A stretch of 64,000 nt of DNA from Acetobacterium woodii (GTDB lineage Bacteria > Bacillota > Clostridia > Eubacteriales > Eubacteriaceae), in NCBI GenBank assembly GCA_016213825.1, contig JACQZP010000016.1, positions 186,001-250,000 of the forward strand, written 5' to 3'. Position numbers and translations under genes: made by a program. Below, in pieces: positions 1 to 64,000 of the stretch. Under the pieces are notes generated by a model. The model was not told where the DNA came from, did not search any database, and saw only the letters and a list, made by a program, of their open reading frames with translations. Position 1 is the first letter of the stretch, and the number at the start of each line of letters is the position of its first letter.

Positions 1-975
1 GGCAATCTTGATGATTTCGGTTTTATCAAAACCGATCAATGGTCGGAAAACCGGCATTTCAGCCACGGCATTGGTGGCAGCCAGACCTTCCATAGTCTGG
101 CTGGCAACCTGGCCAAGGCTTTCCCCGGTAATCATAGCTTTTGCTCCTTCATTGTTGGCGATCATCTCAGCAATCCGCATCATGTAACGTCGCATGATAA
201 TGGTTGTTTGTCGATCCGGGCACATTTCCACAATTTTAGTCTGGATTTCGGTGAAAGGAACCACAAAGAGTTTAATCTTGCCACAATATTGGCTCATTAT
301 TTTTGCCAGATCAATCACCTTTTCCTTGGTTCGATCACTGGTGAAAGGGAAGCTATGGAAATAGACGCCAATGACTTCCACGCCCCGCTTGGCCATCAGG
401 TAGCCGGCCACCGGACTGTCGATACCACCGGATAACAGCAAGGCGCCTTTTCCGCTGCAGCCCACTGGCAACCCGCCGTTGCAGGGAATAAATTTGTGGT
501 ACATATAGGTTTGTTCCCGAACTTCTACCCACAGGTTTAAATCGGGATTGTGGATATCCACGGTAACACCCGCAACATTATCCAATACCACTTCACCCAG
601 ACGGCAGCATAAATCCGGTGATTTAATCGGGAAGGTTTTATCGCCCCGTTTGGCGGTGATCTTAAAGGTCTTAATGCCCTCGGCGGATCGTACCTGTTCA
701 ATGGCGTTTTCCTCAATTACTTCAATGTCACTGTCAATGACAATGGCTGGACTGATGGACACAATGCCGAAAACTTTTTGAACCCGGTCCATGGCCCGAT
801 CCAGATCTTCATCATTCACATTGACAATCAAGCGCCCCTGTATTTTTTTAACCTTTGCCGATGGCACACTTCGCAACGTGTTTCTAATATTTTTTGCCAG
901 TAATTCGATAAAATAATTACGATTCAATCCCTTTAAGGCAATCTCCCCGTATCGAACCAGAATAACATGTTCCAT
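1..975 (-). CDS. thiI: tRNA 4-thiouridine synthase ThiI (3' end cut by window)
   Basis: Reading the minus strand from an ATG at 975 gives a ThiI protein that runs off the window start, so about 325 residues are visible and the C-terminus is missing. ThiI transfers sulfur to uridine 8 of tRNA and often also serves thiamine thiazole synthesis. The visible part starts with the NFLD/THUMP region (MEHVILVRYGEIALKG) and continues into the PP-loop ATPase with LLSGGIDSPVAGYLMAKRG at about residue 178 and MITGESLGQVASQT near the truncated end. A Shine-Dalgarno-like AGGAG lies 13 bases upstream, rather far. The neighbouring cysteine desulfurase upstream is its likely sulfur donor. Whether a rhodanese domain is present cannot be seen. 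Confidence 0.95.
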   Translation of the reverse strand, partial: MEHVILVRYGEIALKGLNRNYFIELLAKNIRNTLRSVPSAKVKKIQGRLIVNVNDEDLDRAMDRVQKVFGIVSISPAIVIDSDIEVIEENAIEQVRSAEGIKTFKITAKRGDKTFPIKSPDLCCRLGEVVLDNVAGVTVDIHNPDLNLWVEVREQTYMYHKFIPCNGGLPVGCSGKGALLLSGGIDSPVAGYLMAKRGVEVIGVYFHSFPFTSDRTKEKVIDLAKIMSQYCGKIKLFVVPFTEIQTKIVEMCPDRQTTIIMRRYMMRIAEMIANNEGAKAMITGESLGQVASQTMEGLAATNAVAEMPVFRPLIGFDKTEIIKIA

Positions 976-1045
976 TAATTTTTTTGCTCCTGTCATCTAT
1001 TTTTTAGTAGTTAATTGTGTAATTCTAAAACATTGAACAATGATT

Positions 1046-1153
1046 GCTTTGATGTCGGTTTTCACAAACAGTTTTGTAACGTGTAGGCGAACAGTTTTTA
1101 CACTGTCCGACGTACAGTGTAAAAACTGTTTCGTGAAAAACCGACAGCGAAGC
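1046..1153. repeat. Nested palindromic element between nifS and thiI
   Basis: A perfect 17-bp inverted repeat (AACAGTTTTTACACTGT at 1090-1106 and its complement at 1114-1130, loop CCGACGT) is nested inside an outer imperfect pair: TGTCGGTTTTCAC near 1053-1065 against GTGAAAAACCGACA at 1133-1146. Weaker pairing extends to about 1046 and 1153. The transcript could form a long hairpin without a T-tract, so it does not look like an ordinary terminator. It may be a small non-coding repeat of the REP or MITE kind, or a processing or attenuation signal between the two genes. I found no second copy in the window. Confidence 0.7.
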
Positions 1154-1174
1154 TCACGGTAGTTTCGCAAATGC

Positions 1175-2338
1175 CTATTTTCTTCTTGGTTTAACTAAAA
1201 GCCGTAAGCCGGTCACCGTCTGGGCAATGGCTTCCACCGTTGTATCCACATCGTCTTTACTAATGTCTTTTGAAAAGCTGATGCGAATGGTTCCTTCTTT
1301 GTATTCTTCAGCCAGGCCAATGGCTTTGAGGACATACTGCTTTTCTTTTTTATGAGACGAGCAGGCTGAGCCGGTGGATACGAAAATTCCTTTAGCTTCC
1401 AGACTGTGCAACAGTACCTCGCCCCGCACCCGGTTAAAGGAAATGTTTAAAACATAAGGGCTGCCATTGGACTCCCCATTTATTTTAATATCCTCGACTT
1501 TTGCCGTTACTTCTTTAATAAAGTAGTTTCGTAGATTTTGGATTTCTTGATGCTCACCCATGAAGGATTCTTGACGCAAACGGATGGCTTCACCAAAACC
1601 GACGATTCCGGGGACGTTTTCTGTTCCTGAGCGCATGTTGCTTTCCTGACCGCCGCCTCTGACTAACGGTTTAATGTCGGTTCCTTTTTTTATATATACA
1701 GCACCCACCCCTTTGGGACCAAAAATCTTATGTCCGGACAGGGTCAGGGCATCTAATTCGCAGGCTTTCACATCAACTGGTATTTTCATAAAACCCTGAA
1801 CAAAATCGGCATGAAAAACACATTTGGGGTTTGCGGCCTTGACTATTTTGCCAATCGCTTTGAGATCCTGAATGGTTCCCAGTTCGTTGTTCACTCCCAT
1901 GATGCTGACCAGAATAGTATCTTCGTTGATGGCAGTTGCTAACTCATCTAAATGAATATGCCCCTGAGCATCGACACCAATAACAACGACCTCAATGTGG
2001 TGATTTTCATAAAAGGTAAACACATCCAGCACAGACGGATGTTCAATGGCCGAGGTAATGATCCGCATGCGGTTGCGTTTTTTATTCTCCACAACCCCCT
2101 GAATGATCATATTATTACCTTCGGTTCCGCCGGAGGTAAAATAGATCTCCTGAGCTTGACACCTTAGGTTTTTAGCAATTAATTCTCGTACTTCTTTGAC
2201 AGCCTGTTCACCTTTGATCCCCAAACGGTGGAGGGAAGAAGGATTCCCATAGTTGTTTACCAGGGTATCCATCATCTTCTCTGCCACCTGAGGATGAACC
2301 CGGGTCGTGGCCGCATTATCTAAATAAATTTCTCTCAT
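1175..2338 (-). CDS. Cysteine desulfurase (NifS/IscS family)
   Basis: This 387-residue PLP enzyme removes sulfur from cysteine as a persulfide. It begins MREIYLDNAATTRVHPQVAE, the usual N-terminus of the family. The PLP lysine lies in LTLSGHKIFGPKGVGAVY at about residue 204, the histidine stack in TSAIEHPSVLD near 100, and the catalytic cysteine in STGSACSSHKKEKQY near 327. Length is normal. The ATG at 2338 follows an AAGGAACGG ribosome site. It lies directly upstream of thiI, an arrangement known from Firmicutes in which a dedicated desulfurase (NifZ type) feeds ThiI rather than Fe-S assembly, so a role in tRNA thiolation is likely. No IscU or SufU gene is adjacent. Confidence 0.93.
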   Translation of the reverse strand: MREIYLDNAATTRVHPQVAEKMMDTLVNNYGNPSSLHRLGIKGEQAVKEVRELIAKNLRCQAQEIYFTSGGTEGNNMIIQGVVENKKRNRMRIITSAIEHPSVLDVFTFYENHHIEVVVIGVDAQGHIHLDELATAINEDTILVSIMGVNNELGTIQDLKAIGKIVKAANPKCVFHADFVQGFMKIPVDVKACELDALTLSGHKIFGPKGVGAVYIKKGTDIKPLVRGGGQESNMRSGTENVPGIVGFGEAIRLRQESFMGEHQEIQNLRNYFIKEVTAKVEDIKINGESNGSPYVLNISFNRVRGEVLLHSLEAKGIFVSTGSACSSHKKEKQYVLKAIGLAEEYKEGTIRISFSKDISKDDVDTTVEAIAQTVTGLRLLVKPRRK

Positions 2339-2384
2339 ATTTCCGTTCCTTCTCTCATGGAGGCCAAGGTTTCAAGAATTCGAC

Positions 2385-2918
2385 TTAACATTCCTCATCA
2401 AGAAAAATTCGGCTTCCCACTGCTGATCGCTGTCCCTGATATTTTCCCTGGTAGGGATTTAAGGCTATATCATCCATTTGCGCAAACACCAACTGACAGA
2501 TCCGCCGGCCTTTTTCAAGCTTGATGGGTAAACGGTTGGCATTATAAAGCTCCAGGGTAATTTCTCCTTCGAAGCCGGGATCTACCCACCCGGCATTCTG
2601 GATAAATAATCCCATCCGACCGATGGAACTTCTTCCTTCCACAAAGGCGGTCAGGTTGCAGGGCAGCTTGATATATTCCATCGTTGTTGCCAACAGGAAG
2701 GAGTTGGATGGAATGATGATTTCATCGGCTTCCATGGAGATATACTTGATCTCGTCTGTCAGTGACATGGCCTCAAAATTGTTTTCATCCAGCTTCAAAA
2801 AGCTGGTTCCTAAGCGAATATCTACCGATGCCGGCTGTACCTGGCCTTTTTCCAGTGGGTCAATGACAAGCTCGCCACTGTCCAAATATTTATAAATGGT
2901 TTTATCCGATAATATCAT
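2385..2918 (-). CDS. dcd: dCTP deaminase
   Basis: A 177-residue protein of the trimeric dUTPase/dCTP deaminase fold, acting in dTMP supply by deaminating dCTP to dUTP. The family signature SSIGRMGLFIQNAGWVDPGF (residues about 105-124), followed by the catalytic-glutamate region GEITLEL, is intact, as is the C-terminal YQGQRSAVGSR segment. I chose the ATG at 2918 (MILSDKTIYKYL) because GGAGG sits six bases upstream. An upstream ATG at 2945 would add nine residues without a ribosome site. Whether it also hydrolyses dUTP, as the bifunctional DCD-DUT enzymes do, cannot be settled from the motif alone. It lies 47 bases before the cysteine desulfurase gene. Confidence 0.93.
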   Translation of the reverse strand: MILSDKTIYKYLDSGELVIDPLEKGQVQPASVDIRLGTSFLKLDENNFEAMSLTDEIKYISMEADEIIIPSNSFLLATTMEYIKLPCNLTAFVEGRSSIGRMGLFIQNAGWVDPGFEGEITLELYNANRLPIKLEKGRRICQLVFAQMDDIALNPYQGKYQGQRSAVGSRIFLDEEC

Positions 2919-3005
2919 GGTTCCTCCATAAATTCCAAAATTCAATGTTTCCGTAAAATTTTCCCATTAATTGTATTATTAAAGCATGATCCTGTCAATT
3001 ATATA

Positions 3006-5375
3006 CTACAGCGTAACAATGGTCACCCCGGATCCGCCTTCGTTCATGGCACCCAGGCGGAAATCTTCGATTAAGGGGTTTCCTTTAAGGTATTCATGAA
3101 TGATCTCCCGAAGTCTTCCGGTGCCCTTGCCGTGAACAATCACGATCTGTTTGTTTCCTGACAACATGGCGTCTCCGATCATCTTATCGACAAGATAGAG
3201 CGATTCTTCGCCATTCTTACCGCGGAGATCCAGCTTGGTATCCATCACATGACGATCCACCTTTTTATAGGTGACCTTTTTCTCTTCCGGCTTGGCCAGC
3301 GCTGTTGAGATGCTCAGGTCGCCCACATCCACCTTAAGCTTAATCATATCGGACTGCACCATGGCTTTGTTTTCATTGAGAAGCAGATTTATAACCTGCC
3401 CTTCCCGACGCAAACTGTTGATATAAACCTTCATCCCGATGCTGAGATCATCCATGTCTAAGGCCGCCCCTTGATAATCTTTGGGTCGACTGCCAAATTG
3501 ATAGATATTTTTTTCTTTTTCCTTAATGCGCTTACGAATCGCTTCCAGCTCCTTATTATCTTTAACTGCATTGGTGGTAGTTTCCTGTATGGTTCTTATT
3601 TCCCGATAGATTTCTTCGGTTTCTTCCCGGGTTTTTTTGACAATCGCCATTGCTTCTTCCTGAGCTTTTTGGATTAGCACCTGCTTTTCTTCATCGAACC
3701 GTTCCTTTTCCCGATCCATCTGCCGTTTTAAGTCTTCGGTCTGCTGTTTCAACCGGATGATGGCATCGTGCTCGGCTTCGGTTCGACGGCGCTTCTCGTC
3801 AATCTTAATTAGGGTTTCTTCAAAGCGAATGGCTTCATTTTTAATCAGTTCTTTGGCGTTTTCAATCACTTCTTCACCCAGCCCCAACCGCACCGCTATT
3901 TCAAAGGCATTGGATTTTCCCGGCACCCCAATCAGGAGGCGATAGGTAGGTCTCAGAGTTTTGACATCAAATTCCACACTGGCATTCACCACTCCCGGTG
4001 TGACCAGGGCGTATTCTTTCAATTCGCTATAATGAGTGGTAGATACACTGGTGACCTCGCGAAGATGCAGAGCATTAAGAATCGAAATGGCCAGCGCCGC
4101 CCCTTCAGTGGGATCAGTTCCGGCACCTAATTCATCAAAAAGCACCAGTGAATTGTGGTCAGCTTTATTCATAATTTCGACGATATTGGTCATATGGGAA
4201 GAAAAGGTACTCAAGCTTTGCTCAATACTCTGTTCATCGCCAATATCCGCAAAAATATTCGCAAAGATCCGGGTTTTACTTTCTTCCCGCACCGACACAA
4301 AAAGCCCGGATTGGATCATCAGGTTGAGGAGGCCGATGGTTTTTAAGGACACCGTTTTCCCGCCCGTGTTTGGTCCGGTAATAACCATGGTATCAATGCC
4401 TTCTTCAAAATAGATGTCCGAGGCGACAACCTTGTCTTCGGGGATTAGCGGATGTTTGGCTCGCCGCAACTCAATCCCACCGGATTCCGAAACAGTGGTT
4501 CTAACTCCATTAATAGCCAAACCGTACTTGCCTTTGGCAAACTGAAAGTCCAGATCCACCAACAAATCGTAATTACAAATAATCTCATCGCGATTATCAG
4601 CAACCTTTTGGGTCAGATCTTTGAGAATTCGGACGATTTCCTGTTCTTCCTCTGTCACCAGAATCTTGATGTCATTGTTCAGTTCGACTACGGCCATCGG
4701 TTCAATAAACAGAGTCGCCCCACTGGCTGATTTATCCAGAACGATCCCCGGAACCTGGCTACGGTATTCCTGTTTCACTGGAATGACATAACGGTTGTTC
4801 CGAATCGTGATGATTTTTTCCTGCAGAATTTTATCGTAGGCGGTAGAACTGATCATATGATTGAGTTTTTCACTGATCCGTTTATACTTAAATTGCATTT
4901 CCCGGCGAATCCGCGATAATTCCCGAGAGGCATTATCGGCCATCTCTTCGGGTCCCAGGATTTTTTGACTGATTTCCTTTTCCAATTCCTCGCAAGTTTC
5001 CAGCGAGGTAAAAAGATCCTTCAGCAGCACCAGGGTATCCATCTGAGTATCGCCATGATAATAATTATCCATATCCCGGGCGATTCGCAGCAGGGTGGCA
5101 ATGGACAGCAGTTCCTTCATCGACAGCATCGAACCGATGGCCGCCCGTTTGACATAATCACTGGTATTTGGCACATCCGCTAAGGGCGGCCGGCCATTTC
5201 GGAGAATCATTCCCAGACTTTCATTGGTTAGATCAAGTCCGCGATTGACCGCGGCCAGCGTTTCCATTGGCAAGAGATTTCTGGCCTGTTCCTTCCCTCC
5301 CTGGGTAACACAATGTTCACCTAAACTTTTTAAAATTTTATGATATTCTAAGACCTTTAAACTTCTTTGATCCAT
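3006..5375 (-). CDS. mutS2: Endonuclease MutS2
   Basis: 789 residues, normal for MutS2, which suppresses recombination and in Bacillus acts on collided ribosomes. Visible in order: N-terminal clamp and lever (1-300), ABC ATPase with Walker A GPNTGGKT at about 334-341, the LFDELGAGTDPTEGAALA signature and Walker B region near 410-430, a long charged coiled coil (about 510-620, rich in E, K, R and Q), a KOW-like linker, and a C-terminal Smr nuclease domain with LDLRGKNGEE near 710 and HGKGTGRLREIIHEYL near 750. The start at 5375 follows GAGGAG. Its end lies about 90 bases before dcd, and the U32 gene ends 16 bases upstream, so the run is probably one operon. Confidence 0.96.
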   Translation of the reverse strand: MDQRSLKVLEYHKILKSLGEHCVTQGGKEQARNLLPMETLAAVNRGLDLTNESLGMILRNGRPPLADVPNTSDYVKRAAIGSMLSMKELLSIATLLRIARDMDNYYHGDTQMDTLVLLKDLFTSLETCEELEKEISQKILGPEEMADNASRELSRIRREMQFKYKRISEKLNHMISSTAYDKILQEKIITIRNNRYVIPVKQEYRSQVPGIVLDKSASGATLFIEPMAVVELNNDIKILVTEEEQEIVRILKDLTQKVADNRDEIICNYDLLVDLDFQFAKGKYGLAINGVRTTVSESGGIELRRAKHPLIPEDKVVASDIYFEEGIDTMVITGPNTGGKTVSLKTIGLLNLMIQSGLFVSVREESKTRIFANIFADIGDEQSIEQSLSTFSSHMTNIVEIMNKADHNSLVLFDELGAGTDPTEGAALAISILNALHLREVTSVSTTHYSELKEYALVTPGVVNASVEFDVKTLRPTYRLLIGVPGKSNAFEIAVRLGLGEEVIENAKELIKNEAIRFEETLIKIDEKRRRTEAEHDAIIRLKQQTEDLKRQMDREKERFDEEKQVLIQKAQEEAMAIVKKTREETEEIYREIRTIQETTTNAVKDNKELEAIRKRIKEKEKNIYQFGSRPKDYQGAALDMDDLSIGMKVYINSLRREGQVINLLLNENKAMVQSDMIKLKVDVGDLSISTALAKPEEKKVTYKKVDRHVMDTKLDLRGKNGEESLYLVDKMIGDAMLSGNKQIVIVHGKGTGRLREIIHEYLKGNPLIEDFRLGAMNEGGSGVTIVTL

Positions 5376-5391
5376 GTATTATTTCACTCCT

Positions 5392-7893
5392 CTATTTCAC
5401 GCCTCGTTTAAAACTCCCCCGGGTGGTGCCTTCGGTACCAAGCCCCTCCGGAAGACCCCAATGTTTTTCATAAATCGTCTGGCTATAATAGCCGATGATG
5501 GTTTTCAATTCTTCCAGGCTTTCGTTGCGGTGATTGATTCGCCAGGTATCCACTGCCGTTAATTCAAGGATTTCTTCCCTTAAAAATAGGGTATCACCGT
5601 TGTAGACGTGAATCAGTCCCTGGGCATCCCGTTCCACTGGAAAGCTAAAGCCACGTTCATCCATCAGTTTGCCAGTCGTTTCCGCATGACACAAACCGGT
5701 TGTTCCCTTTTTCTTTTCCAGACAATTTTTACAGCCAAATAAACATTTTTTGCTGACCATCAGCTCCTGAGCACCATAAACCGGTAAAACCATGGCAATC
5801 TCTGAATGCTCGGTGATTTCCTTCAGCTCGGTTTCATTCAGTTCCGGCGATAATACCCCGCCATTGACGCCCCACTCTTTTAATGCCCGGGTTGCCAGGG
5901 TATTAAACAGGTTAAACGACTGATCAGCCTCTAAATAATGGGATGTTTTATTCAAAAGATGCAGGGCTTCATAATTTCCGATTAAAAAGCCATCCTGATA
6001 CAGTTCTTTTTTGGCTAACAGTCGCACTTTCTTAGTTAATTCGTCATCCATTATTTTGGGGGTCTTCAGTAATACATTAATTCCCAGATCCTTTAAGAGG
6101 GCCGTTTTTTCCGCCACGCCCTCTCCGAGTAATGGCAGCACGACCTGATCCAGACCTAATCCATCCAACAGCGTCAAAAACTGGGCATCCGGCATTTTAT
6201 CAAATGCCAATGAAACCTGCTTTTTTGAATTTTCTTTTTCTGGTTGATATTCATGTGTTTGTTTTAAGATCCCTTTTAACTCTTGCTCCAGCGGAATAAT
6301 CGTGATTGTCTGATTTGACTGGAACGTGGTTCCAGTGTTTTTTTCAGCGTCTGCCAGGGTCTGTGCCAGTTTAAGCAAGACTTCTTTTCGCAGCGTGTTT
6401 AGCTGACTCCGGGATAGAAACACGTGCTCATCCAAGTCCATATCAATGGCGCCCAGTTCGTAACCGGTGCCACCGATTCGGGAAATTTGTTCGCGAACCA
6501 TCGCTTCATCAATGGGATTTTTCATCGGTACTTCCGGACAGAAATCGGCCGTATAAGCGACCGAATGTCCCTGAGTCAAAGCGACTATTTCTGCCGGTTT
6601 GTCTAGTTTTAGGCTCAGTTTAAAGTTCACGGCAGAACCAGGCTGATCAAGGGATTGTGACCCCAGTTGTTTAAGACTGTCCATTAAGTTCTTATCCAGA
6701 TTTTTATAAAGCAGTGTTCCCGGTGAAACTGCAAAGCGACAGGGAATGGTCACCATTTCGCCGCCCCGGCCTTTTTCCAGGCGACGGCCTTCCGGGGTGA
6801 AAATCGCATCCACCTTGGTACCTGTTTTGCCGTCTTCGCCAAAAGATAATCCATCCCCAATATGAAGTGCTGCATGCTCATTAAGCCGAATTCCCAAGGG
6901 CTGATAGGCGCTTTTATTATTGTGGTTTTTGGCAGTTTTCGGAATGTTGACAACCTGACCGATTAAAATCCCCCGATTCTTGCCCACCTGAGCATTAAGG
7001 AGATCCGCTTCGTTAAAAAGATGTCCTCGGGTAAAATCACGGTTAAACACCTGCATCACCGCCTGATCATCGATGGTTTTGGTAATCTTATCGCCTGCAG
7101 CGGCATCGATGCCTTCCCGGTAAGCTCGGGTGATCCCGTAGACGTATTCCGGTGTTTTCATTCGGCCTTCTATTTTTAAGGAGTCCACACCAGATTCTAT
7201 GATTGTCTCCAAATCGTCCAGCGTATTTAAGTCCTTGGGACTAAGGAGATAACCTTCCTGAGTCAGACGACTGTTCATGTCAAAGAGCCGGTAATTTTTT
7301 CGGCAGGGCTGGGCGCAAAGACCCCGATTTCCGCTTCGACCGCCGATCATGCTGCTCATCAGACATTGTCCGGAATAAGCGTAGCACAAGGCACCATGAG
7401 AGAATATTTTTAATTCAACCTTGGTTTTTTTCTTGATTTCAGCCACTTGAGTTAGGGGCATTTCCCGGGGCAGTACGACTCGGGAAAAACCAAGTTCCTG
7501 AAAAAACAGTACCCCTTCCACGCCATAAACAGAAGCCTGGGTGCTGGTCTGGAGTTTGAATTCTGGAAAATAATGGCGGATCAAATAGATTAAGCCCATA
7601 TCCTGAACAATCAAGCCATCCAGGTTAAGGGTTTTCAGAAAATTAAGGGTATCAACCACTTCACTGATTTCGCTGTTTTTAATTAATATGTTAAGCGTGA
7701 CATATACCTTCACCCCATGCTGATGACAAAGGGTGACCGCCTCTTTTATTTCATTGTCCGTCATATTTTCGGCATTGCGACGGGCATTAAAGGATTTACC
7801 GCCAAAATACACTGCATCTGCGCCACCATTAATGGCCGCAATAACGGATTCCATTGTTCCGGCTGGTGCCAGCAGTTCTGGTTTTTTATTCAT
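5392..7893 (-). CDS. Peptidase U32 family protein, RlhA/YhbU type with DUF3656
   Basis: An 833-residue member of the U32 family. The N-terminal TIM-barrel-like part starts MNKKPELLAPAGTMESVIAA. The signature with four conserved cysteines, CYAYSGQCLMSS through NRGLCAQPC (about 169-200), is intact. The C-terminal half corresponds to the DUF3656 extension of long U32 proteins and ends in a second cysteine cluster (CLFGCKNCLEKKKGTTGLC near 735). In E. coli the relative RlhA hydroxylates C2501 of 23S rRNA and others act in ubiquinone hydroxylation with Fe-S clusters, so an RNA or cofactor hydroxylation role is more likely than proteolysis. An anaerobe would need prephenate rather than oxygen as donor. 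Start at the ATG at 7893. Downstream mutS2 follows closely. Confidence 0.85.
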   Translation of the reverse strand: MNKKPELLAPAGTMESVIAAINGGADAVYFGGKSFNARRNAENMTDNEIKEAVTLCHQHGVKVYVTLNILIKNSEISEVVDTLNFLKTLNLDGLIVQDMGLIYLIRHYFPEFKLQTSTQASVYGVEGVLFFQELGFSRVVLPREMPLTQVAEIKKKTKVELKIFSHGALCYAYSGQCLMSSMIGGRSGNRGLCAQPCRKNYRLFDMNSRLTQEGYLLSPKDLNTLDDLETIIESGVDSLKIEGRMKTPEYVYGITRAYREGIDAAAGDKITKTIDDQAVMQVFNRDFTRGHLFNEADLLNAQVGKNRGILIGQVVNIPKTAKNHNNKSAYQPLGIRLNEHAALHIGDGLSFGEDGKTGTKVDAIFTPEGRRLEKGRGGEMVTIPCRFAVSPGTLLYKNLDKNLMDSLKQLGSQSLDQPGSAVNFKLSLKLDKPAEIVALTQGHSVAYTADFCPEVPMKNPIDEAMVREQISRIGGTGYELGAIDMDLDEHVFLSRSQLNTLRKEVLLKLAQTLADAEKNTGTTFQSNQTITIIPLEQELKGILKQTHEYQPEKENSKKQVSLAFDKMPDAQFLTLLDGLGLDQVVLPLLGEGVAEKTALLKDLGINVLLKTPKIMDDELTKKVRLLAKKELYQDGFLIGNYEALHLLNKTSHYLEADQSFNLFNTLATRALKEWGVNGGVLSPELNETELKEITEHSEIAMVLPVYGAQELMVSKKCLFGCKNCLEKKKGTTGLCHAETTGKLMDERGFSFPVERDAQGLIHVYNGDTLFLREEILELTAVDTWRINHRNESLEELKTIIGYYSQTIYEKHWGLPEGLGTEGTTRGSFKRGVK

Positions 7894-8049
7894 TTTTACC
7901 TCAAGTTTCTATAATTAATTGGGTTACGTATCTTCTATGCAATTGATTATTATAACATAAGTGGATAAAATAAAGAAGTTATGAAGCTGGATTAAAGAAT
8001 TATTTCCTCCTTCAATATTTGCAAATGAATTGATAAAATATAAATAATC

Positions 8050-8093
8050 CGAAACAAACAAAGAACCGGTCAGGAAAACCCCTGCCAGTTCTT
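8050..8093 (-). terminator. Probable terminator of the MerR gene
   Basis: On the minus strand, just after the MerR-type gene stops, GAACTGGCAGG pairs imperfectly with CCTGACCGGTTC (one bulge) and is followed by TTTGTTTGTTT. The T-tract is interrupted, so strength is uncertain. The rest of 7894-8049 holds nothing I recognise. Confidence 0.55.
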
Positions 8094-8105
8094 TGTCGAT
8101 AAGCA

Positions 8106-8924
8106 TTATTTCTTTTTTACTGGATAACAGATCTCTGTTACCATTTCATCTGGGTTTTTGGTTTGTGCCGGGCTGACATGATAAATCCAGAACACGGCTC
8201 CGTTAAACTCATAGCCGTTGTCCTGAACCCATTGGGCAACCGCATTATTTGCCGGGGTTAGCTGATCATAGCTGCCCTTGATCACTGTTGAAGCGATGGT
8301 AATGGCTGGCTCGGTTTTAAAGACGACATGCTCCGTATTTTCGTAAGACCCTTTTACCGAGATCTGGATTTCCACATCCACATCACTTTCCTTATAACCC
8401 TCATCGTGGAAGATCGCCATGCTATAGCAAGGCTCACCCATCTGCAGGTTCATTGCGCCAGTTTCCCCCATCAGAAGCCCCCAAAGAAGTCCTTCCTGAT
8501 CATAAGCCGGGATCACCTGTCTGACGCTGGCCACATGGCGTTGCTCCAAAGTTTTTATATTTACATTATAGTTCATTGCCGTATCATCCTTTCTCAGCCG
8601 TTTGATGGCTGTATCAAGAAGTCGCATACGTAGCTGTGTTTCCTCTGCCTGAACCTGAAGTTCGGTCTGTTTAACCGACAGAAATTCTGCCAGTGCCTGG
8701 GGATCTTCATAGTTTTTCAGAATTCCAATGATGGCGGCCAGGCTGAAACCCATACTCTTTAATTCGGTTATCCGTCCGGCCACGGGCAGCTGCTCCTCAC
8801 AGTAATAACGATAATTTGTAAAGCTGTCCGTGCTTCTGGGTACCAATAGACCGATTTCATCATAATGCCGCAGCATTCGTATGCTGATTCTTGATAGTTT
8901 TGAAAAATCACCTATTTTTAACAT
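8106..8924 (-). CDS. MerR family regulator with GyrI-like effector domain
   Basis: 272 residues. The N-terminus MLKIGDFSKLSRISIRMLRHYDEIGLL is a MerR winged helix (1-70), followed by a dimerisation helix (about 75-115), a linker, and a C-terminal GyrI-like/AraC-E-type small-molecule binding domain (about 120-272, ending in NGYEFNGAVFWIYHVSP and ICYPVKKK). Such BmrR/TipA-like proteins usually sense hydrophobic or cationic drugs and activate an efflux or stress gene from a promoter with a long spacer. No transporter is adjacent, so the target is not evident. The gene stands alone, with a terminator downstream and an inverted repeat-like leader ACACATGTGT at about 8937-8946 just upstream, which could be its own operator. 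Confidence 0.85.
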   Translation of the reverse strand: MLKIGDFSKLSRISIRMLRHYDEIGLLVPRSTDSFTNYRYYCEEQLPVAGRITELKSMGFSLAAIIGILKNYEDPQALAEFLSVKQTELQVQAEETQLRMRLLDTAIKRLRKDDTAMNYNVNIKTLEQRHVASVRQVIPAYDQEGLLWGLLMGETGAMNLQMGEPCYSMAIFHDEGYKESDVDVEIQISVKGSYENTEHVVFKTEPAITIASTVIKGSYDQLTPANNAVAQWVQDNGYEFNGAVFWIYHVSPAQTKNPDEMVTEICYPVKKK

Positions 8925-9042
8925 TTTGCATCCTCACACATGTGTTATTTGAGCTCATCTTTATTATGAAGTATAACATAATGTGAGAGTCAAGCGGGAA
9001 TTTCAAAATTCTTAGAATGGCATCAATGAAGGAAGTTTCCCA

Positions 9043-9082
9043 TAAAAAAAAGCAGCTCGGCCATCTTGGGCTTACGCTGCTT
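9043..9082 (-). terminator. Rho-independent terminator of the DUF308 gene
   Basis: On the minus strand AAGCAGC pairs with GCTGCTT across a 19-base loop and is followed by a run of eight T residues (complement of 9043-9050). It lies about 30 bases after the stop of the DUF308 gene. Confidence 0.8.
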
Positions 9083-9113
9083 CACTATTTTTCAGTTTTA
9101 ATTTTCATATTTT

Positions 9114-9728
9114 TTATTCGATATCGTAGTCTTCAAAACCTTTTTTAACTTTTTTAATCTCAGTAAACGTCCGTTTCATGCCGATGGACTGAATAACAAG
9201 AAATACCCCCAATATGCCAAACACAGCGCCAACAATCATCACTATTATTGATGCTGGTCCCATTGGATCAACAAAGGCAAAAATACCAAAAGCAATCAAG
9301 GCAATACCAAAAATAATTTTTACGACTTTGCCTATACTACCTGAGTTTGCTGAAATGATCAGTAAAAATATTCCGGTAATTATGGCCCATATTCCAATGA
9401 TTATTACAAAAAACGTTACAATCACATTTGGTACCAGTAAAAAGATGGCACAGATGATCAGATCAAAGATGCCTCGTCCCAAACTGAATCCAACATTATT
9501 CCCATATTTGTGTCGCATTAACAAGGCGGAGACAATGTAAATAATCCCCATAATTCCGCGGTAAACACCAAAAATAAATACTAATACCGTAATGGCCTGG
9601 TTACTGAAGAATATCGCAAATAAACTTAGGCCAATAAAGCACAGCCCATCCAAGAGCATGAGCCACCACTTACCATAGGATCGCTCCAGCAAATCAATAC
9701 TTAGAGATTTCACTTCACTTTGATTCAT
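9114..9728 (-). CDS. DUF308 (HdeD-like) multi-pass membrane protein
   Basis: 204 residues with about six hydrophobic segments (WWLMLLDGLCFIGLSLFAIFF, AITVLVFIFGVYRGIMGIIY, GIFDLIICAIFLLVPNVIV and others), a charged cytoplasmic N-terminus and a charged C-terminal tail (KRTFTEIKKVKKGFEDYDIE). The repeated pairs of glycine-rich helices match the DUF308/HdeD family, whose E. coli member is linked to acid resistance; the molecular role is not known. It has its own terminator and lies 24 bases downstream of the C_GCAxxG gene, so the two may be cotranscribed. Confidence 0.8.
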   Translation of the reverse strand: MNQSEVKSLSIDLLERSYGKWWLMLLDGLCFIGLSLFAIFFSNQAITVLVFIFGVYRGIMGIIYIVSALLMRHKYGNNVGFSLGRGIFDLIICAIFLLVPNVIVTFFVIIIGIWAIITGIFLLIISANSGSIGKVVKIIFGIALIAFGIFAFVDPMGPASIIVMIVGAVFGILGVFLVIQSIGMKRTFTEIKKVKKGFEDYDIE

Positions 9729-9752
9729 TTAATAACCTCCCTCAGTTTTATT

Positions 9753-10193
9753 TCAATTGTACTCTTTCTCCAACTTTTCAACAACTCGATCAAAAACCTG
9801 AGCTGCTCGAAGCTTAACCGGATTACAGGCACTTACTTCATCCCGATGGTGTTTTTTAATATAATCACAATCCAGACTACCAAATTCCTTTTCGAATTCT
9901 TCGACTAAGAGCTTCGCTGCTTTGGTCATTTTGGCCTGATCTGATGGTCTTTCTTCGGTGTACAGAGCACCAAGAGCAGCTAAAGAACCTGAAAAAGCAC
10001 CGCACGTTTTTTCTGAATAAAACCCGGCGCCAAATCCCTGTAGCATTCGAATACTCACTTCCGGTAAGTCCAACTCATGTTTGTCATTGGCCGCTCGAAG
10101 GAGAACTTCGGCACAATTCATATGATACTGGGGTCGCTCTTCAGCGGATTTATTTTTCCCAAAGGCATTATAAATCTCAACATATTTTTCCAT
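9753..10193 (-). CDS. C_GCAxxG_C_C family redox protein
   Basis: A 146-residue cysteine protein of the C_GCAxxG_C_C family, common in anaerobes and thought to be redox active, with unproven function. The first conserved cysteine is in HMNCAEVLLRA (about residue 26), the family core is in GFGAGFYSEKTCGAFSGSLAALG (about 52-74), and later cysteines lie in SLDCDYIKKHH and VSACNPVKLRAAQV. The sequence is charged and soluble with no signal peptide. It starts at the ATG at 10193 behind an AGGAAAAAG site. Downstream is the DUF308 gene. No metal-uptake or molybdenum partner gene is near. Confidence 0.8.
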   Translation of the reverse strand: MEKYVEIYNAFGKNKSAEERPQYHMNCAEVLLRAANDKHELDLPEVSIRMLQGFGAGFYSEKTCGAFSGSLAALGALYTEERPSDQAKMTKAAKLLVEEFEKEFGSLDCDYIKKHHRDEVSACNPVKLRAAQVFDRVVEKLEKEYN

Positions 10194-10335
10194 CTTTTTC
10201 CTCCAATATAAGTTATAAGCATTTTTAGTTGGGATACATCGTCGCTATGCTTATTTTACCACGATGCACCCCATTTAGCTAAACAAAATTGATGAGGTCG
10301 GATGTATTTTTTGAATGAATTCTATTGACTATTTT

Positions 10336-11514
10336 TTATAAACCGCTTTTTAGTTTTTCCACCATGTTAAGTCGTTCCCATGGCAGATCCACATCGGTTC
10401 GTCCAAAATGGCCATAAGCAGCGGTTTGTTTGTAAATAGGTGCTCTTAATTCAAGGTTTTTAATAATCGCTGCCGGTCGGAGGTCAAAATGTTTTTCAAT
10501 TAAAGCAATAATTTTATCGTCTTCGATTTTTCCGGTGCCGAAGGTGTCCACATAAATGGAAACAGGTTTAGCAACGCCGATGGCATAAGCTAATTCAACT
10601 TCGCATTTATCGGCCAGACCAGCGGCCACAATATTTTTGGCTACGTGACGGGCTGCATAGGCACCCGATCGATCCACCTTTGTGGGATCTTTTCCTGAAA
10701 ATGCGCCGCCGCCATGACGACCATAGCCACCATAGGTATCAACAATAATTTTACGTCCGGTCAAACCACAATCTCCCTGGGGTCCGCCAATGACAAAACG
10801 TCCGGTAGGATTAATAAAGTATTTAGTCTCGGCATCCAATAATTTAGGATCAATCACGACCTTAATAACTTTTTCAATCATATCTTTCTCAATGGTTTCT
10901 GATGAAATATCGGTGCTATGTTGAGTCGAAATAACTACCGTATCAATTCGAGTGGGCACGCCGTCATCATACTCAACAGTTACCTGGGTTTTACCGTCTG
11001 GACGTAAATAATCAACGATTTTTTCTTTGCGAATATCAGTCAGTCTTTTTGCCAGCTGATGCGCCAACGAGATCGGTAATGGCATTAATTCTGGGGTTTC
11101 ATTGCAGGCAAATCCGAACATCATGCCCTGATCACCAGCTCCGGTCGCAAGATCAGCTTCACTGGCTTCGCCCTTTCGGGATTCCAGACCTTCATCAACA
11201 CCCATGGCAATATCCGCTGATTGTTCATCAATGGCGGTAATGACCGAGCAAGTATCGCAGTCAAAACCATATTTGGCCCGATCGTAACCAATTTCACGAA
11301 CGGTCGAACGAACAATTTTGGGAATATCAACATAGCAGGAAGTTGTAATCTCACCGGCGACCAGTACTAAACCGGTGGTAACCAGGGTTTCGCAGGCAAC
11401 TCGAGCCATTGGATCCTGTTCGAAAATTGCATCAAGAACAGCATCGGAAATTTGATCACAAATCTTATCTGGATGCCCTTCTGTAACCGATTCTGAGGTA
11501 AATAATTTTTTCAT
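10336..11514 (-). CDS. metK: S-adenosylmethionine synthetase
   Basis: 392 residues, the normal size of MetK, which makes SAM from methionine and ATP. Visible signatures are [23 protein letters not shown] at the N-terminus (ATP-binding histidine), [12 protein letters not shown] near residue 118, and [19 protein letters not shown] near 262 (P-loop-like GGGAFSGKD). The start at 11514 is chosen because AAAGGAG lies eight bases upstream; an in-frame ATG at 11547 would add eleven residues but overlaps this ribosome site. The gene is controlled by an upstream SAM-I riboswitch with terminator and a clear sigma-A promoter, so expression should fall when SAM is plentiful. Confidence 0.97.
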
Positions 11515-11569
11515 TGTGTTCTCCTTTTTAAATAGCGTAATGTCCATTTACCTGATAACCTTAATCACG

Positions 11570-11596
11570 AAAAAAGCCTCGTCTAACGACGAGGCT
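11570..11596 (-). terminator. Expression-platform terminator of the metK riboswitch
   Basis: On the minus strand GCCTCGTC and GACGAGGC form a perfect 8-bp stem with a four-base loop followed by TTTTTT. It lies between the SAM aptamer and metK and is the premature stop formed when SAM is bound. Confidence 0.92.
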
Positions 11597-11611
11597 AATG
11601 TTCTACATTAA

Positions 11612-11708
11612 ATCCCATCATTGCGAAAAATATCGCAGGTATTGGCACCATGCGTTTGCTGGTTGCCGGGTTTCATCGGGCCTGTCCCTCCACCTCTCTG
11701 GATAGGTA
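11612..11708 (-). promoter_or_regulatory. SAM-I (S-box) riboswitch
   Basis: The minus strand reads AGAGAGGTGGAGGGAC, then GGCCCGATGAAACCCGGCAA, then GGTGCCAATACC, which are the nearly invariant blocks of the S-box aptamer in the right order and spacing. CTATCC near 11705 and GATGGG near 11615 can close helix P1. It lies between a sigma-A promoter and metK and is followed by a strong terminator hairpin, so SAM binding should cause transcription termination. No protein is encoded here despite an open reading frame. Confidence 0.96.
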
Positions 11709-11730
11709 AATATTCAATTACTTTTTCTAA

Positions 11731-11759
11731 ATCATACACATCATTATTTTCTTTGTCAA
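11731..11759 (-). promoter_or_regulatory. Sigma-A promoter of the metK riboswitch transcript
   Basis: On the minus strand TTGACA (complement of 11754-11759) and TATGAT (complement of 11731-11736) are separated by exactly 17 bases, close to the sigma-A consensus. Transcription would begin about 20 bases before the riboswitch aptamer. Confidence 0.85.
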
Positions 11760-11821
11760 GCATTTTATTCTGGACTAAAGTTTTCCGCAAGCAATTTTAC
11801 AAATCAACCTGAAACTGATCG

Positions 11822-13003
11822 CTACAGTACCTCACAGCCCTGATCGGTGATCACCACATCATCTTCAATGCGAATACCGATGCCCAGTTTTTCCAGATAT
11901 AAACCCGGTTCAACCGTCATCACCATTCCGGGTGCCAGAATCAGATCCCCTTCTGGTCGCACATCGTGGGTATCCAGACCTAATGTATGGCCAATGCCAT
12001 GATAATAAAATTCAGTGATGTCATTATTTTCGGGAATAAAACCAGCACTGCAACATTTTTCCAGAAATAGTTCTTTGGTCTGGTTTTGCAGGTCTTTCAT
12101 CACTGCTCCGGGTTTGTAGGCGCAAAACATTTCCTGCTGAACCGATTTGACAATAGTGACTAACTTTTCCTGCAGGGTAGTCATTTCCCCATTAACAGGA
12201 AGGGTTCGACTCAGGTCTCCGCAATACCCATCAACCCTTGCGCCGAGATCAAAAAGTACCAGATCGCCTGATTTTAATGAGCACCGATTTGACACATAAT
12301 GCAGCACCGTGGCATTTTGTCCTGATGCCACAATGGTTTCAAAAGCTAATCCATCAGTGCCTTCTTTTTTGACAAAATATTCAAAAAAAGCCGCCAGTTC
12401 ATATTCATGCATGCCTGGCTTCATCAATGCTTTGATTTCTGCGATTCCTGCTTTTGTTATCTGAATCGCTTTTCGGATTGCCATTACCTCTTCGGGTGTT
12501 TTGATCACCCGCATCTTCGCTAAAATAGGATGCAGGTCTTTCAATTCACATTGTTTAATAATATTTTTAAGCCCCCCATCTTCTGTTTTAAAACTCTGAT
12601 GTTTAGGACATTTAAAATCAAAATATAGGGTTTTGATTGATGACAACCGTTCAACCTCTTTAGGTAGTTCTTTGATGTAATAGACTTCTTCAATCCCAGA
12701 AACTTCTTTTGCCTCGTCGTTACTGATTTTTTTGCCCACCCATTTTTCTTTTACCGGATCCGCTTCTTCAATAAAGAGTTGTTGTGATATGACTCCCTGA
12801 TGGTTTTTGGACAAAACCAGAACCACATTGGGCTCTCTAATGCCGGTCAGATAATAAAAATTATTGTTGGCAAAAAAAGGATAATTCGCATCTTCAGTCA
12901 TCTCGATTTCCCGACCTGAAAAGATAATAGCAAGACTGTTTATTGCTAATTGGCTGCCCAATTTCTCTCGATTATTTATATAAAACGTTTGTGATAATGC
13001 CAT
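11822..13003 (-). CDS. Aminopeptidase P family protein (M24, Xaa-Pro peptidase)
   Basis: 393 residues with an N-terminal creatinase-type domain (1-160, including the NNNFYYLTGIREPN segment typical of aminopeptidase P) and a C-terminal pita-bread metallopeptidase domain. All five metal ligands are visible: FDLGARVDGYCGDLSRTLP (two aspartates, about 250-262), YHGIGHTLGLDTHD (histidine, near 335), VMTVEPGLY (glutamate, near 362) and IRIEDDVVI (glutamate, near 377). It should remove N-terminal residues preceding proline in cytoplasmic peptides. The ATG at 13003 follows ACAGGAG. The C-terminus is slightly short, ending at CEVL soon after the last ligand. It is a single gene upstream of metK. Confidence 0.92.
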   Translation of the reverse strand: MALSQTFYINNREKLGSQLAINSLAIIFSGREIEMTEDANYPFFANNNFYYLTGIREPNVVLVLSKNHQGVISQQLFIEEADPVKEKWVGKKISNDEAKEVSGIEEVYYIKELPKEVERLSSIKTLYFDFKCPKHQSFKTEDGGLKNIIKQCELKDLHPILAKMRVIKTPEEVMAIRKAIQITKAGIAEIKALMKPGMHEYELAAFFEYFVKKEGTDGLAFETIVASGQNATVLHYVSNRCSLKSGDLVLFDLGARVDGYCGDLSRTLPVNGEMTTLQEKLVTIVKSVQQEMFCAYKPGAVMKDLQNQTKELFLEKCCSAGFIPENNDITEFYYHGIGHTLGLDTHDVRPEGDLILAPGMVMTVEPGLYLEKLGIGIRIEDDVVITDQGCEVL

Positions 13004-13229
13004 AGTTTACTCCTGTTTTTAAATATTGATTTTACAGCAATCCTTATAAAAAACCAAAAATTTAATAAATGCCTGCCGCAGATGACAAATCTCCTTTTAA
13101 TCTTCTCCATTAAATGATAGAATGACTATAGAATGCCATTGAAACTATATTGTACCTTTTCTCCCCGTTTTTGACAAGTTGAGGTATGGTAGATTTCAAT
13201 TCGTCATGATGATAAAACAGGAGAACCCT

Positions 13230-13940
13230 ATGAAAAGAATTCTAGGCCCCCTTCGTCGGGGGGTTGAAAAATATGAAATGATCAAACCCGGTGACCGCAT
13301 TGCCATCGGTCTGTCCGGTGGTAAAGACAGTACCGCCTTGCTGGTTGCCATGAAACGCTTTCAGTATTTTTCCCCGGTACCGTTTGAACTGGAAGGTATC
13401 ACCCTGGATATGGGCTTTGGTGGCATGGATCTCTCGCCTTTGGTTGATTTATGCGCTAGGCTGGAAGTTCCCTATACCATTAAGAAAACATCCATTGGAC
13501 CGATTGTTTTTGAAGAACGACAGGAAAAAAATCCCTGTTCGCTGTGTGCCCGAATGAAACGAGGCGCCCTTCATGATTTGGCTATTGAACGGGGCTGTCG
13601 CACCATTGCTCTGGGTCATCATGCCGATGACGCCATTGAAACCTTTTTTCTCAGCCTTTTTTATGAAGGCCGGATCAACACCTTTTCGCCGGTGACCTAT
13701 CTGGATCGCAAAGGCATCACCATGATCCGCCCCTTAATTTTTGTTAAGGAACGGGATATCATCGGCGACCCTGAAATGAAGGAACTTCCGGTGATCCAAA
13801 GCACCTGTCCCGCCAACGGTTATACCAAACGGCAAGATATTAAAAATATGATCAAGAACCTCCGTAAAACCATGCCAGATCTGGACGATCGGGTTTTAGG
13901 TGCTATCCAAAACAGGGAACAATTGAATCTCTGGTTTTAA
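13230..13940 (+). CDS. TtcA-like PP-loop tRNA thiolation protein
   Basis: 236 residues of the TtcA/TilS PP-loop ATPase superfamily. The PP-loop SGGKDSTALLVAM is at about residues 30-42, a CxxC pair at NPCSLCARMKRGAL near 98-110, ALGHHADDAIETFFLSLFYEGR near 125, and a third cysteine in STCPANGYTKRQDIKNMIK near 193. This matches TtcA proteins, which bind a 4Fe-4S cluster and thiolate cytidine 32 of tRNA. I chose the ATG at 13230 because ACAGGAG precedes it; 17 extra upstream residues in frame have no family match. It is monocistronic as far as I can see. Confidence 0.85.
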   Translation: MKRILGPLRRGVEKYEMIKPGDRIAIGLSGGKDSTALLVAMKRFQYFSPVPFELEGITLDMGFGGMDLSPLVDLCARLEVPYTIKKTSIGPIVFEERQEKNPCSLCARMKRGALHDLAIERGCRTIALGHHADDAIETFFLSLFYEGRINTFSPVTYLDRKGITMIRPLIFVKERDIIGDPEMKELPVIQSTCPANGYTKRQDIKNMIKNLRKTMPDLDDRVLGAIQNREQLNLWF

Positions 13941-13981
13941 GCCATTTTAAGGTTTGTAACATTTAGATAAAACAAAAACGA

Positions 13982-14029
13982 GTACCGACAATTGTTACAG
14001 CATACAACAGATTAACAATTGGTCGGTAC
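13982..14029. repeat. Inverted repeat between the TtcA-like gene and the two-component operon
   Basis: GTACCGACAATTGTTA (13982-13997) is complementary to TAACAATTGGTCGGTAC (14013-14029) with one bulged base and a 15-base loop. No T-tract follows on either strand, so it is not a classical terminator. It may still end the TtcA-like transcript or be a regulator site for the downstream operon. Confidence 0.6.
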
Positions 14030-14101
14030 GATAGATTAGTTAGAACTTAAAGATTTTTAAATTCTTTATAATGATTATTATTTAAGAAAGCAGGTACGAA
14101 A

Positions 14102-14788
14102 ATGAATGAGAAAATACTCGTTGTCGATGATGAAGCATCGATTGTTGATTTAATAAAGTTAGAACTGGAATTTGAAGGTTATCAGGTGGAAACTGCCAGC
14201 GATGGCGTGGAAGCGGTGGAAAAAGCCTTGGAAATCCGGCCGGATCTGATCGTTCTGGATATTATGCTTCCCAAAAAGAATGGTTATGATGTCTGCCGGG
14301 AACTCTCGCCTCAATTAGGTGTACCGATTATTCTTTTAACGGCCAAAACCGATATTATTGACAAGGTTTTGGGATTGGAATTAGGCGCTGATGATTATCT
14401 GACCAAACCTTTTGATAATCGTGAGCTGTTAGCCCGGATTAAAGCGCATTTAAGACGATCAAATATTACTCTGGAGCCCCAAAAACAGGAATCCCTTTTG
14501 AAAAATGGCGACTTGAGTATTTATGCCGATGAACGGATGGTCATGCTTGACGGCAAAGAGATCCATCTGACGCCCAAAGAATTCGAATTGCTGTTTTTGT
14601 TAGCTTCTAATCTTGAGCAGGTTTTTCCCCGCGATACCCTGCTTGAGAAAATTTGGGGGTATGACTATTATGGCGACACCCGAACCGTGGACATGCATGT
14701 TCAACGAATTCGAAGAAAAATTGATACCCAGGGTAATAAATACATCCAAACGGTCTTTGGAATTGGTTATAAGATGAGGAAACTTTAA
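14102..14788 (+). CDS. OmpR/PhoB family response regulator
   Basis: 228 residues. The receiver domain (1-120) has the acidic pair in VVDDEASIV, the phosphoacceptor Asp53 in LIVLDIMLPKKNG, the threonine in ILLTAKTD near 82 and the lysine in YLTKPFDN near 102. The C-terminal winged helix (about 130-228) has HLTPKEFELLFLLASN and RTVDMHVQRIRRKID. The stop codon overlaps the start of the next gene by one base (TAATG), so it is translationally coupled to the histidine kinase. A TATAAT at 14067-14072 may be its -10 box. The arrangement resembles the PhoP/WalR class; the stimulus is unknown. Confidence 0.95.
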   Translation: MNEKILVVDDEASIVDLIKLELEFEGYQVETASDGVEAVEKALEIRPDLIVLDIMLPKKNGYDVCRELSPQLGVPIILLTAKTDIIDKVLGLELGADDYLTKPFDNRELLARIKAHLRRSNITLEPQKQESLLKNGDLSIYADERMVMLDGKEIHLTPKEFELLFLLASNLEQVFPRDTLLEKIWGYDYYGDTRTVDMHVQRIRRKIDTQGNKYIQTVFGIGYKMRKL

Positions 14789-16596
14789 TGCAACTAAGCT
14801 ATCGGGTTCGAATGATCTTATACAACATCCTGCTTTTTGCTTTTGCATTTTTGATTGTTGTATTTTGTGTCTTTCAGGGAACCTCTTACTACTATATTAA
14901 CCAAACCAAAGATACCTTACTGAATGAAACCCAAAACGCCACCTTATTGATCAGTCAGGAATTAAAAAATATCAATAATACTGATTCTCTGGAAAACCGA
15001 TTTATGGCCAATGGTCTTTACCTCGCCAAGAGCATTGCTGAAAGTGAGAACCATCAGGTGATGCTGTTTGATACCGAGGGCAATCAGATTGGCGACTCAC
15101 TTGAAGAGACCGGCACAATTAATACTCTGGCCACCGAGCTTGCTTTATCCCAGACTGAAAATGCTCCGGTTTTTACCTTAAAATCCATTAATGACATCAG
15201 TATGGCCTATTTTACTGCCCCTGTCACCATCGACAATACCATTGTTGGTTACATCGGTTATATTTATTCCATGCACGATATGGACTCGTTTTTACATGTA
15301 GCCGGGGTTCTTTTTGCCATTGGTGGGTCGCTTGGATTGCTATTGCTGGTGCTTGTGACAATGTCATTTTCCCGACACTTTTTCCAGCCGATTAAAGATC
15401 TGACAAAAATTTCCAAGGAAATCAATAACGGTAACTATAATTTAACAATTTACTATAAACATGCCGATGAAATCGGCGATCTGACCCATGCGTTTAATGG
15501 GATGGTCACTAATATCAATAATGTCATTCTCCAGCTGGAATCGGAAAGAAAACGATTGGCCGGGGTATTGGCATCCATTGATGATGGTTTATTGGCGATT
15601 GACAAAAATGGTAATATTATTACCTCAAACAGTTATATTAAAACCTATTTTAATGTCAGTAATCCCAAAACGATCTATGATTTTCAGTACCAGTCTTTTT
15701 TGCGGGATATTTTTGATAGCCTGAAAAATGGTAAGGATCATATCTCTGAAGAAATTGACTGCAACAATCGAAATCTGCTGCTGATTGGCAGTCCCATCCG
15801 TGAAAAAGGTTTTGAAGAAAATTATATGATTATCATTCGTAACATGACCGCCGCCCGACACATTCAGGAAGAGCAGCGTAAATTCATCAGTAGTGTTTCC
15901 CATGAGTTGCGTACTCCCCTAACCACTATTATCGGGTATACCGATATGCTGACGCGACGGCAGGTTGCTGATCCGGAAATCTTAAACCGCTCCTTGAACA
16001 CCATCAACCGGGAAGGCCATCGACTTTTACGTTTGGTTGATAATCTTTTGAACGTTAATAAATTTGACAAAGCGGAATTCGATTTTAAAAAAACCAACTT
16101 GAATATTGTTTTGCTGCTATCTGATGTCGTTGAGCAGATGCAGATAAAGGCCAGTCAGTCTGATATCGAAATTAATTATGTGTCTGATGAGCTTCCTGAG
16201 ATTCTTGGCGATTATGATCGGCTACAACAGGTGTTTATCAACATTATTCATAACGCCATCAAATATTCAAACCGCGGTGATATTATTGATGTTATATCGG
16301 CCATTGAAGATAATCACATTGTTGTCTCGATTCGGGATTATGGTCCCGGTATTTCTGAAATTGAGCAGAAACGAATTTTTAATGCCTTTTATCGGGTTGA
16401 AGAGGATCGCTCCCGGGGTTATGACGAAGGTGGTTCCGGTCTTGGGCTTTACATCGTTAAACAGATTGTGGAAAAGCATGAAGGCAAAATCGACATTGTC
16501 AGCCAGGTCGGTGAAGGAACCAATATTATTGTCACCCTTCCGATTCTGTCGGTTTTAATTTACGGAGGTGATACTGATGAAAAAAACACTAAGTAA
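14788..16596 (+). CDS. Sensor histidine kinase (HAMP, PAS, HisKA, HATPase)
   Basis: 602 residues. A transmembrane helix (about 9-31), an extracytoplasmic sensor domain (32-170), a second helix (about 172-196), HAMP (to about 250), a PAS-like domain (about 258-355, LASIDDGLLAIDKNGNI), HisKA with phosphoacceptor His372 in SSVSHELRTPLTTIIGY, and an HATPase domain with NIIHNAIKYS, DYGPGISEIEQKRIF and GGSGLGLYIVKQI near 548. The sensor part could bind a cell-wall or small-molecule ligand, but the sequence does not say which. It overlaps the response regulator by one base and the lipoprotein gene by 20 bases, so all three are one translation unit. The lipoprotein may be an accessory to sensing. Confidence 0.95.
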   Translation: MQLSYRVRMILYNILLFAFAFLIVVFCVFQGTSYYYINQTKDTLLNETQNATLLISQELKNINNTDSLENRFMANGLYLAKSIAESENHQVMLFDTEGNQIGDSLEETGTINTLATELALSQTENAPVFTLKSINDISMAYFTAPVTIDNTIVGYIGYIYSMHDMDSFLHVAGVLFAIGGSLGLLLLVLVTMSFSRHFFQPIKDLTKISKEINNGNYNLTIYYKHADEIGDLTHAFNGMVTNINNVILQLESERKRLAGVLASIDDGLLAIDKNGNIITSNSYIKTYFNVSNPKTIYDFQYQSFLRDIFDSLKNGKDHISEEIDCNNRNLLLIGSPIREKGFEENYMIIIRNMTAARHIQEEQRKFISSVSHELRTPLTTIIGYTDMLTRRQVADPEILNRSLNTINREGHRLLRLVDNLLNVNKFDKAEFDFKKTNLNIVLLLSDVVEQMQIKASQSDIEINYVSDELPEILGDYDRLQQVFINIIHNAIKYSNRGDIIDVISAIEDNHIVVSIRDYGPGISEIEQKRIFNAFYRVEEDRSRGYDEGGSGLGLYIVKQIVEKHEGKIDIVSQVGEGTNIIVTLPILSVLIYGGDTDEKNTK

Positions 16597-17707
16597 AGTT
16601 ATTTTACTATGTTTTATTGTTTCGACGCTATTCGTATCCAGCGGTTGTCAAAACCTTTTTGTGCCAACCAATGTTCCGGTTGTTTTGCATAATGATCCGA
16701 TCTTGACAAGACCAGCCCCAAGCCAACTAAGCATCCAATCCTACACCATGGTTTCACCTGGGGTTGTTCAGGATATTACCAATAGTGGGAATAATATCAT
16801 CCTTTTCACAACGGGTACGACCTATAACATTGATACCTATAACACCGATGCGATGCAATTGTCGCCGTTTGTTAATTCCGACAAAATGGTGTTAAGCGCT
16901 TTGTATGATACCTATGACGCTGGCATTTACTATGCCGAAAAACTCACGGATCCCTTGACTGGTAATGAAGACAGCCAAATCATCTGGTCGGATATCAATA
17001 AAAACACCACCCGGGTTATTTCGCTTCCCGAAGAAAATGTCACTCGATACTTCGGTATTGGTGATTCTGGTCAAGTTGTCTATGCAAACAATAATAACCA
17101 AATCGTCCTGGCTAATAGTGATGGTGATCGCCAAGTTTACGATGTCCTTAACAACTATAACATCCTGGCTGTTGATTATATCTATGCTGAGAAAGGCTTT
17201 GTGTTTATTGCCACTGATCCTCGTAATGAGGAACGAACAAATCTCTATTATGCACCAATCAAGGATGATAGTTCCGAATTATCGGCCATTTTAATCTCGG
17301 AAAATGTTAAAAGTTTTGATATTAATGATTTGACCAACCAAGTTGTCTTTATTAAAAATAATGGTGATTCACAAACGATCCGAACCTGGAAAACCACCGC
17401 CGCGAATTCAACCGGAATCGCAACGGGTCATTATGGAACGGCCCGTTTTACACCAAATGGTGATCGGATCGTTTTTACTCAGTCTACTCCTGATTCAGAT
17501 TCTCAGGCTGAGTCAATCTGGATTGTGGACGCCAATGGTAAAAATCCCTTGCAACTGACGGCACCGCTTAATATTAATTCGCAAATTATTTGTCATCCCT
17601 ATAAATCGGAACTCTTTTTCTCTGTTGAAAAGAATTCCGATAGCATTAGTCCATCTGATGGACATACTGTATCCCAAACCTATCAACTTATTTATAAAAT
17701 AAACTAA
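16577..17707 (+). CDS. Lipoprotein, probable beta-propeller, in the two-component operon
   Basis: 376 residues. The N-terminus MKKTLSKVILLCFIVSTLF ends in a lipobox (SSGC, cysteine about residue 24), so it should be anchored on the outer face of the membrane. The body has recurring blade-like strands (QVVYANNNNQIVLANSDGDR, TARFTPNGDRIVFTQSTPDS, SIWIVDANGKNPLQLTAP) reminiscent of TolB/WD40-like propellers. The ATG at 16577 follows GGAGGTG by six bases; a GTG nine bases earlier is less likely. It overlaps the kinase gene by 20 bases and is followed by a terminator. It could modulate the kinase, as YycH-like proteins do, though no homology to YycH is seen. Confidence 0.8.
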   Translation: MKKTLSKVILLCFIVSTLFVSSGCQNLFVPTNVPVVLHNDPILTRPAPSQLSIQSYTMVSPGVVQDITNSGNNIILFTTGTTYNIDTYNTDAMQLSPFVNSDKMVLSALYDTYDAGIYYAEKLTDPLTGNEDSQIIWSDINKNTTRVISLPEENVTRYFGIGDSGQVVYANNNNQIVLANSDGDRQVYDVLNNYNILAVDYIYAEKGFVFIATDPRNEERTNLYYAPIKDDSSELSAILISENVKSFDINDLTNQVVFIKNNGDSQTIRTWKTTAANSTGIATGHYGTARFTPNGDRIVFTQSTPDSDSQAESIWIVDANGKNPLQLTAPLNINSQIICHPYKSELFFSVEKNSDSISPSDGHTVSQTYQLIYKIN

Positions 17708-17736
17708 TTCCAATTATTCAATTAAAAACAAACAAT

Positions 17737-17775
17737 AAAAAAGCAATCGATACTAAAAACATCGATCGCTTTTTT
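17737..17775. terminator. Bidirectional terminator
   Basis: AAAAAAGC-A-ATCGAT pairs with ATCGAT-C-GCTTTTTT with a nine-base loop. A-run and T-run on both sides make it usable both for the plus-strand lipoprotein operon and for the minus-strand pyk operon that ends 57 bases away. Confidence 0.8.
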
Positions 17776-17831
17776 AAATTGTTTTAATTTTAAAGAGTCA
17801 GCCCTCAACTGTTAAGCAGTTCCGAAAATGG

Positions 17832-19574
17832 TTACATCATTTGAACTCTGCCCTGATAAACAACCCCACGTTTGGGATCAACCGAAATGAGTTTACCATG
17901 TTCAAGAATTTCCAATGCTTTCATAACATTGACAATCACCGGAATATCGTAATGCAGGCCGGCAATGGCTCCTTCAGAGCTGAGTCCGCCTTCCTCAGTA
18001 ATAATTGCCGAAGCCAGCGGCAATATTTGACTGACCTCTGGGGTCAGGGTTTTTACGACTAAAATATCGCCTTTCTGAAAATCGTCCAGATTGGCTGAAG
18101 TAATCAATTTGGCATGACCGGTAACCGGTGTTTTACCAATGCCCACGCCATTAATGATGGCATTGCCCACGGTATGGACTTTGATCATATTGGTATTTCC
18201 CTGAACGCCCAGTGGCACTCCAGCTGCAACGACTGCAATGTCACCAAATTTCACATAGCCCTGCTCAACGGCTTTTTTAACTGCGTCCTGAATCATCGTA
18301 TCAGTATCGCCAAATTCTGGGGTGTAAATACAGTTAACACCCCAAACCAGTGCCAGACGACGAACGGTGGTTACCTTGTCGGTAACTGCAATAATTCCAC
18401 AATCTGGACGGTATTTTGAAATCATCCGGGCAGTGTGACCCGACGATGTTGCAGCAATAATGGTTTGGGCATCTAACTGCTCAGCGATCTGGCAAGCGCC
18501 TTCACTAACTGCATTGGTAATGGTCAGCTCACCATGATCCGGTTTTTTTCGACGCGCATATTCTTCTGAGTCTTCGCTCTTAACGACAATGTTAAACATC
18601 GTTTTGACGGATTCGACCGGATAGGATCCGGCCGCTGTTTCACCGGATAACATCACGGCATCGGTACCATCAAAGACGGCATTGGCCACATCGCCAACCT
18701 CAGCCCGAGTCGGTCTGGGGTTACGCATCATCGAGTCCAACATTTGGGTGGCGGTAATCACTGGTTTTCCCAGAAGATTGCATTTTCTGATAATGCTTTT
18801 CTGGACCAGCGGCACATCTTCAGCCGGTATTTCTACCCCTAAATCCCCTCGAGCGACCATAATTCCATCAGATACATTGAGGATCCGGTCGATATTTTCC
18901 ACGCCTTCCTGATTTTCAATTTTAGAAATAATATCAATGCGGCCACCGCCATTATTTTCCAGAACTTTTCTGATTGCTAAAACATCGTGTGGTTTTCTGA
19001 CAAATGATGCCGCCACATAGTCAACTTTTTGTTCTATTCCAAAAATAATATCACTACGGTCTTTATCGGTTAAAGCCGGCAATTCAATACAAATACCTGG
19101 CAGGTTGATACTTTTTTTGCTCCCCAGCGTTCCCCCATTTAAAATACGGCAATTTATTTCTTTGTCCTTAACTTCTTCCACTTCCAGCTGAATCAAACCG
19201 TCATCAATGAGAATCCGACACCCATCGGATACCTCCTTGGGAAGATTTTCGTACGACACGCTGAAACGTTTTTTATCCCCGGAAATAATGTCCGTGGTCA
19301 GAGTCACTTCTTCACCGGCAACCAGTTCCACTTTACCTTCAGCAAGGTCCCCGGTTCTGATCTCCGGTCCTTTTGTATCTAACATAATGGCCACTGGAAC
19401 GCCCAGTTCTTTGCGGACTTCTTTAATCCGTTGAATTCTCGCTGCATGTTCTTCGTGGCTACCATGTGAAAAATTCAAACGGGCCACGTTCATCCCATTG
19501 AGAATCAGTTCCCTGAGTATTTCTTTAGTATCTGCTGCTGGTCCTAATGTGCAGACAATCTTTGTTTTTTTCAT
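17832..19574 (-). CDS. pyk: Pyruvate kinase with C-terminal PEP-utilising-like domain
   Basis: 580 residues, longer than the 470-residue E. coli type because of an extra C-terminal domain (about 475-580) containing TGHAKLITSANLDDF and ITEEGGLSSEGAIAG, as in Bacillus and Geobacillus enzymes. The catalytic barrel has MKKTKIVCTLGPA at the start, MLDTKGPEIRTG near 65, the lysine in IISKIENQEGVENID near 220, MVARGDLGVEIPAE near 243 and the ATQMLDSM signature near 280. It catalyses PEP plus ADP to pyruvate and ATP. It follows pfkA by 67 bases in the conserved dnaE-pfkA-pyk order of Clostridia. Confidence 0.97.
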   Translation of the reverse strand: MKKTKIVCTLGPAADTKEILRELILNGMNVARLNFSHGSHEEHAARIQRIKEVRKELGVPVAIMLDTKGPEIRTGDLAEGKVELVAGEEVTLTTDIISGDKKRFSVSYENLPKEVSDGCRILIDDGLIQLEVEEVKDKEINCRILNGGTLGSKKSINLPGICIELPALTDKDRSDIIFGIEQKVDYVAASFVRKPHDVLAIRKVLENNGGGRIDIISKIENQEGVENIDRILNVSDGIMVARGDLGVEIPAEDVPLVQKSIIRKCNLLGKPVITATQMLDSMMRNPRPTRAEVGDVANAVFDGTDAVMLSGETAAGSYPVESVKTMFNIVVKSEDSEEYARRKKPDHGELTITNAVSEGACQIAEQLDAQTIIAATSSGHTARMISKYRPDCGIIAVTDKVTTVRRLALVWGVNCIYTPEFGDTDTMIQDAVKKAVEQGYVKFGDIAVVAAGVPLGVQGNTNMIKVHTVGNAIINGVGIGKTPVTGHAKLITSANLDDFQKGDILVVKTLTPEVSQILPLASAIITEEGGLSSEGAIAGLHYDIPVIVNVMKALEILEHGKLISVDPKRGVVYQGRVQMM

Positions 19575-19641
19575 TTTTGTACCTACTTTCTTTAATCACT
19601 TTTATATAAAACGCTTTGCGCATTACTTTGTTATTTTATTA

Positions 19642-20598
19642 TTAAATGGATAATACCATGGCGATGTCATAGATATCCTGACGGAATATTTTCGGCATGG
19701 CAATGGCTTCCTCCAGCGGGATCCCTTGATATCCGCCTAATCGCTGAACCATAACACTGCCGGTTTCTTTTTTGATGATTGCCTGAACAGCATTATAACC
19801 CATGAAGCATGCCAAATTTCGATCGACATTAGACGGGGTTCCCCCTCTTTGAATATAACCCAGATTGGTACCCTTGGTAGTTACCTGAGTACGTTCTTCA
19901 ATTTCGACACAGTAATCCCGATAAGACCCACATCCTTCAGCAAGCATTACAATGCTATGTAGCTTGCCCCGGTCTTTTCCAATTAGCAGTCGCTGACAAA
20001 TTTCGTCGAGGTCGGTTTCAACCTCTGGCAGGATAAAACCTTCAGCACCACCAGTTAAACCTGAAAAAAGGGCAATATCTCCGCATTTTCGTCCCATAAC
20101 CTGAACGACATTAATGCGATTGTGGGAGTAGGTGGTATCTCTTATTTTACTGATCGCATCGAGTGCCGTTGTTACGGCAGTATCAAAACCAATGGTATAA
20201 TCGCTGCATCCCAGATCATTATCGATGGTACCAGGAATACCAATGACGCTAACCCCTTCTTTTTGAAGTGCCAAAGCGCCTTTAAAACTGCCATCACCGC
20301 CGATAATAATCAGATGTTCGATCCCATACTCCTCAAGAACGGCAGCACCTTTTTTCACCCCAGCGTCGGTTGCAAAAAACTCGCTTCGTGACGTTCTGAG
20401 GATGGTTCCACCACGCTGAAGAATATCCGCCACTGAATATACATTCAATGGGACAATGTCCTCTTCCAGCAATCCGGCATAACCCCGATGGATACCATAG
20501 ACTTCAATTTTATTAAATATCGCCGTCCTCACAACTGCTCGGATGGCTGCATTCATGCCTGGCGCATCACCACCACTGGTTAAAATACCGATTCTCAT
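19642..20598 (-). CDS. pfkA: 6-phosphofructokinase (ATP type)
   Basis: 318 residues, the standard bacterial PfkA length. ATP-binding MRIGILTSGGDAPGMNAAIR at the N-terminus, IIGGDGSFKGA near 100 (glycine after GGD marks an ATP- rather than PPi-dependent enzyme), the catalytic PGTIDNDLGCSDYTIGFDTA near 122 and the fructose-6-phosphate site VQVMGRKCGDIALFSGL near 160 are present. It starts two bases after the dnaE stop and its ribosome site GGAGGTAAGG lies inside the last dnaE codons, so it is coupled to dnaE. It is the committed step of glycolysis and would connect DHAP and hexose pools with the aldolases found further along the window. Confidence 0.97.
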   Translation of the reverse strand: MRIGILTSGGDAPGMNAAIRAVVRTAIFNKIEVYGIHRGYAGLLEEDIVPLNVYSVADILQRGGTILRTSRSEFFATDAGVKKGAAVLEEYGIEHLIIIGGDGSFKGALALQKEGVSVIGIPGTIDNDLGCSDYTIGFDTAVTTALDAISKIRDTTYSHNRINVVQVMGRKCGDIALFSGLTGGAEGFILPEVETDLDEICQRLLIGKDRGKLHSIVMLAEGCGSYRDYCVEIEERTQVTTKGTNLGYIQRGGTPSNVDRNLACFMGYNAVQAIIKKETGSVMVQRLGGYQGIPLEEAIAMPKIFRQDIYDIAMVLSI

Positions 20599-20599
20599 T

Positions 20600-23500
20600 C
20601 TACCTTACCTCCACATTTTTTATTCCTAAAATTTGGCCTAATTCTGTGATAAGTTTTTCTTCAAGGGTAACCCATAAATCCTTATTGGCCCCAAAATTTT
20701 TATTTTCATTTTTAAAATATAATACTACCGGCACCATTCCCGGATACTTAATTAGAATCGATTTTACCGATTTAATCAAGGTTTTTTCTGTTAAATCATC
20801 TAAACTCAAAACCAGCTTTTTCCGATTCTGAACAACTTCATTGGTTTGATAAGTTGCCTTGCTTTCTTTTACTTCACTATTTTCATCGTTTTTTATTTCA
20901 GAATTTTTTGGGGGTTCTCCAATCGGATAGATCTGCGATGCAATCACCGAGGTGCGGGCCTCTTCATTGTAATTAATCCGTCCTTTGATCACCACTGGCT
21001 GATCCGTTTTCAAATAGCGACGATAGTCATCATAGGTTTTGGGGAAAACCACAACCTCAATTCGTCCATATAAATCTTCCAGAGTCAGAAACGCCATCAT
21101 TTGACCTTTTTTTGTCATCATGGTTTTCATTTCCACAATCAATCCGCCAATACTCACCTGTTGCCCATCCCGAATCCCAGCATCTTTTAAATCCTGATAG
21201 CTGTCGATGATATTGGAGAATAGGGTCACTGTTTTTTTGAGAATATCCTCATATTTTTCCAAAGGATGACCAGTAACATAAAGTCCTAAAACCTCTTTTT
21301 CCAAAGCCAGTCGTTCTTCTTTGGAAAACGGCTGTTTTTGGGGGAAATGATCTTCCTTTAGATTTGCCATTTCCTGTGAATCTGCCAAACCGGCCATATC
21401 CAAAAGTGACATTTGACCGGAGATACGATCTTTTTTCTCCCGCTGGACCTGATCGACAATTAATTCTGCAATCGCCAGCATTTGAGCCCGACTGCTTCCG
21501 ATGGAATCAAAAGCGCCGCCCTTGATCAGACTTTCGATACTCCGTTTATTCAACGATTTAAGATCAACGCGTTCACAAAAATCTCGCAAACTCTGAAAAT
21601 CACCTTTAGCTTTTCGGGCTTCAATGATGGCGGCAATGGCATTTTTGCCAAGTCCTTTAACTGCCCCTAATCCAAAACAGATGGAGTTGCCGGAAACGCT
21701 GAATTTTTCGTAGCTGGCATTGATACTTGGCGGTAATACATGAATACCCATTTTTCGGCAATCTTCAATATATTTTGCAACTTTTTTTTCATCATCCATG
21801 ATGCTGGACATTAACGCCGCCATAAATTCGGTGGGGTAATAACATTTCAGCCAGGCAGTTTGATAGGCGATGACGGCATAAGCCGCCGCATGAGATTTAT
21901 TAAAGGCATACTTGGCAAACTCTTTCATCTCTTCGTAGATTTTCTGAGCGATTTTTTCAGAAACGCCACGTCGAATGGCACCTTCAACTAAAATGTTGCC
22001 GGATTCATCCACTTCTCCGTGAATAAAGACCTGACCTTCGGCTTCCATGACACTGCCCTTTTTTTTGGACATGGCCCGACGAACCAAATCACTTCGGCCC
22101 ATGGAAAAACCGGCCACATCACGAAATATTTGCATTACCTGTTCCTGATAAACCATGCAACCGTAGGTGACATCGAGAATATTTTCCAGAATTGGGTGAT
22201 CATATGCGATCTCTTTGGGATTTTTTTTATTTTCAATGTACCGGGGGATTTGATCCATTGGGCCAGGCCGATAAAGGGAGATCCCGGCAATGACATCTTC
22301 AAAACTACCCGGTTGCAAGTCTTTGATGAACTGCTGCATGCCCCGGCTTTCCAATTGGAAAACACCCAGGGTATCACCCTTAGACAGCATCTCATAAACC
22401 TTGGTATCATCCATTTCCAGACTGTCCAGATCCAGACGCTTTCCGGTGGAATGCTCAATATTTTCCAGGGCATCCCGGATAACGGTTAAGGTTCGCAATC
22501 CCAGAAAATCCATTTTTAAAAGTCCCAGATCTTCCAGCAAGCCCATCGGAAACTGGGTCGTAATTACATCATTATTGCGATAAAGGGGGATATATTCGAC
22601 CAAAGGCAAATCAGAAATAACGACTCCGGCCGCATGGGTTGACGCATGCCGGGACAAGCCTTCGATTGATTGGGCAGTTGTTAACAGCTTGGCAATATCC
22701 GCATCGGAGTCTGCCATTTTTTTGAGTTCAGGGTTTTCTTGGATGGCATCTTCAATAGTAATATTCATGCCAGGATGAATGGGAATTTCCTTGGCAACCC
22801 GGTCAACTAAATTGTAAGGCATGTCCAGCGCCCGGCCAACGTCTCGTAGCGCCCCTCGGGCGGCCATGGTTCCAAAGGTGATAATCTGAGCCACCCGGTC
22901 ATCACCATACTTGTTTACCACATAATCGATGACTTCCTGGCGTCGTTCGTAACAGAAATCCACATCGATATCCGGCATCGTTACCCGTTCCGGATTAAGA
23001 AACCGTTCAAACAGCAACTGGTACTTGATTGGGTCAATGGTGGTAATATCCAGACTGTAGGCAACCAGACTACCAGCAGCACTCCCCCGTCCCGGTCCAA
23101 CCATGATCTGGTTGTCTTTGGCATATTTAATAAAATCCCAAACGATCAGAAAATAATCATCAAACCCCATATTATGAATGGTTTCCAATTCATATTCCAG
23201 CCGTTCATCCAGTTCAGTTGACAACTGTCCATATTTTTTATTGAGCCCCTGAACACAAAGCGATTTGAGATAATCTTTAGCATTTGCATCAGTAGGCAAT
23301 TCAAATTGAGGCAGATGGGTTTTCTCTAAATCAAAGGTGACCTGACAGCGTCTGGCAATTCGATTGGAATTTGCGATGGCTTCCGGCAAATCGGGAAATA
23401 ACTTGCTCATTTCTTCCTGACTTTTTAAATAAAATTCATTATTGGGAAAACGCATCCGTTTTTCTTCCTGAACTGTTGCTGCTGTTTGGATACATAAAAG

Positions 23501-24196
23501 AATGTCATGGTTTTCACTGTCCTCTTTACGGACATAATGGACATCATTGGTTGCAACCATCGGGATATCCAGTTTTTTTGACAATTGGATCACCCGCTCG
23601 TTGATTAAAGCTTCTTCTCTCATCCGATGGTCTTGAATTTCTAAAAAGAAATTATCTTTCCCGAAAATATTCTGGTATAATAAACAACGTTCCTCTGCTC
23701 CGGCAAGATCATTACTTAGGATCTTTTGTGGAATTTCTCCAGCGATACAGGCCGATAGACAGATAATCCCCTCACTGTATTTTCGCAAACAATCATGATC
23801 CACCCGTGGTTTATAATAAAACCCATCGATGAAACCTTTTGAGACAATCTTCATGAGATTTTTATACCCAAGGTTGCTCTCCGCTAACAAAATAAGATGG
23901 GCACGTTCCTTATCATAGACCGGATCTTTTTGTTCGAGACTCCGAGGTGCTACATAGACTTCACAGCCAATAACCGGGTGAACGTTTTCTTTCAGGCACG
24001 CTTTGTAAAAATCGATGGCGCCAAAAAGTACGCCATGATCGGTAATCGCGACACTTTCCATGCCACTTTCAGCAACGGCTTTTACTAAAGCATTAATCCG
24101 GCCAAATCCATCTAATAAACTATATTCACTATGTACATGAAGATGCGCAAATTGTTTTTCCATCTTGTTTACCATTCCATTTTTTATTCGTTTCAT
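20600..24196 (-). CDS. dnaE: DNA polymerase III subunit alpha (DnaE)
   Basis: 1198 residues. N-terminal PHP domain (HLHVHSEYSLLDGFGRI, then VAITDHGVLFG), polymerase core with GPGRGSAAGSLVAYSLDI near 365, catalytic PDIDVDFCYERR near 404, YGCMVYQEQVMQIFRDVAGFS near 680, AYAVIAYQTAWLKCYYP near 775, tandem HhH (about 860-930) and an OB-fold (about 1030-1100, ISIGGLIVEMKTMM-like). The alpha-C beta-clamp region and a short acidic linker close the protein. Start codon is uncertain: ATG at 24196, 24175 or 24163 are all in frame and none has a strong ribosome site; the family usually begins a few residues before HLHVH, which favours 24163. It leads the dnaE-pfkA-pyk group. Confidence 0.96.
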   Translation of the reverse strand: MKRIKNGMVNKMEKQFAHLHVHSEYSLLDGFGRINALVKAVAESGMESVAITDHGVLFGAIDFYKACLKENVHPVIGCEVYVAPRSLEQKDPVYDKERAHLILLAESNLGYKNLMKIVSKGFIDGFYYKPRVDHDCLRKYSEGIICLSACIAGEIPQKILSNDLAGAEERCLLYQNIFGKDNFFLEIQDHRMREEALINERVIQLSKKLDIPMVATNDVHYVRKEDSENHDILLCIQTAATVQEEKRMRFPNNEFYLKSQEEMSKLFPDLPEAIANSNRIARRCQVTFDLEKTHLPQFELPTDANAKDYLKSLCVQGLNKKYGQLSTELDERLEYELETIHNMGFDDYFLIVWDFIKYAKDNQIMVGPGRGSAAGSLVAYSLDITTIDPIKYQLLFERFLNPERVTMPDIDVDFCYERRQEVIDYVVNKYGDDRVAQIITFGTMAARGALRDVGRALDMPYNLVDRVAKEIPIHPGMNITIEDAIQENPELKKMADSDADIAKLLTTAQSIEGLSRHASTHAAGVVISDLPLVEYIPLYRNNDVITTQFPMGLLEDLGLLKMDFLGLRTLTVIRDALENIEHSTGKRLDLDSLEMDDTKVYEMLSKGDTLGVFQLESRGMQQFIKDLQPGSFEDVIAGISLYRPGPMDQIPRYIENKKNPKEIAYDHPILENILDVTYGCMVYQEQVMQIFRDVAGFSMGRSDLVRRAMSKKKGSVMEAEGQVFIHGEVDESGNILVEGAIRRGVSEKIAQKIYEEMKEFAKYAFNKSHAAAYAVIAYQTAWLKCYYPTEFMAALMSSIMDDEKKVAKYIEDCRKMGIHVLPPSINASYEKFSVSGNSICFGLGAVKGLGKNAIAAIIEARKAKGDFQSLRDFCERVDLKSLNKRSIESLIKGGAFDSIGSSRAQMLAIAELIVDQVQREKKDRISGQMSLLDMAGLADSQEMANLKEDHFPQKQPFSKEERLALEKEVLGLYVTGHPLEKYEDILKKTVTLFSNIIDSYQDLKDAGIRDGQQVSIGGLIVEMKTMMTKKGQMMAFLTLEDLYGRIEVVVFPKTYDDYRRYLKTDQPVVIKGRINYNEEARTSVIASQIYPIGEPPKNSEIKNDENSEVKESKATYQTNEVVQNRKKLVLSLDDLTEKTLIKSVKSILIKYPGMVPVVLYFKNENKNFGANKDLWVTLEEKLITELGQILGIKNVEVR

Positions 24197-24523
24197 ATTT
24201 TCTTAAGTTTTTCCGATTTCTTTAGTTTTTATTATATCATAGATTCTTAAAATTGAATAGACATTTTGTCCCGGGCGGTTGATATTGATCCCAGTAATTT
24301 GTATCTTTTAAAATCTTCTTCATTATATACTATTTTCAGTTGCTCCGAGAATTTGATTTAACTCACTCGCATCCAATCGATCATTTTATTTGTTAATTAA
24401 TTAACGTTATTTTTTGCCGGTAATCCTTTACATTATTTCCGAATTATGTTATTATAATTTCGTAAATCACTTTAATATTGTTTACATTAAGTTTTAATAA
24501 TTTCATATATTGGCAGGAGTTAT
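24197..24523 (+). promoter_or_regulatory. Divergent intergenic region dnaE/glpK with candidate promoters
   Basis: The 470 bases between dnaE and glpK carry no gene I can support. The part before the leader hairpin contains a perfect palindrome GTTAATTAATTAAC (24392-24405), a TTTACA (24427-24432)/TATAAT (24453-24458) pair with an over-long 20-base spacer, and TTTACA (24481-24486) followed after 17-19 bases by CATATATT. The last could start the glpK transcript only a few bases before the conserved GGAGGGCC leader. Which promoter works cannot be told from the sequence. Confidence 0.4.
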
Positions 24524-24590
24524 GGAGGGCCGTACTTTCGTTTTTACATTAAGAGAATATGTAAATCTGTTAGTATGTGCTTTTTTTGTT
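24524..24590 (+). promoter_or_regulatory. Leader terminator of glpK, probable GlpP antitermination target
   Basis: GGAGGGCCGTACT (24524-24536) opens a hairpin: GCCGTACT pairs with AGTATGTGC (24572-24580) with one bulge, TTTACAT pairs with ATGTAAA inside, and TTTTTTT follows at 24581-24587. The same arrangement with GGAGAGCCATACT stands before the dehydrogenase operon at 26933. The G/A difference keeps pairing (G-U versus A-U). B. subtilis GlpP prevents termination in glp leaders when glycerol-3-phosphate is present, and glpP lies just downstream, so this is the likely binding site. A short open frame (24522-24623) overlapping it is probably fortuitous. Confidence 0.75.
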
Positions 24591-24655
24591 TGCTTTATTC
24601 CTTTTGGTTTCATTATGTTTTAAAACATAATCAAATAAATAAATTAAATAAATAG

Positions 24656-26158
<1,503 letters not shown>

Positions 26159-26190
26159 TCGATTCAATTCATAAATTCATTTAAATAATT

Positions 26191-26233
26191 TATTGTCGGG
26201 GTGTCTAAGACACCCCGACAATATGATTTTTCT
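26191..26233 (+). terminator. Terminator of glpK
   Basis: TATTGTCGGGGTGTC (26191-26205) and its perfect complement (26209-26223) form a 15-bp stem with a three-base loop, followed by TGATTTTTCTCTTT. It separates glpK from glpP. Confidence 0.9.
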
Positions 26234-26234
26234 C

Positions 26235-26262
26235 TTTCCAATTTTTGTGATTGTGTTATAAT
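26235..26262 (+). promoter_or_regulatory. Promoter of glpP
   Basis: A perfect TATAAT at 26257-26262 lies 16 bases after TTTCCA (26235-26240), a weak -35 box. It is placed between the glpK terminator and glpP, about 35 bases before the glpP start, so glpP probably has its own transcript. Confidence 0.55.
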
Positions 26263-26297
26263 GAATTTACAAATACGATCCTACAGGGAGGAGTTTT

Positions 26298-26909
26298 ATG
26301 TCGACGAGAAAATGTCTTCTCATGTTTCAGGACAACCCCATTATTGTCGCTGTTCGTAATCCTAAGGATATTTACGATGCCATCCATTCGAAATCTCAAA
26401 TCATCTTTTTGCTGACTGGCAACGTCTTTAATTTAAAAAAAATGGTAGAGCTTTGCACAAAATCCGACAAGTACGTTTTTACGCATTTGGATCTGATCAA
26501 AGGATACTCTCAAGATAATTATTTTATAAAATATCTAAAAGATGAGATTAAACCGACCGGAATTATTACAACAAAAAACAATATTATCACTCGGGCTAAA
26601 CAAGAAGGTCTTATGACGGTTCAGCGCTTATTTCTATTGGATTCTTCTGCCATGGATATTTCTATTAATTCGGCCAAAAAAATCAAGCCCGATGCTATCG
26701 AAATTCTGCCTGGCCTGGTTCCCAAGCTGATAACAGCCGTTAAAAAAGAAGTCAATATTCCAATTGTTACCGGGGGATTCATAGAGACAGAGGAAGAAGT
26801 TCGTTCTTGTCTTGCTGCTGGTGCATTGTCGGCCAGCACATCTCACAAGCCGTTGTGGGATAAAATAGAGCTTATTCGAGAAGAACAGAAATTGCTACAC
26901 AAAGAATAA
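26298..26909 (+). CDS. glpP: Glycerol-3-phosphate responsive antiterminator GlpP
   Basis: 203 residues of the GlpP family, RNA-binding TIM-barrel-like proteins that bind glycerol-3-phosphate and stop termination in glp leader mRNAs. Recognisable segments are IIVAVRNPKDIYDAI near 15, IFLLTGNVFNLKKMVELC near 35, KYVFTHLDLIKGYSQD near 58, IITTKNNIITRAKQEGL near 92, the phosphate-site-like DAIEILPGLVPKLI near 135 and IPIVTGGFIETEEEV near 158. GGGAGGAG precedes the ATG. It lies between the two leader terminators it probably controls, at glpK and at the glycerol-3-phosphate dehydrogenase operon. Confidence 0.93.
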   Translation: MSTRKCLLMFQDNPIIVAVRNPKDIYDAIHSKSQIIFLLTGNVFNLKKMVELCTKSDKYVFTHLDLIKGYSQDNYFIKYLKDEIKPTGIITTKNNIITRAKQEGLMTVQRLFLLDSSAMDISINSAKKIKPDAIEILPGLVPKLITAVKKEVNIPIVTGGFIETEEEVRSCLAAGALSASTSHKPLWDKIELIREEQKLLHKE

Positions 26910-26932
26910 GTTAAAATAAAATACAAGGCAAC

Positions 26933-27000
26933 GGAGAGCCATACTGTTTTCTTAAATGAATCCTTTATTTAAGAAAATTGTATGGCTTTTAATTTTTTTA
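26933..27000 (+). promoter_or_regulatory. Leader terminator of the glycerol-3-phosphate oxidation operon, probable GlpP target
   Basis: GGAGAGCCATACT at 26933-26945 opens a long hairpin: GCCATAC pairs perfectly with GTATGGC (26980-26986) and TTTTCTTAAAT with ATTTAAGAAAA (26947-26957 and 26967-26977). TTTTAATTTTTTT follows. It ends 24 bases before the dehydrogenase start, so it must be read through for expression. It could alternatively be only the glpP terminator, but the match to the glpK leader (11 of 13 bases) argues for antitermination control. Confidence 0.78.
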
Positions 27001-27023
27001 TAGTTCTTAAGGAGGAATAAATT

Positions 27024-28493
27024 ATGTATGATATCGCCATTATTGGAGCTGGTATTGCCGGTTCCTACATTGCTCGGGAATTAACCCGATACAAATTGGA
27101 CATTGTTTTATTAGATGGAGAAAACGATGTTGGAAATCAAATTACAATGGCTAATTCCGCTATTGTTCACGCCGGCTTTGACGCCCCATCCTATAAATTG
27201 AAAGGAAAATTCAACGCCGTTGGGAATCTAATGTATGACAAGGTCTGTGAAGATCTGGATGTTCCGTTTAAACGATGCGGTTCCTTGGTTGTTGCCCATG
27301 ATGAATATGAAATGGCAACCATCCATGAGCTTTATCAAAATGGTTTGAAAAATGGCGTGCCCGGTTTAAGAGTTTTGTTTAAAGAAGAAGTCCATGCCAT
27401 GGAACCCAATATCAGCGAAGATATCTGCGGTGCCCTCTACGCACCAACCGCCGGCATTGTCTCACCCTTTGAACTGTGCGTTCATGTCGCTGAAAACGCT
27501 GTCGACAATGGCGTGACCCTTAAACTCAATCATATGGTCAGTGATATCAAAAAACATGACACTCATTTTGAAATCACAACAAATTCTGGCACAATTGAAG
27601 CTAAATATGTCATCAATGCCGCCGGGTTATTTGCCGATGATATCTATGAAATGGTTGGCGATCCTTATTTCAAACTGCTGGCCAGAAAAGGAAATTATTT
27701 TATTTTTGATAAAGAGGCTGGATCATTGGTCAATAACGTTATTTTCCCATGTCCATCAAAAAAAGGAAAAGGCATTCTGGTTGCCCCTACTGCTCATGGT
27801 AACCTTTTAATCGGACCGGATGCTGAGCCTGTCTATAAAGGCGATATTTCCACCACCACCGAACGATTGGATTACATTAAAGAAAATGCCCTTAAAAACT
27901 GTCCTTCCCTACCCTTTAATAAAATTATCCGGTCCTACGCCGGGCTTCGTAATACCCCGGTAAAGGATACCTTCACGACAACTGATGGGGACTTCATCAT
28001 TGAAGAATCACCGGTAAAGGGATTCATTAATGTAGCTGGTTATGAATCACCAGGACTCACCTCAATACCGGCGGTTGCACATTTTGTGGTTGAAGAAATT
28101 GTCAAACCAATGTTCCCAGCCATTGAAGAAAATCACAGCTATAATCCCAAGGTTCGTAAGCATCTGCGTTTTGATGAAATGACCGCGGAAGAAAAAGTTG
28201 CAATTATCAAAGAAAACCCCAAATATGGTAAGGTCATCTGCCGATGTGAAACCATTACTGAAGGCGAAATCATTGATGTTATTCACCGCAGTGCCGGTGC
28301 CCGAACTGTTAAATCCGTTAAAAAGCGATGTCGCGCCGGAATGGGTCGCTGCCAGGGCGGCTTCTGTTCGCCACGCGTTGTTGAAATTCTTGCCCGGGAA
28401 CTCAATGTTCCGTTGGATGAAATTATGTATGATCAACAGGATTCGACCTTTATTCTTTCAGGTCAAACGAAATCCGTTAAGGAGGAGGCATAA
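27024..28493 (+). CDS. GlpA-like FAD glycerol-3-phosphate dehydrogenase with BFD-type Fe-S domain (module 1)
   Basis: 489 residues. The N-terminal Rossmann FAD site AIIGAGIAGSYIARELTRYK is followed by a DAO-type catalytic domain (to about 370) and a C-terminal BFD-like [2Fe-2S] domain with VICRCETITEGEI near 400 and RCRAGMGRCQGGFC near 437, giving the C-x-C and CxxxxC ligand pattern. This layout is that of anaerobic GlpA-type dehydrogenases, which oxidise glycerol-3-phosphate to DHAP and pass electrons on. The ATG at 27024 follows AAGGAGG. It is followed after two bases by an FAD oxidoreductase and a DUF1667 protein, the usual clostridial three-gene set. A paralogous set lies at 40950-44093. 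Confidence 0.88.
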   Translation: MYDIAIIGAGIAGSYIARELTRYKLDIVLLDGENDVGNQITMANSAIVHAGFDAPSYKLKGKFNAVGNLMYDKVCEDLDVPFKRCGSLVVAHDEYEMATIHELYQNGLKNGVPGLRVLFKEEVHAMEPNISEDICGALYAPTAGIVSPFELCVHVAENAVDNGVTLKLNHMVSDIKKHDTHFEITTNSGTIEAKYVINAAGLFADDIYEMVGDPYFKLLARKGNYFIFDKEAGSLVNNVIFPCPSKKGKGILVAPTAHGNLLIGPDAEPVYKGDISTTTERLDYIKENALKNCPSLPFNKIIRSYAGLRNTPVKDTFTTTDGDFIIEESPVKGFINVAGYESPGLTSIPAVAHFVVEEIVKPMFPAIEENHSYNPKVRKHLRFDEMTAEEKVAIIKENPKYGKVICRCETITEGEIIDVIHRSAGARTVKSVKKRCRAGMGRCQGGFCSPRVVEILARELNVPLDEIMYDQQDSTFILSGQTKSVKEEA

Positions 28494-28495
28494 TC

Positions 28496-29761
28496 ATGAT
28501 TTATGATGTTGTTATTTTAGGCGGCGGACCTGCTGGTTTGGCGGCAGCTGTTGAAGCTAAAAATGATGGAGCAGAAAATGTTCTGATTTTGGAACGAGAC
28601 CGTGAATTAGGCGGTATTCTTAACCAGTGTATTCATAATGGTTTTGGTCTGCATACCTTTAATGAGGAATTAACCGGTCCGGAGTATGCTGAGCGCTATA
28701 TTCAAAAGGTTAAAGATCTTGGTATTCCCTATATGCTTAATACCATGGTTCTGGATTTACATGATAACGGCAATCTCAAAGCGATTCATGTTATCAACGA
28801 AGAAAACGGGTACATGATCATCGAAACCAAGGCGGTTGTTTTAACCATGGGATGTCGCGAACGAACCTCTGGCGCGATTGGTATCCCCGGATACCGTCCT
28901 TCTGGTGTTTTCACTGCCGGTACGGCCCAACGTTTTATCAACATGGAAGGCTACATGGTCGGTAAAGAAGTCGTTATTCTGGGATCCGGTGATATTGGAC
29001 TAATTATGGCGCGTCGAATGACTCTCGAAGGTGCCCATGTTCAGGCGGTTTGTGAACTGATGCCTTACTCCAATGGGTTGGTTCGTAATATTGTTCAATG
29101 TTTAGATGACTATGATATCCCATTAAAGTTAAGCACAACCATTACTTTTATTCATGGAAAAGATCGAATTGAGGGTGTTACCATTGCCAAGGTTGATGAA
29201 AAACTCAAAGTCATTCCTGGCACCGAAGAATATATTCCTTGTGATACACTCCTCCTTTCGGTGGGCTTGATTCCCGAAAATGAAATCACCCGTAATGCTG
29301 GTGTTGTCATGGATAATCGTACCAATGGTGCCATTGTTGGTGAACTTCGACAGACTTCCATGCCCGGCGTTTTTGCCTGTGGTAATGTTGTTCATGTCCA
29401 TGACCTGGTGGATTTTGTTAGTGAAGAAGCAGTTCTTGCCGGTAAAGGTGCGGCCAAATACATTAAAGGCGATCTGGATACCAACGTGACCTTTACAACC
29501 ACCAACGGCGATGGAATCGGCTATGTTGTTCCTCAGCAGGTGTCGATGAAAAATGTGGAAGAAAAGGTAACCTTCTATATGCGGGTACGTCAGGTATTTA
29601 AAGATAAAGTCGTCAATGCCTATATCGGTGATCAGCTGATTGCCACCAAAAAGGAAAAGAAATTGCTGCCAGCTGAAATGGTAAATTTTAAAATTGCCAA
29701 AGATGTTCTTGCTCAATATCCCGCCGGAGAAATCCGATTTGTCGTAGAGGAGGCAAAATAA
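28496..29761 (+). CDS. NAD(P)/FAD-dependent oxidoreductase, partner of the GlpA-like dehydrogenase (module 1)
   Basis: 421 residues with two dinucleotide folds: FAD site VVILGGGPAGLAAAVEA at the N-terminus and a second GxGxxG in VVILGSGDIGLIMARRM near 160, plus the C-terminal FAD motif GVFACGNVVHVHDLVD near 295. It resembles the pyridine nucleotide-disulfide oxidoreductase family but LNQCIHNGFG replaces the redox CxxC. Tight linkage with the GlpA-like gene and DUF1667 suggests that it moves electrons between the dehydrogenase and NAD or another carrier; the acceptor is not known. Its stop overlaps the DUF1667 start by one base (TAATG). The copy in module 2 is clearly similar over the whole length. 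Confidence 0.85.
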   Translation: MIYDVVILGGGPAGLAAAVEAKNDGAENVLILERDRELGGILNQCIHNGFGLHTFNEELTGPEYAERYIQKVKDLGIPYMLNTMVLDLHDNGNLKAIHVINEENGYMIIETKAVVLTMGCRERTSGAIGIPGYRPSGVFTAGTAQRFINMEGYMVGKEVVILGSGDIGLIMARRMTLEGAHVQAVCELMPYSNGLVRNIVQCLDDYDIPLKLSTTITFIHGKDRIEGVTIAKVDEKLKVIPGTEEYIPCDTLLLSVGLIPENEITRNAGVVMDNRTNGAIVGELRQTSMPGVFACGNVVHVHDLVDFVSEEAVLAGKGAAKYIKGDLDTNVTFTTTNGDGIGYVVPQQVSMKNVEEKVTFYMRVRQVFKDKVVNAYIGDQLIATKKEKKLLPAEMVNFKIAKDVLAQYPAGEIRFVVEEAK

Positions 29762-30123
29762 TGAAAAAAGATATGACCTGTATTGTTTGCCCCATCGGGT
29801 GCCAAATGACCATTGAGGAAAAAGCAGATGGTACCTATGAGGTAACCGGCAACACCTGTAAACGTGGTCCAAAATATGCTGTCAATGAGATGACTAACCC
29901 GACCCGGGTTATTCCCACCACGGTTGTTATTCAAAATGCGATGCTGCCGCGCCTTCCCGTTAAGACGGCTGAACCCATTCCCAAAGGCCAGATTTTTGAT
30001 GCCATGGCGGTGATTAACCAGGTGGTGGTAGAAGCGCCGATTAAAACTGGTGATGTTGTGGTAAAAGATCTTTTGGGTCTTGGTATTGATGTCGTTGCCA
30101 CTCGAACCATGGATAAATGTTAA
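29761..30123 (+). CDS. DUF1667 cysteine protein of the glycerol-3-phosphate oxidation module 1
   Basis: 120 residues. The N-terminus MKKDMTCIVCPIGCQMTIEE carries C7, C10 and C14, and a fourth cysteine lies in GNTCKRGPKYA near 38, a pattern fit for a small Fe-S cluster like those of molybdopterin oxidoreductase N-termini. The C-terminal half (IKTGDVVVKDLLGLGIDVVATRT) is the typical DUF1667 end. Proteins of this family nearly always accompany GlpA-like and FAD oxidoreductase genes, where they may take the electron-transfer place of GlpC; this has not been proven as far as I know. Translation is coupled to the gene before it. A terminator follows. Confidence 0.87.
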   Translation: MKKDMTCIVCPIGCQMTIEEKADGTYEVTGNTCKRGPKYAVNEMTNPTRVIPTTVVIQNAMLPRLPVKTAEPIPKGQIFDAMAVINQVVVEAPIKTGDVVVKDLLGLGIDVVATRTMDKC

Positions 30124-30144
30124 TCCTATTTCTCTAATTTTTTC

Positions 30145-30193
30145 AAAAGCGCTGAAAATAATAAGATTCATATTATTTTCAGCGCTTTTTTAT
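30145..30193 (+). terminator. Terminator of glycerol module 1
   Basis: AAAAGCGCTGAAAATAAT (30145-30162) and its complement (30172-30189) form an 18-bp stem with a nine-base loop and a TTTTTT run. It ends the dehydrogenase operon. Confidence 0.9.
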
Positions 30194-30308
30194 GCTATTT
30201 TCACTCGTAACGACTATTATAATAATTTGTTACAAAACGGACGTTGAATTATAGCCATCTTTTATGATAAATTTAACTATATAAATTTGTTACTAAAGGT
30301 GTTATTCC

Positions 30309-31073
30309 ATGTATGAAAAAATAAAACTGTTTTTAAATAAAAAACGCTTCCTTTTTATTGTCATTTCCGGTGTTGTGATCATACTTGCTTTAATTATTAT
30401 CTTTCAAATTATCGCCAGCGACAAGGCCCAATTAAACGAAGGTGTTAACGTCCTGGTTTCACTGGAAACCCGGGATCTCTATACCATGGAAGAGCGCATT
30501 GATATTATGAAACGAAAAGCCGTCGATCCCGGCGATTATTCGGCCTTGTTTGGGTCTTCGGTTGTTTTTGGCGATTCCATCGCTGAAGGGCTGGGACTTT
30601 ATGGTTTTTTAGATAGCACTTCATTGGTCGCTGTGATGGGTAAATCGACCGAAACTAGTCTGGAAGATGTGCCTAAGCTAGTAAATTTATCCCCCCGAAA
30701 TGTTTTTTTTGAATTGGGCCTCAATGATATTAGTCACCCCTACAGCACCTTGGAATCTTACATCAGTTCCTATGAAAAACTGATTGATTCGGTTCGTTCG
30801 CAATTACCTAATACCCAAATTTATATCTGCAGTATCTTTCCGGTTACTGATACGGTATTGCAGGATGAACCTGAATTCAGCCAGATTGAAACATATAATG
30901 CTGCGCTAATAGAAATGGCTAAACAAAAAAACGTCACTTATATTGACACGTATACACTGCTGAAAAACAACCCCCAATATCATACTGAAGATGGTATTCA
31001 CGTCATCCGGGAATTTTACCCCATGTGGTTGGATCTGCTGGTCAATAACAGTGACCTGAAAAAACTTTTATAG
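30309..31073 (+). CDS. Membrane-anchored SGNH/GDSL hydrolase
   Basis: 254 residues with an N-terminal signal anchor (about 15-37, FLFIVISGVVIILALIIIFQIIA), so the catalytic domain is outside. SGNH blocks: Ser in VVFGDSIAEGLG near 92, a conserved glycine/asparagine in FFELGLNDISHPY near 141, and the Asp/His pair in TEDGIHVIREFY near 228. It is probably an esterase or acetyltransferase working on an extracellular polymer. It opens a four-gene set with a lipoprotein, an MBOAT acyltransferase and a DHHW protein, a layout known for O-acetylation of exopolysaccharides (AlgI/AlgJ type). AAAGGTG precedes the ATG. Confidence 0.85.
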   Translation: MYEKIKLFLNKKRFLFIVISGVVIILALIIIFQIIASDKAQLNEGVNVLVSLETRDLYTMEERIDIMKRKAVDPGDYSALFGSSVVFGDSIAEGLGLYGFLDSTSLVAVMGKSTETSLEDVPKLVNLSPRNVFFELGLNDISHPYSTLESYISSYEKLIDSVRSQLPNTQIYICSIFPVTDTVLQDEPEFSQIETYNAALIEMAKQKNVTYIDTYTLLKNNPQYHTEDGIHVIREFYPMWLDLLVNNSDLKKLL

Positions 31074-31085
31074 AATTGGAACATC

Positions 31086-31550
31086 ATGAAAAAATTTTAT
31101 GTATTTCTATTTATTTTGATATTAACACTTCCCTGTTTTGGCTGCCGTTCAGCTACCCAGCCGCCCTTGTCTCAGGTTGAGACTGATCTTCTGGCCGTCT
31201 CACAAAATCTTAATGGGATGGAGAAGGGCGATGGCAAAGCCTTGAAACGCTATTATGGACTCAATCTTAACGATTTTGAGGAAGTTCTGATTTACGTCCC
31301 GGCTAACTATATGGATGTTTCCGAACTCCTGGTTATTAAAGCCAAAGATCCGGCCCAACTGGATCTGATTGAAGAAGCCGTTGACACACGCAACGCGATG
31401 CAATTGGAGAGCTTTGGGGGTTACGGACCTGAGCAGGTTGCCCTGCTTGACAATTACGAGTTTAAAATAATCGGTAATACACTTTTTTACTGTGTTTCAC
31501 CGGATGCATCGGTTTTAAAAGATACTTTCATTAAAAGTATGAAAAAATAA
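31086..31550 (+). CDS. DUF4358-type lipoprotein
   Basis: 154 residues. The signal MKKFYVFLFILILTLPCFGC ends in a lipobox cysteine at residue 20. The mature part is short with the segment FEEVLIYVPANYMDVSELLVIKAKD, which fits the DUF4358 family often found with MBOAT and DHHW genes in Firmicutes. Function is unknown. It lies 12 bases after the SGNH gene and 16 before the MBOAT gene, so it belongs to the cassette. The ribosome site (GGAAC) is weak, suggesting coupling to the gene before it. Confidence 0.75.
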   Translation: MKKFYVFLFILILTLPCFGCRSATQPPLSQVETDLLAVSQNLNGMEKGDGKALKRYYGLNLNDFEEVLIYVPANYMDVSELLVIKAKDPAQLDLIEEAVDTRNAMQLESFGGYGPEQVALLDNYEFKIIGNTLFYCVSPDASVLKDTFIKSMKK

Positions 31551-31566
31551 TCAGCAAGGAGCCCCA

Positions 31567-32967
31567 ATGGTCTTTAGCAGTATCTTATTCTTATTTTGTT
31601 TTCTTCCCATTGCTTTGGGGCTTTACTATATCGTCCCCAAATCGCTTAAAAATATTATTCTGCTGATTGTCAGCTTAATTTTTTACGCCTGGGGAGAACC
31701 TGTTTATGTATTCTTAATGCTCTTTACGATTGTTTTCGATTTTTACATGGCCATTATCATGGAAAAACAATCCGAACTCAATCGCAAGCGGCTCTTTATC
31801 CTGACAATAATTATTAATCTGGGGATCTTATTCTTTTTCAAATATTGGGGATTTTTACTGGATACCATCAATCAGATTTTTAGTCTGACCATTACCTATC
31901 ATCAACTACCATTACCGATTGGTATCTCGTTTTATACCTTCCATATCTTATCTTATTTTATTGATATTTATCGAAAAAAAGCGCCTGTTCAAAGAAATAT
32001 TATTTCTTTTGGCTTGTATATCACCATGTTTCCCCAATTGATGGCTGGTCCGATTATTCGCTATACGGACATTAACGAACAACTGACCAACCGTAGTGTC
32101 AGCCAGGAAAAATTTGGAATCGGCGTCGAGCGCTTCATCCAAGGTCTCGGCAAAAAAGTTTTAATAGCCAATAATATTGGTTATATCTGGACGATCACCG
32201 AATCCATTAATACCGGTGAGTTGTCGGTATTGATGGCCTGGATCGGGATTATTGCCTTTACCTTCCAGATCTATTTTGATTTCAGTGGCTATTCAGACAT
32301 GGCGATCGGACTAGCCAAAATGTTTGGATTTGACTATTTAGAAAACTTCAACTACCCCTATATTTCCAAAAGTGTTTCTGAATTTTGGCGACGATGGCAT
32401 ATTTCACTGGGAACTTGGTTTCGAGAATACCTCTACATTCCGCTTGGTGGAAACCGTGTTCCCGTTCCCAGACTTTTTATCAATCTTTGTATCGTTTGGT
32501 TTTTAACCGGTCTCTGGCATGGTGCCAGCTGGAATTTTGTGATCTGGGGACTCTATTACGGATTCCTGCTTTTTGTTGAAAAAGTGTTCTTAAAAAACTA
32601 TCTGGAAAGAACTCCCGCTTTTTTTCAGCATTTCTATACGATGCTCTTTGTGATCATAGGCTGGGTTTTTTTTACCAGTCCCAATCTCGGCTATGCGCTT
32701 CATTATCTAAGCGTGATGTTTTTCATGAGTGGCGCACCATTTATTGATGCTACCGGAATTTATTATTTGTACACCAACCTCATTTTACTGGTAATTTGCG
32801 TGGTCTGTTCGACCCCCATTGTCCATCGCCAGTATCGTAAAATACTTCATAGCGAAAAGAGATGGGTTGTTCCTTTTGGCCTGGGTTTAAACTCTGTCAT
32901 CATGTTTTTATCTGTTGCTTATCTGGTGACCGAAACATATAATCCATTTTTATATTTTAGATTTTAG
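31567..32967 (+). CDS. MBOAT family O-acyltransferase (AlgI/DltB-like)
   Basis: 466 residues with about ten membrane helices. It starts MVFSSILFLFCFLPIALGLYY, the usual N-terminus of AlgI-type proteins. YPYISKSVSEFWRRWHISLGTWFREYLYIP near 265 and GLWHGASWNFVIWGLYYG near 325 hold the conserved WRRWHISL block and the catalytic histidine (LWHG). It should pass acyl (normally acetyl) groups across the membrane for modification of a surface polymer. The polymer is not identified; no glycosyltransferase is adjacent. AAGGAG precedes the start and the next gene follows after ten bases. Confidence 0.92.
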   Translation: MVFSSILFLFCFLPIALGLYYIVPKSLKNIILLIVSLIFYAWGEPVYVFLMLFTIVFDFYMAIIMEKQSELNRKRLFILTIIINLGILFFFKYWGFLLDTINQIFSLTITYHQLPLPIGISFYTFHILSYFIDIYRKKAPVQRNIISFGLYITMFPQLMAGPIIRYTDINEQLTNRSVSQEKFGIGVERFIQGLGKKVLIANNIGYIWTITESINTGELSVLMAWIGIIAFTFQIYFDFSGYSDMAIGLAKMFGFDYLENFNYPYISKSVSEFWRRWHISLGTWFREYLYIPLGGNRVPVPRLFINLCIVWFLTGLWHGASWNFVIWGLYYGFLLFVEKVFLKNYLERTPAFFQHFYTMLFVIIGWVFFTSPNLGYALHYLSVMFFMSGAPFIDATGIYYLYTNLILLVICVVCSTPIVHRQYRKILHSEKRWVVPFGLGLNSVIMFLSVAYLVTETYNPFLYFRF

Positions 32968-32977
32968 GTGAAACTTT

Positions 32978-34165
32978 ATGGATAAAGAAAAAAAACAGCG
33001 TCAAAAGGATCATCGTTCCCATTCGCTGCTTTACAAAAGATATATCAATCTCTTAGGATTGCTTTTTATTGGGATTTTAGTTTTCTTTCCACTGGCTTCA
33101 CTCATCCTCCCGGATACCAAAATGTCCGAAAGCGAAAACCGGATTTTAACCCAATTTCCACGTTTTTCGGTGGATAGTATCATCGATGGCCGCTATATGA
33201 AAAAAATGCAAAAATACGCCGCCGATCAATTAGTCGCCCGAAATTTTTGGATCTACACTAAAACTAGTACCGACCGTTTCATGGGGAAAAACATCTCTAA
33301 TGGGGTTTATTTAGCCAAAGATTCCTCACTCATTGAAAATTTTGACCCCCTCCCAGCCGAAACCACTGCCTTAACCCAAACTGCCATTAACAACTTTACG
33401 GAAAGACATCCTGATTTGAACCATTACTTCATGCTGGTTCCCAATGCGATCAGTGTTGATGCTGATAAACTGCCAACTGCTGCTCCGGTACTGGATCAGA
33501 ATACCTATATCAATGAATTTACTGCCGGCTTGAATGATAAGCTTGTTTTTCTTGATCCCCGCTCCATATTGGAAGAAAATAAAGATAAACAACTCTATTA
33601 TAAAACCGATCACCATTGGACAACCTTGGGTGCGTGGCTCTCTTTTCAGGGCGTTGCCGATGCCCTGGGAATCAAACCAAATACTGATGGTTATAACACT
33701 TATCCCGTGACTGATTCATTTTCCGGCGCATTGGCCTCCAAAAGCGGTTATTTAACTTTTAATACCGATACCATCGATATCTATGTGCCCAAAAGTGAGG
33801 ATGATTATTCCGTTGTGACATATATTGAAGAACAAAAAAAATCTGCATCCCTTTATAATAGTGAAGAATTGAATGGAAAGGATAAATATGCTGTTTTTCT
33901 GGAAGGCAACCACCCTATTATAAAAATTAAGAATCCGGTCGCTAACGGCAAAAATCTGCTGATCATCAAAGATTCCTATGCCAATGCTTTTATCCCATTC
34001 TTAACACCTTTTTACAGTGAGATTACCGTCATTGATCCCCGTTATTACTATGACAGTATCGATGCCCTGATTGCTGATTCTCAAATTACTGACGTTTTAT
34101 ATCTGTATAATGCCAATACCTTTTTCAGGGATACGACCCTGGAGCCGGTGCTAAATGATGAATAA
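32978..34165 (+). CDS. DHHW family protein (AlgX/AlgJ-like)
   Basis: 395 residues. After a basic N-terminus there is one membrane anchor (about 25-45, LLGLLFIGILVFFPLASLIL), then an extracellular SGNH-like domain. The family name motif appears in LYYKTDHHWTTLGAWLSFQG near 215. IIKDSYANAFIPFLTPFYSEI near 335 carries the catalytic-type serine and later IDPRYY. DHHW proteins finish the transfer of acetyl groups delivered by an MBOAT partner, here the preceding gene. A strong bidirectional terminator closes the cassette 36 bases downstream. Confidence 0.88.
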   Translation: MDKEKKQRQKDHRSHSLLYKRYINLLGLLFIGILVFFPLASLILPDTKMSESENRILTQFPRFSVDSIIDGRYMKKMQKYAADQLVARNFWIYTKTSTDRFMGKNISNGVYLAKDSSLIENFDPLPAETTALTQTAINNFTERHPDLNHYFMLVPNAISVDADKLPTAAPVLDQNTYINEFTAGLNDKLVFLDPRSILEENKDKQLYYKTDHHWTTLGAWLSFQGVADALGIKPNTDGYNTYPVTDSFSGALASKSGYLTFNTDTIDIYVPKSEDDYSVVTYIEEQKKSASLYNSEELNGKDKYAVFLEGNHPIIKIKNPVANGKNLLIIKDSYANAFIPFLTPFYSEITVIDPRYYYDSIDALIADSQITDVLYLYNANTFFRDTTLEPVLNDE

Positions 34166-34200
34166 TCACTCTGCCTGCTTCATCAAATTTTCACGCAAAT

Positions 34201-34239
34201 AAAAAATGGTTTCCACAACATCTGTGGAAACCATTTTTT
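34201..34239. terminator. Bidirectional terminator
   Basis: AAAAAATGGTTTCCACA (34201-34217) and its exact complement (34223-34239) form a 17-bp stem with a five-base loop. It serves the plus-strand acetylation cassette and the minus-strand gene that ends at 34248. Confidence 0.88.
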
Positions 34240-34247
34240 CATCAATA

Positions 34248-34895
34248 CTATAATTCATCAACACTTCGATATTCGCAGCTGTAATTTGAACACATCGCAC
34301 AGTCGTGATCTTTTTTTGCCAGCTCAATATTCTTATCCGCTCCGTAGACATAGCCAAGAGTTTTGAGGGGATCATACATAAATGCTTGTGTTACACCCAC
34401 GGATAAAAGTTCACCGCCATTGACATGTTCAAGAATCGTTTTCTGAACCTGCAAAGGAATGATATTATCGTCCGGTGAATAGCGTAAGGTCAGGGCATAT
34501 CCCTGTTCTTCATAAATATCTTTTTTAACGGTTTCATAATAGTCGTTGGACGCATTAAAGAGTAATATATCTGCCATGGAATCAATCATCAGACCTTTTA
34601 AAAAGTCTTTGTCGGCAAAATATTTTGTTGATCGCTCACTAATTTGGGGACCCAGAGTTACCAGGCAATAAACAATATGACTGACCTCACAGAGACCTTT
34701 GTGAATTTTTTCCTCGTCATCATTGGTCTTTAATACATGGGTTGCCTGAATGTCCAATAGATCCGATAGCGAATCATATAATTGCTGATAACTTTTCTCA
34801 AAGTTCTTATACATTGGTCGGTCCTCAGAAATATGCATCCGTTGAAATAGCTCTTGACGATCAATACGATGGGGGATTCGGGTAATTTTGTTCAC
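34248..34895 (-). CDS. Vitamin B12-dependent methionine synthase activation domain-like protein
   Basis: 215 residues. The fold segments CLVTLGPQISERSTKYFADKD near 75 and GGELLSVGVTQAFMYDPLKTLGYVYGADK near 165 resemble the stand-alone MetH activation domain proteins of Clostridia, and the C-terminus has a cysteine cluster CAMCSNYSCEY. MetH activation domains bring SAM to cobalamin for reductive methylation. In acetogens related small proteins accompany corrinoid methyltransferases, but none is adjacent here. The start is a GTG at 34895 behind AGGTG. It follows the GntR gene by 84 bases on the same strand and could be the last gene of the large cluster or independent. Family call is moderate. 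Confidence 0.6.
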   Translation of the reverse strand: MNKITRIPHRIDRQELFQRMHISEDRPMYKNFEKSYQQLYDSLSDLLDIQATHVLKTNDDEEKIHKGLCEVSHIVYCLVTLGPQISERSTKYFADKDFLKGLMIDSMADILLFNASNDYYETVKKDIYEEQGYALTLRYSPDDNIIPLQVQKTILEHVNGGELLSVGVTQAFMYDPLKTLGYVYGADKNIELAKKDHDCAMCSNYSCEYRSVDEL

Positions 34896-34979
34896 TGATT
34901 TTGCACCTGCTCTATATTATTCTAATTAATATGAATTTTCCCATAAACTAAACAGTTTTTATAAAAAACATCTGTCATA

Positions 34980-35711
34980 TCAGTTTCGGTATTCATATTT
35001 TAATTTGATTTTATCGCCTCGAAAGACCACTTTCGAGTACTCAAAAGGTTTATCATCCTTATCATAGAGAATGTCCTCCAAAACAAGTAACGGATATCCA
35101 TGGGGTACTTTTAAAAGTTTGCTTTCTTTTTCCGAAGCGGTAACCGATTCGAACGTCTCCATGACGCGGCTGGGTTTTAAATTATATTCTCGCTCTAAAA
35201 GAACACAAAGTTGTTCTTCCTCAAGCGCACGATCACTTAGATTTTTACACAAATCATAAGGAATCCGAGAATAATGAAGACTAATGGGTTCACCTTTTAG
35301 AAAACGCAAGCGCTCAATTTCAAGTATTGGTGCTCCTTGCGGACATTGCAGACGCTTTGCGACCGAGAAAGATGCTTCTTTTTCGGTAACATTTAAAAGC
35401 TCAGTGGTAATTTCATACCCCATTCTCTCCAGTTGCTCTCTAAAGCCCATATATGCCAGGGATTCCGTCATTATCTTGGGTTCTGCAACAAAGGTACCTT
35501 TACCAGGGACTCGATAGAGAACACCATCCTGCACCAGCTGTGAGCATGCCGAACGGATTGTCATTCGACTTACTCCATAAATACGGTTCATTTCACTTTC
35601 CGATGGTATTGCTGTATTCGGCTTCCAAATGCCTTCTTCGATATTATTGCGGATTAACTCTTCCAATTGTATGTACAATGGTTTCGGGTTTTCTCGCTTA
35701 ATTTTGTACAT
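34980..35711 (-). CDS. GntR family regulator with UTRA domain
   Basis: 243 residues. Winged helix (about 3-70) with IRNNIEEGIWKPNTAIPSE, MNRIYGVSRMTIRSACSQLV and VPGKGTFVAEPKI; then a UTRA effector domain (about 90-240) with GAPILEIERLRFLKGEPISLH and YPLLVLEDILYDKDDKPFEYSKVVFRG. UTRA regulators of the HutC subfamily bind sugar phosphates or similar small acids. I chose the ATG at 35711, behind GGAAGGA; an ATG six codons earlier is possible. It sits at the downstream end of the 21-kb sugar cluster and is the best candidate to bind the GTNNTCATRAC motif at three of its promoters. The effector is unknown. Confidence 0.92.
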   Translation of the reverse strand: MYKIKRENPKPLYIQLEELIRNNIEEGIWKPNTAIPSESEMNRIYGVSRMTIRSACSQLVQDGVLYRVPGKGTFVAEPKIMTESLAYMGFREQLERMGYEITTELLNVTEKEASFSVAKRLQCPQGAPILEIERLRFLKGEPISLHYSRIPYDLCKNLSDRALEEEQLCVLLEREYNLKPSRVMETFESVTASEKESKLLKVPHGYPLLVLEDILYDKDDKPFEYSKVVFRGDKIKLKYEYRN

Positions 35712-35827
35712 ATCAATACTTCCTTCCATAAAACTCCTTCGTGCAGCTTAATTAACAAAATTTCTTCCATTTTATCATAGACGCTATTGAATTAAAAGAG
35801 TGATCCGTTAAAATTGCTCAATTCTGT

Positions 35828-37369
35828 TTATTTTAATTTGGCAAATTGAGCGTAGAGGCTATTTTCATTTAAGGCGGTATACAAATTTTTATAAATGTCA
35901 TAAATTTCGTTATATCTTTTGACATTTTCAGGTATCGGCTCAATTGTTTCCAGATAGCGAACCATTGAACTGACACCTTCGGTAACATCCTTAAACCATC
36001 CTGCACCGACCCCTGCTATAACTGCCGCTCCAACGATGGTTGCGTCAGGTATTTCCAGTTTTCGAATTGGAACCCCAAACATATCAGCAATTATGTGTCG
36101 CCATGCTTCGGATTTTGTCGCTCCGCCTGTTATGGCCAGTTGTTTCAAAATAACCCCGGATTTTTTCATGTTTTCATACATATCCTTACTTTCCAGCGTG
36201 ATACCTTCCATGACCGAACGAATCATGTCACTCTTAGAATGAGCGAATGTAATACCGGCAAAGATGCCCTTTGCTTCAGGATTCCAATACGGATAACCTG
36301 ACCCGGTCAGAAACGGCATGAACACAATTCCCTTCGCTCCCACCGGACTTTTCTGAATATGATAATCCATCACTTCATAAGGATCCATTCCGATTTTTTT
36401 TCCAAATGCAACTTCGATCTCAGCCAACTCATCCCTTGCCCAACGATAACTGCTGGCAGCCCCCAGTTGGATTCCCTCAAGATTGAATAATCCTAATAGC
36501 GCCGACGAGGTTGCCATGACCCCGGGAACATCTTCCAACACCAATTTTTTTGTGCCGACAACCAGAAGTCCTGCTGTCCCCAGCGTTAATGATGCGTAAC
36601 CATCTTCGATAACGCCGGCACCAATGGCTGCACACTGCTGATCGCCACTTCCTGCAACTAAGAGCGTACCGACAGCCAGGCCAGTTTTTTCGGCAACTGC
36701 TGGAGTTACTTTTCCGACAATATCACCAGGTTTCACTAATTTTGGCAGCTTTTCCTTATCAATCCCAAACGCATCAATAATATTATCAGCCCAGTCCATC
36801 GTATTAGGATTAAGATAGCCTGACGTACAGGCATTGGTCGCTTCACAATAGAAATCGTCCGCACCAAAACAGTATTGGATATACTCCGGCATCATCGCCA
36901 CATATTTTGTTTTTTCATATAGTTCTGGTCTTTTTTTCATTAACCATAACAATTTGATAAACGTGAAGGTTGGCGTCATTGGCATGCCCGTGCTTTTAAA
37001 AAATGTATCCGGATCGATAATGGCCATGGCGTCTTCAAGAATTTCCGCTCCACGGTTGTCCTGCCAACCATAAAATACATTCTCAATGGCTTCATTGTTT
37101 TTATCGACCAGCGTAAACGTTGCCCGTTGACAGGAAAATCCAACTGCCTCAATTTCCTTCGGGTCAAGTCCTGAAACGGTGACCGCTTGTTTGCATGCTT
37201 TATAGGTTTCCTCAACAAGTAAATCCACATCCTGCTCAACCCAATTGGAATTTGGATAATTACAAGGATATTCTCCATACCCTTTTCCATAGATTTTTCC
37301 TTCTTTGTCAAGTATCATCGCTTTTGTGCCAGTTGTTCCCACATCAATACCGATTAAATATTTACCCAT
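35828..37369 (-). CDS. FGGY family sugar kinase (xylulokinase-like)
   Basis: 513 residues. N-terminal phosphate loop YLIGIDVGTTGTKAMILDKEG, WVEQDVDLLVEETY, GFSCQRATFTLVDKN near 80, then VAGSGDQQCAAIGAGVIEDG near 235 and LAITGGATKSEAWRHIIADMFG near 400. It is an intact ATP-dependent kinase of the FGGY class, nearer to xylulokinase than to glycerol kinase, but sequence reading cannot fix the substrate; ketopentoses, branched ketoses or polyols such as erythritol are all possible. In the same direction lie transketolase halves, aldolases and phosphatases, so its product probably enters those. The ATG at 37369 follows an AGAAGGAG site. Confidence 0.88.
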   Translation of the reverse strand: MGKYLIGIDVGTTGTKAMILDKEGKIYGKGYGEYPCNYPNSNWVEQDVDLLVEETYKACKQAVTVSGLDPKEIEAVGFSCQRATFTLVDKNNEAIENVFYGWQDNRGAEILEDAMAIIDPDTFFKSTGMPMTPTFTFIKLLWLMKKRPELYEKTKYVAMMPEYIQYCFGADDFYCEATNACTSGYLNPNTMDWADNIIDAFGIDKEKLPKLVKPGDIVGKVTPAVAEKTGLAVGTLLVAGSGDQQCAAIGAGVIEDGYASLTLGTAGLLVVGTKKLVLEDVPGVMATSSALLGLFNLEGIQLGAASSYRWARDELAEIEVAFGKKIGMDPYEVMDYHIQKSPVGAKGIVFMPFLTGSGYPYWNPEAKGIFAGITFAHSKSDMIRSVMEGITLESKDMYENMKKSGVILKQLAITGGATKSEAWRHIIADMFGVPIRKLEIPDATIVGAAVIAGVGAGWFKDVTEGVSSMVRYLETIEPIPENVKRYNEIYDIYKNLYTALNENSLYAQFAKLK

Positions 37370-37477
37370 ATCAAATTCTCCTTCTAATAATAAAAATTAA
37401 CATCTGCGCCATGTATTAATTTAATATTATGCCTAGTATCAGGGAATTTTGTTCAGCCTTTGATGAAACTTTTTGAT

Positions 37478-38197
37478 TTAGCCTTTGTATTGGGGAACCA
37501 GTCCAATCTCACGCATTTGATCAAACGCATCGATAATTGCGACTGCCGCTCGCGTACCAATCAGATCAGCTCCTGCCAGAATGAATACATAAGCATTTTG
37601 AGGACGTGGGAATTTAACACCTGCAACCTTGAGTTTGACACCAGTTTCAGATAACGTCTTTTTCATAATTAAAAACTGTTCCATACTTGGCCCTTCAAAT
37701 TGGCCGGTTGAAGTTTTTGCATAATGAATTCCCACTTCGGCAATCAATTTGCAGGCTGTTGCGATTTCCTCATCGCTTAAAAAGCAGGTTTCAATAATGC
37801 ATTTGGTGATTTGTCCCTGTGCAGCAGTTTTAAAATCCATTAACTCACGCTTAATCACATCATATCTTTTGTCTTTCAACGCACCAACGTTCATCACCAG
37901 GTCTAAAACCGTACACCCGGCTTTTACTGCATATTCCGTTTCAAAAGCCTTAACGATCGATGATGATGCTCCAAAGGGAAAATCCAGGCCGGTTCCAATA
38001 AGAATATCTGTTCCTTTCAGTTCTTCCACCACCACTGGCGTCCAATAAGGTGTCGCAGAGTAAAACGCTGCACAATTATAGGCGACTGCCTCACGACAAC
38101 CAGATCGGATTTCAGCTTCCGTGGTGTTTTTTGGCAACACCGAATGATCAAAACACTTTCCCAGGGCTTTTTTATCCATTTTTGATAAATCAACCAT
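37478..38197 (-). CDS. DeoC-like aldolase (deoxyribose-phosphate aldolase family)
   Basis: 239 residues of the DeoC class I aldolase family. The N-terminus KCFDHSVLPKNTTEAEIRSG matches the LDHTxLKP block with changes. The Schiff-base lysine is in IHYAKTSTGQFEGPS near 167, and the second conserved lysine in VKLKVAGVKF near 195, although the usual GGIRT end is replaced by KFPRPQNAYVF. DERA splits 2-deoxyribose-5-phosphate to acetaldehyde and glyceraldehyde-3-phosphate; given the altered motifs another phosphoketose may be used here. AGGAGG precedes the start at 38197, which is 25 bases after the HAD gene stop. Confidence 0.8.
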   Translation of the reverse strand: MVDLSKMDKKALGKCFDHSVLPKNTTEAEIRSGCREAVAYNCAAFYSATPYWTPVVVEELKGTDILIGTGLDFPFGASSSIVKAFETEYAVKAGCTVLDLVMNVGALKDKRYDVIKRELMDFKTAAQGQITKCIIETCFLSDEEIATACKLIAEVGIHYAKTSTGQFEGPSMEQFLIMKKTLSETGVKLKVAGVKFPRPQNAYVFILAGADLIGTRAAVAIIDAFDQMREIGLVPQYKG

Positions 38198-38221
38198 AAC
38201 TTCATGCCTCCTATAGTTTTT

Positions 38222-38896
38222 TTATAAAACAACTTTTTTAAGTTCTTCCATACTATCAATAACATAGGTTGGATTTAATGATCTGACAATCTCCGGGTCT
38301 CCATATCCAAACGTAACACCGCAAACAGCAATGCCTGCATTTGTTCCGGTGAGATAATCGGTTTTTGTATCCCCAATAAGAATCGCTTGGGTCTTACTGC
38401 AATTATAATACGCGAGAATCGCATTAATACAATCTGGATGAGGTTTTGGATTTTTTACGTCATCTGCTGTCACCAAGATGTCAAAATAATCAAATAATTT
38501 AAGTGTTTTTAAAATTTTTTCAGTTGCGCTTCGTATTTTGAAAGTAGCCACTGACAATGCTTTTCCTTTCTGCTTATAGTACTCTAATACATCTGCTACA
38601 CCGGCATAAGCAAATGTTTTTTTATCACAGTTCGCGGTGTAATAATCAACAAACAGTGGCAATATTTCATGATCAATAAGGGTTTCTTTGTCCTCACCTA
38701 GGGATTTGATGAGGACATTTCTTGCCCCCCCACCAATGCAGCTTCGTATAAACGCATCCTCTTTCCTATCAAAACCATAACGATCAATAATAAATTTAAT
38801 CGTTTCAATTATATCCGGACAAGAATCTACCAAGGTTCCATCCAAATCAAAAATAATATACGGATACGCATTGGGTTCCATATTTTTTATTATCAC
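38222..38896 (-). CDS. HAD family phosphatase (phosphoglycolate phosphatase-like)
   Basis: 224 residues, HAD subfamily IA. Motif I IIFDLDGTLVDSCPDII near 15, a helical cap (about 30-95), motif II/III region VATFKIRSATEKILK near 120 and motif IV AILIGDTKTDYLTGTNAGIAV near 170. The cap and length resemble Gph/PpaX. In this cluster it could remove phosphate from a toxic by-product such as phosphoglycolate or from a pathway sugar phosphate; the substrate is not evident. The start is GTG at 38896, six bases after GGAGG. A cre-like site overlaps the region just before its ribosome site. Confidence 0.83.
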   Translation of the reverse strand: MIIKNMEPNAYPYIIFDLDGTLVDSCPDIIETIKFIIDRYGFDRKEDAFIRSCIGGGARNVLIKSLGEDKETLIDHEILPLFVDYYTANCDKKTFAYAGVADVLEYYKQKGKALSVATFKIRSATEKILKTLKLFDYFDILVTADDVKNPKPHPDCINAILAYYNCSKTQAILIGDTKTDYLTGTNAGIAVCGVTFGYGDPEIVRSLNPTYVIDSMEELKKVVL

Positions 38897-38907
38897 GACC
38901 AGCCTCC

Positions 38908-38921
38908 TTTAAACGTTTACA
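38908..38921 (-). promoter_or_regulatory. cre-like site before the HAD gene
   Basis: The minus strand reads TGTAAACGTTTAAA, matching the CcpA-site consensus TGWAANCGNTNWCA except for one base. It lies immediately before the ribosome site of the HAD gene. A similar AGAAAACGTTTAAC is found at 45770-45783. A single short site like this may be chance. Confidence 0.35.
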
Positions 38922-38939
38922 GCCATTTTAAGAAATCGA

Positions 38940-39881
38940 TCACAGATTTCTTAAAAGCTCGTTGCTGTTAAAATACTCCAGGGTAACGCCGCACTCGCCA
39001 ATGTTCCTGACATTTTTATCGGTCTTTTTATAGTCAGCATGATAATCAGAACCACCTGAAATAATCTTAACCCGATCCTGGTAATCGGCTTTGATCTTGG
39101 CAATGATTTCTTCCTTCGTATAAGGCCCATTATAGGTAGTCTTATCATAGGTATAGCAGGCTTCAATCCCATCCAGACCGAGATCAATCAGTTGATCAAT
39201 ATAATCCGCTCTGGACATCGTCCCGTTGTTGGTTGTAACGGTTTCATCAATGAGATAGGGATGAGCCAAAATGGCAATACCACCACTCTCATGGGCAATA
39301 TTGATGATGTCAACAGGGTCTGGTTTTTCACGTTTTACACTGAAATCAGGATTATTTCTGATCAATAATTTTGCATCGCTCCAGGTTTTTGTATAACCTT
39401 TTTCAGCCATCAGATTAAAAATGATTTTTTTCTGAACGTCCTCGGGTTTTCTCGGAATATCATCATAATTCAAAACTTCATCCCATGTTATATCATATCC
39501 ATTATCTGCCAGTATATCTAAAAGTTTTTGATATGAAAATATTTTACTTTTGATGATCTTCTGATTCATTTCGAGTATTTTAGGATTAGTATAATCGCAT
39601 CCCAGTACAACAATATGAACATCCTCGACCTGTGTTTCACAGGAAAATTCGATTCCCGGTATCAATTTCAGCCCTTTTTTCTTTGCATAAAGAACGGGAT
39701 CGACCATCACACCATTTACTTCGATTTGATCGGGTGGCAAAACATCATGATCGGTAATGACGATCACTTTCATTCCTAGCGCGGCCGCGTTGGAAATAAA
39801 TTCTTTAGGTGAATCCCCGCCATCGGATCGGGTGGTATGACTATGTAAATCTACAATGTAATTTGGTTGTGTTGTCATCAT
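38940..39881 (-). CDS. PHP domain phosphoesterase
   Basis: 313 residues. Metal-binding blocks of the PHP family: YIVDLHSHTTRSDGGDSPKE at residues 8-27, VIVITDHDVLPP near 40, GIEFSCETQVEDVHIVVLG near 75, GIAILAHPYLID near 215 and GGSDYHADYKK near 285. It resembles the stand-alone YciV/TrpH-type phosphatases that hydrolyse nucleoside bisphosphates or sugar phosphates. Between an aldolase and a HAD phosphatase it could hydrolyse a pathway phosphate such as a bisphosphate. The ribosome site GAGGGGG overlaps the stop region of the aldolase gene, so the two are coupled. Confidence 0.85.
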   Translation of the reverse strand: MMTTQPNYIVDLHSHTTRSDGGDSPKEFISNAAALGMKVIVITDHDVLPPDQIEVNGVMVDPVLYAKKKGLKLIPGIEFSCETQVEDVHIVVLGCDYTNPKILEMNQKIIKSKIFSYQKLLDILADNGYDITWDEVLNYDDIPRKPEDVQKKIIFNLMAEKGYTKTWSDAKLLIRNNPDFSVKREKPDPVDIINIAHESGGIAILAHPYLIDETVTTNNGTMSRADYIDQLIDLGLDGIEACYTYDKTTYNGPYTKEEIIAKIKADYQDRVKIISGGSDYHADYKKTDKNVRNIGECGVTLEYFNSNELLRNL

Positions 39882-39890
39882 GTTCCCCCT

Positions 39891-40739
39891 CTAATCCATC
39901 AGACTAAAAAATCGGATGTGCTCGGTCACTACCTTTTTAACTGCTTGTTTTGTGAAGGCATCCAACTTAAGCGGATCATTCTGATCAGGATTTTCTTTGC
40001 TGAAAGTTGCCATTCCCTGACAGTATGCAATTTTTATCGCAGTCGAAATATTCACCTTTGAAGCACCCAAACCAATTAATCGATGAAACATTTCATCACT
40101 CAGCCCCGTTCCGCCATGGAGAACCAACGGACAAAGTGAAAATTCATTGATTTCTTCAAAAAGATCGTAATCAATTTTAATTTCACCTTTATAGACGCCA
40201 TGTGCTGTTCCGATGGCAGGGGCAAATGCATCAACGCCTGTTTCTTTCAAATAGATTCGACAATCTGCTGGTTTAGCATGAGCATGATCACCTTCTTTTA
40301 CGACAATGTCATCTTCAACGCCGACAATAGCACCTAACTCACCTTCAACCGTGACATTCTTAGGTTTGGCGTAGGCCACGATTTCCATTGTGTTCTTTAT
40401 ATTGTCCGTTAATGGCAACTGCGAACCATCGTACATAACTGAAGACCAGCCGCCATCAATGCATGCCTTTGTAAATGCGACATCGGTTGAGTGATCAAGA
40501 TGAATTGCTACATTTACCCGAGCATTTTCGGCGATGGGTTTTAGAAAACCCATCATTTCTTGAATCCCAAAAGCTTTTACCGTTTTAACCGAGGTCTGAA
40601 TGATAATATTCTGATTCAGTTCCTCGGCCGCTTCAACTGCCGCCTTTGCGGTCAGATAATTCACGATGTTAAACGCGCCAACTGCATAATGATCTTTTCG
40701 AGCATTCTCAAGAATCGCTTCCATGTTGACATAACTCAT
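39891..40739 (-). CDS. Class II ketose-(bis)phosphate aldolase, copy 1
   Basis: 282 residues of the class II FBA/GatY/KbaY family. Catalytic and zinc residues: HLDHSTDVAFTKACIDGG near 80, VEGELGAIVGVEDD near 130, the zinc histidines in IGTAHGVYKGEIKID near 175 and LHGGTGLSDEMFHRL near 205. The reaction would be reversible cleavage of a ketose-1-phosphate or 1,6-bisphosphate to DHAP plus an aldehyde. I chose the ATG at 40739 (MSYVNMEAIL) after GAGGCG; upstream in-frame codons to 40805 cross the promoter motif. A near copy lies at 51928-52785 with a similar upstream region, so this looks like a duplication within the cluster. Confidence 0.92.
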   Translation of the reverse strand: MSYVNMEAILENARKDHYAVGAFNIVNYLTAKAAVEAAEELNQNIIIQTSVKTVKAFGIQEMMGFLKPIAENARVNVAIHLDHSTDVAFTKACIDGGWSSVMYDGSQLPLTDNIKNTMEIVAYAKPKNVTVEGELGAIVGVEDDIVVKEGDHAHAKPADCRIYLKETGVDAFAPAIGTAHGVYKGEIKIDYDLFEEINEFSLCPLVLHGGTGLSDEMFHRLIGLGASKVNISTAIKIAYCQGMATFSKENPDQNDPLKLDAFTKQAVKKVVTEHIRFFSLMD

Positions 40740-40785
40740 GGTTATCGCCTCATTTCTATTATATCTCATCATACATGCGTATGAT

Positions 40786-40813
40786 GGGTTATGATTACTT
40801 TCCACTTATTATA
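40786..40813 (-). promoter_or_regulatory. Promoter and candidate GntR operator of aldolase copy 1
   Basis: On the minus strand a TATAAT (complement of 40808-40813) is followed ten bases later by GTAATCATAACCC (complement of 40786-40798). The -35 box is poor. The same motif, GTGGTCATAACCC, follows the -10 box of aldolase copy 2, and GTGGTCATGAC that of the transketolase operon. The stretch 40767-40798 matches the region before copy 2 at 27 of 32 bases and includes the inverted repeat CATCATAC-N4-GTATGATG. The rest of 40814-40949 shows nothing clear. Confidence 0.55.
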
Positions 40814-40949
40814 TCATAATTTTACAAAAATATAATGACAAAAATCTATCTAACACCTGCTTTTTTATGCATTGAGCACAACTTATCACAACACTGTACG
40901 TGAAAAACAAGCTTGGTAAACTATTTTAATAAGATCATTTGACTTTTTC

Positions 40950-41318
40950 TCAGGAAACTTTTTTTATATTCCGGGTACAGACCAGATCCACACCGGTTCC
41001 AGCAATATTTGATACAACAACATCTCCGACGCTAATCGGTGATTCAATTTCCAATGCACTAATCACATTCATCACTTCAAATATTTTCTCTTTATTAACC
41101 GGTTCTTTTGTTTTAACAGGCACAAAAGGCAGCTCGCCAGATTTTAATTTTACGGTAGTTGTTATTGTTCTCTTAGGCTCAGTGAACTCCGTTTTCGCAT
41201 ATTTCAAACCTATTTTACAACTATAATCACTGATTTCATGTATGGTTTTTTCGGTGTGCTCAATTTTCAGACTACACCCTTTCGGGCAACCAATACAGAT
41301 AAATTTTTTCACTTCCAT
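40950..41318 (-). CDS. DUF1667 cysteine protein of the glycerol-3-phosphate oxidation module 2
   Basis: 122 residues, similar over its length to the module 1 protein. N-terminal KKFICIGCPKGCSLKIEH carries three cysteines in the same spacing and SDYSCKIGLKYAKTEF the fourth near 35. The C-terminal IGDVVVSNIAGTGVDLVCTRN is the family end; one additional cysteine occurs there. It is the last of the GlpA-like, FAD oxidoreductase, DUF1667 set on the minus strand, 17 bases after the oxidoreductase. No clear terminator follows before the divergent-looking gap in front of aldolase copy 1. Its role in electron transfer is inferred from context only. Confidence 0.86.
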   Translation of the reverse strand: MEVKKFICIGCPKGCSLKIEHTEKTIHEISDYSCKIGLKYAKTEFTEPKRTITTTVKLKSGELPFVPVKTKEPVNKEKIFEVMNVISALEIESPISVGDVVVSNIAGTGVDLVCTRNIKKVS

Positions 41319-41335
41319 GATTTTACACCTCCATC

Positions 41336-42613
41336 TTATTGCGCTTGTTCCTTAGTAATTGAAATATCAATTGATGAAGTATCTTTAGTCACAAACTCCC
41401 TTGATAAATTAAAAGTTACCATGGTTCCAGGCTCAACGATTGTTTTTTTAAGATTCAGTAGTGTTTTATTAAAATTATCTTTGACGATTAATCGAACTTC
41501 CTCATCTGGATTCTTCACTCTAAGAAAAAACTTAATGGTTTGCTCCTGGTGGTTCAGCGCATCAATATGCTGAGGAACGACATACCCGATGTTTTTATCA
41601 TGGGTGACAATAACATCCTTTTCTTCTTTATTCATTTTATGATTAATAAAATCAGCTGCTGCTTTCCCGGCAATTTCTGCTTCCTGAGTGACATTATCAA
41701 CTAAATCATGAACGTGCAGAACATTTCCGCAAGCGAATACCCAAGGGATATTGGTAATCCGTTTTTCATTTACTACCGGTCCTCTAGTGACCTTATCTAT
41801 TTCACAGCCTAAATTGTTTGATAATTCATTTTCTGGAATCAAGCCAACCGATAGCAGCAGTGTGTCACAGCTTACATATTGTTCGGTGCCTTCGATCGGT
41901 TTGAGCTTTTCATCTACTTTTGCAATGGTCACGCCTTCCAGTCTTTCTTTTCCGTGCACTTCAATAATAGCATGGCTTAATAGCAGGGGAATGCCAAAAT
42001 CATCGAGACATTGTACCTTGTTGCGGATCAGTCCCGTCGAATAGGGCATCACTTCAACGACTCCCTTGACATTAACACCTTCAAGTGTTAATCGTCTTGC
42101 CATAATGAGACCAATATCTCCAGAGCCCAGAATGGCGACCTCTTTGCCGGGAAGATAGCCTTCCAGATTAACATAACTTTGGGCAGTGCCTGCTGTCATA
42201 ATCCCGGAAGGACGGCTCCCTGGTATGGTGATGGCACCGCGTGTCCGTTCTCGACATCCCATTGCCAGAATTAATGCCTTCGTACCAATCTGAAACATTC
42301 CCTCTTCACGATTAACAGCAATCACTTTTTTGTCATCCCTGATTTCCATAACCATGGTTCCCAGTTTTACGTCAATGTCTGAATTTTCCAATTCTTCAAT
42401 AAAACGGCTTGCATATTCAGGTCCGGTCAATTCTTCTTTAAAATATTGCAAGCCAAAACCATTATGGATACACTGATTCAAAATGCCACCCAAATGCGGC
42501 GCTCGTTCACAAATCAAAATTTTTGAGACCCCATTTTTTTTCGCTTCCAATGCGGCGGCAAGGCCTGCCGGTCCGCCACCAATAATGACTAAGTCATACT
42601 CTGATTTTTTCAT
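41336..42613 (-). CDS. NAD(P)/FAD-dependent oxidoreductase, partner of the GlpA-like dehydrogenase (module 2)
   Basis: 425 residues. FAD site LVIIGGGPAGLAAALEAKK, LNQCIHNGFGLQYFKEELTG near 45, second dinucleotide site VAILGSGDIGLIMARRL near 165 and WVFACGNVLHVHDLVDNV near 300, all as in the module 1 copy, from which it differs mostly in the C-terminal 100 residues. It overlaps the end of the GlpA-like gene by 20 bases, a sign of tight coupling. It probably completes electron flow from the dehydrogenase; acceptor unknown. AAGGAG precedes the ATG at 42613. Confidence 0.85.
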   Translation of the reverse strand: MKKSEYDLVIIGGGPAGLAAALEAKKNGVSKILICERAPHLGGILNQCIHNGFGLQYFKEELTGPEYASRFIEELENSDIDVKLGTMVMEIRDDKKVIAVNREEGMFQIGTKALILAMGCRERTRGAITIPGSRPSGIMTAGTAQSYVNLEGYLPGKEVAILGSGDIGLIMARRLTLEGVNVKGVVEVMPYSTGLIRNKVQCLDDFGIPLLLSHAIIEVHGKERLEGVTIAKVDEKLKPIEGTEQYVSCDTLLLSVGLIPENELSNNLGCEIDKVTRGPVVNEKRITNIPWVFACGNVLHVHDLVDNVTQEAEIAGKAAADFINHKMNKEEKDVIVTHDKNIGYVVPQHIDALNHQEQTIKFFLRVKNPDEEVRLIVKDNFNKTLLNLKKTIVEPGTMVTFNLSREFVTKDTSSIDISITKEQAQ

Positions 42614-44093
42614 AATTTCGATCTCCTTCTTCTAAAGATAGTTCTTTATTCTTAGAAGTCAGAACAAAGGATTTACTTCCTTTTTGCGTCACTTCAAGCG
42701 GAGAAATTCCGAGTTCTTTGCTTAATATATTCAGTACCTTCGGTCCGCAAAAACCACCCTGACATCGTCCCATACCCGCTCTGACCCGGCGTTTGATGGC
42801 ATCCAGATTCATCGCTGGAATGGGCCGTTTTACAGCATCCATAATTTCACCCTTGCTGATCGACTCGCAGCGACAGATAATTTCACCATAATCCGGATTT
42901 TCTTCGATTAAGGCCGTTCTTTCTTCATAAGCTAAATCGACAAGCATAATCGGTGGTTTTCGCCCTTTTTGATAGTTAGCTTTTAGTGAAAAATCCAAAT
43001 CCATATGCTGATCTCTCACCAAACCTTCAATCCGTGCTGCGATGGCAGGTGCCGAAGTTAAGCCAGGTGACTGAATGCCAGCAGCATTGATAAAGCCTTT
43101 TACTGTTTTTGCAGGTTCAATAATAAAATCTTCATTGGTGCTTGATGCCCTCAGTCCGGTGAATGTTGTGATCACATCACCCATTCTGGGAAGTTCAGGA
43201 AACAGATGTGAAATCGTGCTGGCATAGATCTGATCCAAAGCTTGTGACGTTGTTCTCAAATCTGTTTTATCTTCAACTGCTTCAGCATTTGATCCGGCTA
43301 ATATATTACCATCGATGGTCGGCACCACGATCATTCCTTTTGATACCTTTGTTGGTGCCGAATAAATCGTGTAAGTTAAAATATCACGCCATTTTTTGTC
43401 ATACAAAAAGTATTGACCTTTTCTGGGTTTGATTTCAAAATCAATATCTTCTACCATCGCAGCTATTTTATCTGCATATAATCCGGCGGCATTAATGATA
43501 ACTTTTGCATCAATATTACCGTTATTTGTTTTAACACCTTTTACAGTTTTATTTTCAATCATAATATCCAGAACTTCCGTGTCCAACAGAACTTTCGCGC
43601 CATTAGTCACGGCATTTTCTGCCAACGCTATGGTGTATTCAAATGGATTTATTATTCCTGTTTCCGGTTCGAATAAACCATATTTTGCATCTGGATTTAA
43701 GTGAGGTTCCATCTCATGTAGTTCTCTCTGGTCGAGCAGTTTCATCCCCTGAATGCCATTTTTAATGCCATTTTCCATGGTTTTTTTCATTTTTTCCAAG
43801 TCGGTTTCTTCAAAGCCAACGGTTATTGAACCCAGTGGTTTAACTAAATTTACATTTAAATCCTGACATAATTGCTTAATAAGCTTATTAGATTCCAATA
43901 CTAACTGGCCTTTTAATGTGCCACCATCAATATTAAAACCGCTATGAATCATTGCCGAGTTTGCTTTACTCGTCCCCATACAAATATCACTCGCCTTTTC
44001 AACCAGAATAATATCCAGATTATACTTGGCAAGCTGATGAGCAACGGAAGCACCAATTACACCGCCACCAATGATTAAAACATCCGTTTTCAT
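42594..44093 (-). CDS. GlpA-like FAD dehydrogenase with BFD-type Fe-S domain (module 2)
   Basis: 499 residues. FAD motif VLIIGGGVIGASVAHQLAKYN at the N-terminus, DAO-type domain with TSKANSAMIHSGFN near 42, and C-terminal Fe-S domain IICRCESISKGEIMDAVKR near 405 with RVRAGMGRCQGGFCGPKV near 440. The best guess is oxidation of glycerol-3-phosphate to DHAP, but since it lies between a glycerol kinase and sugar genes it could act on another polyol phosphate. It is less like the module 1 copy than the oxidoreductase partners are to each other. GGAGGTGACACC precedes the ATG. The 101 bases to glpK2 hold no recognisable signal. Confidence 0.87.
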   Translation of the reverse strand: MKTDVLIIGGGVIGASVAHQLAKYNLDIILVEKASDICMGTSKANSAMIHSGFNIDGGTLKGQLVLESNKLIKQLCQDLNVNLVKPLGSITVGFEETDLEKMKKTMENGIKNGIQGMKLLDQRELHEMEPHLNPDAKYGLFEPETGIINPFEYTIALAENAVTNGAKVLLDTEVLDIMIENKTVKGVKTNNGNIDAKVIINAAGLYADKIAAMVEDIDFEIKPRKGQYFLYDKKWRDILTYTIYSAPTKVSKGMIVVPTIDGNILAGSNAEAVEDKTDLRTTSQALDQIYASTISHLFPELPRMGDVITTFTGLRASSTNEDFIIEPAKTVKGFINAAGIQSPGLTSAPAIAARIEGLVRDQHMDLDFSLKANYQKGRKPPIMLVDLAYEERTALIEENPDYGEIICRCESISKGEIMDAVKRPIPAMNLDAIKRRVRAGMGRCQGGFCGPKVLNILSKELGISPLEVTQKGSKSFVLTSKNKELSLEEGDRNYEKIRV

Positions 44094-44194
44094 GGTGTCA
44101 CCTCCAAATTCATTTTCATATTTTTGATTTGGGCGGCGCTTACATTGGCCACATATAAACGCCCCCGGTATTTAAATTATATTCGTGCTACTGT

Positions 44195-45700
44195 CTAGCG
44201 ATCATTTGCCCATTCTAAATTACAATTAATGGCACGTTTCCAGCCATTATAAAGATCGGTACGTAGCTCTTCATCCATTTGTGGATGGAACACCTGGTTA
44301 ACTGTTCTCTTTTGAACAATTTCATCCTGGTCTTTCCAGAATCCAACTGCCAGTCCTGCCAGATAAGCTACGCCTGCTGCTGTAGTTTCAGTATTGTCCG
44401 GTCTTTCAATATCCACATTGACGATATCCGAAGTGAATTGCATCAGTAAATTGTTATTGCAGGCACCGCCATCAACCTTGAGAATAGATAGTCTTTCACC
44501 CAAATCTTCTGAGAACGCATCAAACATATCGCGCGTCTGATATCCTAACGACTCTAGCACAGCTCTAATAACATTGTTCTTAGTTGTCCCCCGTTCAATT
44601 CCAACAATTGAGGCTCTTGCATAGGAATTCCAATAGGGTGCACACAAACCGGTAAATGCTGGAACAAAATAGACCCCACAATTACGTTCTTTTTTCGTTT
44701 TCAAAGCAAAGTATTCAGAGTCTGGTGATTCATCAAGCATATCCATTTCATCTCGCAACCATTGAATAGCTGAACCGGCTGAAAATGCAACAGCTTCCAA
44801 TAAATACTCAACCTTCCCATTAATTCCCCAACCAATCGTTGTTGTTAAACCATTGTTTGATAAGAATGGTTTATCGCCGATATTTACAGTCATAACACCA
44901 GCCGTACCATAGGTGAATTTAGCCATACCTTTTTTAAAGCAGCATTGTCCAAAGGTTGCGGCCTGTTGATCACCGGCATCACCAGTAATCGGGATTTCCC
45001 GTTTGAATATCTTTGCAGTTACACCAAAATGTCCGCTGCTTTCCTGAACTTTTGGTAGCATGCTTGCTGGTACATTAAGAATCTTCAATAATTCTTCATC
45101 CCATTTCAGGTCATGAATGTTATACATCAATGTCCGGGATGCATTACTGTAGTCGGTGGCATGGGTTTTTCCATCAGTAAGCTTCCACATAATCCAGGTG
45201 TCAACGTTTCCAAAAAGAAGATCGCCCTTTTCGGCTCTTTCTCTTGCACCTTCAACGTTGTCGAGTATCCATTTAACTTTTGTGCCAGAAAAATATGAAT
45301 CAATCATCAATCCTGTTTTGTTTCTAACCACTGCTTCAATTTCCGGATCTTCGGCTTTTAGTTGATCACAGTATTCTGCCGTTCTTCGATCCTGCCAGAC
45401 AATTGCATTATAGACTGGTTCTCCGGTATTTTTATCCCAAACTATCGAAGTTTCGCGTTGATTGGTAATGCCGATAGCAACGATCTCTTCTTCTTTTATG
45501 TTCGATTTTGCCATTGCTTTTTCAATGACTTCACCTGTGACTGCCCACATTTCCATTGGGTCCTGCTCAACCCAACCTGAATCCGGGTAAAATTGCGCGA
45601 ATTCTTTTGCATGTACACTTACGATGTCCCCATCATGATTAAAGAAAATTGCTCGAATACTAGTAGTCCCCTGATCAATACTTAAAATATACTCTTTCAT
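44195..45700 (-). CDS. glpK: Glycerol kinase (module 2)
   Basis: 501 residues. Phosphate loop [37 protein letters not shown] near 83, IVWQDRRTAEYCDQL near 103, TGDAGDQQAATFGQCCF near 240 and [19 protein letters not shown] near 400, all as expected for GlpK; the kinase is nearer to GlpK than the FGGY gene at 35828. The loop that carries the HPr-phosphorylated histidine in many Firmicutes reads TAKIFKREIP and has none. The ATG at 45700 follows AAAGGTGG. Upstream are a terminator-like hairpin and a cre-like site but no copy of the GlpP leader motif, so it seems controlled differently from module 1. Confidence 0.93.
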   Translation of the reverse strand: MKEYILSIDQGTTSIRAIFFNHDGDIVSVHAKEFAQFYPDSGWVEQDPMEMWAVTGEVIEKAMAKSNIKEEEIVAIGITNQRETSIVWDKNTGEPVYNAIVWQDRRTAEYCDQLKAEDPEIEAVVRNKTGLMIDSYFSGTKVKWILDNVEGARERAEKGDLLFGNVDTWIMWKLTDGKTHATDYSNASRTLMYNIHDLKWDEELLKILNVPASMLPKVQESSGHFGVTAKIFKREIPITGDAGDQQAATFGQCCFKKGMAKFTYGTAGVMTVNIGDKPFLSNNGLTTTIGWGINGKVEYLLEAVAFSAGSAIQWLRDEMDMLDESPDSEYFALKTKKERNCGVYFVPAFTGLCAPYWNSYARASIVGIERGTTKNNVIRAVLESLGYQTRDMFDAFSEDLGERLSILKVDGGACNNNLLMQFTSDIVNVDIERPDNTETTAAGVAYLAGLAVGFWKDQDEIVQKRTVNQVFHPQMDEELRTDLYNGWKRAINCNLEWANDR

Positions 45701-45725
45701 CCGATAATACCACCTTTTCTTTATT

Positions 45726-45783
45726 AAAAAATGCTATGGCAAGCATTTTTTTTAAATTAAAATTACCTTGTTAAACGTTTTCT
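45726..45783 (-). promoter_or_regulatory. Leader hairpin and cre-like site before glpK2
   Basis: On the minus strand AAAAAATGCT and AGCATTTTTT (complement of 45726-45751) form a 10-bp stem with a six-base loop ending in T residues, 25 bases before the glpK2 start, like a weak terminator in the leader. Just upstream AGAAAACGTTTAAC (complement of 45770-45783) resembles a CcpA site. The other bases up to 45906 encode only very short frames without ribosome sites. Confidence 0.45.
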
Positions 45784-45906
45784 TTTTATGTAAAATCAGT
45801 TCTTTTTCAATTTCACGATTAGTACTCATGATTTAGTATTTTTACACCAAATATCATTGGGTTCTTATTTTCTTTTAACATAAGCGCCTTCGGTCGAATT
45901 TCATCC

Positions 45907-45943
45907 AAAAAATTTGCATCAATTCATCGTTATAGCATTGATG
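45907..45943 (-). terminator. Possible terminator after the lipoate ligase gene
   Basis: CATCAAT and ATTGATG form a 7-bp stem with a 13-base loop on the minus strand, followed by CAAATTTTTT. It lies about 24 bases after the stop of the lipoate ligase gene. The stem is short and AT-rich. Confidence 0.45.
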
Positions 45944-45966
45944 ATACCTATCCTGTGTTATATTAT

Positions 45967-46956
45967 TTAGTTCACTAAAATTTCTGCCAGTTCTGCTACT
46001 GTTATGCCAGCAATGAAGTCGTTTAACTTGCAGTAACTGAGCACTTCCAGTAATTCTGATTCTTTTAGTACCTTTCCTTTTAGAAAATTCTCCAATTGAT
46101 GAATATCCTGATTCCCCGAGAATTTACCGGTAATAGAAATCGAATCGATGATCCCCTGCTGTAATACACTCATAGAAATGGTCAAATGACCGAATTGAAA
46201 ATCCCGGGTTTTCTGCATTTCATATCGTGGTGACTTACCATAATTCCAATCCCATGTTACATACTTTGTTTGTCGCAGTTGTTTGATCGCTTCGAAATCT
46301 TCCTCAGTCAAACGAAACGGAAAAGGATTATTCTTTTTTATAATACTGGTCATCAAGCAGTTGCGAAACTGCTCAATGGCAATTGGATTAGGTAAATGCT
46401 CAATAATATTGGTAATGTGACTGCTAACCGATTTAACCCCTTTGCTTTCAATTTTGTCCCCTTTAACCGTCAATGCCTGTCGCAAAAAATCTAAATCTGA
46501 ATTAAATAACAGTGTTCCATGGTGTAATACCCGGCCATTTTTTACAGTCTGAGCTGTCCCGGAAAATTTACGTCCCTCAATAATCAGGTCGTTGCGATTA
46601 TTACATACCGCTTTTACGCCAAAATGATCAAGCGCACGAATGATCGGAAGGGCAAACTGAGTGAAATCAATCTTTTGCCCATTTTCGCAGTTTTGAATAA
46701 ATGAATAGTTTAAATTTCCCAAATCATGATAAACAGCGCCGCCCCCGGTACTACGACGGGCAACTCTGGTATTCATTTTTCTGACAAAATCGGTATTGAT
46801 TTCTCTGACAGCGTTCTGATTTCGCCCTATCACAATGGTATTATCGTTCTGCCAAAGCATGAAAAAGGGCTCGACCATTTTAACATTGGAAAAGATGTGT
46901 TCTTCCAATGCCAGATTATAATATGGATCTGTTGATTCACTGTAATAAAAGAGCAT
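45967..46956 (-). CDS. lplA: Lipoate--protein ligase
   Basis: 329 residues of the LplA family, attaching lipoate to lysines of E2 proteins after ATP activation. Signatures: LALEEHIFSN, LWQNDNTIVIGRNQNAVREIN near 38, VARRSTGGGAVYHDLGNLNYSF near 68 (RRxxGGGAVYHD core), LIIEGRKFSGTAQTVKNGRVLHHGTLLF near 125 including the catalytic lysine region, and a C-terminal accessory domain (about 250-329). It is placed directly downstream of E1-E2-E3 genes, so its obvious client is that E2 lipoyl domain. It implies use of external lipoate or octanoyl/lipoyl salvage; no lipA or lipB is in the window. Confidence 0.94.
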   Translation of the reverse strand: MLFYYSESTDPYYNLALEEHIFSNVKMVEPFFMLWQNDNTIVIGRNQNAVREINTDFVRKMNTRVARRSTGGGAVYHDLGNLNYSFIQNCENGQKIDFTQFALPIIRALDHFGVKAVCNNRNDLIIEGRKFSGTAQTVKNGRVLHHGTLLFNSDLDFLRQALTVKGDKIESKGVKSVSSHITNIIEHLPNPIAIEQFRNCLMTSIIKKNNPFPFRLTEEDFEAIKQLRQTKYVTWDWNYGKSPRYEMQKTRDFQFGHLTISMSVLQQGIIDSISITGKFSGNQDIHQLENFLKGKVLKESELLEVLSYCKLNDFIAGITVAELAEILVN

Positions 46957-47061
46957 AATCAGCTCACCTCATTCGTTTCAAACCTTTGTTGCTCATAAAT
47001 TATTGAGTGCCCTTTTAAGGCACTGCAATACTCGCGTTTTTCTAAATCGTCATCACTCATA

Positions 47062-48459
47062 CTAAATATGGATGGCCTGTCCTACCACTGCATGCGCTGC
47101 TTCCATCATCGCTTCGGATACCGAAGGATGCGGATGGACAACCTGCGCAATATCTTCTGCGGTAAACTCAAGATCAATATAAGCAGTTGCGGCACTGATT
47201 AATTCTGTTACATGTGCTCCAACAAGATGGGTTCCCAAGATTTCATGGTATTTCTGGTCGGCCACAATCTTCACAAAACCCGTTGTTTCATTCATTGCCA
47301 CCGATTTTCCATTGGCGACCAGCGGAAACATCCCAACTTTAACATCATAGCCTGCCGCCTTCGCTTGCTCTTCAGTTAATCCTACGCTGGCAACTTCAGG
47401 ATAGGTATAGGTGCATCTTGGCATATTTGAATAATTAAATTGTTTTACCGGTTTCCCAAGAATCGCATGAACAGCCGCCAAAGCCTGAGCTGACGCAACA
47501 TGGGCCAGTGCCAGTTTTCCAGTGATATCTCCAATGGCATATACGGTGGGACAGGTTGTCAGTAAATGATCATCTACTTGAACCAATCCCCGCTCTGTGA
47601 GCTTCACACCTGCTGCTGCCAGCCCAATATTTTCGACATTTGCCCGAACACCAGCCGAAATAAGAATTTTATCACATGGAATTGACTCGGTTTTTCCTTT
47701 ATTCTCGATGACAAGGTTAAAGCCATCGCTTTTTGCAACCACAGATGTAACTTTACTATCAACCTTTATATTAATATTACGTTTTTTGAAAGCTTTTTGA
47801 ATTTCTTTTGAGACATCAGCGTCTTCGTTTGGTAAAACCCGGGGCAACATTTCAACAACGGTTACCTCCGCACCATAACTGGCCCAGATACTGGCAAATT
47901 CCATCCCGATGGCACCGGCGCCAACGACCACAAATTTATCGCCAGGTTTGACGTCAGTCAACTCAAGGGCTTCTCGCGACGTCATAATATTGGGATTGCT
48001 ATAATCAAATTGCGGAATTTTAAAGGCATGTGCTCCGGTGGCAAGAATAATATTTTTTGCTTCGATCATTTCACCAGTCGGCATGACTTTCACCCTGGTT
48101 CCGCTGATCAGACTGCCTTCACCTTGTATCACCGTCACGCTGTTTTTTTTCAAAAGGCTTCTAATTCCCATGGTCAGTTTTGCGCTAACTTCCCGACTGC
48201 GTTTCTGAGCCACTGAATAATCAGCTTTTATTTCATTGGTATTCAAATCAATTCCATATTTACTTGCTTCTTTTACGGTGCGGAGAATTTCTGCATTTTG
48301 AACCAGCGCTTTTGTGGGAATGCAGCCCCAGTTCAAACAAACCCCACCCAGATCAGCTTTTTCAACTAATGCTGTGTGAAGGCCCTGTTGCGCAGCATAA
48401 ATCGCTGCCACGTACCCCCCCGGACCGCCTCCGATAACAATTAGGTCAAATTTATTCAT
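47062..48459 (-). CDS. lpdA: Dihydrolipoyl dehydrogenase (E3)
   Basis: 465 residues. FAD site DLIVIGGGPGGYVAAIYAAQQG, redox disulfide in GGVCLNWGCIPTKAL near 40-54, NAD site FVVVGAGAIGMEFASIWASYG near 178, FAD site VYAIGDITGKLALAHVASAQ near 305 and the interface active histidine-glutamate in VHPHPSVSEAMMEAAHAV near 443. It reoxidises the dihydrolipoyl arm of the adjacent E2 and yields NADH. No N-terminal lipoyl domain is fused, unlike some AcoL proteins. It follows E2 by 60 bases. Confidence 0.95.
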   Translation of the reverse strand: MNKFDLIVIGGGPGGYVAAIYAAQQGLHTALVEKADLGGVCLNWGCIPTKALVQNAEILRTVKEASKYGIDLNTNEIKADYSVAQKRSREVSAKLTMGIRSLLKKNSVTVIQGEGSLISGTRVKVMPTGEMIEAKNIILATGAHAFKIPQFDYSNPNIMTSREALELTDVKPGDKFVVVGAGAIGMEFASIWASYGAEVTVVEMLPRVLPNEDADVSKEIQKAFKKRNINIKVDSKVTSVVAKSDGFNLVIENKGKTESIPCDKILISAGVRANVENIGLAAAGVKLTERGLVQVDDHLLTTCPTVYAIGDITGKLALAHVASAQALAAVHAILGKPVKQFNYSNMPRCTYTYPEVASVGLTEEQAKAAGYDVKVGMFPLVANGKSVAMNETTGFVKIVADQKYHEILGTHLVGAHVTELISAATAYIDLEFTAEDIAQVVHPHPSVSEAMMEAAHAVVGQAIHI

Positions 48460-48519
48460 TATTTATCTCCTGTTATGAATTATCCGTCACAGATTGTCGC
48501 CTGAACTTTTTTCGGTTCT

Positions 48520-49758
48520 TTACATTAAGATTTTCATGGGATCTTCCAGCAATTCTCCAATATAGGACACAAACTGCGCAGCATAATCACCATCAACAAT
48601 CCGGTGATCGAAACTCAAGGTGATATTCATCATTGGACGGATGACAATTTCATCATCAATGACAACTGCTGACTTAACCGTTGCAGCCAATGCCAAAATC
48701 CCACATTCAGGCGGATTGATCACTGCCCGAAAACTTGAAATGCCACGCCCACCCAGATTACTGATTGTAAATGTTCCGCCCGATAAATCACCCTGAATAT
48801 TGGCTTGTTCTTTCGTCCGACTGACCAGACCGGCAAATTCTTTTGCCAGTTCAACCACACCTTTAGCGGCAACATTCTTAAGAACCGGCACCATCAAACC
48901 ACGATCGGTATTAACCGCAACGCCAATGTTGATATCTTCCATTTCGTAAATTTCCGTACCATCAGCGGCCAGCTGCGTGTTCATCAATGGATATTCCTGT
49001 AAGGCCCGGGAACAGGCTTTGGCGACCATCTCATTGAAACCGACCTTGACATCGGCGATTTCATTCACACGTTTGCGCCACTCAATGGCTTTGGTCATAT
49101 CGACTGCCACCGTCAGGGCTGCCCATGGTTTGGTTACTACACTTTCAGTCAGCCGATTCCCAATTTTTCGGCGCATGCCATCATACGGAGTTATTTTTCT
49201 AATCCCAGTTGCTGGCGCAACCGTTGTTGCCACTACTGATGGGCTGGCAATTGTAGAAGACTCGGCAATCGCTTCTGGCTCATTTTCATAAGCAAGAATA
49301 TCAGCTTTTTTGACACGTATCCCAGCATATTTAACTTTAGTCAGATCAATTCCCAAATCTTTGGCCATTTTTTTAGCCAGTGGCGAAACCGGAACCCGGC
49401 CAGTTAAAGCTATTTCTGTCACTTCAGCTGGTTGAACCGGCACAACCGCCACCGTTTCTGGTGATGCAGCCACAGCTCCGCCACCACTAATTTCAGCAAG
49501 TAGGCTGTCAATGTTTTCACCGGGTGTACCGACAATTGCAAGCGGTTTATGGCATTCGACGTTATCTCCCACTTGAGCAATAATTTTTAAAACAGTGCCG
49601 GTCTGATCTGCCGGAATATCCTGGACGTCTTTATCAGTTTCTGCAGCTAGAGCCATTTCACCAAATTTGACTTCGTCACCCTCGTTTACATACCATTCCG
49701 TGACTGTACCATCAGTCATGTTAACGCCGATCTTTGGCATATTCATTAATTTTGCCAT
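48520..49758 (-). CDS. Dihydrolipoamide acyltransferase (E2) of a 2-oxo/acetoin dehydrogenase complex
   Basis: 412 residues. A single lipoyl domain (1-80) with the lipoylated lysine in AAETDKDVQDIPADQ near 42, a linker rich in A, V, P and T, an E3-binding domain near 125-160 (RVPVSPLAKKMAKDLGIDL), and a catalytic domain (about 195-412) ending with the active-site LSFDHRIVDGDYAAQF. It transfers the acyl group to CoA. The start at 49758 follows AAGGAG; three earlier in-frame codons are unlikely. It groups with acetoin or pyruvate E2 proteins; sequence reading cannot separate them with certainty. Confidence 0.92.
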   Translation of the reverse strand: MAKLMNMPKIGVNMTDGTVTEWYVNEGDEVKFGEMALAAETDKDVQDIPADQTGTVLKIIAQVGDNVECHKPLAIVGTPGENIDSLLAEISGGGAVAASPETVAVVPVQPAEVTEIALTGRVPVSPLAKKMAKDLGIDLTKVKYAGIRVKKADILAYENEPEAIAESSTIASPSVVATTVAPATGIRKITPYDGMRRKIGNRLTESVVTKPWAALTVAVDMTKAIEWRKRVNEIADVKVGFNEMVAKACSRALQEYPLMNTQLAADGTEIYEMEDINIGVAVNTDRGLMVPVLKNVAAKGVVELAKEFAGLVSRTKEQANIQGDLSGGTFTISNLGGRGISSFRAVINPPECGILALAATVKSAVVIDDEIVIRPMMNITLSFDHRIVDGDYAAQFVSYIGELLEDPMKILM

Positions 49759-49778
49759 AATAAACACTCCTTCACAAT

Positions 49779-50753
49779 TTATTCAAATGTTTTACGTACT
49801 GCTGCGATAATATCTTCTTTTTTAGGTGTGCACATCGCTTCCAGACCTTCATTGTATGCTACTGGAGAGTTCTTGCTGCCAAGACGTTGAGGTGGTGCAT
49901 CCAATAAATCAAAACCACGGTCAATGATTTCACCGACTATTTCACCCGCAATCGATCCCCGCAATGGTGCTTCGGTGACGACAACAACACGACTTGTCTT
50001 CTTGATCGATTCCATCACAGTGTCATAATCCAGCGGCAACAGTGATCGCAAATCAATAACTTCACAGCTGATTCCTTCTTTTTCCAATTCGATAGCAGCT
50101 GCTTCTGCCACATAAGTCATATAGGAATAAGCTACAATTGTACAATCGGTTCCAGTTTTGCGAATCGCTGCTTTTCCGATTGGGACCAGATATTCACCAT
50201 CTGGAACTTCACCTTTCATGGAGTAATTTCGTTTATGTTCAAAGCAGATAACTGGTCCATTATCGCGGATGGCCGATTTAAGCATCCCTTTCATATCGTA
50301 GGGGGTAGACGGTGTAATGACTTTTAAACCCGGAACATGGACAAACCAGTTTTCATTGTTCTGCGAATGCTGAGCGGCAACACCACCACCAACACCAAAA
50401 GGTGCCCGGATAACAATTGGCACATTTGCCTGTCCCCCGAACATATAACATGTTTTTGCAGCCGTATTGACAATATTATCCATTGGCAAAGTGATCCAGT
50501 CAGCATATAATATTTCAACCAACGGACGCATCCCGGCAATCGCCGCACCAACACCAAGTCCCGTGAATGCAGCTTCCGAAATCGGGGTATCGATAACCCG
50601 TTTTTCACCATATTCATTCATGAGACCTTTTGTTATCCCAAATGGATTTCCGCGGAGTCCAACATCGCAACCCATGATAAATACGTTTTCATCCAGGGCC
50701 ATTTCTTCCCTTAATGCCTGGGTAATGGATTCTCTAAGTGTAATGATTGACAT
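49779..50753 (-). CDS. TPP-dependent dehydrogenase E1 beta subunit (AcoB-like)
   Basis: 324 residues of the E1 beta/transketolase-C type. MGCDVGLRGNPFGITKGLMNEYG near 28, the TPP-contacting glutamate in VIDTPISEAAFTGLGVGAA near 55, IVIRAPFGVGGGVAAQHSQ near 110, VVVVTEAPLRGSIAGEI near 250 and AYNEGLEA near the C-terminus. These are shared by acetoin and pyruvate dehydrogenases. It lies between E1 alpha and E2 with short gaps and has a strong AGGAGATAAAAATT leader. Acetoin dehydrogenases would give acetaldehyde and acetyl-CoA; acetogens normally use ferredoxin-linked PFOR for pyruvate, which favours acetoin or a related ketone as substrate, as inference. Confidence 0.92.
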   Translation of the reverse strand: MSIITLRESITQALREEMALDENVFIMGCDVGLRGNPFGITKGLMNEYGEKRVIDTPISEAAFTGLGVGAAIAGMRPLVEILYADWITLPMDNIVNTAAKTCYMFGGQANVPIVIRAPFGVGGGVAAQHSQNNENWFVHVPGLKVITPSTPYDMKGMLKSAIRDNGPVICFEHKRNYSMKGEVPDGEYLVPIGKAAIRKTGTDCTIVAYSYMTYVAEAAAIELEKEGISCEVIDLRSLLPLDYDTVMESIKKTSRVVVVTEAPLRGSIAGEIVGEIIDRGFDLLDAPPQRLGSKNSPVAYNEGLEAMCTPKKEDIIAAVRKTFE

Positions 50754-50804
50754 AATTTTTATCTCCTAATCTTCGTTTTATAATCTCACTAGTTGATACA
50801 GTGT

Positions 50805-51854
50805 TTACTTGATAACTTCGCCATCTGCATAAATGTAGTCATAGAAAGTATCAGGAGAGGGTTCATGGCATTGAGTATCTGCGTATTCGATGGACGCCTC
50901 AACCTTTTTCATTGCTTCCGCTTCAATCGCTTCCAATTCAGCTGGTGTGGCAATCTTGTTTTCAACCATAAATTCACCCATTCGTTTAATTGGTTCAATT
51001 TCCCAATATTTATCACATACTGACATATCACGATACCAGCTGTCATCGGTTGCGTGATGTCCCAGCATTCTCATGGTTTTACATTCGATAAAAGTCGGTC
51101 CTTCACCAGCTCGGGCCCGCTCAATGGCAGCCTTAGCGGTTTCCCATATTTGATAAATATTATAGCCATCACATCGACAGCTGGGAATACCAAAGCCAAT
51201 GCCGCGTTTATAAAGATCGGGTTCACCGGTTATTCGGGCATAATCGGTGGCAATAGCCCACTGGTTATTTTCACAGACAAAAATAACCGGAAGTTTCCAA
51301 GCTGCGGCCATGTTCATTGATTCTGAAACAGACCCCGCGTTGGCACCACCATCGCCGAAAAATACAACGGTTACATCATCCGTGCCCTTGATCCAACTTT
51401 TTAAGGCACTTCCAACAGCTGGTGCTACTGCCGCCCCAACAATACCGCTGGCTCCAAGCATCCCAATGCTCATATCACTGATGTGCATTGAACCGCCACG
51501 ACCCTTGTTATAGCCTTCTTCTTTTCCAAACAACTCGGCCATCATTTTATTGATATTGCCACCTTTGGCGATCAAATGACCATGTCCACGATGGGTTGAA
51601 CCAACATAGTCCTCTTTTTTTAATTGCGTAATAATAGCTGTGGCAATGGCTTCTTCGGTAATATATGGATGATAATATCCATGAACTTTATTCGCCATCC
51701 AGAGCGGCTTAACTGCTTCCTCAAACTTGCGCATGAGCCACATGATACTGTACATTCTGATTTGCTCTTCGCGATCCAGTCCTTCTGGACTATACATTTC
51801 TGCATAAGCATCAAATTCTTTTTTGAGTTCTTCAATACACTTGGAATCTTTCAT
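50805..51854 (-). CDS. TPP-dependent dehydrogenase E1 alpha subunit (AcoA-like)
   Basis: 349 residues. The TPP motif FFGDGGANAGSVSESMNMAA...CENNQWAIAT (about 170-208) is intact, preceded by STHRGHGHLIAKGGNINKMM near 87 and NKGRGGSMHISD near 117 typical for AcoA/PdhA. A longer N-terminus than usual (about 20 extra residues) is present, and the C-terminus ends EPSPDTFYDYIYAD as in acetoin E1. GAGGAG precedes the ATG at 51854. It heads the E1-E2-E3-lplA run and follows aldolase copy 2 by 73 bases, probably on the same transcript. Confidence 0.92.
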   Translation of the reverse strand: MKDSKCIEELKKEFDAYAEMYSPEGLDREEQIRMYSIMWLMRKFEEAVKPLWMANKVHGYYHPYITEEAIATAIITQLKKEDYVGSTHRGHGHLIAKGGNINKMMAELFGKEEGYNKGRGGSMHISDMSIGMLGASGIVGAAVAPAVGSALKSWIKGTDDVTVVFFGDGGANAGSVSESMNMAAAWKLPVIFVCENNQWAIATDYARITGEPDLYKRGIGFGIPSCRCDGYNIYQIWETAKAAIERARAGEGPTFIECKTMRMLGHHATDDSWYRDMSVCDKYWEIEPIKRMGEFMVENKIATPAELEAIEAEAMKKVEASIEYADTQCHEPSPDTFYDYIYADGEVIK

Positions 51855-51927
51855 TATTGTTCTCCTCGTATTTTAATTATCGTTAACCAGTTTAATTATC
51901 AATAACTTGGCAGTAGACTTTATTCTA

Positions 51928-52785
51928 TTAATTCTGTTTGTCTCTCACACTAAAGAATTGGATGTGTTGGTTCACAACTTTTTTTAGTCGATCTTTGGTA
52001 AAGGCATCCAGTTTAAGTGGATCATTCTGGTCAGGATTCATTTTAGTGTAGGTTGCCATTCCCTGACAATATGCAATTTTAATTGCAGTTGAAATATTAA
52101 CCTTTGAAGCACCTAAGGCAATCAGTTTATGAAACATTTCATCAGTTAATCCAGTCCCGCCATGCAGTACTAGTGGGCAGGACGAAAATTGATTGATTTC
52201 TTCAAATAGATCGTAATCGATATTGATTTCACCTTTGTAGACGCCGTGAGCAGTTCCCACCGCTGGTGCAAAAGCATCGATTCCGGTTTCTCTTAAATAA
52301 ATCCGGCAATCTTCCGGTCTTGCATGGGCAGAATTTCCTTCGATCACCACAATATCATCTTCAACGCCGACAATGGCACCCAATTCACCTTCGACCGTAA
52401 CCTTTTTATCTTTTGCATAAGTCACAATTTCTTTTGTATTCTTTATATTTTCTTCCAGAGACAACTGCGAACCATCATACATTACCGATGACCAGCCGCC
52501 ATTAATGCAGGCTTTTGTAAACCCGACATCTGTGGAATGATCCAGATGGATCGCCACATTCACCTTTGCATTTTCAGCGATAGGTTTTAAAAAAACCATC
52601 ATTTCATCCACCCCAAAGGCCTTCACCGTTTTTACAGATGTTTGAAGAATAATTGGTTGTTCAAGTTCCTCTGCTGCTTCAACAGCGGCCTTCGCTGTAA
52701 GGTAGTTGACGATATTAAATGCCCCAACTGCATAATGATTTTTTCTTGCGTCGCTAAGAATTGCTTCCATATTCACATAACTCAT
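51928..52785 (-). CDS. Class II ketose-(bis)phosphate aldolase, copy 2
   Basis: 285 residues, by eye largely identical to copy 1 (39891-40739), with the same metal and catalytic blocks: HLDHSTDVGFTKACINGG, VEGELGAIVGVEDD, VGTAHGVYKGEINID and LHGGTGLTDEMFHKL. Differences cluster at residues 40-60, 100-120 and the C-terminus (HIQFFSVRDKQN against HIRFFSLMD). The start at 52785 lies eight bases after AGAGG; a GTG three codons earlier would overlap the ribosome site. It opens the aldolase-E1-E2-E3-lplA run and has its own promoter and operator-like motif. Confidence 0.92.
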   Translation of the reverse strand: MSYVNMEAILSDARKNHYAVGAFNIVNYLTAKAAVEAAEELEQPIILQTSVKTVKAFGVDEMMVFLKPIAENAKVNVAIHLDHSTDVGFTKACINGGWSSVMYDGSQLSLEENIKNTKEIVTYAKDKKVTVEGELGAIVGVEDDIVVIEGNSAHARPEDCRIYLRETGIDAFAPAVGTAHGVYKGEINIDYDLFEEINQFSSCPLVLHGGTGLTDEMFHKLIALGASKVNISTAIKIAYCQGMATYTKMNPDQNDPLKLDAFTKDRLKKVVNQHIQFFSVRDKQN

Positions 52786-52835
52786 GATCATCACCTCTTT
52801 TCAATAAATTTTACGACATCATACATGAATATAAT

Positions 52836-52862
52836 GGGTTATGACCACCTAGAACCAGTATA
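52836..52862 (-). promoter_or_regulatory. Promoter and candidate GntR operator of aldolase copy 2
   Basis: On the minus strand TATACT (complement of 52857-52862) is followed eight bases later by GTGGTCATAACCC (complement of 52836-52848). The -35 candidate TTTATT at 17-base spacing is weak. The motif is shared with the promoters of the transketolase operon and aldolase copy 1. Confidence 0.6.
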
Positions 52863-52904
52863 ACATAATCTTTTAGAAAAATAAATCATCTCTTAAAATT
52901 TTTA

Positions 52905-54221
52905 TTATTTTTGTCCGTTGGCGGCATTCATAAAGCGACGTTGATACGATACCACCTGATTGCAGGAAGTAAACCTTGCCAGATAGTTTGGCTCAGCAGT
53001 AACGACAATTCGATGAACAAGGTCTTCAAATTCTTTTTCCACTAGCAATTTGTCAATGTCCGGGTAATTGAATTCACCTTCCATGCTACAGATAATAAGT
53101 CTTGTGTCATCCAAATTTGTATTTTTAAAAAGCCTTAAATTATGTCGCACACTATCTAATCCATCAGAGCCTTCGGCATCATTAAAATGACGATATTTTA
53201 ACATATCTTCAGCCATTTTCTTAACTAGCAACAACTCCATTTGAGCCTGATCAATATTGAGATAATCTTTTTCTAAAAACATATCCTGAATATTTTTGAT
53301 AAATTTTGGATTGCCCGTTGCATGATATTGCTTTAAATTCTGATCCATGCTTTCAGATTGAATTAAGCGATGACGGATGAAGCTGTTTACAAAATATGGT
53401 TTTGCCTGTAATGCCAGCGCCGTCTGGTATGGTTCGAACATTAAAGTGAAATTCACTCTAAAACCATGTTCCTTGAGCATCAAAGCCAGATTATGCCCCC
53501 GAAAAGCGCCTTCAGTTGTCACATCAGTGAAGGATTTACCGAGCTTTTTATTTCCTGTAAGAAGTTCAGAAACGTTTACATTTGTAACCGGTCCAGTATG
53601 AGGAACTTTAATAACCACACGATATTCGGAAAGCATTTCTCTGAATTTTTCAGCTTCTTCCAGCAGCTCAGTATCAGACTTACCAAACGGATCATTCAGT
53701 TCAACACTGATGTCTGCTCCCGGTCCGAGGATCCGGCCGATTTCTTCCATTACTTCATCACGCGTTTTAAATTGATTGCCAATGTTAGCCTTTGGGTTAT
53801 TGATAAACAAGTCGTAAATAATACCAGGATTACACGTCAGATTAGCAATCATTTTACTGATCGGCTTTACCTCATAAGGATTGGCCGAATCAGCTGAAAA
53901 AAGAACATTAGTTGGCCTTTTTTTTCCATTTTTTTCATAAGAAATATCCCTAATTAAATCTGCTCTCAGAACCCCATTGGACTCGAGTCGATATTCAACC
54001 CGAAAACCTTCAGGCGTCTCATTTTCCAGTGTTTTAAAGGTAACAATAACATTAATAAATTCCTTGGTCACACCGATTTTTTTTACAAATTTTTTCATAA
54101 AGTCATATTCTACCAATGGCAAATCAAAATTAAAGATGCGATTAACATAGCTCTTTTGATCTTCAATCAGCGAGACATCGTCATTTAATAAGGTATTCAA
54201 AGTACAACTAACAGTCTTCAT
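52905..54221 (-). CDS. Oversized transaldolase-like protein
   Basis: 438 residues. From about residue 106 it follows the transaldolase barrel: LFSADSANPYEVKPISKM (as in the FLDTAN start of transaldolases), ANLTCNPGIIYDLF near 126 (TTNPSLI block), VVIKVPHTGPV near 202 with the likely Schiff-base Lys205, TTEGAFRGHNLALMLKEHGFRVNFTLMFEPYQTALAL near 237-275 (VNVTLIFS/QA block) and VNSFIRHRL near 282. It carries about 105 extra residues in front and a longer C-terminal tail than the 215-residue TalC type, and several usually constant residues differ. It may transfer or cleave a dihydroxyacetone unit on an unusual substrate. It lies between split transketolase and aldolase copy 2, under the transketolase promoter. 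Confidence 0.72.
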   Translation of the reverse strand: MKTVSCTLNTLLNDDVSLIEDQKSYVNRIFNFDLPLVEYDFMKKFVKKIGVTKEFINVIVTFKTLENETPEGFRVEYRLESNGVLRADLIRDISYEKNGKKRPTNVLFSADSANPYEVKPISKMIANLTCNPGIIYDLFINNPKANIGNQFKTRDEVMEEIGRILGPGADISVELNDPFGKSDTELLEEAEKFREMLSEYRVVIKVPHTGPVTNVNVSELLTGNKKLGKSFTDVTTEGAFRGHNLALMLKEHGFRVNFTLMFEPYQTALALQAKPYFVNSFIRHRLIQSESMDQNLKQYHATGNPKFIKNIQDMFLEKDYLNIDQAQMELLLVKKMAEDMLKYRHFNDAEGSDGLDSVRHNLRLFKNTNLDDTRLIICSMEGEFNYPDIDKLLVEKEFEDLVHRIVVTAEPNYLARFTSCNQVVSYQRRFMNAANGQK

Positions 54222-54248
54222 TTTTATCTCCTCTAAATTTATTCTATA

Positions 54249-55196
54249 TTATTTTTGAATCACATTTAAAATCCGATCAACGACCTTTTCCCAGGTAAGA
54301 CCGTAGGTTTCCAATAATTCCCGATAGGGGCCGGTATTAATGGAACCATCGGTAATACCAATAAGATGAATCGGTCCGCCATGTTTTACTGGACCCAACG
54401 CTTCCACTACGGCACTGCCAAAACCGCCGATTTCCGAATGTTCTTCTAACGTAAATAAATATTTCGCATCTTTATATGCTTCATAAAGGAGCTCTGTATC
54501 CAATGGTTTTACCGTTGTAAAATTCAGAACTTTTACTCCATATCCCATTTCATCCAAGATTTTTCCAGTCATTAGACCATCAACCGTCAATGTTCCAGAA
54601 ACTGCAATCACGATCTCATCTCCGGTATTCATTAAAACTTCACCTTTTCCCAATTTGAAATGGCGTTGTGACACTTCTAAGGGCTCTGCCATGGAGTGAC
54701 GTGGCATTCGGATATAAACTGGCCCCTTGTGTTTAATAGCTTCCCGTAATGACATTTCCACTTCATAACTGTCACCAGGATTCAAAACCACCATGTTAGG
54801 TATGACACGCATCAGTGACAAATCTTCAATCGCTTGATGTGTTGATCCAAGCGCTGAATGAGACAAGCCGCTACTTGACCCAATTACTTTTACATTCATA
54901 TTGGCATAACCTAAATCATTACGAACTTGCTCAAAAGCACGCATCGAGATAAACGGTGCAATCGCTGATACGACTGGAATAAAACCGCCTTCAGCTAACC
55001 CGGCACAAACGCCAATTGCATTCTGTTCGTTGATTCCTACCTCTAAATATTGATGAGGTAACGCTTGCTTGAAGGGGTTCATACCCGATCCAGCCCCTGA
55101 ATCACAAGACACCGCCATAATTCGCTTGTTTTCTCTACCGAGATCGAGCAAAGCATTCCCAAACGCATCTCGAGGATTAAGTTTCTTTTCAGTCAT
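54249..55196 (-). CDS. Transketolase C-terminal subunit
   Basis: 315 residues corresponding to the pyrimidine-binding and C-terminal domains of transketolase. MAVSCDSGAGSGMNPF near 25, the catalytic glutamate in YLEVGINEQNAIGVCAGLAEGG near 50, SHSALGSTHQAIEDLSLMRVIP near 108 and LFTLEEHSEIGGFGSAVVE near 240. The start at 55196 overlaps the stop of the N-terminal subunit gene in an ATGA, so the two subunits are made in coupled fashion. Split transketolases occur in many Firmicutes and in dedicated sugar pathways such as apiose degradation. Confidence 0.93.
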   Translation of the reverse strand: MTEKKLNPRDAFGNALLDLGRENKRIMAVSCDSGAGSGMNPFKQALPHQYLEVGINEQNAIGVCAGLAEGGFIPVVSAIAPFISMRAFEQVRNDLGYANMNVKVIGSSSGLSHSALGSTHQAIEDLSLMRVIPNMVVLNPGDSYEVEMSLREAIKHKGPVYIRMPRHSMAEPLEVSQRHFKLGKGEVLMNTGDEIVIAVSGTLTVDGLMTGKILDEMGYGVKVLNFTTVKPLDTELLYEAYKDAKYLFTLEEHSEIGGFGSAVVEALGPVKHGGPIHLIGITDGSINTGPYRELLETYGLTWEKVVDRILNVIQK

Positions 55197-56038
55197 ATCG
55201 TCCATCCTTTTTCTTTTGCATATTTTTCAAGTGCAAAAATTGCATCTTTGGATTCTTTTGAATTTTTACCCGGATTCCAATGGTGATATTTCACGTTACC
55301 TTCAGCAAAAGGCATTCCTTTACTTTTGGTGGTATTTGCAATAACCATGCTCGGCTTTCCTTTTTGGAACGGGATTGATTGAAATGTACTAAAAAGTTCC
55401 TCAATATTATGTCCATCCACAACTTTTACTGACCATCCAAAAGTTGCATATTTTTCTCGTAAATCTCTGGTGTCTAAAACGTCCCGGGTACTCCCATTTA
55501 TTTGAAGTCCATTCCTGTCGATGATGCCAACAAGATTATCCAAACCATGATGACTCGCAAACATTGCCGCTTCCCAATTGGAGCCTTCGCCCTGCTCGCC
55601 ATCGCCCATCAGAACAAAAACCCGATTTTTATCGCCTTTAAGCTTTGCACTTAATGCCATGCCAGAACCAATCGGCAAACCATGTCCCAAAGCTCCGGAA
55701 CTAAAATCAACACCGTTGAATTTTTTCATGTCTGGATGACCCGGCACAATTGATCCCAACATGTTGTAAGTTTCCATTACATCCGGTTCTTCAAATCCCT
55801 TTTCAATCAGAGTTCCATAAAGCCCCAAACATTTATGTCCCGCACTCAGAATGAACCGATCTCGCTGGGCCCATTTTGGCTCATCGACGTTAATATCCAT
55901 AATGCCAAAATATAATGTTGCTAAAATATCTGTGCAGGATAGTGAAGGTCCCGCATGACCATCCCCATTATTAATTACCGTATTAACAATGTGTTTTCGA
56001 ATACTAAACGCTTTTTTTTCAATGGATTCTGTTATCAT
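55193..56038 (-). CDS. Transketolase N-terminal subunit
   Basis: 281 residues corresponding to the diphosphate-binding domain. GDGHAGPSLSCTDILATLYFG near 25, FILSAGHKCLGLYGTLIEKG near 63, SSGALGHGLPIGSGMALSAK near 112, the TPP motif VLMGDGEQGEGSNWEAAMFAS with GIIDRNGLQIN near 145-180, and KGKPSMVIANTTKSKGMPFAEG near 230. With the C-terminal subunit it moves C2 ketol units between sugar phosphates. It is the first gene of the 21-kb minus-strand cluster and has the cluster's best promoter in front. Confidence 0.94.
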   Translation of the reverse strand: MITESIEKKAFSIRKHIVNTVINNGDGHAGPSLSCTDILATLYFGIMDINVDEPKWAQRDRFILSAGHKCLGLYGTLIEKGFEEPDVMETYNMLGSIVPGHPDMKKFNGVDFSSGALGHGLPIGSGMALSAKLKGDKNRVFVLMGDGEQGEGSNWEAAMFASHHGLDNLVGIIDRNGLQINGSTRDVLDTRDLREKYATFGWSVKVVDGHNIEELFSTFQSIPFQKGKPSMVIANTTKSKGMPFAEGNVKYHHWNPGKNSKESKDAIFALEKYAKEKGWTI

Positions 56039-56140
56039 TGAATCTCTCCTTTAAAAGTTGTAAATTTAACAATACAATTATCTGGACTAAAATCAGGAAA
56101 TGAGGAACATATGCTATGATCAATTCCCGACCTATCATAA

Positions 56141-56194
56141 GTGGTCATGACTAGTTCTTATAAGCAGTATATGCAAGAATAATAAATTTGTCAA
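56141..56194 (-). promoter_or_regulatory. Promoter and candidate GntR operator of the transketolase operon
   Basis: On the minus strand TTGACA (complement of 56189-56194) and TATACT (complement of 56166-56171) are separated by 17 bases, a strong sigma-A promoter. About 14 bases after the -10 box comes GTCATGACCAC (56141-56151, GTGGTCATGAC on the plus strand) inside a larger imperfect inverted repeat ATAAG...CTTAT (56138-56161). The position over the start of transcription suits a repressor. The leader of about 120 bases to the gene shows no other clear element. Confidence 0.72.
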
Positions 56195-56285
56195 TTTATT
56201 TTTAAATTATTGTGTAAAATTCTGTCATATCAAGATATAATATAAATAACCAAATTAATACAACAAATCTTAGGAGGATGCTAAA

Positions 56286-56537
56286 ATGGGCTTAAGATAC
56301 TCAAGCAAAGTAATCGACGGAAAACTTAATATCAGGAATGACTATATCCAAACCGAAGGTGGGGATTTTCAAAAACTGACGAAAAACTGGATTATTAAAG
56401 CTTTTGAAAAAGCGAAAGAATTAAATGACACCGAATCCATGACAAAACTGGAAAATCTAAAAATTGATATCTGGGTTCCCGGCGAAAACAATGAACTAGG
56501 TAAAAACATAACCTGGTGCTTAAAAGACGAATTGTAG
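56286..56537 (+). CDS. Small protein of unknown function, 83 residues
   Basis: A soluble, charged 83-residue protein that I do not recognise. It starts MGLRYSSKVIDGKLNIRND after a strong TTAGGAGG site and ends ITWCLKDEL, with one cysteine near the C-terminus and no membrane segment. The middle is predicted helical (AFEKAKELNDTESMTKLENL). A TATAAT (56238-56243) lies about 45 bases upstream, and a terminator follows at once, so it is probably a real single-gene unit. Its upstream region is shared divergently with the transketolase promoter. Confidence 0.7.
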   Translation: MGLRYSSKVIDGKLNIRNDYIQTEGGDFQKLTKNWIIKAFEKAKELNDTESMTKLENLKIDIWVPGENNELGKNITWCLKDEL

Positions 56538-56543
56538 ACAAAC

Positions 56544-56571
56544 AGCGGTGTAATAGCCGCTTTATTATTTT
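56544..56571 (+). terminator. Terminator of the 83-residue protein gene
   Basis: AGCGG and CCGCT pair around an eight-base loop and are followed by TTATTATTTT, directly after the stop codon. Confidence 0.65.
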
Positions 56572-56601
56572 CCAAATACAATCATTTTAAAAAATAAAGA
56601 A

Positions 56602-56817
56602 GTTCATGGCGACAATCCGCTTTACCGGCAAACCAAAATGGATAAAAATCTACCCAATTTAATCTCCGAAAACTATAAAGATAATTATTTGAAATCTAAA
56701 ACAAACGATCCGCTCAATAATCTCTATTTACGGTTACTGCTAGTCACTGATTTTATCTGTGGCATGACTGATTCCTATGCTAAAAATCTCTATCAGGAGT
56801 TAAATGGTCTGAACTAA
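56602..56817 (+). pseudogene. C-terminal remnant of a dGTPase (dNTP triphosphohydrolase)
   Basis: An open stretch without start codon or ribosome site translates to HGDNPLYRQTK at the left and RLLLVTDFICGMTDSYAKNL then YQELNGLN-stop at the right. The right part is the characteristic C-terminus of Dgt-type dNTP triphosphohydrolases (usually VTDYISGMTDRYA..LY). Only about 72 residues of an enzyme normally over 300 residues long remain; the HD catalytic core is gone. The frame is open slightly upstream but reads into the terminator of the preceding gene. It is therefore a decayed fragment. Bases 56818-56982 show nothing else. Confidence 0.78.
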
Positions 56818-56982
56818 AAATCGACCACTTATCCGATTTAAAACCCTTACTATTTTTAGGTGATCCTATTTATTCATTTTTAGCTAATTTTTCTATTACA
56901 TAAAATTATCCTTCAATAAATGGTTTAGACCCCCTTTAACTGGGTATTTTATTAAAAACAATTAGTGTAAGGAGGTTTTTTT

Positions 56983-57231
56983 ATGAGACATATTATGGGA
57001 ATTCAAGTTGGCAATCGCGAAAGCGAAGCGTTAAAGGTGCAGGAATTATTAACAAAAAATGGCTGCATTATTAAAACACGTCTTGGCCTGCATGAATCAT
57101 CTGAAGAATTATGTAGTATCACCGGACTGATTATTTTGGAATTCTTACCTGATAAAGAGGATGAAATAGCCGTTTTGGAAAAAGAGTTGGCCACGTTAAA
57201 CACTATCGTAGTCAAAAAAATGGTATTTTAA
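56983..57231 (+). CDS. Small ACT-like protein, possible TM1266-type hydrogenase-system regulator
   Basis: 82 residues, MRHIMGIQVGNRESEALKVQ at the start, then LTKNGCIIKTRLGLHESSEE and TGLIILEFLPDKEDEIAVLEKELATLNTIVVKKM. The beta-alpha-beta-beta-alpha-beta pattern and the RxGL and C-terminal VxxK segments are like the small TM1266-type proteins called iron-only hydrogenase system regulators, which have an ACT-like fold. No hydrogenase gene is adjacent. A strong AAGGAGG site precedes the ATG and a terminator follows. The family call is moderate, the reality of the gene high. Confidence 0.6.
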   Translation: MRHIMGIQVGNRESEALKVQELLTKNGCIIKTRLGLHESSEELCSITGLIILEFLPDKEDEIAVLEKELATLNTIVVKKMVF

Positions 57232-57245
57232 AATTTCAGATCTGC

Positions 57246-57295
57246 AAAAGAAAGTTACTCAATTTGAACTAATTAATTGAGTAACTTTCTTTTAT
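57246..57295 (+). terminator. Terminator after the ACT-like gene
   Basis: AAAAGAAAGTTACTCAATT (57246-57264) and its exact complement (57275-57293) form a 19-bp stem with a ten-base loop, ending in TTTT. Confidence 0.85.
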
Positions 57296-57385
57296 AATCT
57301 CGCGTAAAAGAACAACAAATAATTCCGAACTTTTTACCCAGGGATAGATCCAACAAAATTCTAAAATTGAATTTGGAAGGAGAAT

Positions 57386-57616
57386 ATGATGCTAACTAAA
57401 TTAGATGTGACAATCGTCCAAAAAGGTGATCATCTTGAAATAATCCAGGATGGTTTGATGGTGGCCAAAAGGGAAGCGATAAAAGATATTTTAGACAATG
57501 GCGAAATTGAGGAATTTTATGGCAACTGGGTTTATCCTCTTGATCCAAATGCCAAAGAAAAGCTTGGTGGAATCATCTTGGGTTTACTAAATGGAGATTA
57601 TGCAAAAGTCGAATAA
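57386..57616 (+). CDS. Small protein of unknown function, 76 residues
   Basis: 76 residues, MMLTKLDVTIVQKGDHLEII at the start, QDGLMVAKREAIKDILDNGEIEEF in the middle, then the segment GNWVYPLDPNAKEKLGGIILGLLNGDYAKVE. It is soluble and acidic with no cysteine or membrane helix. I do not recognise it. GGAAGGAG precedes the ATG by seven bases and a good terminator follows, so it is a real single-gene unit. Together with the 83- and 82-residue genes it forms a row of small orphan genes beside a dGTPase remnant. Confidence 0.7.
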   Translation: MMLTKLDVTIVQKGDHLEIIQDGLMVAKREAIKDILDNGEIEEFYGNWVYPLDPNAKEKLGGIILGLLNGDYAKVE

Positions 57617-57674
57617 ATATTTCATCGATAATTACTGCTTTTTGAATATGAAAATTGGTAATTATTAAACTTCT

Positions 57675-57704
57675 AAGCCCTGCAACCAAATGCAGGGCTT
57701 TATC
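57675..57704 (+). terminator. Terminator after the 76-residue protein gene
   Basis: AAGCCCTGCA and TGCAGGGCTT form a perfect 10-bp stem with the loop ACCAAA, followed by TATC. The T-run is short on the plus strand and the A/T flanks also allow use by the minus-strand LysR gene. Confidence 0.7.
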
Positions 57705-57754
57705 TATGAGTGAACCTGATCCTTATACAGTAATGCTCACAATTATGAAGCGTC

Positions 57755-58630
57755 TTAATACAGTGTGCTTTCCACAAAAGACTTAAACTGAGCAAACACC
57801 GGAGATATGTATCCGTCAGTTTGATATACCATTTGATTACTAACCGAACAATTGGGGCTTCCAACAGGAATTTGTGATACTTTATTCTTATCTAGACCAG
57901 GAAAAAACGGAATCAGAGCAACCCCTAAATTTGCACCCACCAATCCAGCCACTGTCCGTTCGTCATATACTTCAAAGGACATCATCGGGCGAAATCCAGC
58001 ATCCTGAAAAAGTTTGGCGATCACATCATGCAATGAGGATTCGGGTTTAAAAAGGATAAAGGGATCTCCGGCTACCTCATGTAAATCAATCTTTTTTCGG
58101 TTAGACAAGGGATGACTTTTGGGCACAATCAAGAACAATTCCTGATACATGATGTGCAAGGTACTGAGCCCCTCACTTGCCTCTGGAGGCGAACAGAAGC
58201 CAACATCAATTTCTCCAGACTCAATCCCATTCAGAATATTTCGGGTGTTGTCCTGATTGAGCTGAAATTTGATTCCCGGATGCTCTTTCTGAAACGCACT
58301 GATCAAATCAGGAATATAACTTGAACCCAGCGGCTGAATAAATCCCAGGCTGATGGTGCCTTGGGTGGGATCTACCAGATTGGAAATTGCCTGTTTTGCT
58401 TCATCTATCTCTCCCAATGCTTTATTGGCAGATTTCAGAAAAATTTCTCCGTAGCGGTTCAATACCACTCCCCGGCTTTTCCGTTGAAATAACGGAACTC
58501 CGATTTCCTCTTCAAGTCTTAAAATCGAACGACTCAGCGCCGATTGGGAAAGATCCAATTCATCGGCAGCTTTTGTATAGTTACCGATGTCAGCAAGTTT
58601 TTGAAAGTATTTTAATTGATGATAATCCAT
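57755..58630 (-). CDS. LysR family transcriptional regulator
   Basis: 291 residues from the ATG at 58630, nine bases after AAGGAG; in-frame upstream codons to 58690 lack a site and family match. Winged helix MDYHQLKYFQKLADIGNYTK with AADELDLSQSALSRSILRLEEEIG near 20-45, then a periplasmic-binding-like effector domain (about 90-291) with GTISLGFIQPLGSSYIPDLI and TVAGLVGANLGVALIPFFP. It resembles the CysL/CitR-like regulators that act on a divergently transcribed gene. The neighbour transcribed away is an MFS transporter, its probable target. Effector unknown. Confidence 0.92.
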   Translation of the reverse strand: MDYHQLKYFQKLADIGNYTKAADELDLSQSALSRSILRLEEEIGVPLFQRKSRGVVLNRYGEIFLKSANKALGEIDEAKQAISNLVDPTQGTISLGFIQPLGSSYIPDLISAFQKEHPGIKFQLNQDNTRNILNGIESGEIDVGFCSPPEASEGLSTLHIMYQELFLIVPKSHPLSNRKKIDLHEVAGDPFILFKPESSLHDVIAKLFQDAGFRPMMSFEVYDERTVAGLVGANLGVALIPFFPGLDKNKVSQIPVGSPNCSVSNQMVYQTDGYISPVFAQFKSFVESTLY

Positions 58631-58765
58631 CGTTTGCATCTCCTTGAAATTAGTATTATTACAATTATGCATCAAAATTATGTAAAACACAATTAGTTAT
58701 GAATAACTTAATATGCTAAACTATAATTGTTGCAACAACTATTTCATTTATAAGGAGTTGATCGT
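58631..58765. promoter_or_regulatory. Divergent LysR/MFS control region
   Basis: It contains TATAAT at 58722-58727, probable -10 of the MFS gene, and the inverted repeat TTAGTTAT-GA-ATAACTTAA (about 58693-58711) that fits the T-N11-A type site of LysR proteins and lies where the -35 box would be, so the LysR product probably controls the MFS gene directly. Confidence 0.5.
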
Positions 58766-59968
58766 TTGAATAACGATAAATTATGGACAAAAGATTTTGT
58801 CATGATCACAATTATCAGTTTTTTAACTTTTTTAGTATTTTATGTGTTACTTGCAGGTCTACCACTTTATCTGGTGGGAGCACTCCATATCGGTATCGAT
58901 AAAGTCGGGTTAGTCATTACGCTGTTTTTATTGTCGGCCATTCTCATTCGCCCTTTTGCCGGACAATGGGTCAGCAACTTTTCGCAAAAGAAGCTCTTGA
59001 TTTTGGCATCAATTGCTTTTTTTATCTGCACCTGTCTGTATCCTCTGGCAACCAGTCTCCCGATCTTGCTAGTTCTCAGAGTTTTTCATGGCCTATCATT
59101 TGGGATTCTCACAACGGTAAAGGGTACTATCTGTGCCGAAAACATACCCGCCTCACATCGGGGTGAAGGTTTAAGTTATTTTTCTATGGCAATGTGTCTT
59201 GCCATGGTATTTGGTCCTTATATCGGGCTGACCCTTACAAATATCGATGCCTTTCAACTGGCTTTTATCCTCTGTATCTTGATTTCTGGGACGACTATTA
59301 TTTTTGCGCTGATGATTCAAGTTCCTGAAAGAACAATCCCAAAACCAATATCATCACAAACCGCTGGCTTTTCAGTCCATGATCTCTTCGATAAAAAAGC
59401 GGCGCCTTATGCCGTGACAATCTTTATTTTAGCCTGTGCCTATTCTGGGATTTCATCTTTTTTGGCATTATATGCCAATAATTTGGCTCTGTCAGCTGCC
59501 AGCAGTTACTTTTTTCTGGTTTATGCCGTGGCAATGCTGATTTTTCGTCCTTTCGCCGGACGCTGTTCTGATAAATTTGGGATCAATATTATTATTTATC
59601 CCTGCCTGGTACTTTTTGCTGTGGGTATGTTTTTATTGAGTCAGGCCCATACGACGGCCATCATCCTGCTCGCCGGTGCCATTATCGGGGTCGGTTACGG
59701 TTCGATTACACCGCTTTTTCAAACCCAGATTATTAATTCACTCGAACCCCATCGCGTCAGTATCGCCAATTCGATCTACTTCAACTTTACCGATATCGGC
59801 TGGGCGGCTGGCGCCTACTTTTGGGGAATCGTGGCTAATCATGCCGGCTTTCGCAGTATTTTTCTGATCGGCATTGCCTTGATTGTTACTGCTGGTCTAG
59901 AATATCTGCTACTCTCACGCAAGAAAAAAAGCACGCACGTCCAAGCTGATTTTAATATCAATTCGTGA
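58766..59968 (+). CDS. MFS transporter
   Basis: 400 residues with twelve predicted helices. The typical loop-2/3 motif appears as RPFAGQWVSNFSQKKLLIL near 62-80 and again in the second half as RPFAGRCSDKFGINIIIYP near 262. HGLSFGILTTVKGTICAENIP near 110 and GYGSITPLFQTQIINSLEP near 310 are like the YfcJ/arabinose-efflux (MFS_1) group. The substrate cannot be told; drug or sugar export is common. Start is TTG at 58766 after AAGGAG, as no ATG is suitably placed. It is transcribed divergently from a LysR gene. A basic tail SRKKKSTHVQ ends the protein. Confidence 0.9.
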   Translation: MNNDKLWTKDFVMITIISFLTFLVFYVLLAGLPLYLVGALHIGIDKVGLVITLFLLSAILIRPFAGQWVSNFSQKKLLILASIAFFICTCLYPLATSLPILLVLRVFHGLSFGILTTVKGTICAENIPASHRGEGLSYFSMAMCLAMVFGPYIGLTLTNIDAFQLAFILCILISGTTIIFALMIQVPERTIPKPISSQTAGFSVHDLFDKKAAPYAVTIFILACAYSGISSFLALYANNLALSAASSYFFLVYAVAMLIFRPFAGRCSDKFGINIIIYPCLVLFAVGMFLLSQAHTTAIILLAGAIIGVGYGSITPLFQTQIINSLEPHRVSIANSIYFNFTDIGWAAGAYFWGIVANHAGFRSIFLIGIALIVTAGLEYLLLSRKKKSTHVQADFNINS

Positions 59969-60107
59969 TTAGCTACACGATATCTATTTATAACTCAACA
60001 TAGTATTTAAATTGAAATAAATCCGGAGTTGCTGATTATAACGTGATATTATAGGTATATCAAACAATGTTGAATCATTCTAATTAAAAGCAAAAGGAGT
60101 TATTCTT

Positions 60108-60315
60108 ATAAAAATAGAGATTTGGTTTGATTTTGTTTGCCGATTTGAAATGGCACTTTAAAAACTGAGGTCACCGAAGACGAATCCGTAACAAGACAGC
60201 TTAGCATTACCGGTGTCCCCTATTTTTTAATTAATCGTACCGATGCTGTTGCAGGTGCCAAAACCCGGATTATTTTTTTCAAGCCTTAAATCAAGCTTAC
60301 ACTGATTCTAAATAA
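60108..60315 (+). pseudogene. Decayed DsbA-family (FrnE-like) oxidoreductase
   Basis: After a good ribosome site (AAAAGGAG) the expected ATG is now ATA, followed by KIEIWFDFVC, the N-terminus of FrnE-like DsbA proteins (normally IEIWSDFVCPFC). The reading then breaks. Further on EVTEDESVTRQLSITGVPYF, then LINRTDAVAGAKT and, one frame over, FFQALNQAYTDSK-stop match the C-terminal cis-proline region and end of the same family. About two thirds of the gene, including the second active-site cysteine, is missing. Loss of the start, an internal deletion and a frameshift make it a clear pseudogene. The 59969-60107 stretch before it holds only this leader. Confidence 0.8.
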
Positions 60316-60441
60316 GCGTGAACAACGAATAGCGAAACCGGAAATACAACATTTAGAGAATTTGACCATCTTTATAATGATCCAATTTTAACCGATCCTG
60401 AACGTAAAAAATAACATCTGAATTAGCTGATATTGGAAAAC
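60316..60441 (+). other. Non-coding gap with possible small remnant
   Basis: A short open end, TFREFDHLYNDPILTDPERK followed by K and a stop at about 60412, has no start or ribosome site and no family that I recognise. It may be the tail of another lost gene. Nothing else is visible up to the hairpin at 60442. Confidence 0.35.
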
Positions 60442-60500
60442 GCATTAAAGTTTAGGCGTATACTTAGACTTTCTTAATGCATCTTTTTTATTTTTTTGAT
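60442..60500 (+). terminator. Terminator left from the decayed locus
   Basis: GCATTAA-AGTTTAG and its partner CTTAGACT-TTCTTAATGC form an imperfect stem, with ATCTTTTTTATTTTTTT following. It would have ended the transcript of the lost genes on the plus strand. Confidence 0.65.
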
Positions 60501-60555
60501 GAGTTCTTTAAATAAAAAGAGGCTAACAAATTTATGTTAGCCATCAGTGGAGATT

Positions 60556-60591
60556 AAAAAAGCTGACTCCTGTGCAATACAGAAATCAGCT
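60556..60591 (-). terminator. Terminator of the L25/Ctc gene
   Basis: On the minus strand AGCTGA and TCAGCT close an imperfect hairpin followed by TTTTTT (complement of 60556-60561), about 64 bases after the L25 stop codon. Confidence 0.7.
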
Positions 60592-60654
60592 CATTGTTGC
60601 TAAGTTTTTTAACTGCCCTTGATGCGGGTGTCCATTTCATAAACTATGTTTTTC

Positions 60655-61266
60655 CTACACGGCTTTTGGAGTTTTATCATCTGACACATCTTCTGTGATC
60701 GTATCATCTAATCTTGTTTCATTTATCACCAATACTATTTTATCAGCTTCAATTTCTGATTCAATTCCTTTTGGAAATTTAATATCACCGATACAAATTT
60801 TGTCATTTAAATTAAGATCCGTTACATCGATTTCAAGAGAATCAGGGATATCCTGAGGTAATCCTGTCACAAGTATTTTATCCATTTGCTGAACAAAATG
60901 AAGGTTTTTTAATTCTATTGCTTCTTTACCGATTACTTTAATATTAAGATTGAACTTAATTGGTTCGGTAACGGATACCTGCTGAAAAACAACATTTAAA
61001 AATTCTCCTTTAATTGGCGAATATTGCATCTCTTTTATCATTGCAGCATATGATTCTTGTCCCTCAAGATCGAGAGTAAATAAATAGTTCTTTCCATATT
61101 TAAATATGTTTTTCATTAATTCATCTTTTTTAATTTTTACTGAAACTGATTCCAGACCTTTTCGATTGATAGCGCCAGGGATATAACCTATTTTCCTCAA
61201 TTTTTTACCTACACTACCATTCATTTCTTCTCTTTTTTCAATTGCAATTGTCACTTTTTCATTCAT
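60655..61266 (-). CDS. Ribosomal protein L25/general stress protein Ctc
   Basis: 203 residues, the long Ctc form. The N-terminal L25 domain (1-90, VGKKLRKIGYIPGAINRKG and FTLDLEGQESYAAMIKEMQYSPIKG) binds 5S rRNA, and a C-terminal TL5-like beta domain (about 95-185) has LHFVQQMDKILVTGLPQDIPDSLEIDVT. The usual YG in the IPGVIYG stretch is changed to AINRKG. A short acidic tail ends the protein. It binds the ribosome and in Bacillus is a general stress protein. GAAAGGAG precedes the ATG at 61266. It stands alone in a decayed region, so it may be a second or laterally gained copy. Confidence 0.9.
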   Translation of the reverse strand: MNEKVTIAIEKREEMNGSVGKKLRKIGYIPGAINRKGLESVSVKIKKDELMKNIFKYGKNYLFTLDLEGQESYAAMIKEMQYSPIKGEFLNVVFQQVSVTEPIKFNLNIKVIGKEAIELKNLHFVQQMDKILVTGLPQDIPDSLEIDVTDLNLNDKICIGDIKFPKGIESEIEADKIVLVINETRLDDTITEDVSDDKTPKAV

Positions 61267-61884
61267 ATTATTTTCTCCTTTCTTGATAAACTCTCACATA
61301 AAATAATTCATGCTGTTTTATTTGGTAAACTTCGATTAAAAACCTAGCGAATCGTTATTTTTATTTTTTTTCAACTATGTTTTCTTTAATTGTACCAAAC
61401 AAATGAATCGATATCAAGTTTTTTAAGAAAAATACAACCAAAAGCCTGCCATGACCAGCACATTTATCTTTCCAAAGATGCCGCCGACAATTAAATTAAT
61501 TATCCCATTCCCAACTGAAACAGGTGTTTGCGAACAGATCTTTTATGCGTGAAAATGGGCTGAAAAGTCTGCAGGTATTGTTGCACCAGTCGGTGAATCA
61601 TCGTCGTAGTGCCAGTCTAAGCAAGACAAATTTTTCATTCATCTTAGAAATCTAAAAATGACTCAGGACAAATTCGCAACCTATTGTCATTAAAAAAAGT
61701 TTGTATGGTGAGCAGCTTAAAGCTTGTAGCGACTTCTGTATCGTCGCCAATAGCGAAGGACAAAATAATTTAAATCTCTTAAGAAAACTTTGAAAGAGAA
61801 ATTAAACGGAGCATATCCACATCTTAGAAATTTCATCCGTCAAAATTGCATATTAAATGGCCTCTGTACACCGCTCGCCTTTTT
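61267..61884. other. Gene-free, probably decayed stretch
   Basis: About 600 bases without a supported gene. Short open pieces on both strands (for example a minus-strand GNGIINLIVGGIFGKINVLV near 61440-61530, hydrophobic and glycine-rich, and a plus-strand frame at 61548-61655) look like parts of former genes, but I can name none. No repeats, tRNA or terminator are clear. Confidence 0.4.
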
Positions 61885-62422
61885 CTATTCAGTTGGATTA
61901 TAAATGCAAATTTCTTTTTTCTGTTTGTTCTTGAGTGTCTCTTTCTGATTCTGATATAAAAGAATCAGTCCCAATAATAATGCTATTCAAAAGAAGATTA
62001 TAAAGAAATAAAAGCCGGAATCAATCGAGCGGATCAAATCTTCATTAGCCTTAATATTTGCAAAATCAGCCATTCCTACAATTGCTTTCGTTACCATAGC
62101 CGGAGAGACAGTTAACTCAATCGCCAATATTGCCAGGGTTTGACTTAAGGCTCGTCCTAAATTGTAAACCGTGTAGCACATTCCCGAAGCTATATCTACG
62201 ATATGAAAGCAGTCTCAAATTAAAACGCGGATTTTGGATATGAAATTCATTGATTAAGAAAATACCCCAGAAAATAACTTAACTGCAAATAATTCAATAA
62301 CTAGAGTGGCCCCCCAGGATTGTCCTTTTGAAAGTGCAATATTAAGGCAGATAATTCCAGTCACAAGTGACTATAACAAGCCAGTCTGTGTTGAAATCCT
62401 ATTGTTTTGTGTCTGTATCCAT
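61885..62422 (-). pseudogene. Decayed DHA2-type MFS efflux gene
   Basis: A ribosome site (TTTAGGAG) and ATG at 62422 open a frame that stops after seven codons (MDTDTKQ-stop). The continuing sequence in several frames gives LNIALSKGQSWG, then INEFHIQNPRFNLRLLS, then YNLGRALSQTLAILAIELTV and SGFYFFIIFF-stop-IALLLGLILLYQNQ. These are in the order and style of the last third of 14-helix EmrB/QacA (DHA2) transporters (SKGQSWGW...E.R...P...LRLF is typical). Roughly the first 300 residues are deleted, and at least two frameshifts and two in-frame stops follow, so it is not functional. Bases 62423-62542 contain only the leader of the next gene. Confidence 0.75.
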
Positions 62423-62542
62423 GATATCTCCTAAATGGTTTTTATTTCGTTTTTAATTTATTTTACTCTTGTTTCTTTTTGTTCATACTCCTATAATTTA
62501 ATTATCAGTTGAATAACTGAAATATTTTGAAAGGAGAAAAAA

Positions 62543-62689
62543 ATGCAAATATATAATACTGGCGAGAAACCTGGTAAAGGTGTATACGAATGTGAAACTT
62601 GCGGTCAAAAAATTGTACTTGATGACACTGTTGATACTTTGCCACCATGTCCAAAATGTGGTGGAACAACGTATACCAAGGTTGGCTAA
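62543..62689 (+). CDS. 48-residue zinc-ribbon protein
   Basis: A 48-residue protein with two CxxC knuckles: YECETCGQKIVLDDTV near 15-30 and PPCPKCGGTTYTKVG at the C-terminus, a rubredoxin-like zinc ribbon. It begins MQIYNTGEKPGKG after a strong AAAGGAG site at the right spacing, and a good terminator follows. Short zinc ribbon proteins of this kind are common in Firmicutes; function is unknown, with RNA or metal binding possible. It is intact though both neighbours are damaged. Confidence 0.82.
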   Translation: MQIYNTGEKPGKGVYECETCGQKIVLDDTVDTLPPCPKCGGTTYTKVG

Positions 62690-62734
62690 TTTTGATCCTC
62701 TTGCACCGTAGTATTTTTCCAAACCCTTACCCTT

Positions 62735-62777
62735 GACGCCAAAGCGAAATAATATTTATTGGCATTGGCGTCTTTTT
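62735..62777 (+). terminator. Terminator of the zinc-ribbon gene
   Basis: GACGCCAA (62735-62742) pairs perfectly with TTGGCGTC (62765-62772) over a 22-base loop and is followed by TTTTTA, 46 bases after the stop codon. Confidence 0.8.
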
Positions 62778-62862
62778 ACTCATTAAAATACATAAAGGGC
62801 AAAACTTGCTCTTTGAATCATTATTTAAAAAGCTACATTTTGAAGTGTATCATCGTGCTATT

Positions 62863-63051
62863 ATGATTGGTGAACGCATAAAAAACCTAAGATTAAGCTT
62901 AGGTTGCAAACAAGAAGAGCTTGCTGAAAAACTATCAATTTCCAGATCTTCACTTTCACTTTACGAAATAGACAAACGAGAACCTGACAGTGTAACGTCA
63001 ATAAAAATTGCTGACTTTTTTTCTGTTTTTTGTTTTTTTAATCATTACTAG
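62863..63051 (+). CDS. Short XRE-family helix-turn-helix protein, probably truncated
   Basis: 62 residues from the ATG at 62863: MIGERIKNLRLSLGCKQEEL and AEKLSISRSSLSLYEIDKREPDS form a complete Cro/CI-type helix-turn-helix. The expected continuation (ADYFNVSLDYLLG in relatives) breaks into ADFFSVFCFFNHY-stop inside a run of T residues, so a frameshift in the poly-T probably cut off the C-terminal domain. No ribosome site is clear before the ATG. It may be a small DNA-binding protein or a pseudogene. Confidence 0.6.
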   Translation: MIGERIKNLRLSLGCKQEELAEKLSISRSSLSLYEIDKREPDSVTSIKIADFFSVFCFFNHY

Positions 63052-63596
63052 TTAATGCCTACTGAATAATTACGTGATACTGAGCTAGTAGGGGGAATCG
63101 AAACTCCTACTTACGAAGAATTACGAATCAGCAGTAAAACGGCATGTTAAAGCCAGCTATTCTTTGTACCTGACATATTTCTGACGCTTTTTTCTTTTTT
63201 CGAATGCTTATGCTTCTATTACTACTTCCATTCATTAGACCTTAAAATGAACGCACTATTAAATAACCAATGTCTGCCTGCCATTCTGATCAACCCATGC
63301 AGTTTCAGACAGATTCCATGATTATCTTCCAGGTGCTCTCCGGTGCATAAGAAAATTTCTTTTGATAAGCCATCCAAAAAATTCACCATATCCTCGCTAT
63401 TTTCGACTTTACCAACGATTATCGGTATATCTTTTAATTAATGCTTAGTACCACGCTTGTTCGCAGTTGCCATCAGTGCATCATTAAAAACTGTAGGATG
63501 CAGATTTTCGCCCCTTCAAAAGGAAAAACCATTTTTTTCTTTTCGTTTAATCTCCGTTTACATGGGCATGATACAATTTAGTAGAGGTGATGAAAG
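63052..63596. other. Gene-free stretch with an unrecognised minus-strand remnant
   Basis: No intact gene. On the minus strand about 63220-63500 reads NDALMATANKRGTKH-stop, then LKDIPIIVGKVENSEDMVNF and LDGLSKEIFLCTGEHLEDNH up to RMAGRHWLFN, open but with a stop and without a start, so probably the rest of a decayed gene that I cannot name. The last 60 bases before 63597 form the leader of the next gene, with TAGAGGTGATG as ribosome site. Confidence 0.4.
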
Positions 63597-64000
63597 ATGA
63601 GTAAAATTATGATTGTTGACGACGATTCAAACATCCGTGAACTTGTAATTGTTTTGCTTCAAAACAACGGATTTGAAGTATGCGAGGCGGAAGACGGACG
63701 TGAAGCGCTACAAAACATCAATATTGATAACCCTGATCTGGCAATTATCGACATTATGATGCCGAACATGGATGGCTTTGATCTTTGTCGTCATTTGCGT
63801 TCTTATTACGAAAACATGCCGATTTTAATGCTGACAGCCAAAGGTGAGCTTACAAACAAGGTGAAAGGCTTCGGACTTGGCGCCGACGATTATCTGACCA
63901 AGCCTTTTGAAGGCGAAGAATTGGTCGTTCGCGTTCAGGCGCTGTTGCGACGCTATAAAATTGAAGCATCCCAGATAATCCAGATCGACAATGTCACGAT
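63597..64000 (+). CDS. OmpR-family response regulator (3' end cut by window)
   Basis: 134 residues visible. The receiver domain is complete: acidic pair in IMIVDDDSNIRE, phosphoacceptor Asp52 in LAIIDIMMPNMDGFD, ILMLTAKGELTNK near 80 and YLTKPFEGEELVVRVQALLRR near 101. A winged helix is expected past the window end, as the linker IEASQIIQIDNVT begins as in OmpR/PhoB types. AGAGGTGATG lies just before the ATG at 63597. It is similar in type to, but not a copy of, the regulator at 14102. A histidine kinase gene probably follows outside the window. Confidence 0.93.
   Translation, partial: MSKIMIVDDDSNIRELVIVLLQNNGFEVCEAEDGREALQNINIDNPDLAIIDIMMPNMDGFDLCRHLRSYYENMPILMLTAKGELTNKVKGFGLGADDYLTKPFEGEELVVRVQALLRRYKIEASQIIQIDNVT

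Follow-up and report, generated by a model that had tools for sequence, protein, structure and literature searches.

Among described pathways, the closest counterpart of the locus reported here appears to be sulfo-TK/sulfo-TAL sulfoglycolysis (SqwGH, SqwI, SqwF; SqvA), in which, according to the accessible portions of the reports, C2 and C3 units go to glyceraldehyde-3-phosphate (PMC9594981, PMC11659671). A Clostridiales operon containing tkt and rpi appears under pentitol catabolism in the available part of another text (PMC6615313), and the available part of a further one presents Awo_c01690-01720, with the regulator Awo_c01730, as an acetoin-metabolism set of A. woodii and calls it a potential pyruvate/acetoin dehydrogenase (PMC10472528). 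No description of a cluster such as the present one was found in the partial texts of the openly licensed PubMed Central literature; in the same literature, an FGGY kinase, a transaldolase and deoxyribose-phosphate aldolase gave no match together, and neither did the combination of apulose, apiose and transketolase.

The window (the whole stretch of DNA analysed, 64,000 nucleotides of Acetobacterium woodii; genome G000) contains 19 consecutive minus-strand ORFs at 34980-56038, from gntR (34980-35729) through the transketolase gene tktN (55193-56038); neighbouring ORFs overlap by up to 20 nt or lie up to 266 nt apart. Their families, assigned by NCBIfam and Pfam profile matches, are those named in the initial annotation, whose claim of a one-strand carbohydrate cluster is thereby borne out; at the end that it gave, 56194, a sigma-70-like promoter begins. 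As in sulfo-TK/sulfo-TAL, so far as the accessible text describes it, a split transketolase is combined with a transaldolase-family enzyme, and related loci also carry an isomerase of the RpiB family and what seem to be metal-dependent alcohol dehydrogenases. The cluster adds an FGGY kinase, DERA-like paralogues, a class II aldolase with a PHP protein and a TPP complex. G000 has no SqvD-family isomerase. Following gntR, on the same strand as all features below unless stated otherwise, are an FGGY carbohydrate kinase, predicted to act on a ketose (35828..37369; best NCBIfam profile xylulokinase, 331.8 bits, below the cut-off of 380.25), a DERA-like aldolase (37478..38197), a HAD phosphatase resembling phosphoglycolate phosphatase (38222..38896; NCBIfam 154.1 bits, below the cut-off of 225), a PHP-domain phosphoesterase (38940..39881; Pfam PHP 46.2 bits) and FBA2, a class II ketose-bisphosphate-type aldolase (39891..40805; Pfam F_bP_aldolase 284.6 bits). 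FBA2 and its counterpart FBA1, called near-identical in the initial annotation, share 84% identity.

In our preferred reading, to which a probability of about 45% is given, the cluster is dedicated to breaking down an unusual ketose, or a polyol yielding one, under GntR control. The recurring gene set, the shared promoter-operator sites, the catalytic residues and the folds were computed, and from these we infer all reactions and the substrate class. The ketose or ketose phosphate would be made by the FGGY kinase, by a polyol kinase/dehydrogenase pair (the modified GlpK-like module in this cluster, with different dehydrogenases in relatives), or by both. From it, the split transketolase and the transaldolase-like protein, TAL438, would remove C2 units and C3 (dihydroxyacetone) units for transfer to glyceraldehyde-3-phosphate, giving xylulose-5-phosphate and fructose-6-phosphate as in sulfo-TK/sulfo-TAL. 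Other pieces may be cleaved or rebuilt by the DERA-like aldolase and by the class II aldolase, for which the PHP protein would be the partner phosphatase, and the E1-E2-E3 complex of Acetobacterium might form an acyl-CoA by oxidising a fragment that is acyloin-like or a 2-oxo compound. Counting in favour of this reading are the recurrence of the core, the palindrome sites, the kept catalytic set of TAL438, its E1 and Dak1/Dak2 neighbours in other loci, the apparent fusion of class II aldolase and PHP, and the changed motif of the in-cluster GlpK. Against it stand the TAL438 loci that lack the core families, the restricted spread of the glycerol-type and TPP insert, and the gaps in the palindrome evidence given below. 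Nor is the substrate pinned down by any transporter, isomerase or recognised signature enzyme; as first noticed in the initial annotation, neither a transporter nor a sugar isomerase is annotated among the 19 ORFs.

The core consists of GntR/UTRA, FGGY, DERA-like, HAD, PHP, class II aldolase, TAL438 and split transketolase. Among 72 TAL438 loci, split transketolase occurs in 36, DeoC-like genes in 27 and at least four of eight core families in 22; in 23, of which some are on short contigs, all eight are missing from the neighbourhood. Most of these genes lie on the strand of TAL438 (transketolase, 73/77; DeoC, 51/57; FGGY, 21/24; FBA, 18/20; PHP, 17/17). Since other genera, too, have these families next to TAL438 and usually in its orientation, the gene set is more than a chance assembly. 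The refuting case named in the initial annotation, that the blocks never co-occur elsewhere, thus does not hold for the core. The 21 kb did not prove to be one conserved unit, since the full insert of glycerol-type and E1-E2-E3/lipoate-ligase genes is present in 6 of the 19 closely compared first-round loci, all from Acetobacterium, and absent from 11; of the remainder, G003 ends at a contig edge and G009b has E1-E2-E3 genes with other kinases. The route originally suggested, from a ketose or polyol through kinase, transketolase/transaldolase and aldolase steps, stays the best reading, and some related loci carry RpiB (14/72 loci) or dehydrogenases read as polyol-type (GldA in 5, iron-dependent ADH in 4 and AraM-like in 3).

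TAL438 (52905..54221; TAL_FSA 42.1 bits, cut-off 27) is a predicted transaldolase-like Schiff-base aldolase of 438 aa with an extra N-terminal part. It has the transaldolase TIM-barrel fold, and D111, E174, K205, N257, T259 and F281 are invariant in 40/40 TAL438 sequences, so that the transaldolase catalytic set is kept (we take the matching E. coli residues to be D17, E96, K132, N154/T156 and F178, of which D17, E96, T156 and F178 also occur in structure entry titles). It differs from TalB and the short archaeal and bacterial transaldolases by an N-terminal extension of about 105 residues and a long helical segment ahead of strand 7, and has roughly double the length of the short enzymes with solved structures. 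At the inferred positions of the phosphate-binding arginines (presumably R181 and R228 in E. coli), it carries H284 (34/40) and E381 (37/40), which were placed by strand order and not by superposed coordinates because a profile alignment with two short transaldolases left the C-terminal strands unaligned; the neighbouring R283 (39/40) and R285 (40/40) could substitute. The phosphate-binding positions of TAL438 appear changed, with the catalytic residues kept. At the positions that tell transaldolase and fructose-6-phosphate aldolase apart, TAL438 carries Glu and Phe; this speaks against the release of free dihydroxyacetone, notwithstanding the Dak1/Dak2 genes within ~5 kb of TAL438 in L073, L084, L131, L143 and G130; dihydroxyacetone kinases were found in 12/12 genomes searched, so their mere presence says little. 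The adjoining transketolase is split into a C-terminal half (54249..55205; Pfam Transket_pyr and Transketolase_C) and an N-terminal half, tktN (55193..56038; Pfam Transketolase_N 157.3 bits), whose best solved-structure match is the N half of a split-chain transketolase (6yak, 221.3 bits).

Similar changes are apparent in the DERA-like aldolase, a divergent subfamily (DeoC 153.6 bits, cut-off 117.3) with up to four paralogues per locus. The catalytic D99, K161 and K190 are kept in 41/41 DeoC-like sequences. The phosphate-binding loop and serine, at the positions that we assume for canonical DERA, were not found in these paralogues when compared with the canonical G000 copy: the loop is replaced by a KFPRPQN-type loop in most cluster-type members, and GTS by forms with Arg or Gln, position 216 being R (36) or Q (5) in all 41 sequences and Ser in the canonical G000 DERA. 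The DeoC paralogues therefore appear altered at phosphate-binding positions, with intact catalytic residues.

Some of these features would also suit an ordinary pentose, pentitol or tetritol module, in which xylulose-5-phosphate or erythrose-4-phosphate, supplied by a dehydrogenase and a kinase, enters a local set of transketolase, transaldolase and RpiB, the odd sequences reflecting only divergence. This alternative is unlikely, if still a serious candidate: it agrees with the RpiB and transketolase genes accompanying TAL438, with the best score of the FGGY kinase and with the tkt- and rpi-containing operon listed under pentitol catabolism in the available text (PMC6615313). However, such a module has no need for a TPP complex or for up to four DeoC-like paralogues in a row, TAL438 and DeoC seem to have changed residues at the phosphate site, and G000 has a separate transketolase pair (L002) outside the cluster and a separate short transaldolase in an apparent polysaccharide cluster. 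The latter genes also led to rejection of a housekeeping pentose-phosphate role.

Regulatory signals likewise bear on the unity of the cluster. The promoter of tktN (TTGACA-17-TATACT, 56166..56194) has 11/12 consensus matches and is the joint best of 62 sites in the scanned 40700-56400, where shuffled sequence gives a mean of 44.0. Between its -10 element and tktN lies a palindrome (56143..56152, in AACTAGTCATGACCACTT), and this CTGGTCATGACCAG-like element occurs at a second site in the window (52837..52846, in AGGTGGTCATAACCCATT), 43 nt upstream of FBA1 and immediately preceded by TGTTATACT, which by eye resembles an extended -10 element. FBA1 (51928..52794; Pfam 288.5 bits) opens a second probable transcription unit, continuing into E1-E2-E3-lplA with intergenic gaps of 11-105 nt. 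Because the palindrome is common to the upstream regions of tktN and FBA1, the TPP complex appears to be co-regulated with transketolase and TAL438. The GntR/UTRA protein (Pfam UTRA 125.6 bits, GntR 63.6 bits) is a probable repressor of the cluster. In 17 of the 19 first-round loci, the palindrome lies in the intergenic stretch upstream of a core gene; the two without it are G009b, with no GntR labelled, and G036a, whose GntR is 50% identical. G002a and G003a have the palindrome and no GntR in the available stretch, which counts against a regulator-site pairing. Upstream of the FGGY-DeoC-HAD-PHP-FBA2 and glycerol-type blocks of the window the palindrome was not detected, a point against the dedicated system. 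The 80 named loci contain 12 matches upstream of core genes, 11 of them in first-round genomes. The 12-nt pattern occurs at 9 distinct places in G000, including the two in this cluster, six inside ORFs and one between genes reading as flagellar; it is not enriched over a reversed control (10 vs 18 matches), and the genome-wide operator search found no suitably placed transporter. A search of the window for the generic HutC-type motif GT-N-TA-N-AC yielded 7 scattered matches, and a terminator scan was uninformative (12 found vs 13.1 expected).

The glycerol kinase/dehydrogenase module reported earlier is present at 40950..45700 as four ORFs: a small protein (40950-41318; 122 aa, the smallest ORF of the module, without an NCBIfam match), an FAD oxidoreductase (41336-42613), a G3P-dehydrogenase-like protein (42594-44093) and a GlpK-like kinase (44195-45700; GlpK 668.4 bits, cut-off 590.35). 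The same gene families make up the Acetobacterium glycerol operon (Awo_c12730-12770), whose orthologue by identity and order is not this copy; it is a second, canonical operon on the plus strand (24668-30123), on which the initial annotation was silent, ~11 kb from the in-cluster kinase. Compared with the canonical operon, the in-cluster kinase, dehydrogenase and FAD oxidoreductase are 59%, 40% and 54% identical, and the antiterminator-like gene is absent. Although it exceeds the GlpK cut-off, the in-cluster kinase lacks what we take to be the glycerol pocket motif (TYGTGCFM, E. coli F270), which the canonical kinase has, and reads TYGTAGVM in 6/6 in-cluster copies. Plain glycerol use by the in-cluster module is made unlikely by this change and by the nearby canonical operon.

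It is also conceivable, though improbable, that the cluster is a loose super-operon, in which a glycerol operon copy, an acetoin/2-oxoacid dehydrogenase operon and a sugar operon are neighbours on one strand by chance. The 11 first-round core loci without glycerol-type and TPP blocks would fit, as would the lack of a shared operator ahead of the glycerol-type block. On the other hand, the palindrome precedes FBA1 and the closely spaced genes that follow, and TAL438 adjoins E1 genes in two more loci (G009b and Bacteroidales L113). Between two loci of G009, acoB is 90% and acoA 79% identical, compared with 63% for TAL438, as if the complex had been joined to TAL438 more than once.

The complex itself, a TPP-dependent dehydrogenase of uncertain substrate (47062..51854), comprises E3 (47062-48459), E2 (48520-49767), E1 beta (49779-50753) and E1 alpha (50805-51854), next to the lipoate-protein ligase gene lplA (45967..46956; TIGR00545 395.6 bits, cut-off 280). 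Acetoin dehydrogenases are E1-E2-E3 complexes, and, as in acetoin/pyruvate dehydrogenase systems, the genes for E1 alpha, E1 beta, E2, E3 and the lipoate ligase follow one another in the cluster. Nevertheless, an acetoin dehydrogenase serving growth on 2,3-butanediol or acetoin is very improbable here. The neighbours are sugar enzymes, transketolase and TAL438 share the operator, and no AcoR was found among the 19 ORFs, whereas another E1-E2-E3 set of G000 (L157, C26) adjoins a gene reading as an AcoR-type activator. Four other E1 pairs of G000 are 36-44% (alpha) and 48-50% (beta) identical to the in-cluster pair, and in the E1 beta tree the TAL438-linked Acetobacterium loci form a separate group (support 98/99), apart from the paralogue beside the AcoR-like gene. 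The A. woodii acetoin set, as given in the accessible text (PMC10472528), apparently lies elsewhere; judged by its locus numbers, it would match the copy that G009 has at 192 kb, a long way from the TAL438 loci. A sulfoquinovose (sulfo-TK/sulfo-TAL) cluster is hardly credible, and was rejected for G000, because PF02952 (the SqvD family) is missing from 7/9 TAL438 genomes searched, G000 included (0 matches; present in 2/9), neither a sulfoquinovosidase nor a sulfonate exporter is annotated among the 19 ORFs, and FGGY, DERA-like, PHP and GntR proteins are not among the sulfo-pathway parts named in the accessible text.

Regarding substrates proposed earlier, nothing examined in the sequence supports apiose, and the case for a tetritol as sole input is weakened by a separate G000 locus (C13) that has DhaK and RpiB-family genes, along with DhaL and TIM-like genes by reading. 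A bolder version of the dedicated system, which we consider rather unlikely, would be a new sugar pathway across several phyla, in which the long transaldolase subfamily and the DERA paralogues act on a ketose without a phosphate tail and, in Acetobacterium, the thiamine-diphosphate complex of the same regulon oxidises a leftover acyloin-like fragment (e.g., a 1-deoxyketose) straight to acetyl-CoA. Acetogens, which make acetate from simple carbon compounds, serve in gas fermentation, and a self-regulated 21-kb sugar/polyol cluster suggests a further growth substrate for an acetogen. The core also points to two subfamilies of enzymes that can be assayed directly, TAL438 and the DERA relatives with the KFPRPQN-type loop, and the probable regulator-operator pair may offer a simple readout for finding the inducer.

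A membrane protein, possibly a carrier, is present in L072, L075 and L141. The L075/L072 protein had no usable Pfam or NCBIfam match, and its G000 relative (34%) lies in an apparent propanediol microcompartment operon and so does not supply the missing transporter. In L075, an FGGY relative (58% identical) adjoins DeoC near TAL438, and PHP and class II aldolase appear to be fused (ORFs of 595-611 aa) in 6 of the 80 named loci and in G009b.

The cluster comprises 19 ORFs on the minus strand, spanning 34980 to 56038 of the window with gaps ranging from a 20-nt overlap to 266 nt, and the gene families that the initial annotation had named in the 34980..56194 block were borne out by HMM searches. 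The genome is G000 (3.94 Mb in 37 contigs, with the window at C4:186001-250000), and the closest named relatives identified in a scan of named genomes are Acetobacterium. A SAM riboswitch (RF00162, 72.2 bits) is also present in the window, at 11612-11708 (-).

The 438-aa transaldolase-like protein (TAL438; 52905..54221, minus strand) was used as the marker for comparison of loci. Matches (E <= 0.001) were detected in 19 of 61 genomes, G000 counted, two of which were weak (24-25% identity) and one of which (G034) had short fragments at contig ends only; across a sample of class-level genomes the protein was rare (10/341, E <= 1e-50). Of 123 relatives identified in the scan of named genomes, 80 were kept; their titles name Bacillota, Bacteroidota, Spirochaetota, Synergistota, Actinomycetota, Chloroflexota, Planctomycetota, Acidobacteriota and further groups, and many of the entries are metagenome bins whose assignment is that of the title. 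TAL438 was located by a simple ORF caller in 72 of the 80 named loci, and the other eight (L115, L116, L120, L125, L126, L133, L135, and L143) were left out of the counts. Among the 72, many of them short contigs, neighbors at 30% identity or more included split transketolase (36 loci), GntR (29), DeoC (27, with 57 copies), FGGY (23), FBA (20), PHP (16), RpiB (14), and HAD (12). The expectation that the same gene combination would occur elsewhere therefore held for these core families, at least four of the eight being found at 22/72 loci, but not for the long form carrying glycerol-type and E1-E2-E3 genes, which was present in only six of the 19 first-round loci (G000, G010, G011, G009a, G012, and G007). 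Gene order at the 18 further loci was derived from BLAST to the window proteins in fetched stretches only; the long form was not found in those of G008a, G008b, G002a, G002b, G022, G029, G026, G032, G036, G001, and G015, the G003 locus was interrupted by a contig end, and at G009b the E1-E2-E3 genes are accompanied by different kinases and by SDRs.

With regard to the substrate, an unusual ketose or polyol of C4 to C6 is our leading reading, with a probability for the whole statement of somewhat under one half, and no gene in the cluster fixes it. Relatives of the locus carry dehydrogenases (GldA, iron-dependent ADH, or AraM-like, as named by reading of the sequences) as well as RpiB, and a membrane protein gene lies within the run in three of them (L072, L075, and L141). 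Relatives of a membrane protein elsewhere in G000 (L147, C2:20000-39900; 8805-9761, minus strand; no NCBIfam match), which sits in an operon that reads as propanediol-microcompartment-like, occur in the TAL438-core runs of L075 and L141. The logic resembles that of the sulfo-TK/sulfo-TAL pathways, as far as the available parts of PMC9594981 and PMC11659671 describe them; however, SqvD-family genes are absent from G000.

The predicted model of TAL438 (pLDDT 92.7) has a transaldolase fold, and catalytic D111, E174, K205, N257, T259, and F281 are invariant (40/40). The Glu and Phe are transaldolase-type, whereas Gln and Tyr would be expected of a fructose-6-phosphate aldolase; mutants at these Glu/Phe positions appear in entry titles of solved transaldolase-family structures. 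Placed by strand order, the phosphate-binding arginines of transaldolase would correspond to H284 and E381. In the DeoC-like protein, catalytic D99, K161, and K190 are retained in 41/41 sequences, a new loop contains K195 and R198 (each in 35/41), and R216 is found in 36/41; a canonical DeoC (240.5 bits) is encoded at another place in G000. The in-cluster GlpK-like kinase retains NQRE, YFS, and GDQQ, and all six in-cluster copies have TAGVM where TGCFM is expected, and the motif is TAGVF in one of the two kinases at the second locus of G009; in E. coli GlpK, Phe270 packs against glycerol. FBA-PHP fusion-like ORFs of 595-611 aa were found in L066, L079, L082, L100, L105, L110, and G009b, the six from named loci clustering over most of their length (one labelled by its FBA half, five by the PHP half) and that of G009b having an FBA-like start, which suggests that the PHP phosphatase may act on the class II aldolase product.

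Five E1 pairs are present in G000. Identity between the in-cluster pair and the other four is 36-44% for alpha and 48-50% for beta, and the pair on contig C26 adjoins what reads as an AcoR-type activator gene. In a midpoint-rooted tree built from 13 E1 beta rows, the Acetobacterium sequences linked to TAL438, seven in all, form one group (98/99) neighbored by a sequence from G130 (100/99), and those of L113 and the AcoR-linked pair fall elsewhere. In the 341 class-level genomes, E1 alpha matches of at least 80% are confined to three places, namely the window and both TAL438 loci of G009; below these, the best matches are at 50%. These two G009 loci share 90% identity in acoB, 79% in acoA, 71% in acoC, 68% in acoL, 51% in lplA, and 63% in TAL438. 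For A. woodii, the acetoin metabolism table in the part of PMC10472528 available contains Awo_c01690-01720 and the regulator Awo_c01730. Related E1-E2-E3-type sets were seen in L149 (G130; acoB 63%) and L150 (G203), in surroundings that include apparent sugar ABC transporter and LacI-type regulator genes and, in L149, apparent URO-D-type proteins.

A repeated GGTCATRACC-like palindrome (CTGGTCATGACCAG-type site) was seen when intergenic stretches were read, and was tested after being noticed. Within the window, one site (52837) precedes FBA1 by 43 nt and another (56143) separates an 11-of-12 promoter (56194..56166) from tktN; none was found for the FGGY block or the glycerol-type block. An intergenic copy upstream of a core gene was present at 17/19 loci of the first-round set, the same set where it was first seen, and was missing at G036a (GntR 50% identical) and G009b (no GntR labelled); G002a and G003a have the palindrome with no GntR within the fetched stretch. 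A 16-nt consensus (up to three mismatches) gave 19 matches in the 80 named loci versus 4.2 expected from simple pair-block shuffles; 12 lay upstream of core genes, 11 of these in first-round genomes and the new one in L070. The 12-nt pattern by itself is not rare, since G000 contained 10 matches versus 18 for the reversed control; the pattern has seven sites outside the cluster, six of them within ORFs and the seventh flanked by apparent flagellar genes. On this reading, the GntR protein is the predicted controller of two promoters, those of tktN-tktC-TAL438 and FBA1-acoA-acoB-acoC-acoL-lplA.

None of the eight core families was found at 23/72 loci; therefore, TAL438 serves other settings too. 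Dak1/Dak2 genes lie near it in some loci, and elsewhere it adjoins 2-hydroxyacid dehydrogenase and DHDPS-type aldolase genes, perhaps a different, sugar-acid context. D-2-hydroxyacid dehydrogenase relatives adjoin TAL438 in L081, L085, L097, L099, L104, and L106, the first four additionally having DHDPS-type aldolase and PfkB-type kinase relatives (calls by Pfam for L085 and L104, by clustering for the others). In L124 and L154, TAL438 has split transketolase and an RpiB-like gene as neighbors, along with apparent genes for a sulfonate/nitrate-type ABC transporter, and L124 also encodes a TauE/SafE-family protein (Pfam); this neighborhood may point to a sulfonated substrate. The second TAL438 locus of G009 (L060, C1:2726000-2745900) combines an E1-E2-E3-lplA block with RpiB, two each of split transketolases, GlpK-like kinases, and SDR-like ORFs, a regulator that reads as CdaR-like, and an ORF that looks like an FBA-PHP fusion.

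A canonical glycerol operon lies at 24668-30123 (+) of the window, some 11 kb away from the copy inside the cluster, with genes for GlpK, G3P dehydrogenase, an FAD oxidoreductase, and a small protein, and a 203-aa gene in antiterminator position. Through locus L164, its gene types and their order correspond to those of Awo_c12730-12770, which the part of PMC10472528 available tabulates under glycerol metabolism. Another locus of G000 (L163, C13:15000-34900; ~1842-13695) contains GlpK-like kinase, DhaK, and RpiB-family genes, together with genes that read as DhaL, PTS-type DhaM-like, and triosephosphate-isomerase-like, and is a candidate tetritol/erythrulose locus.
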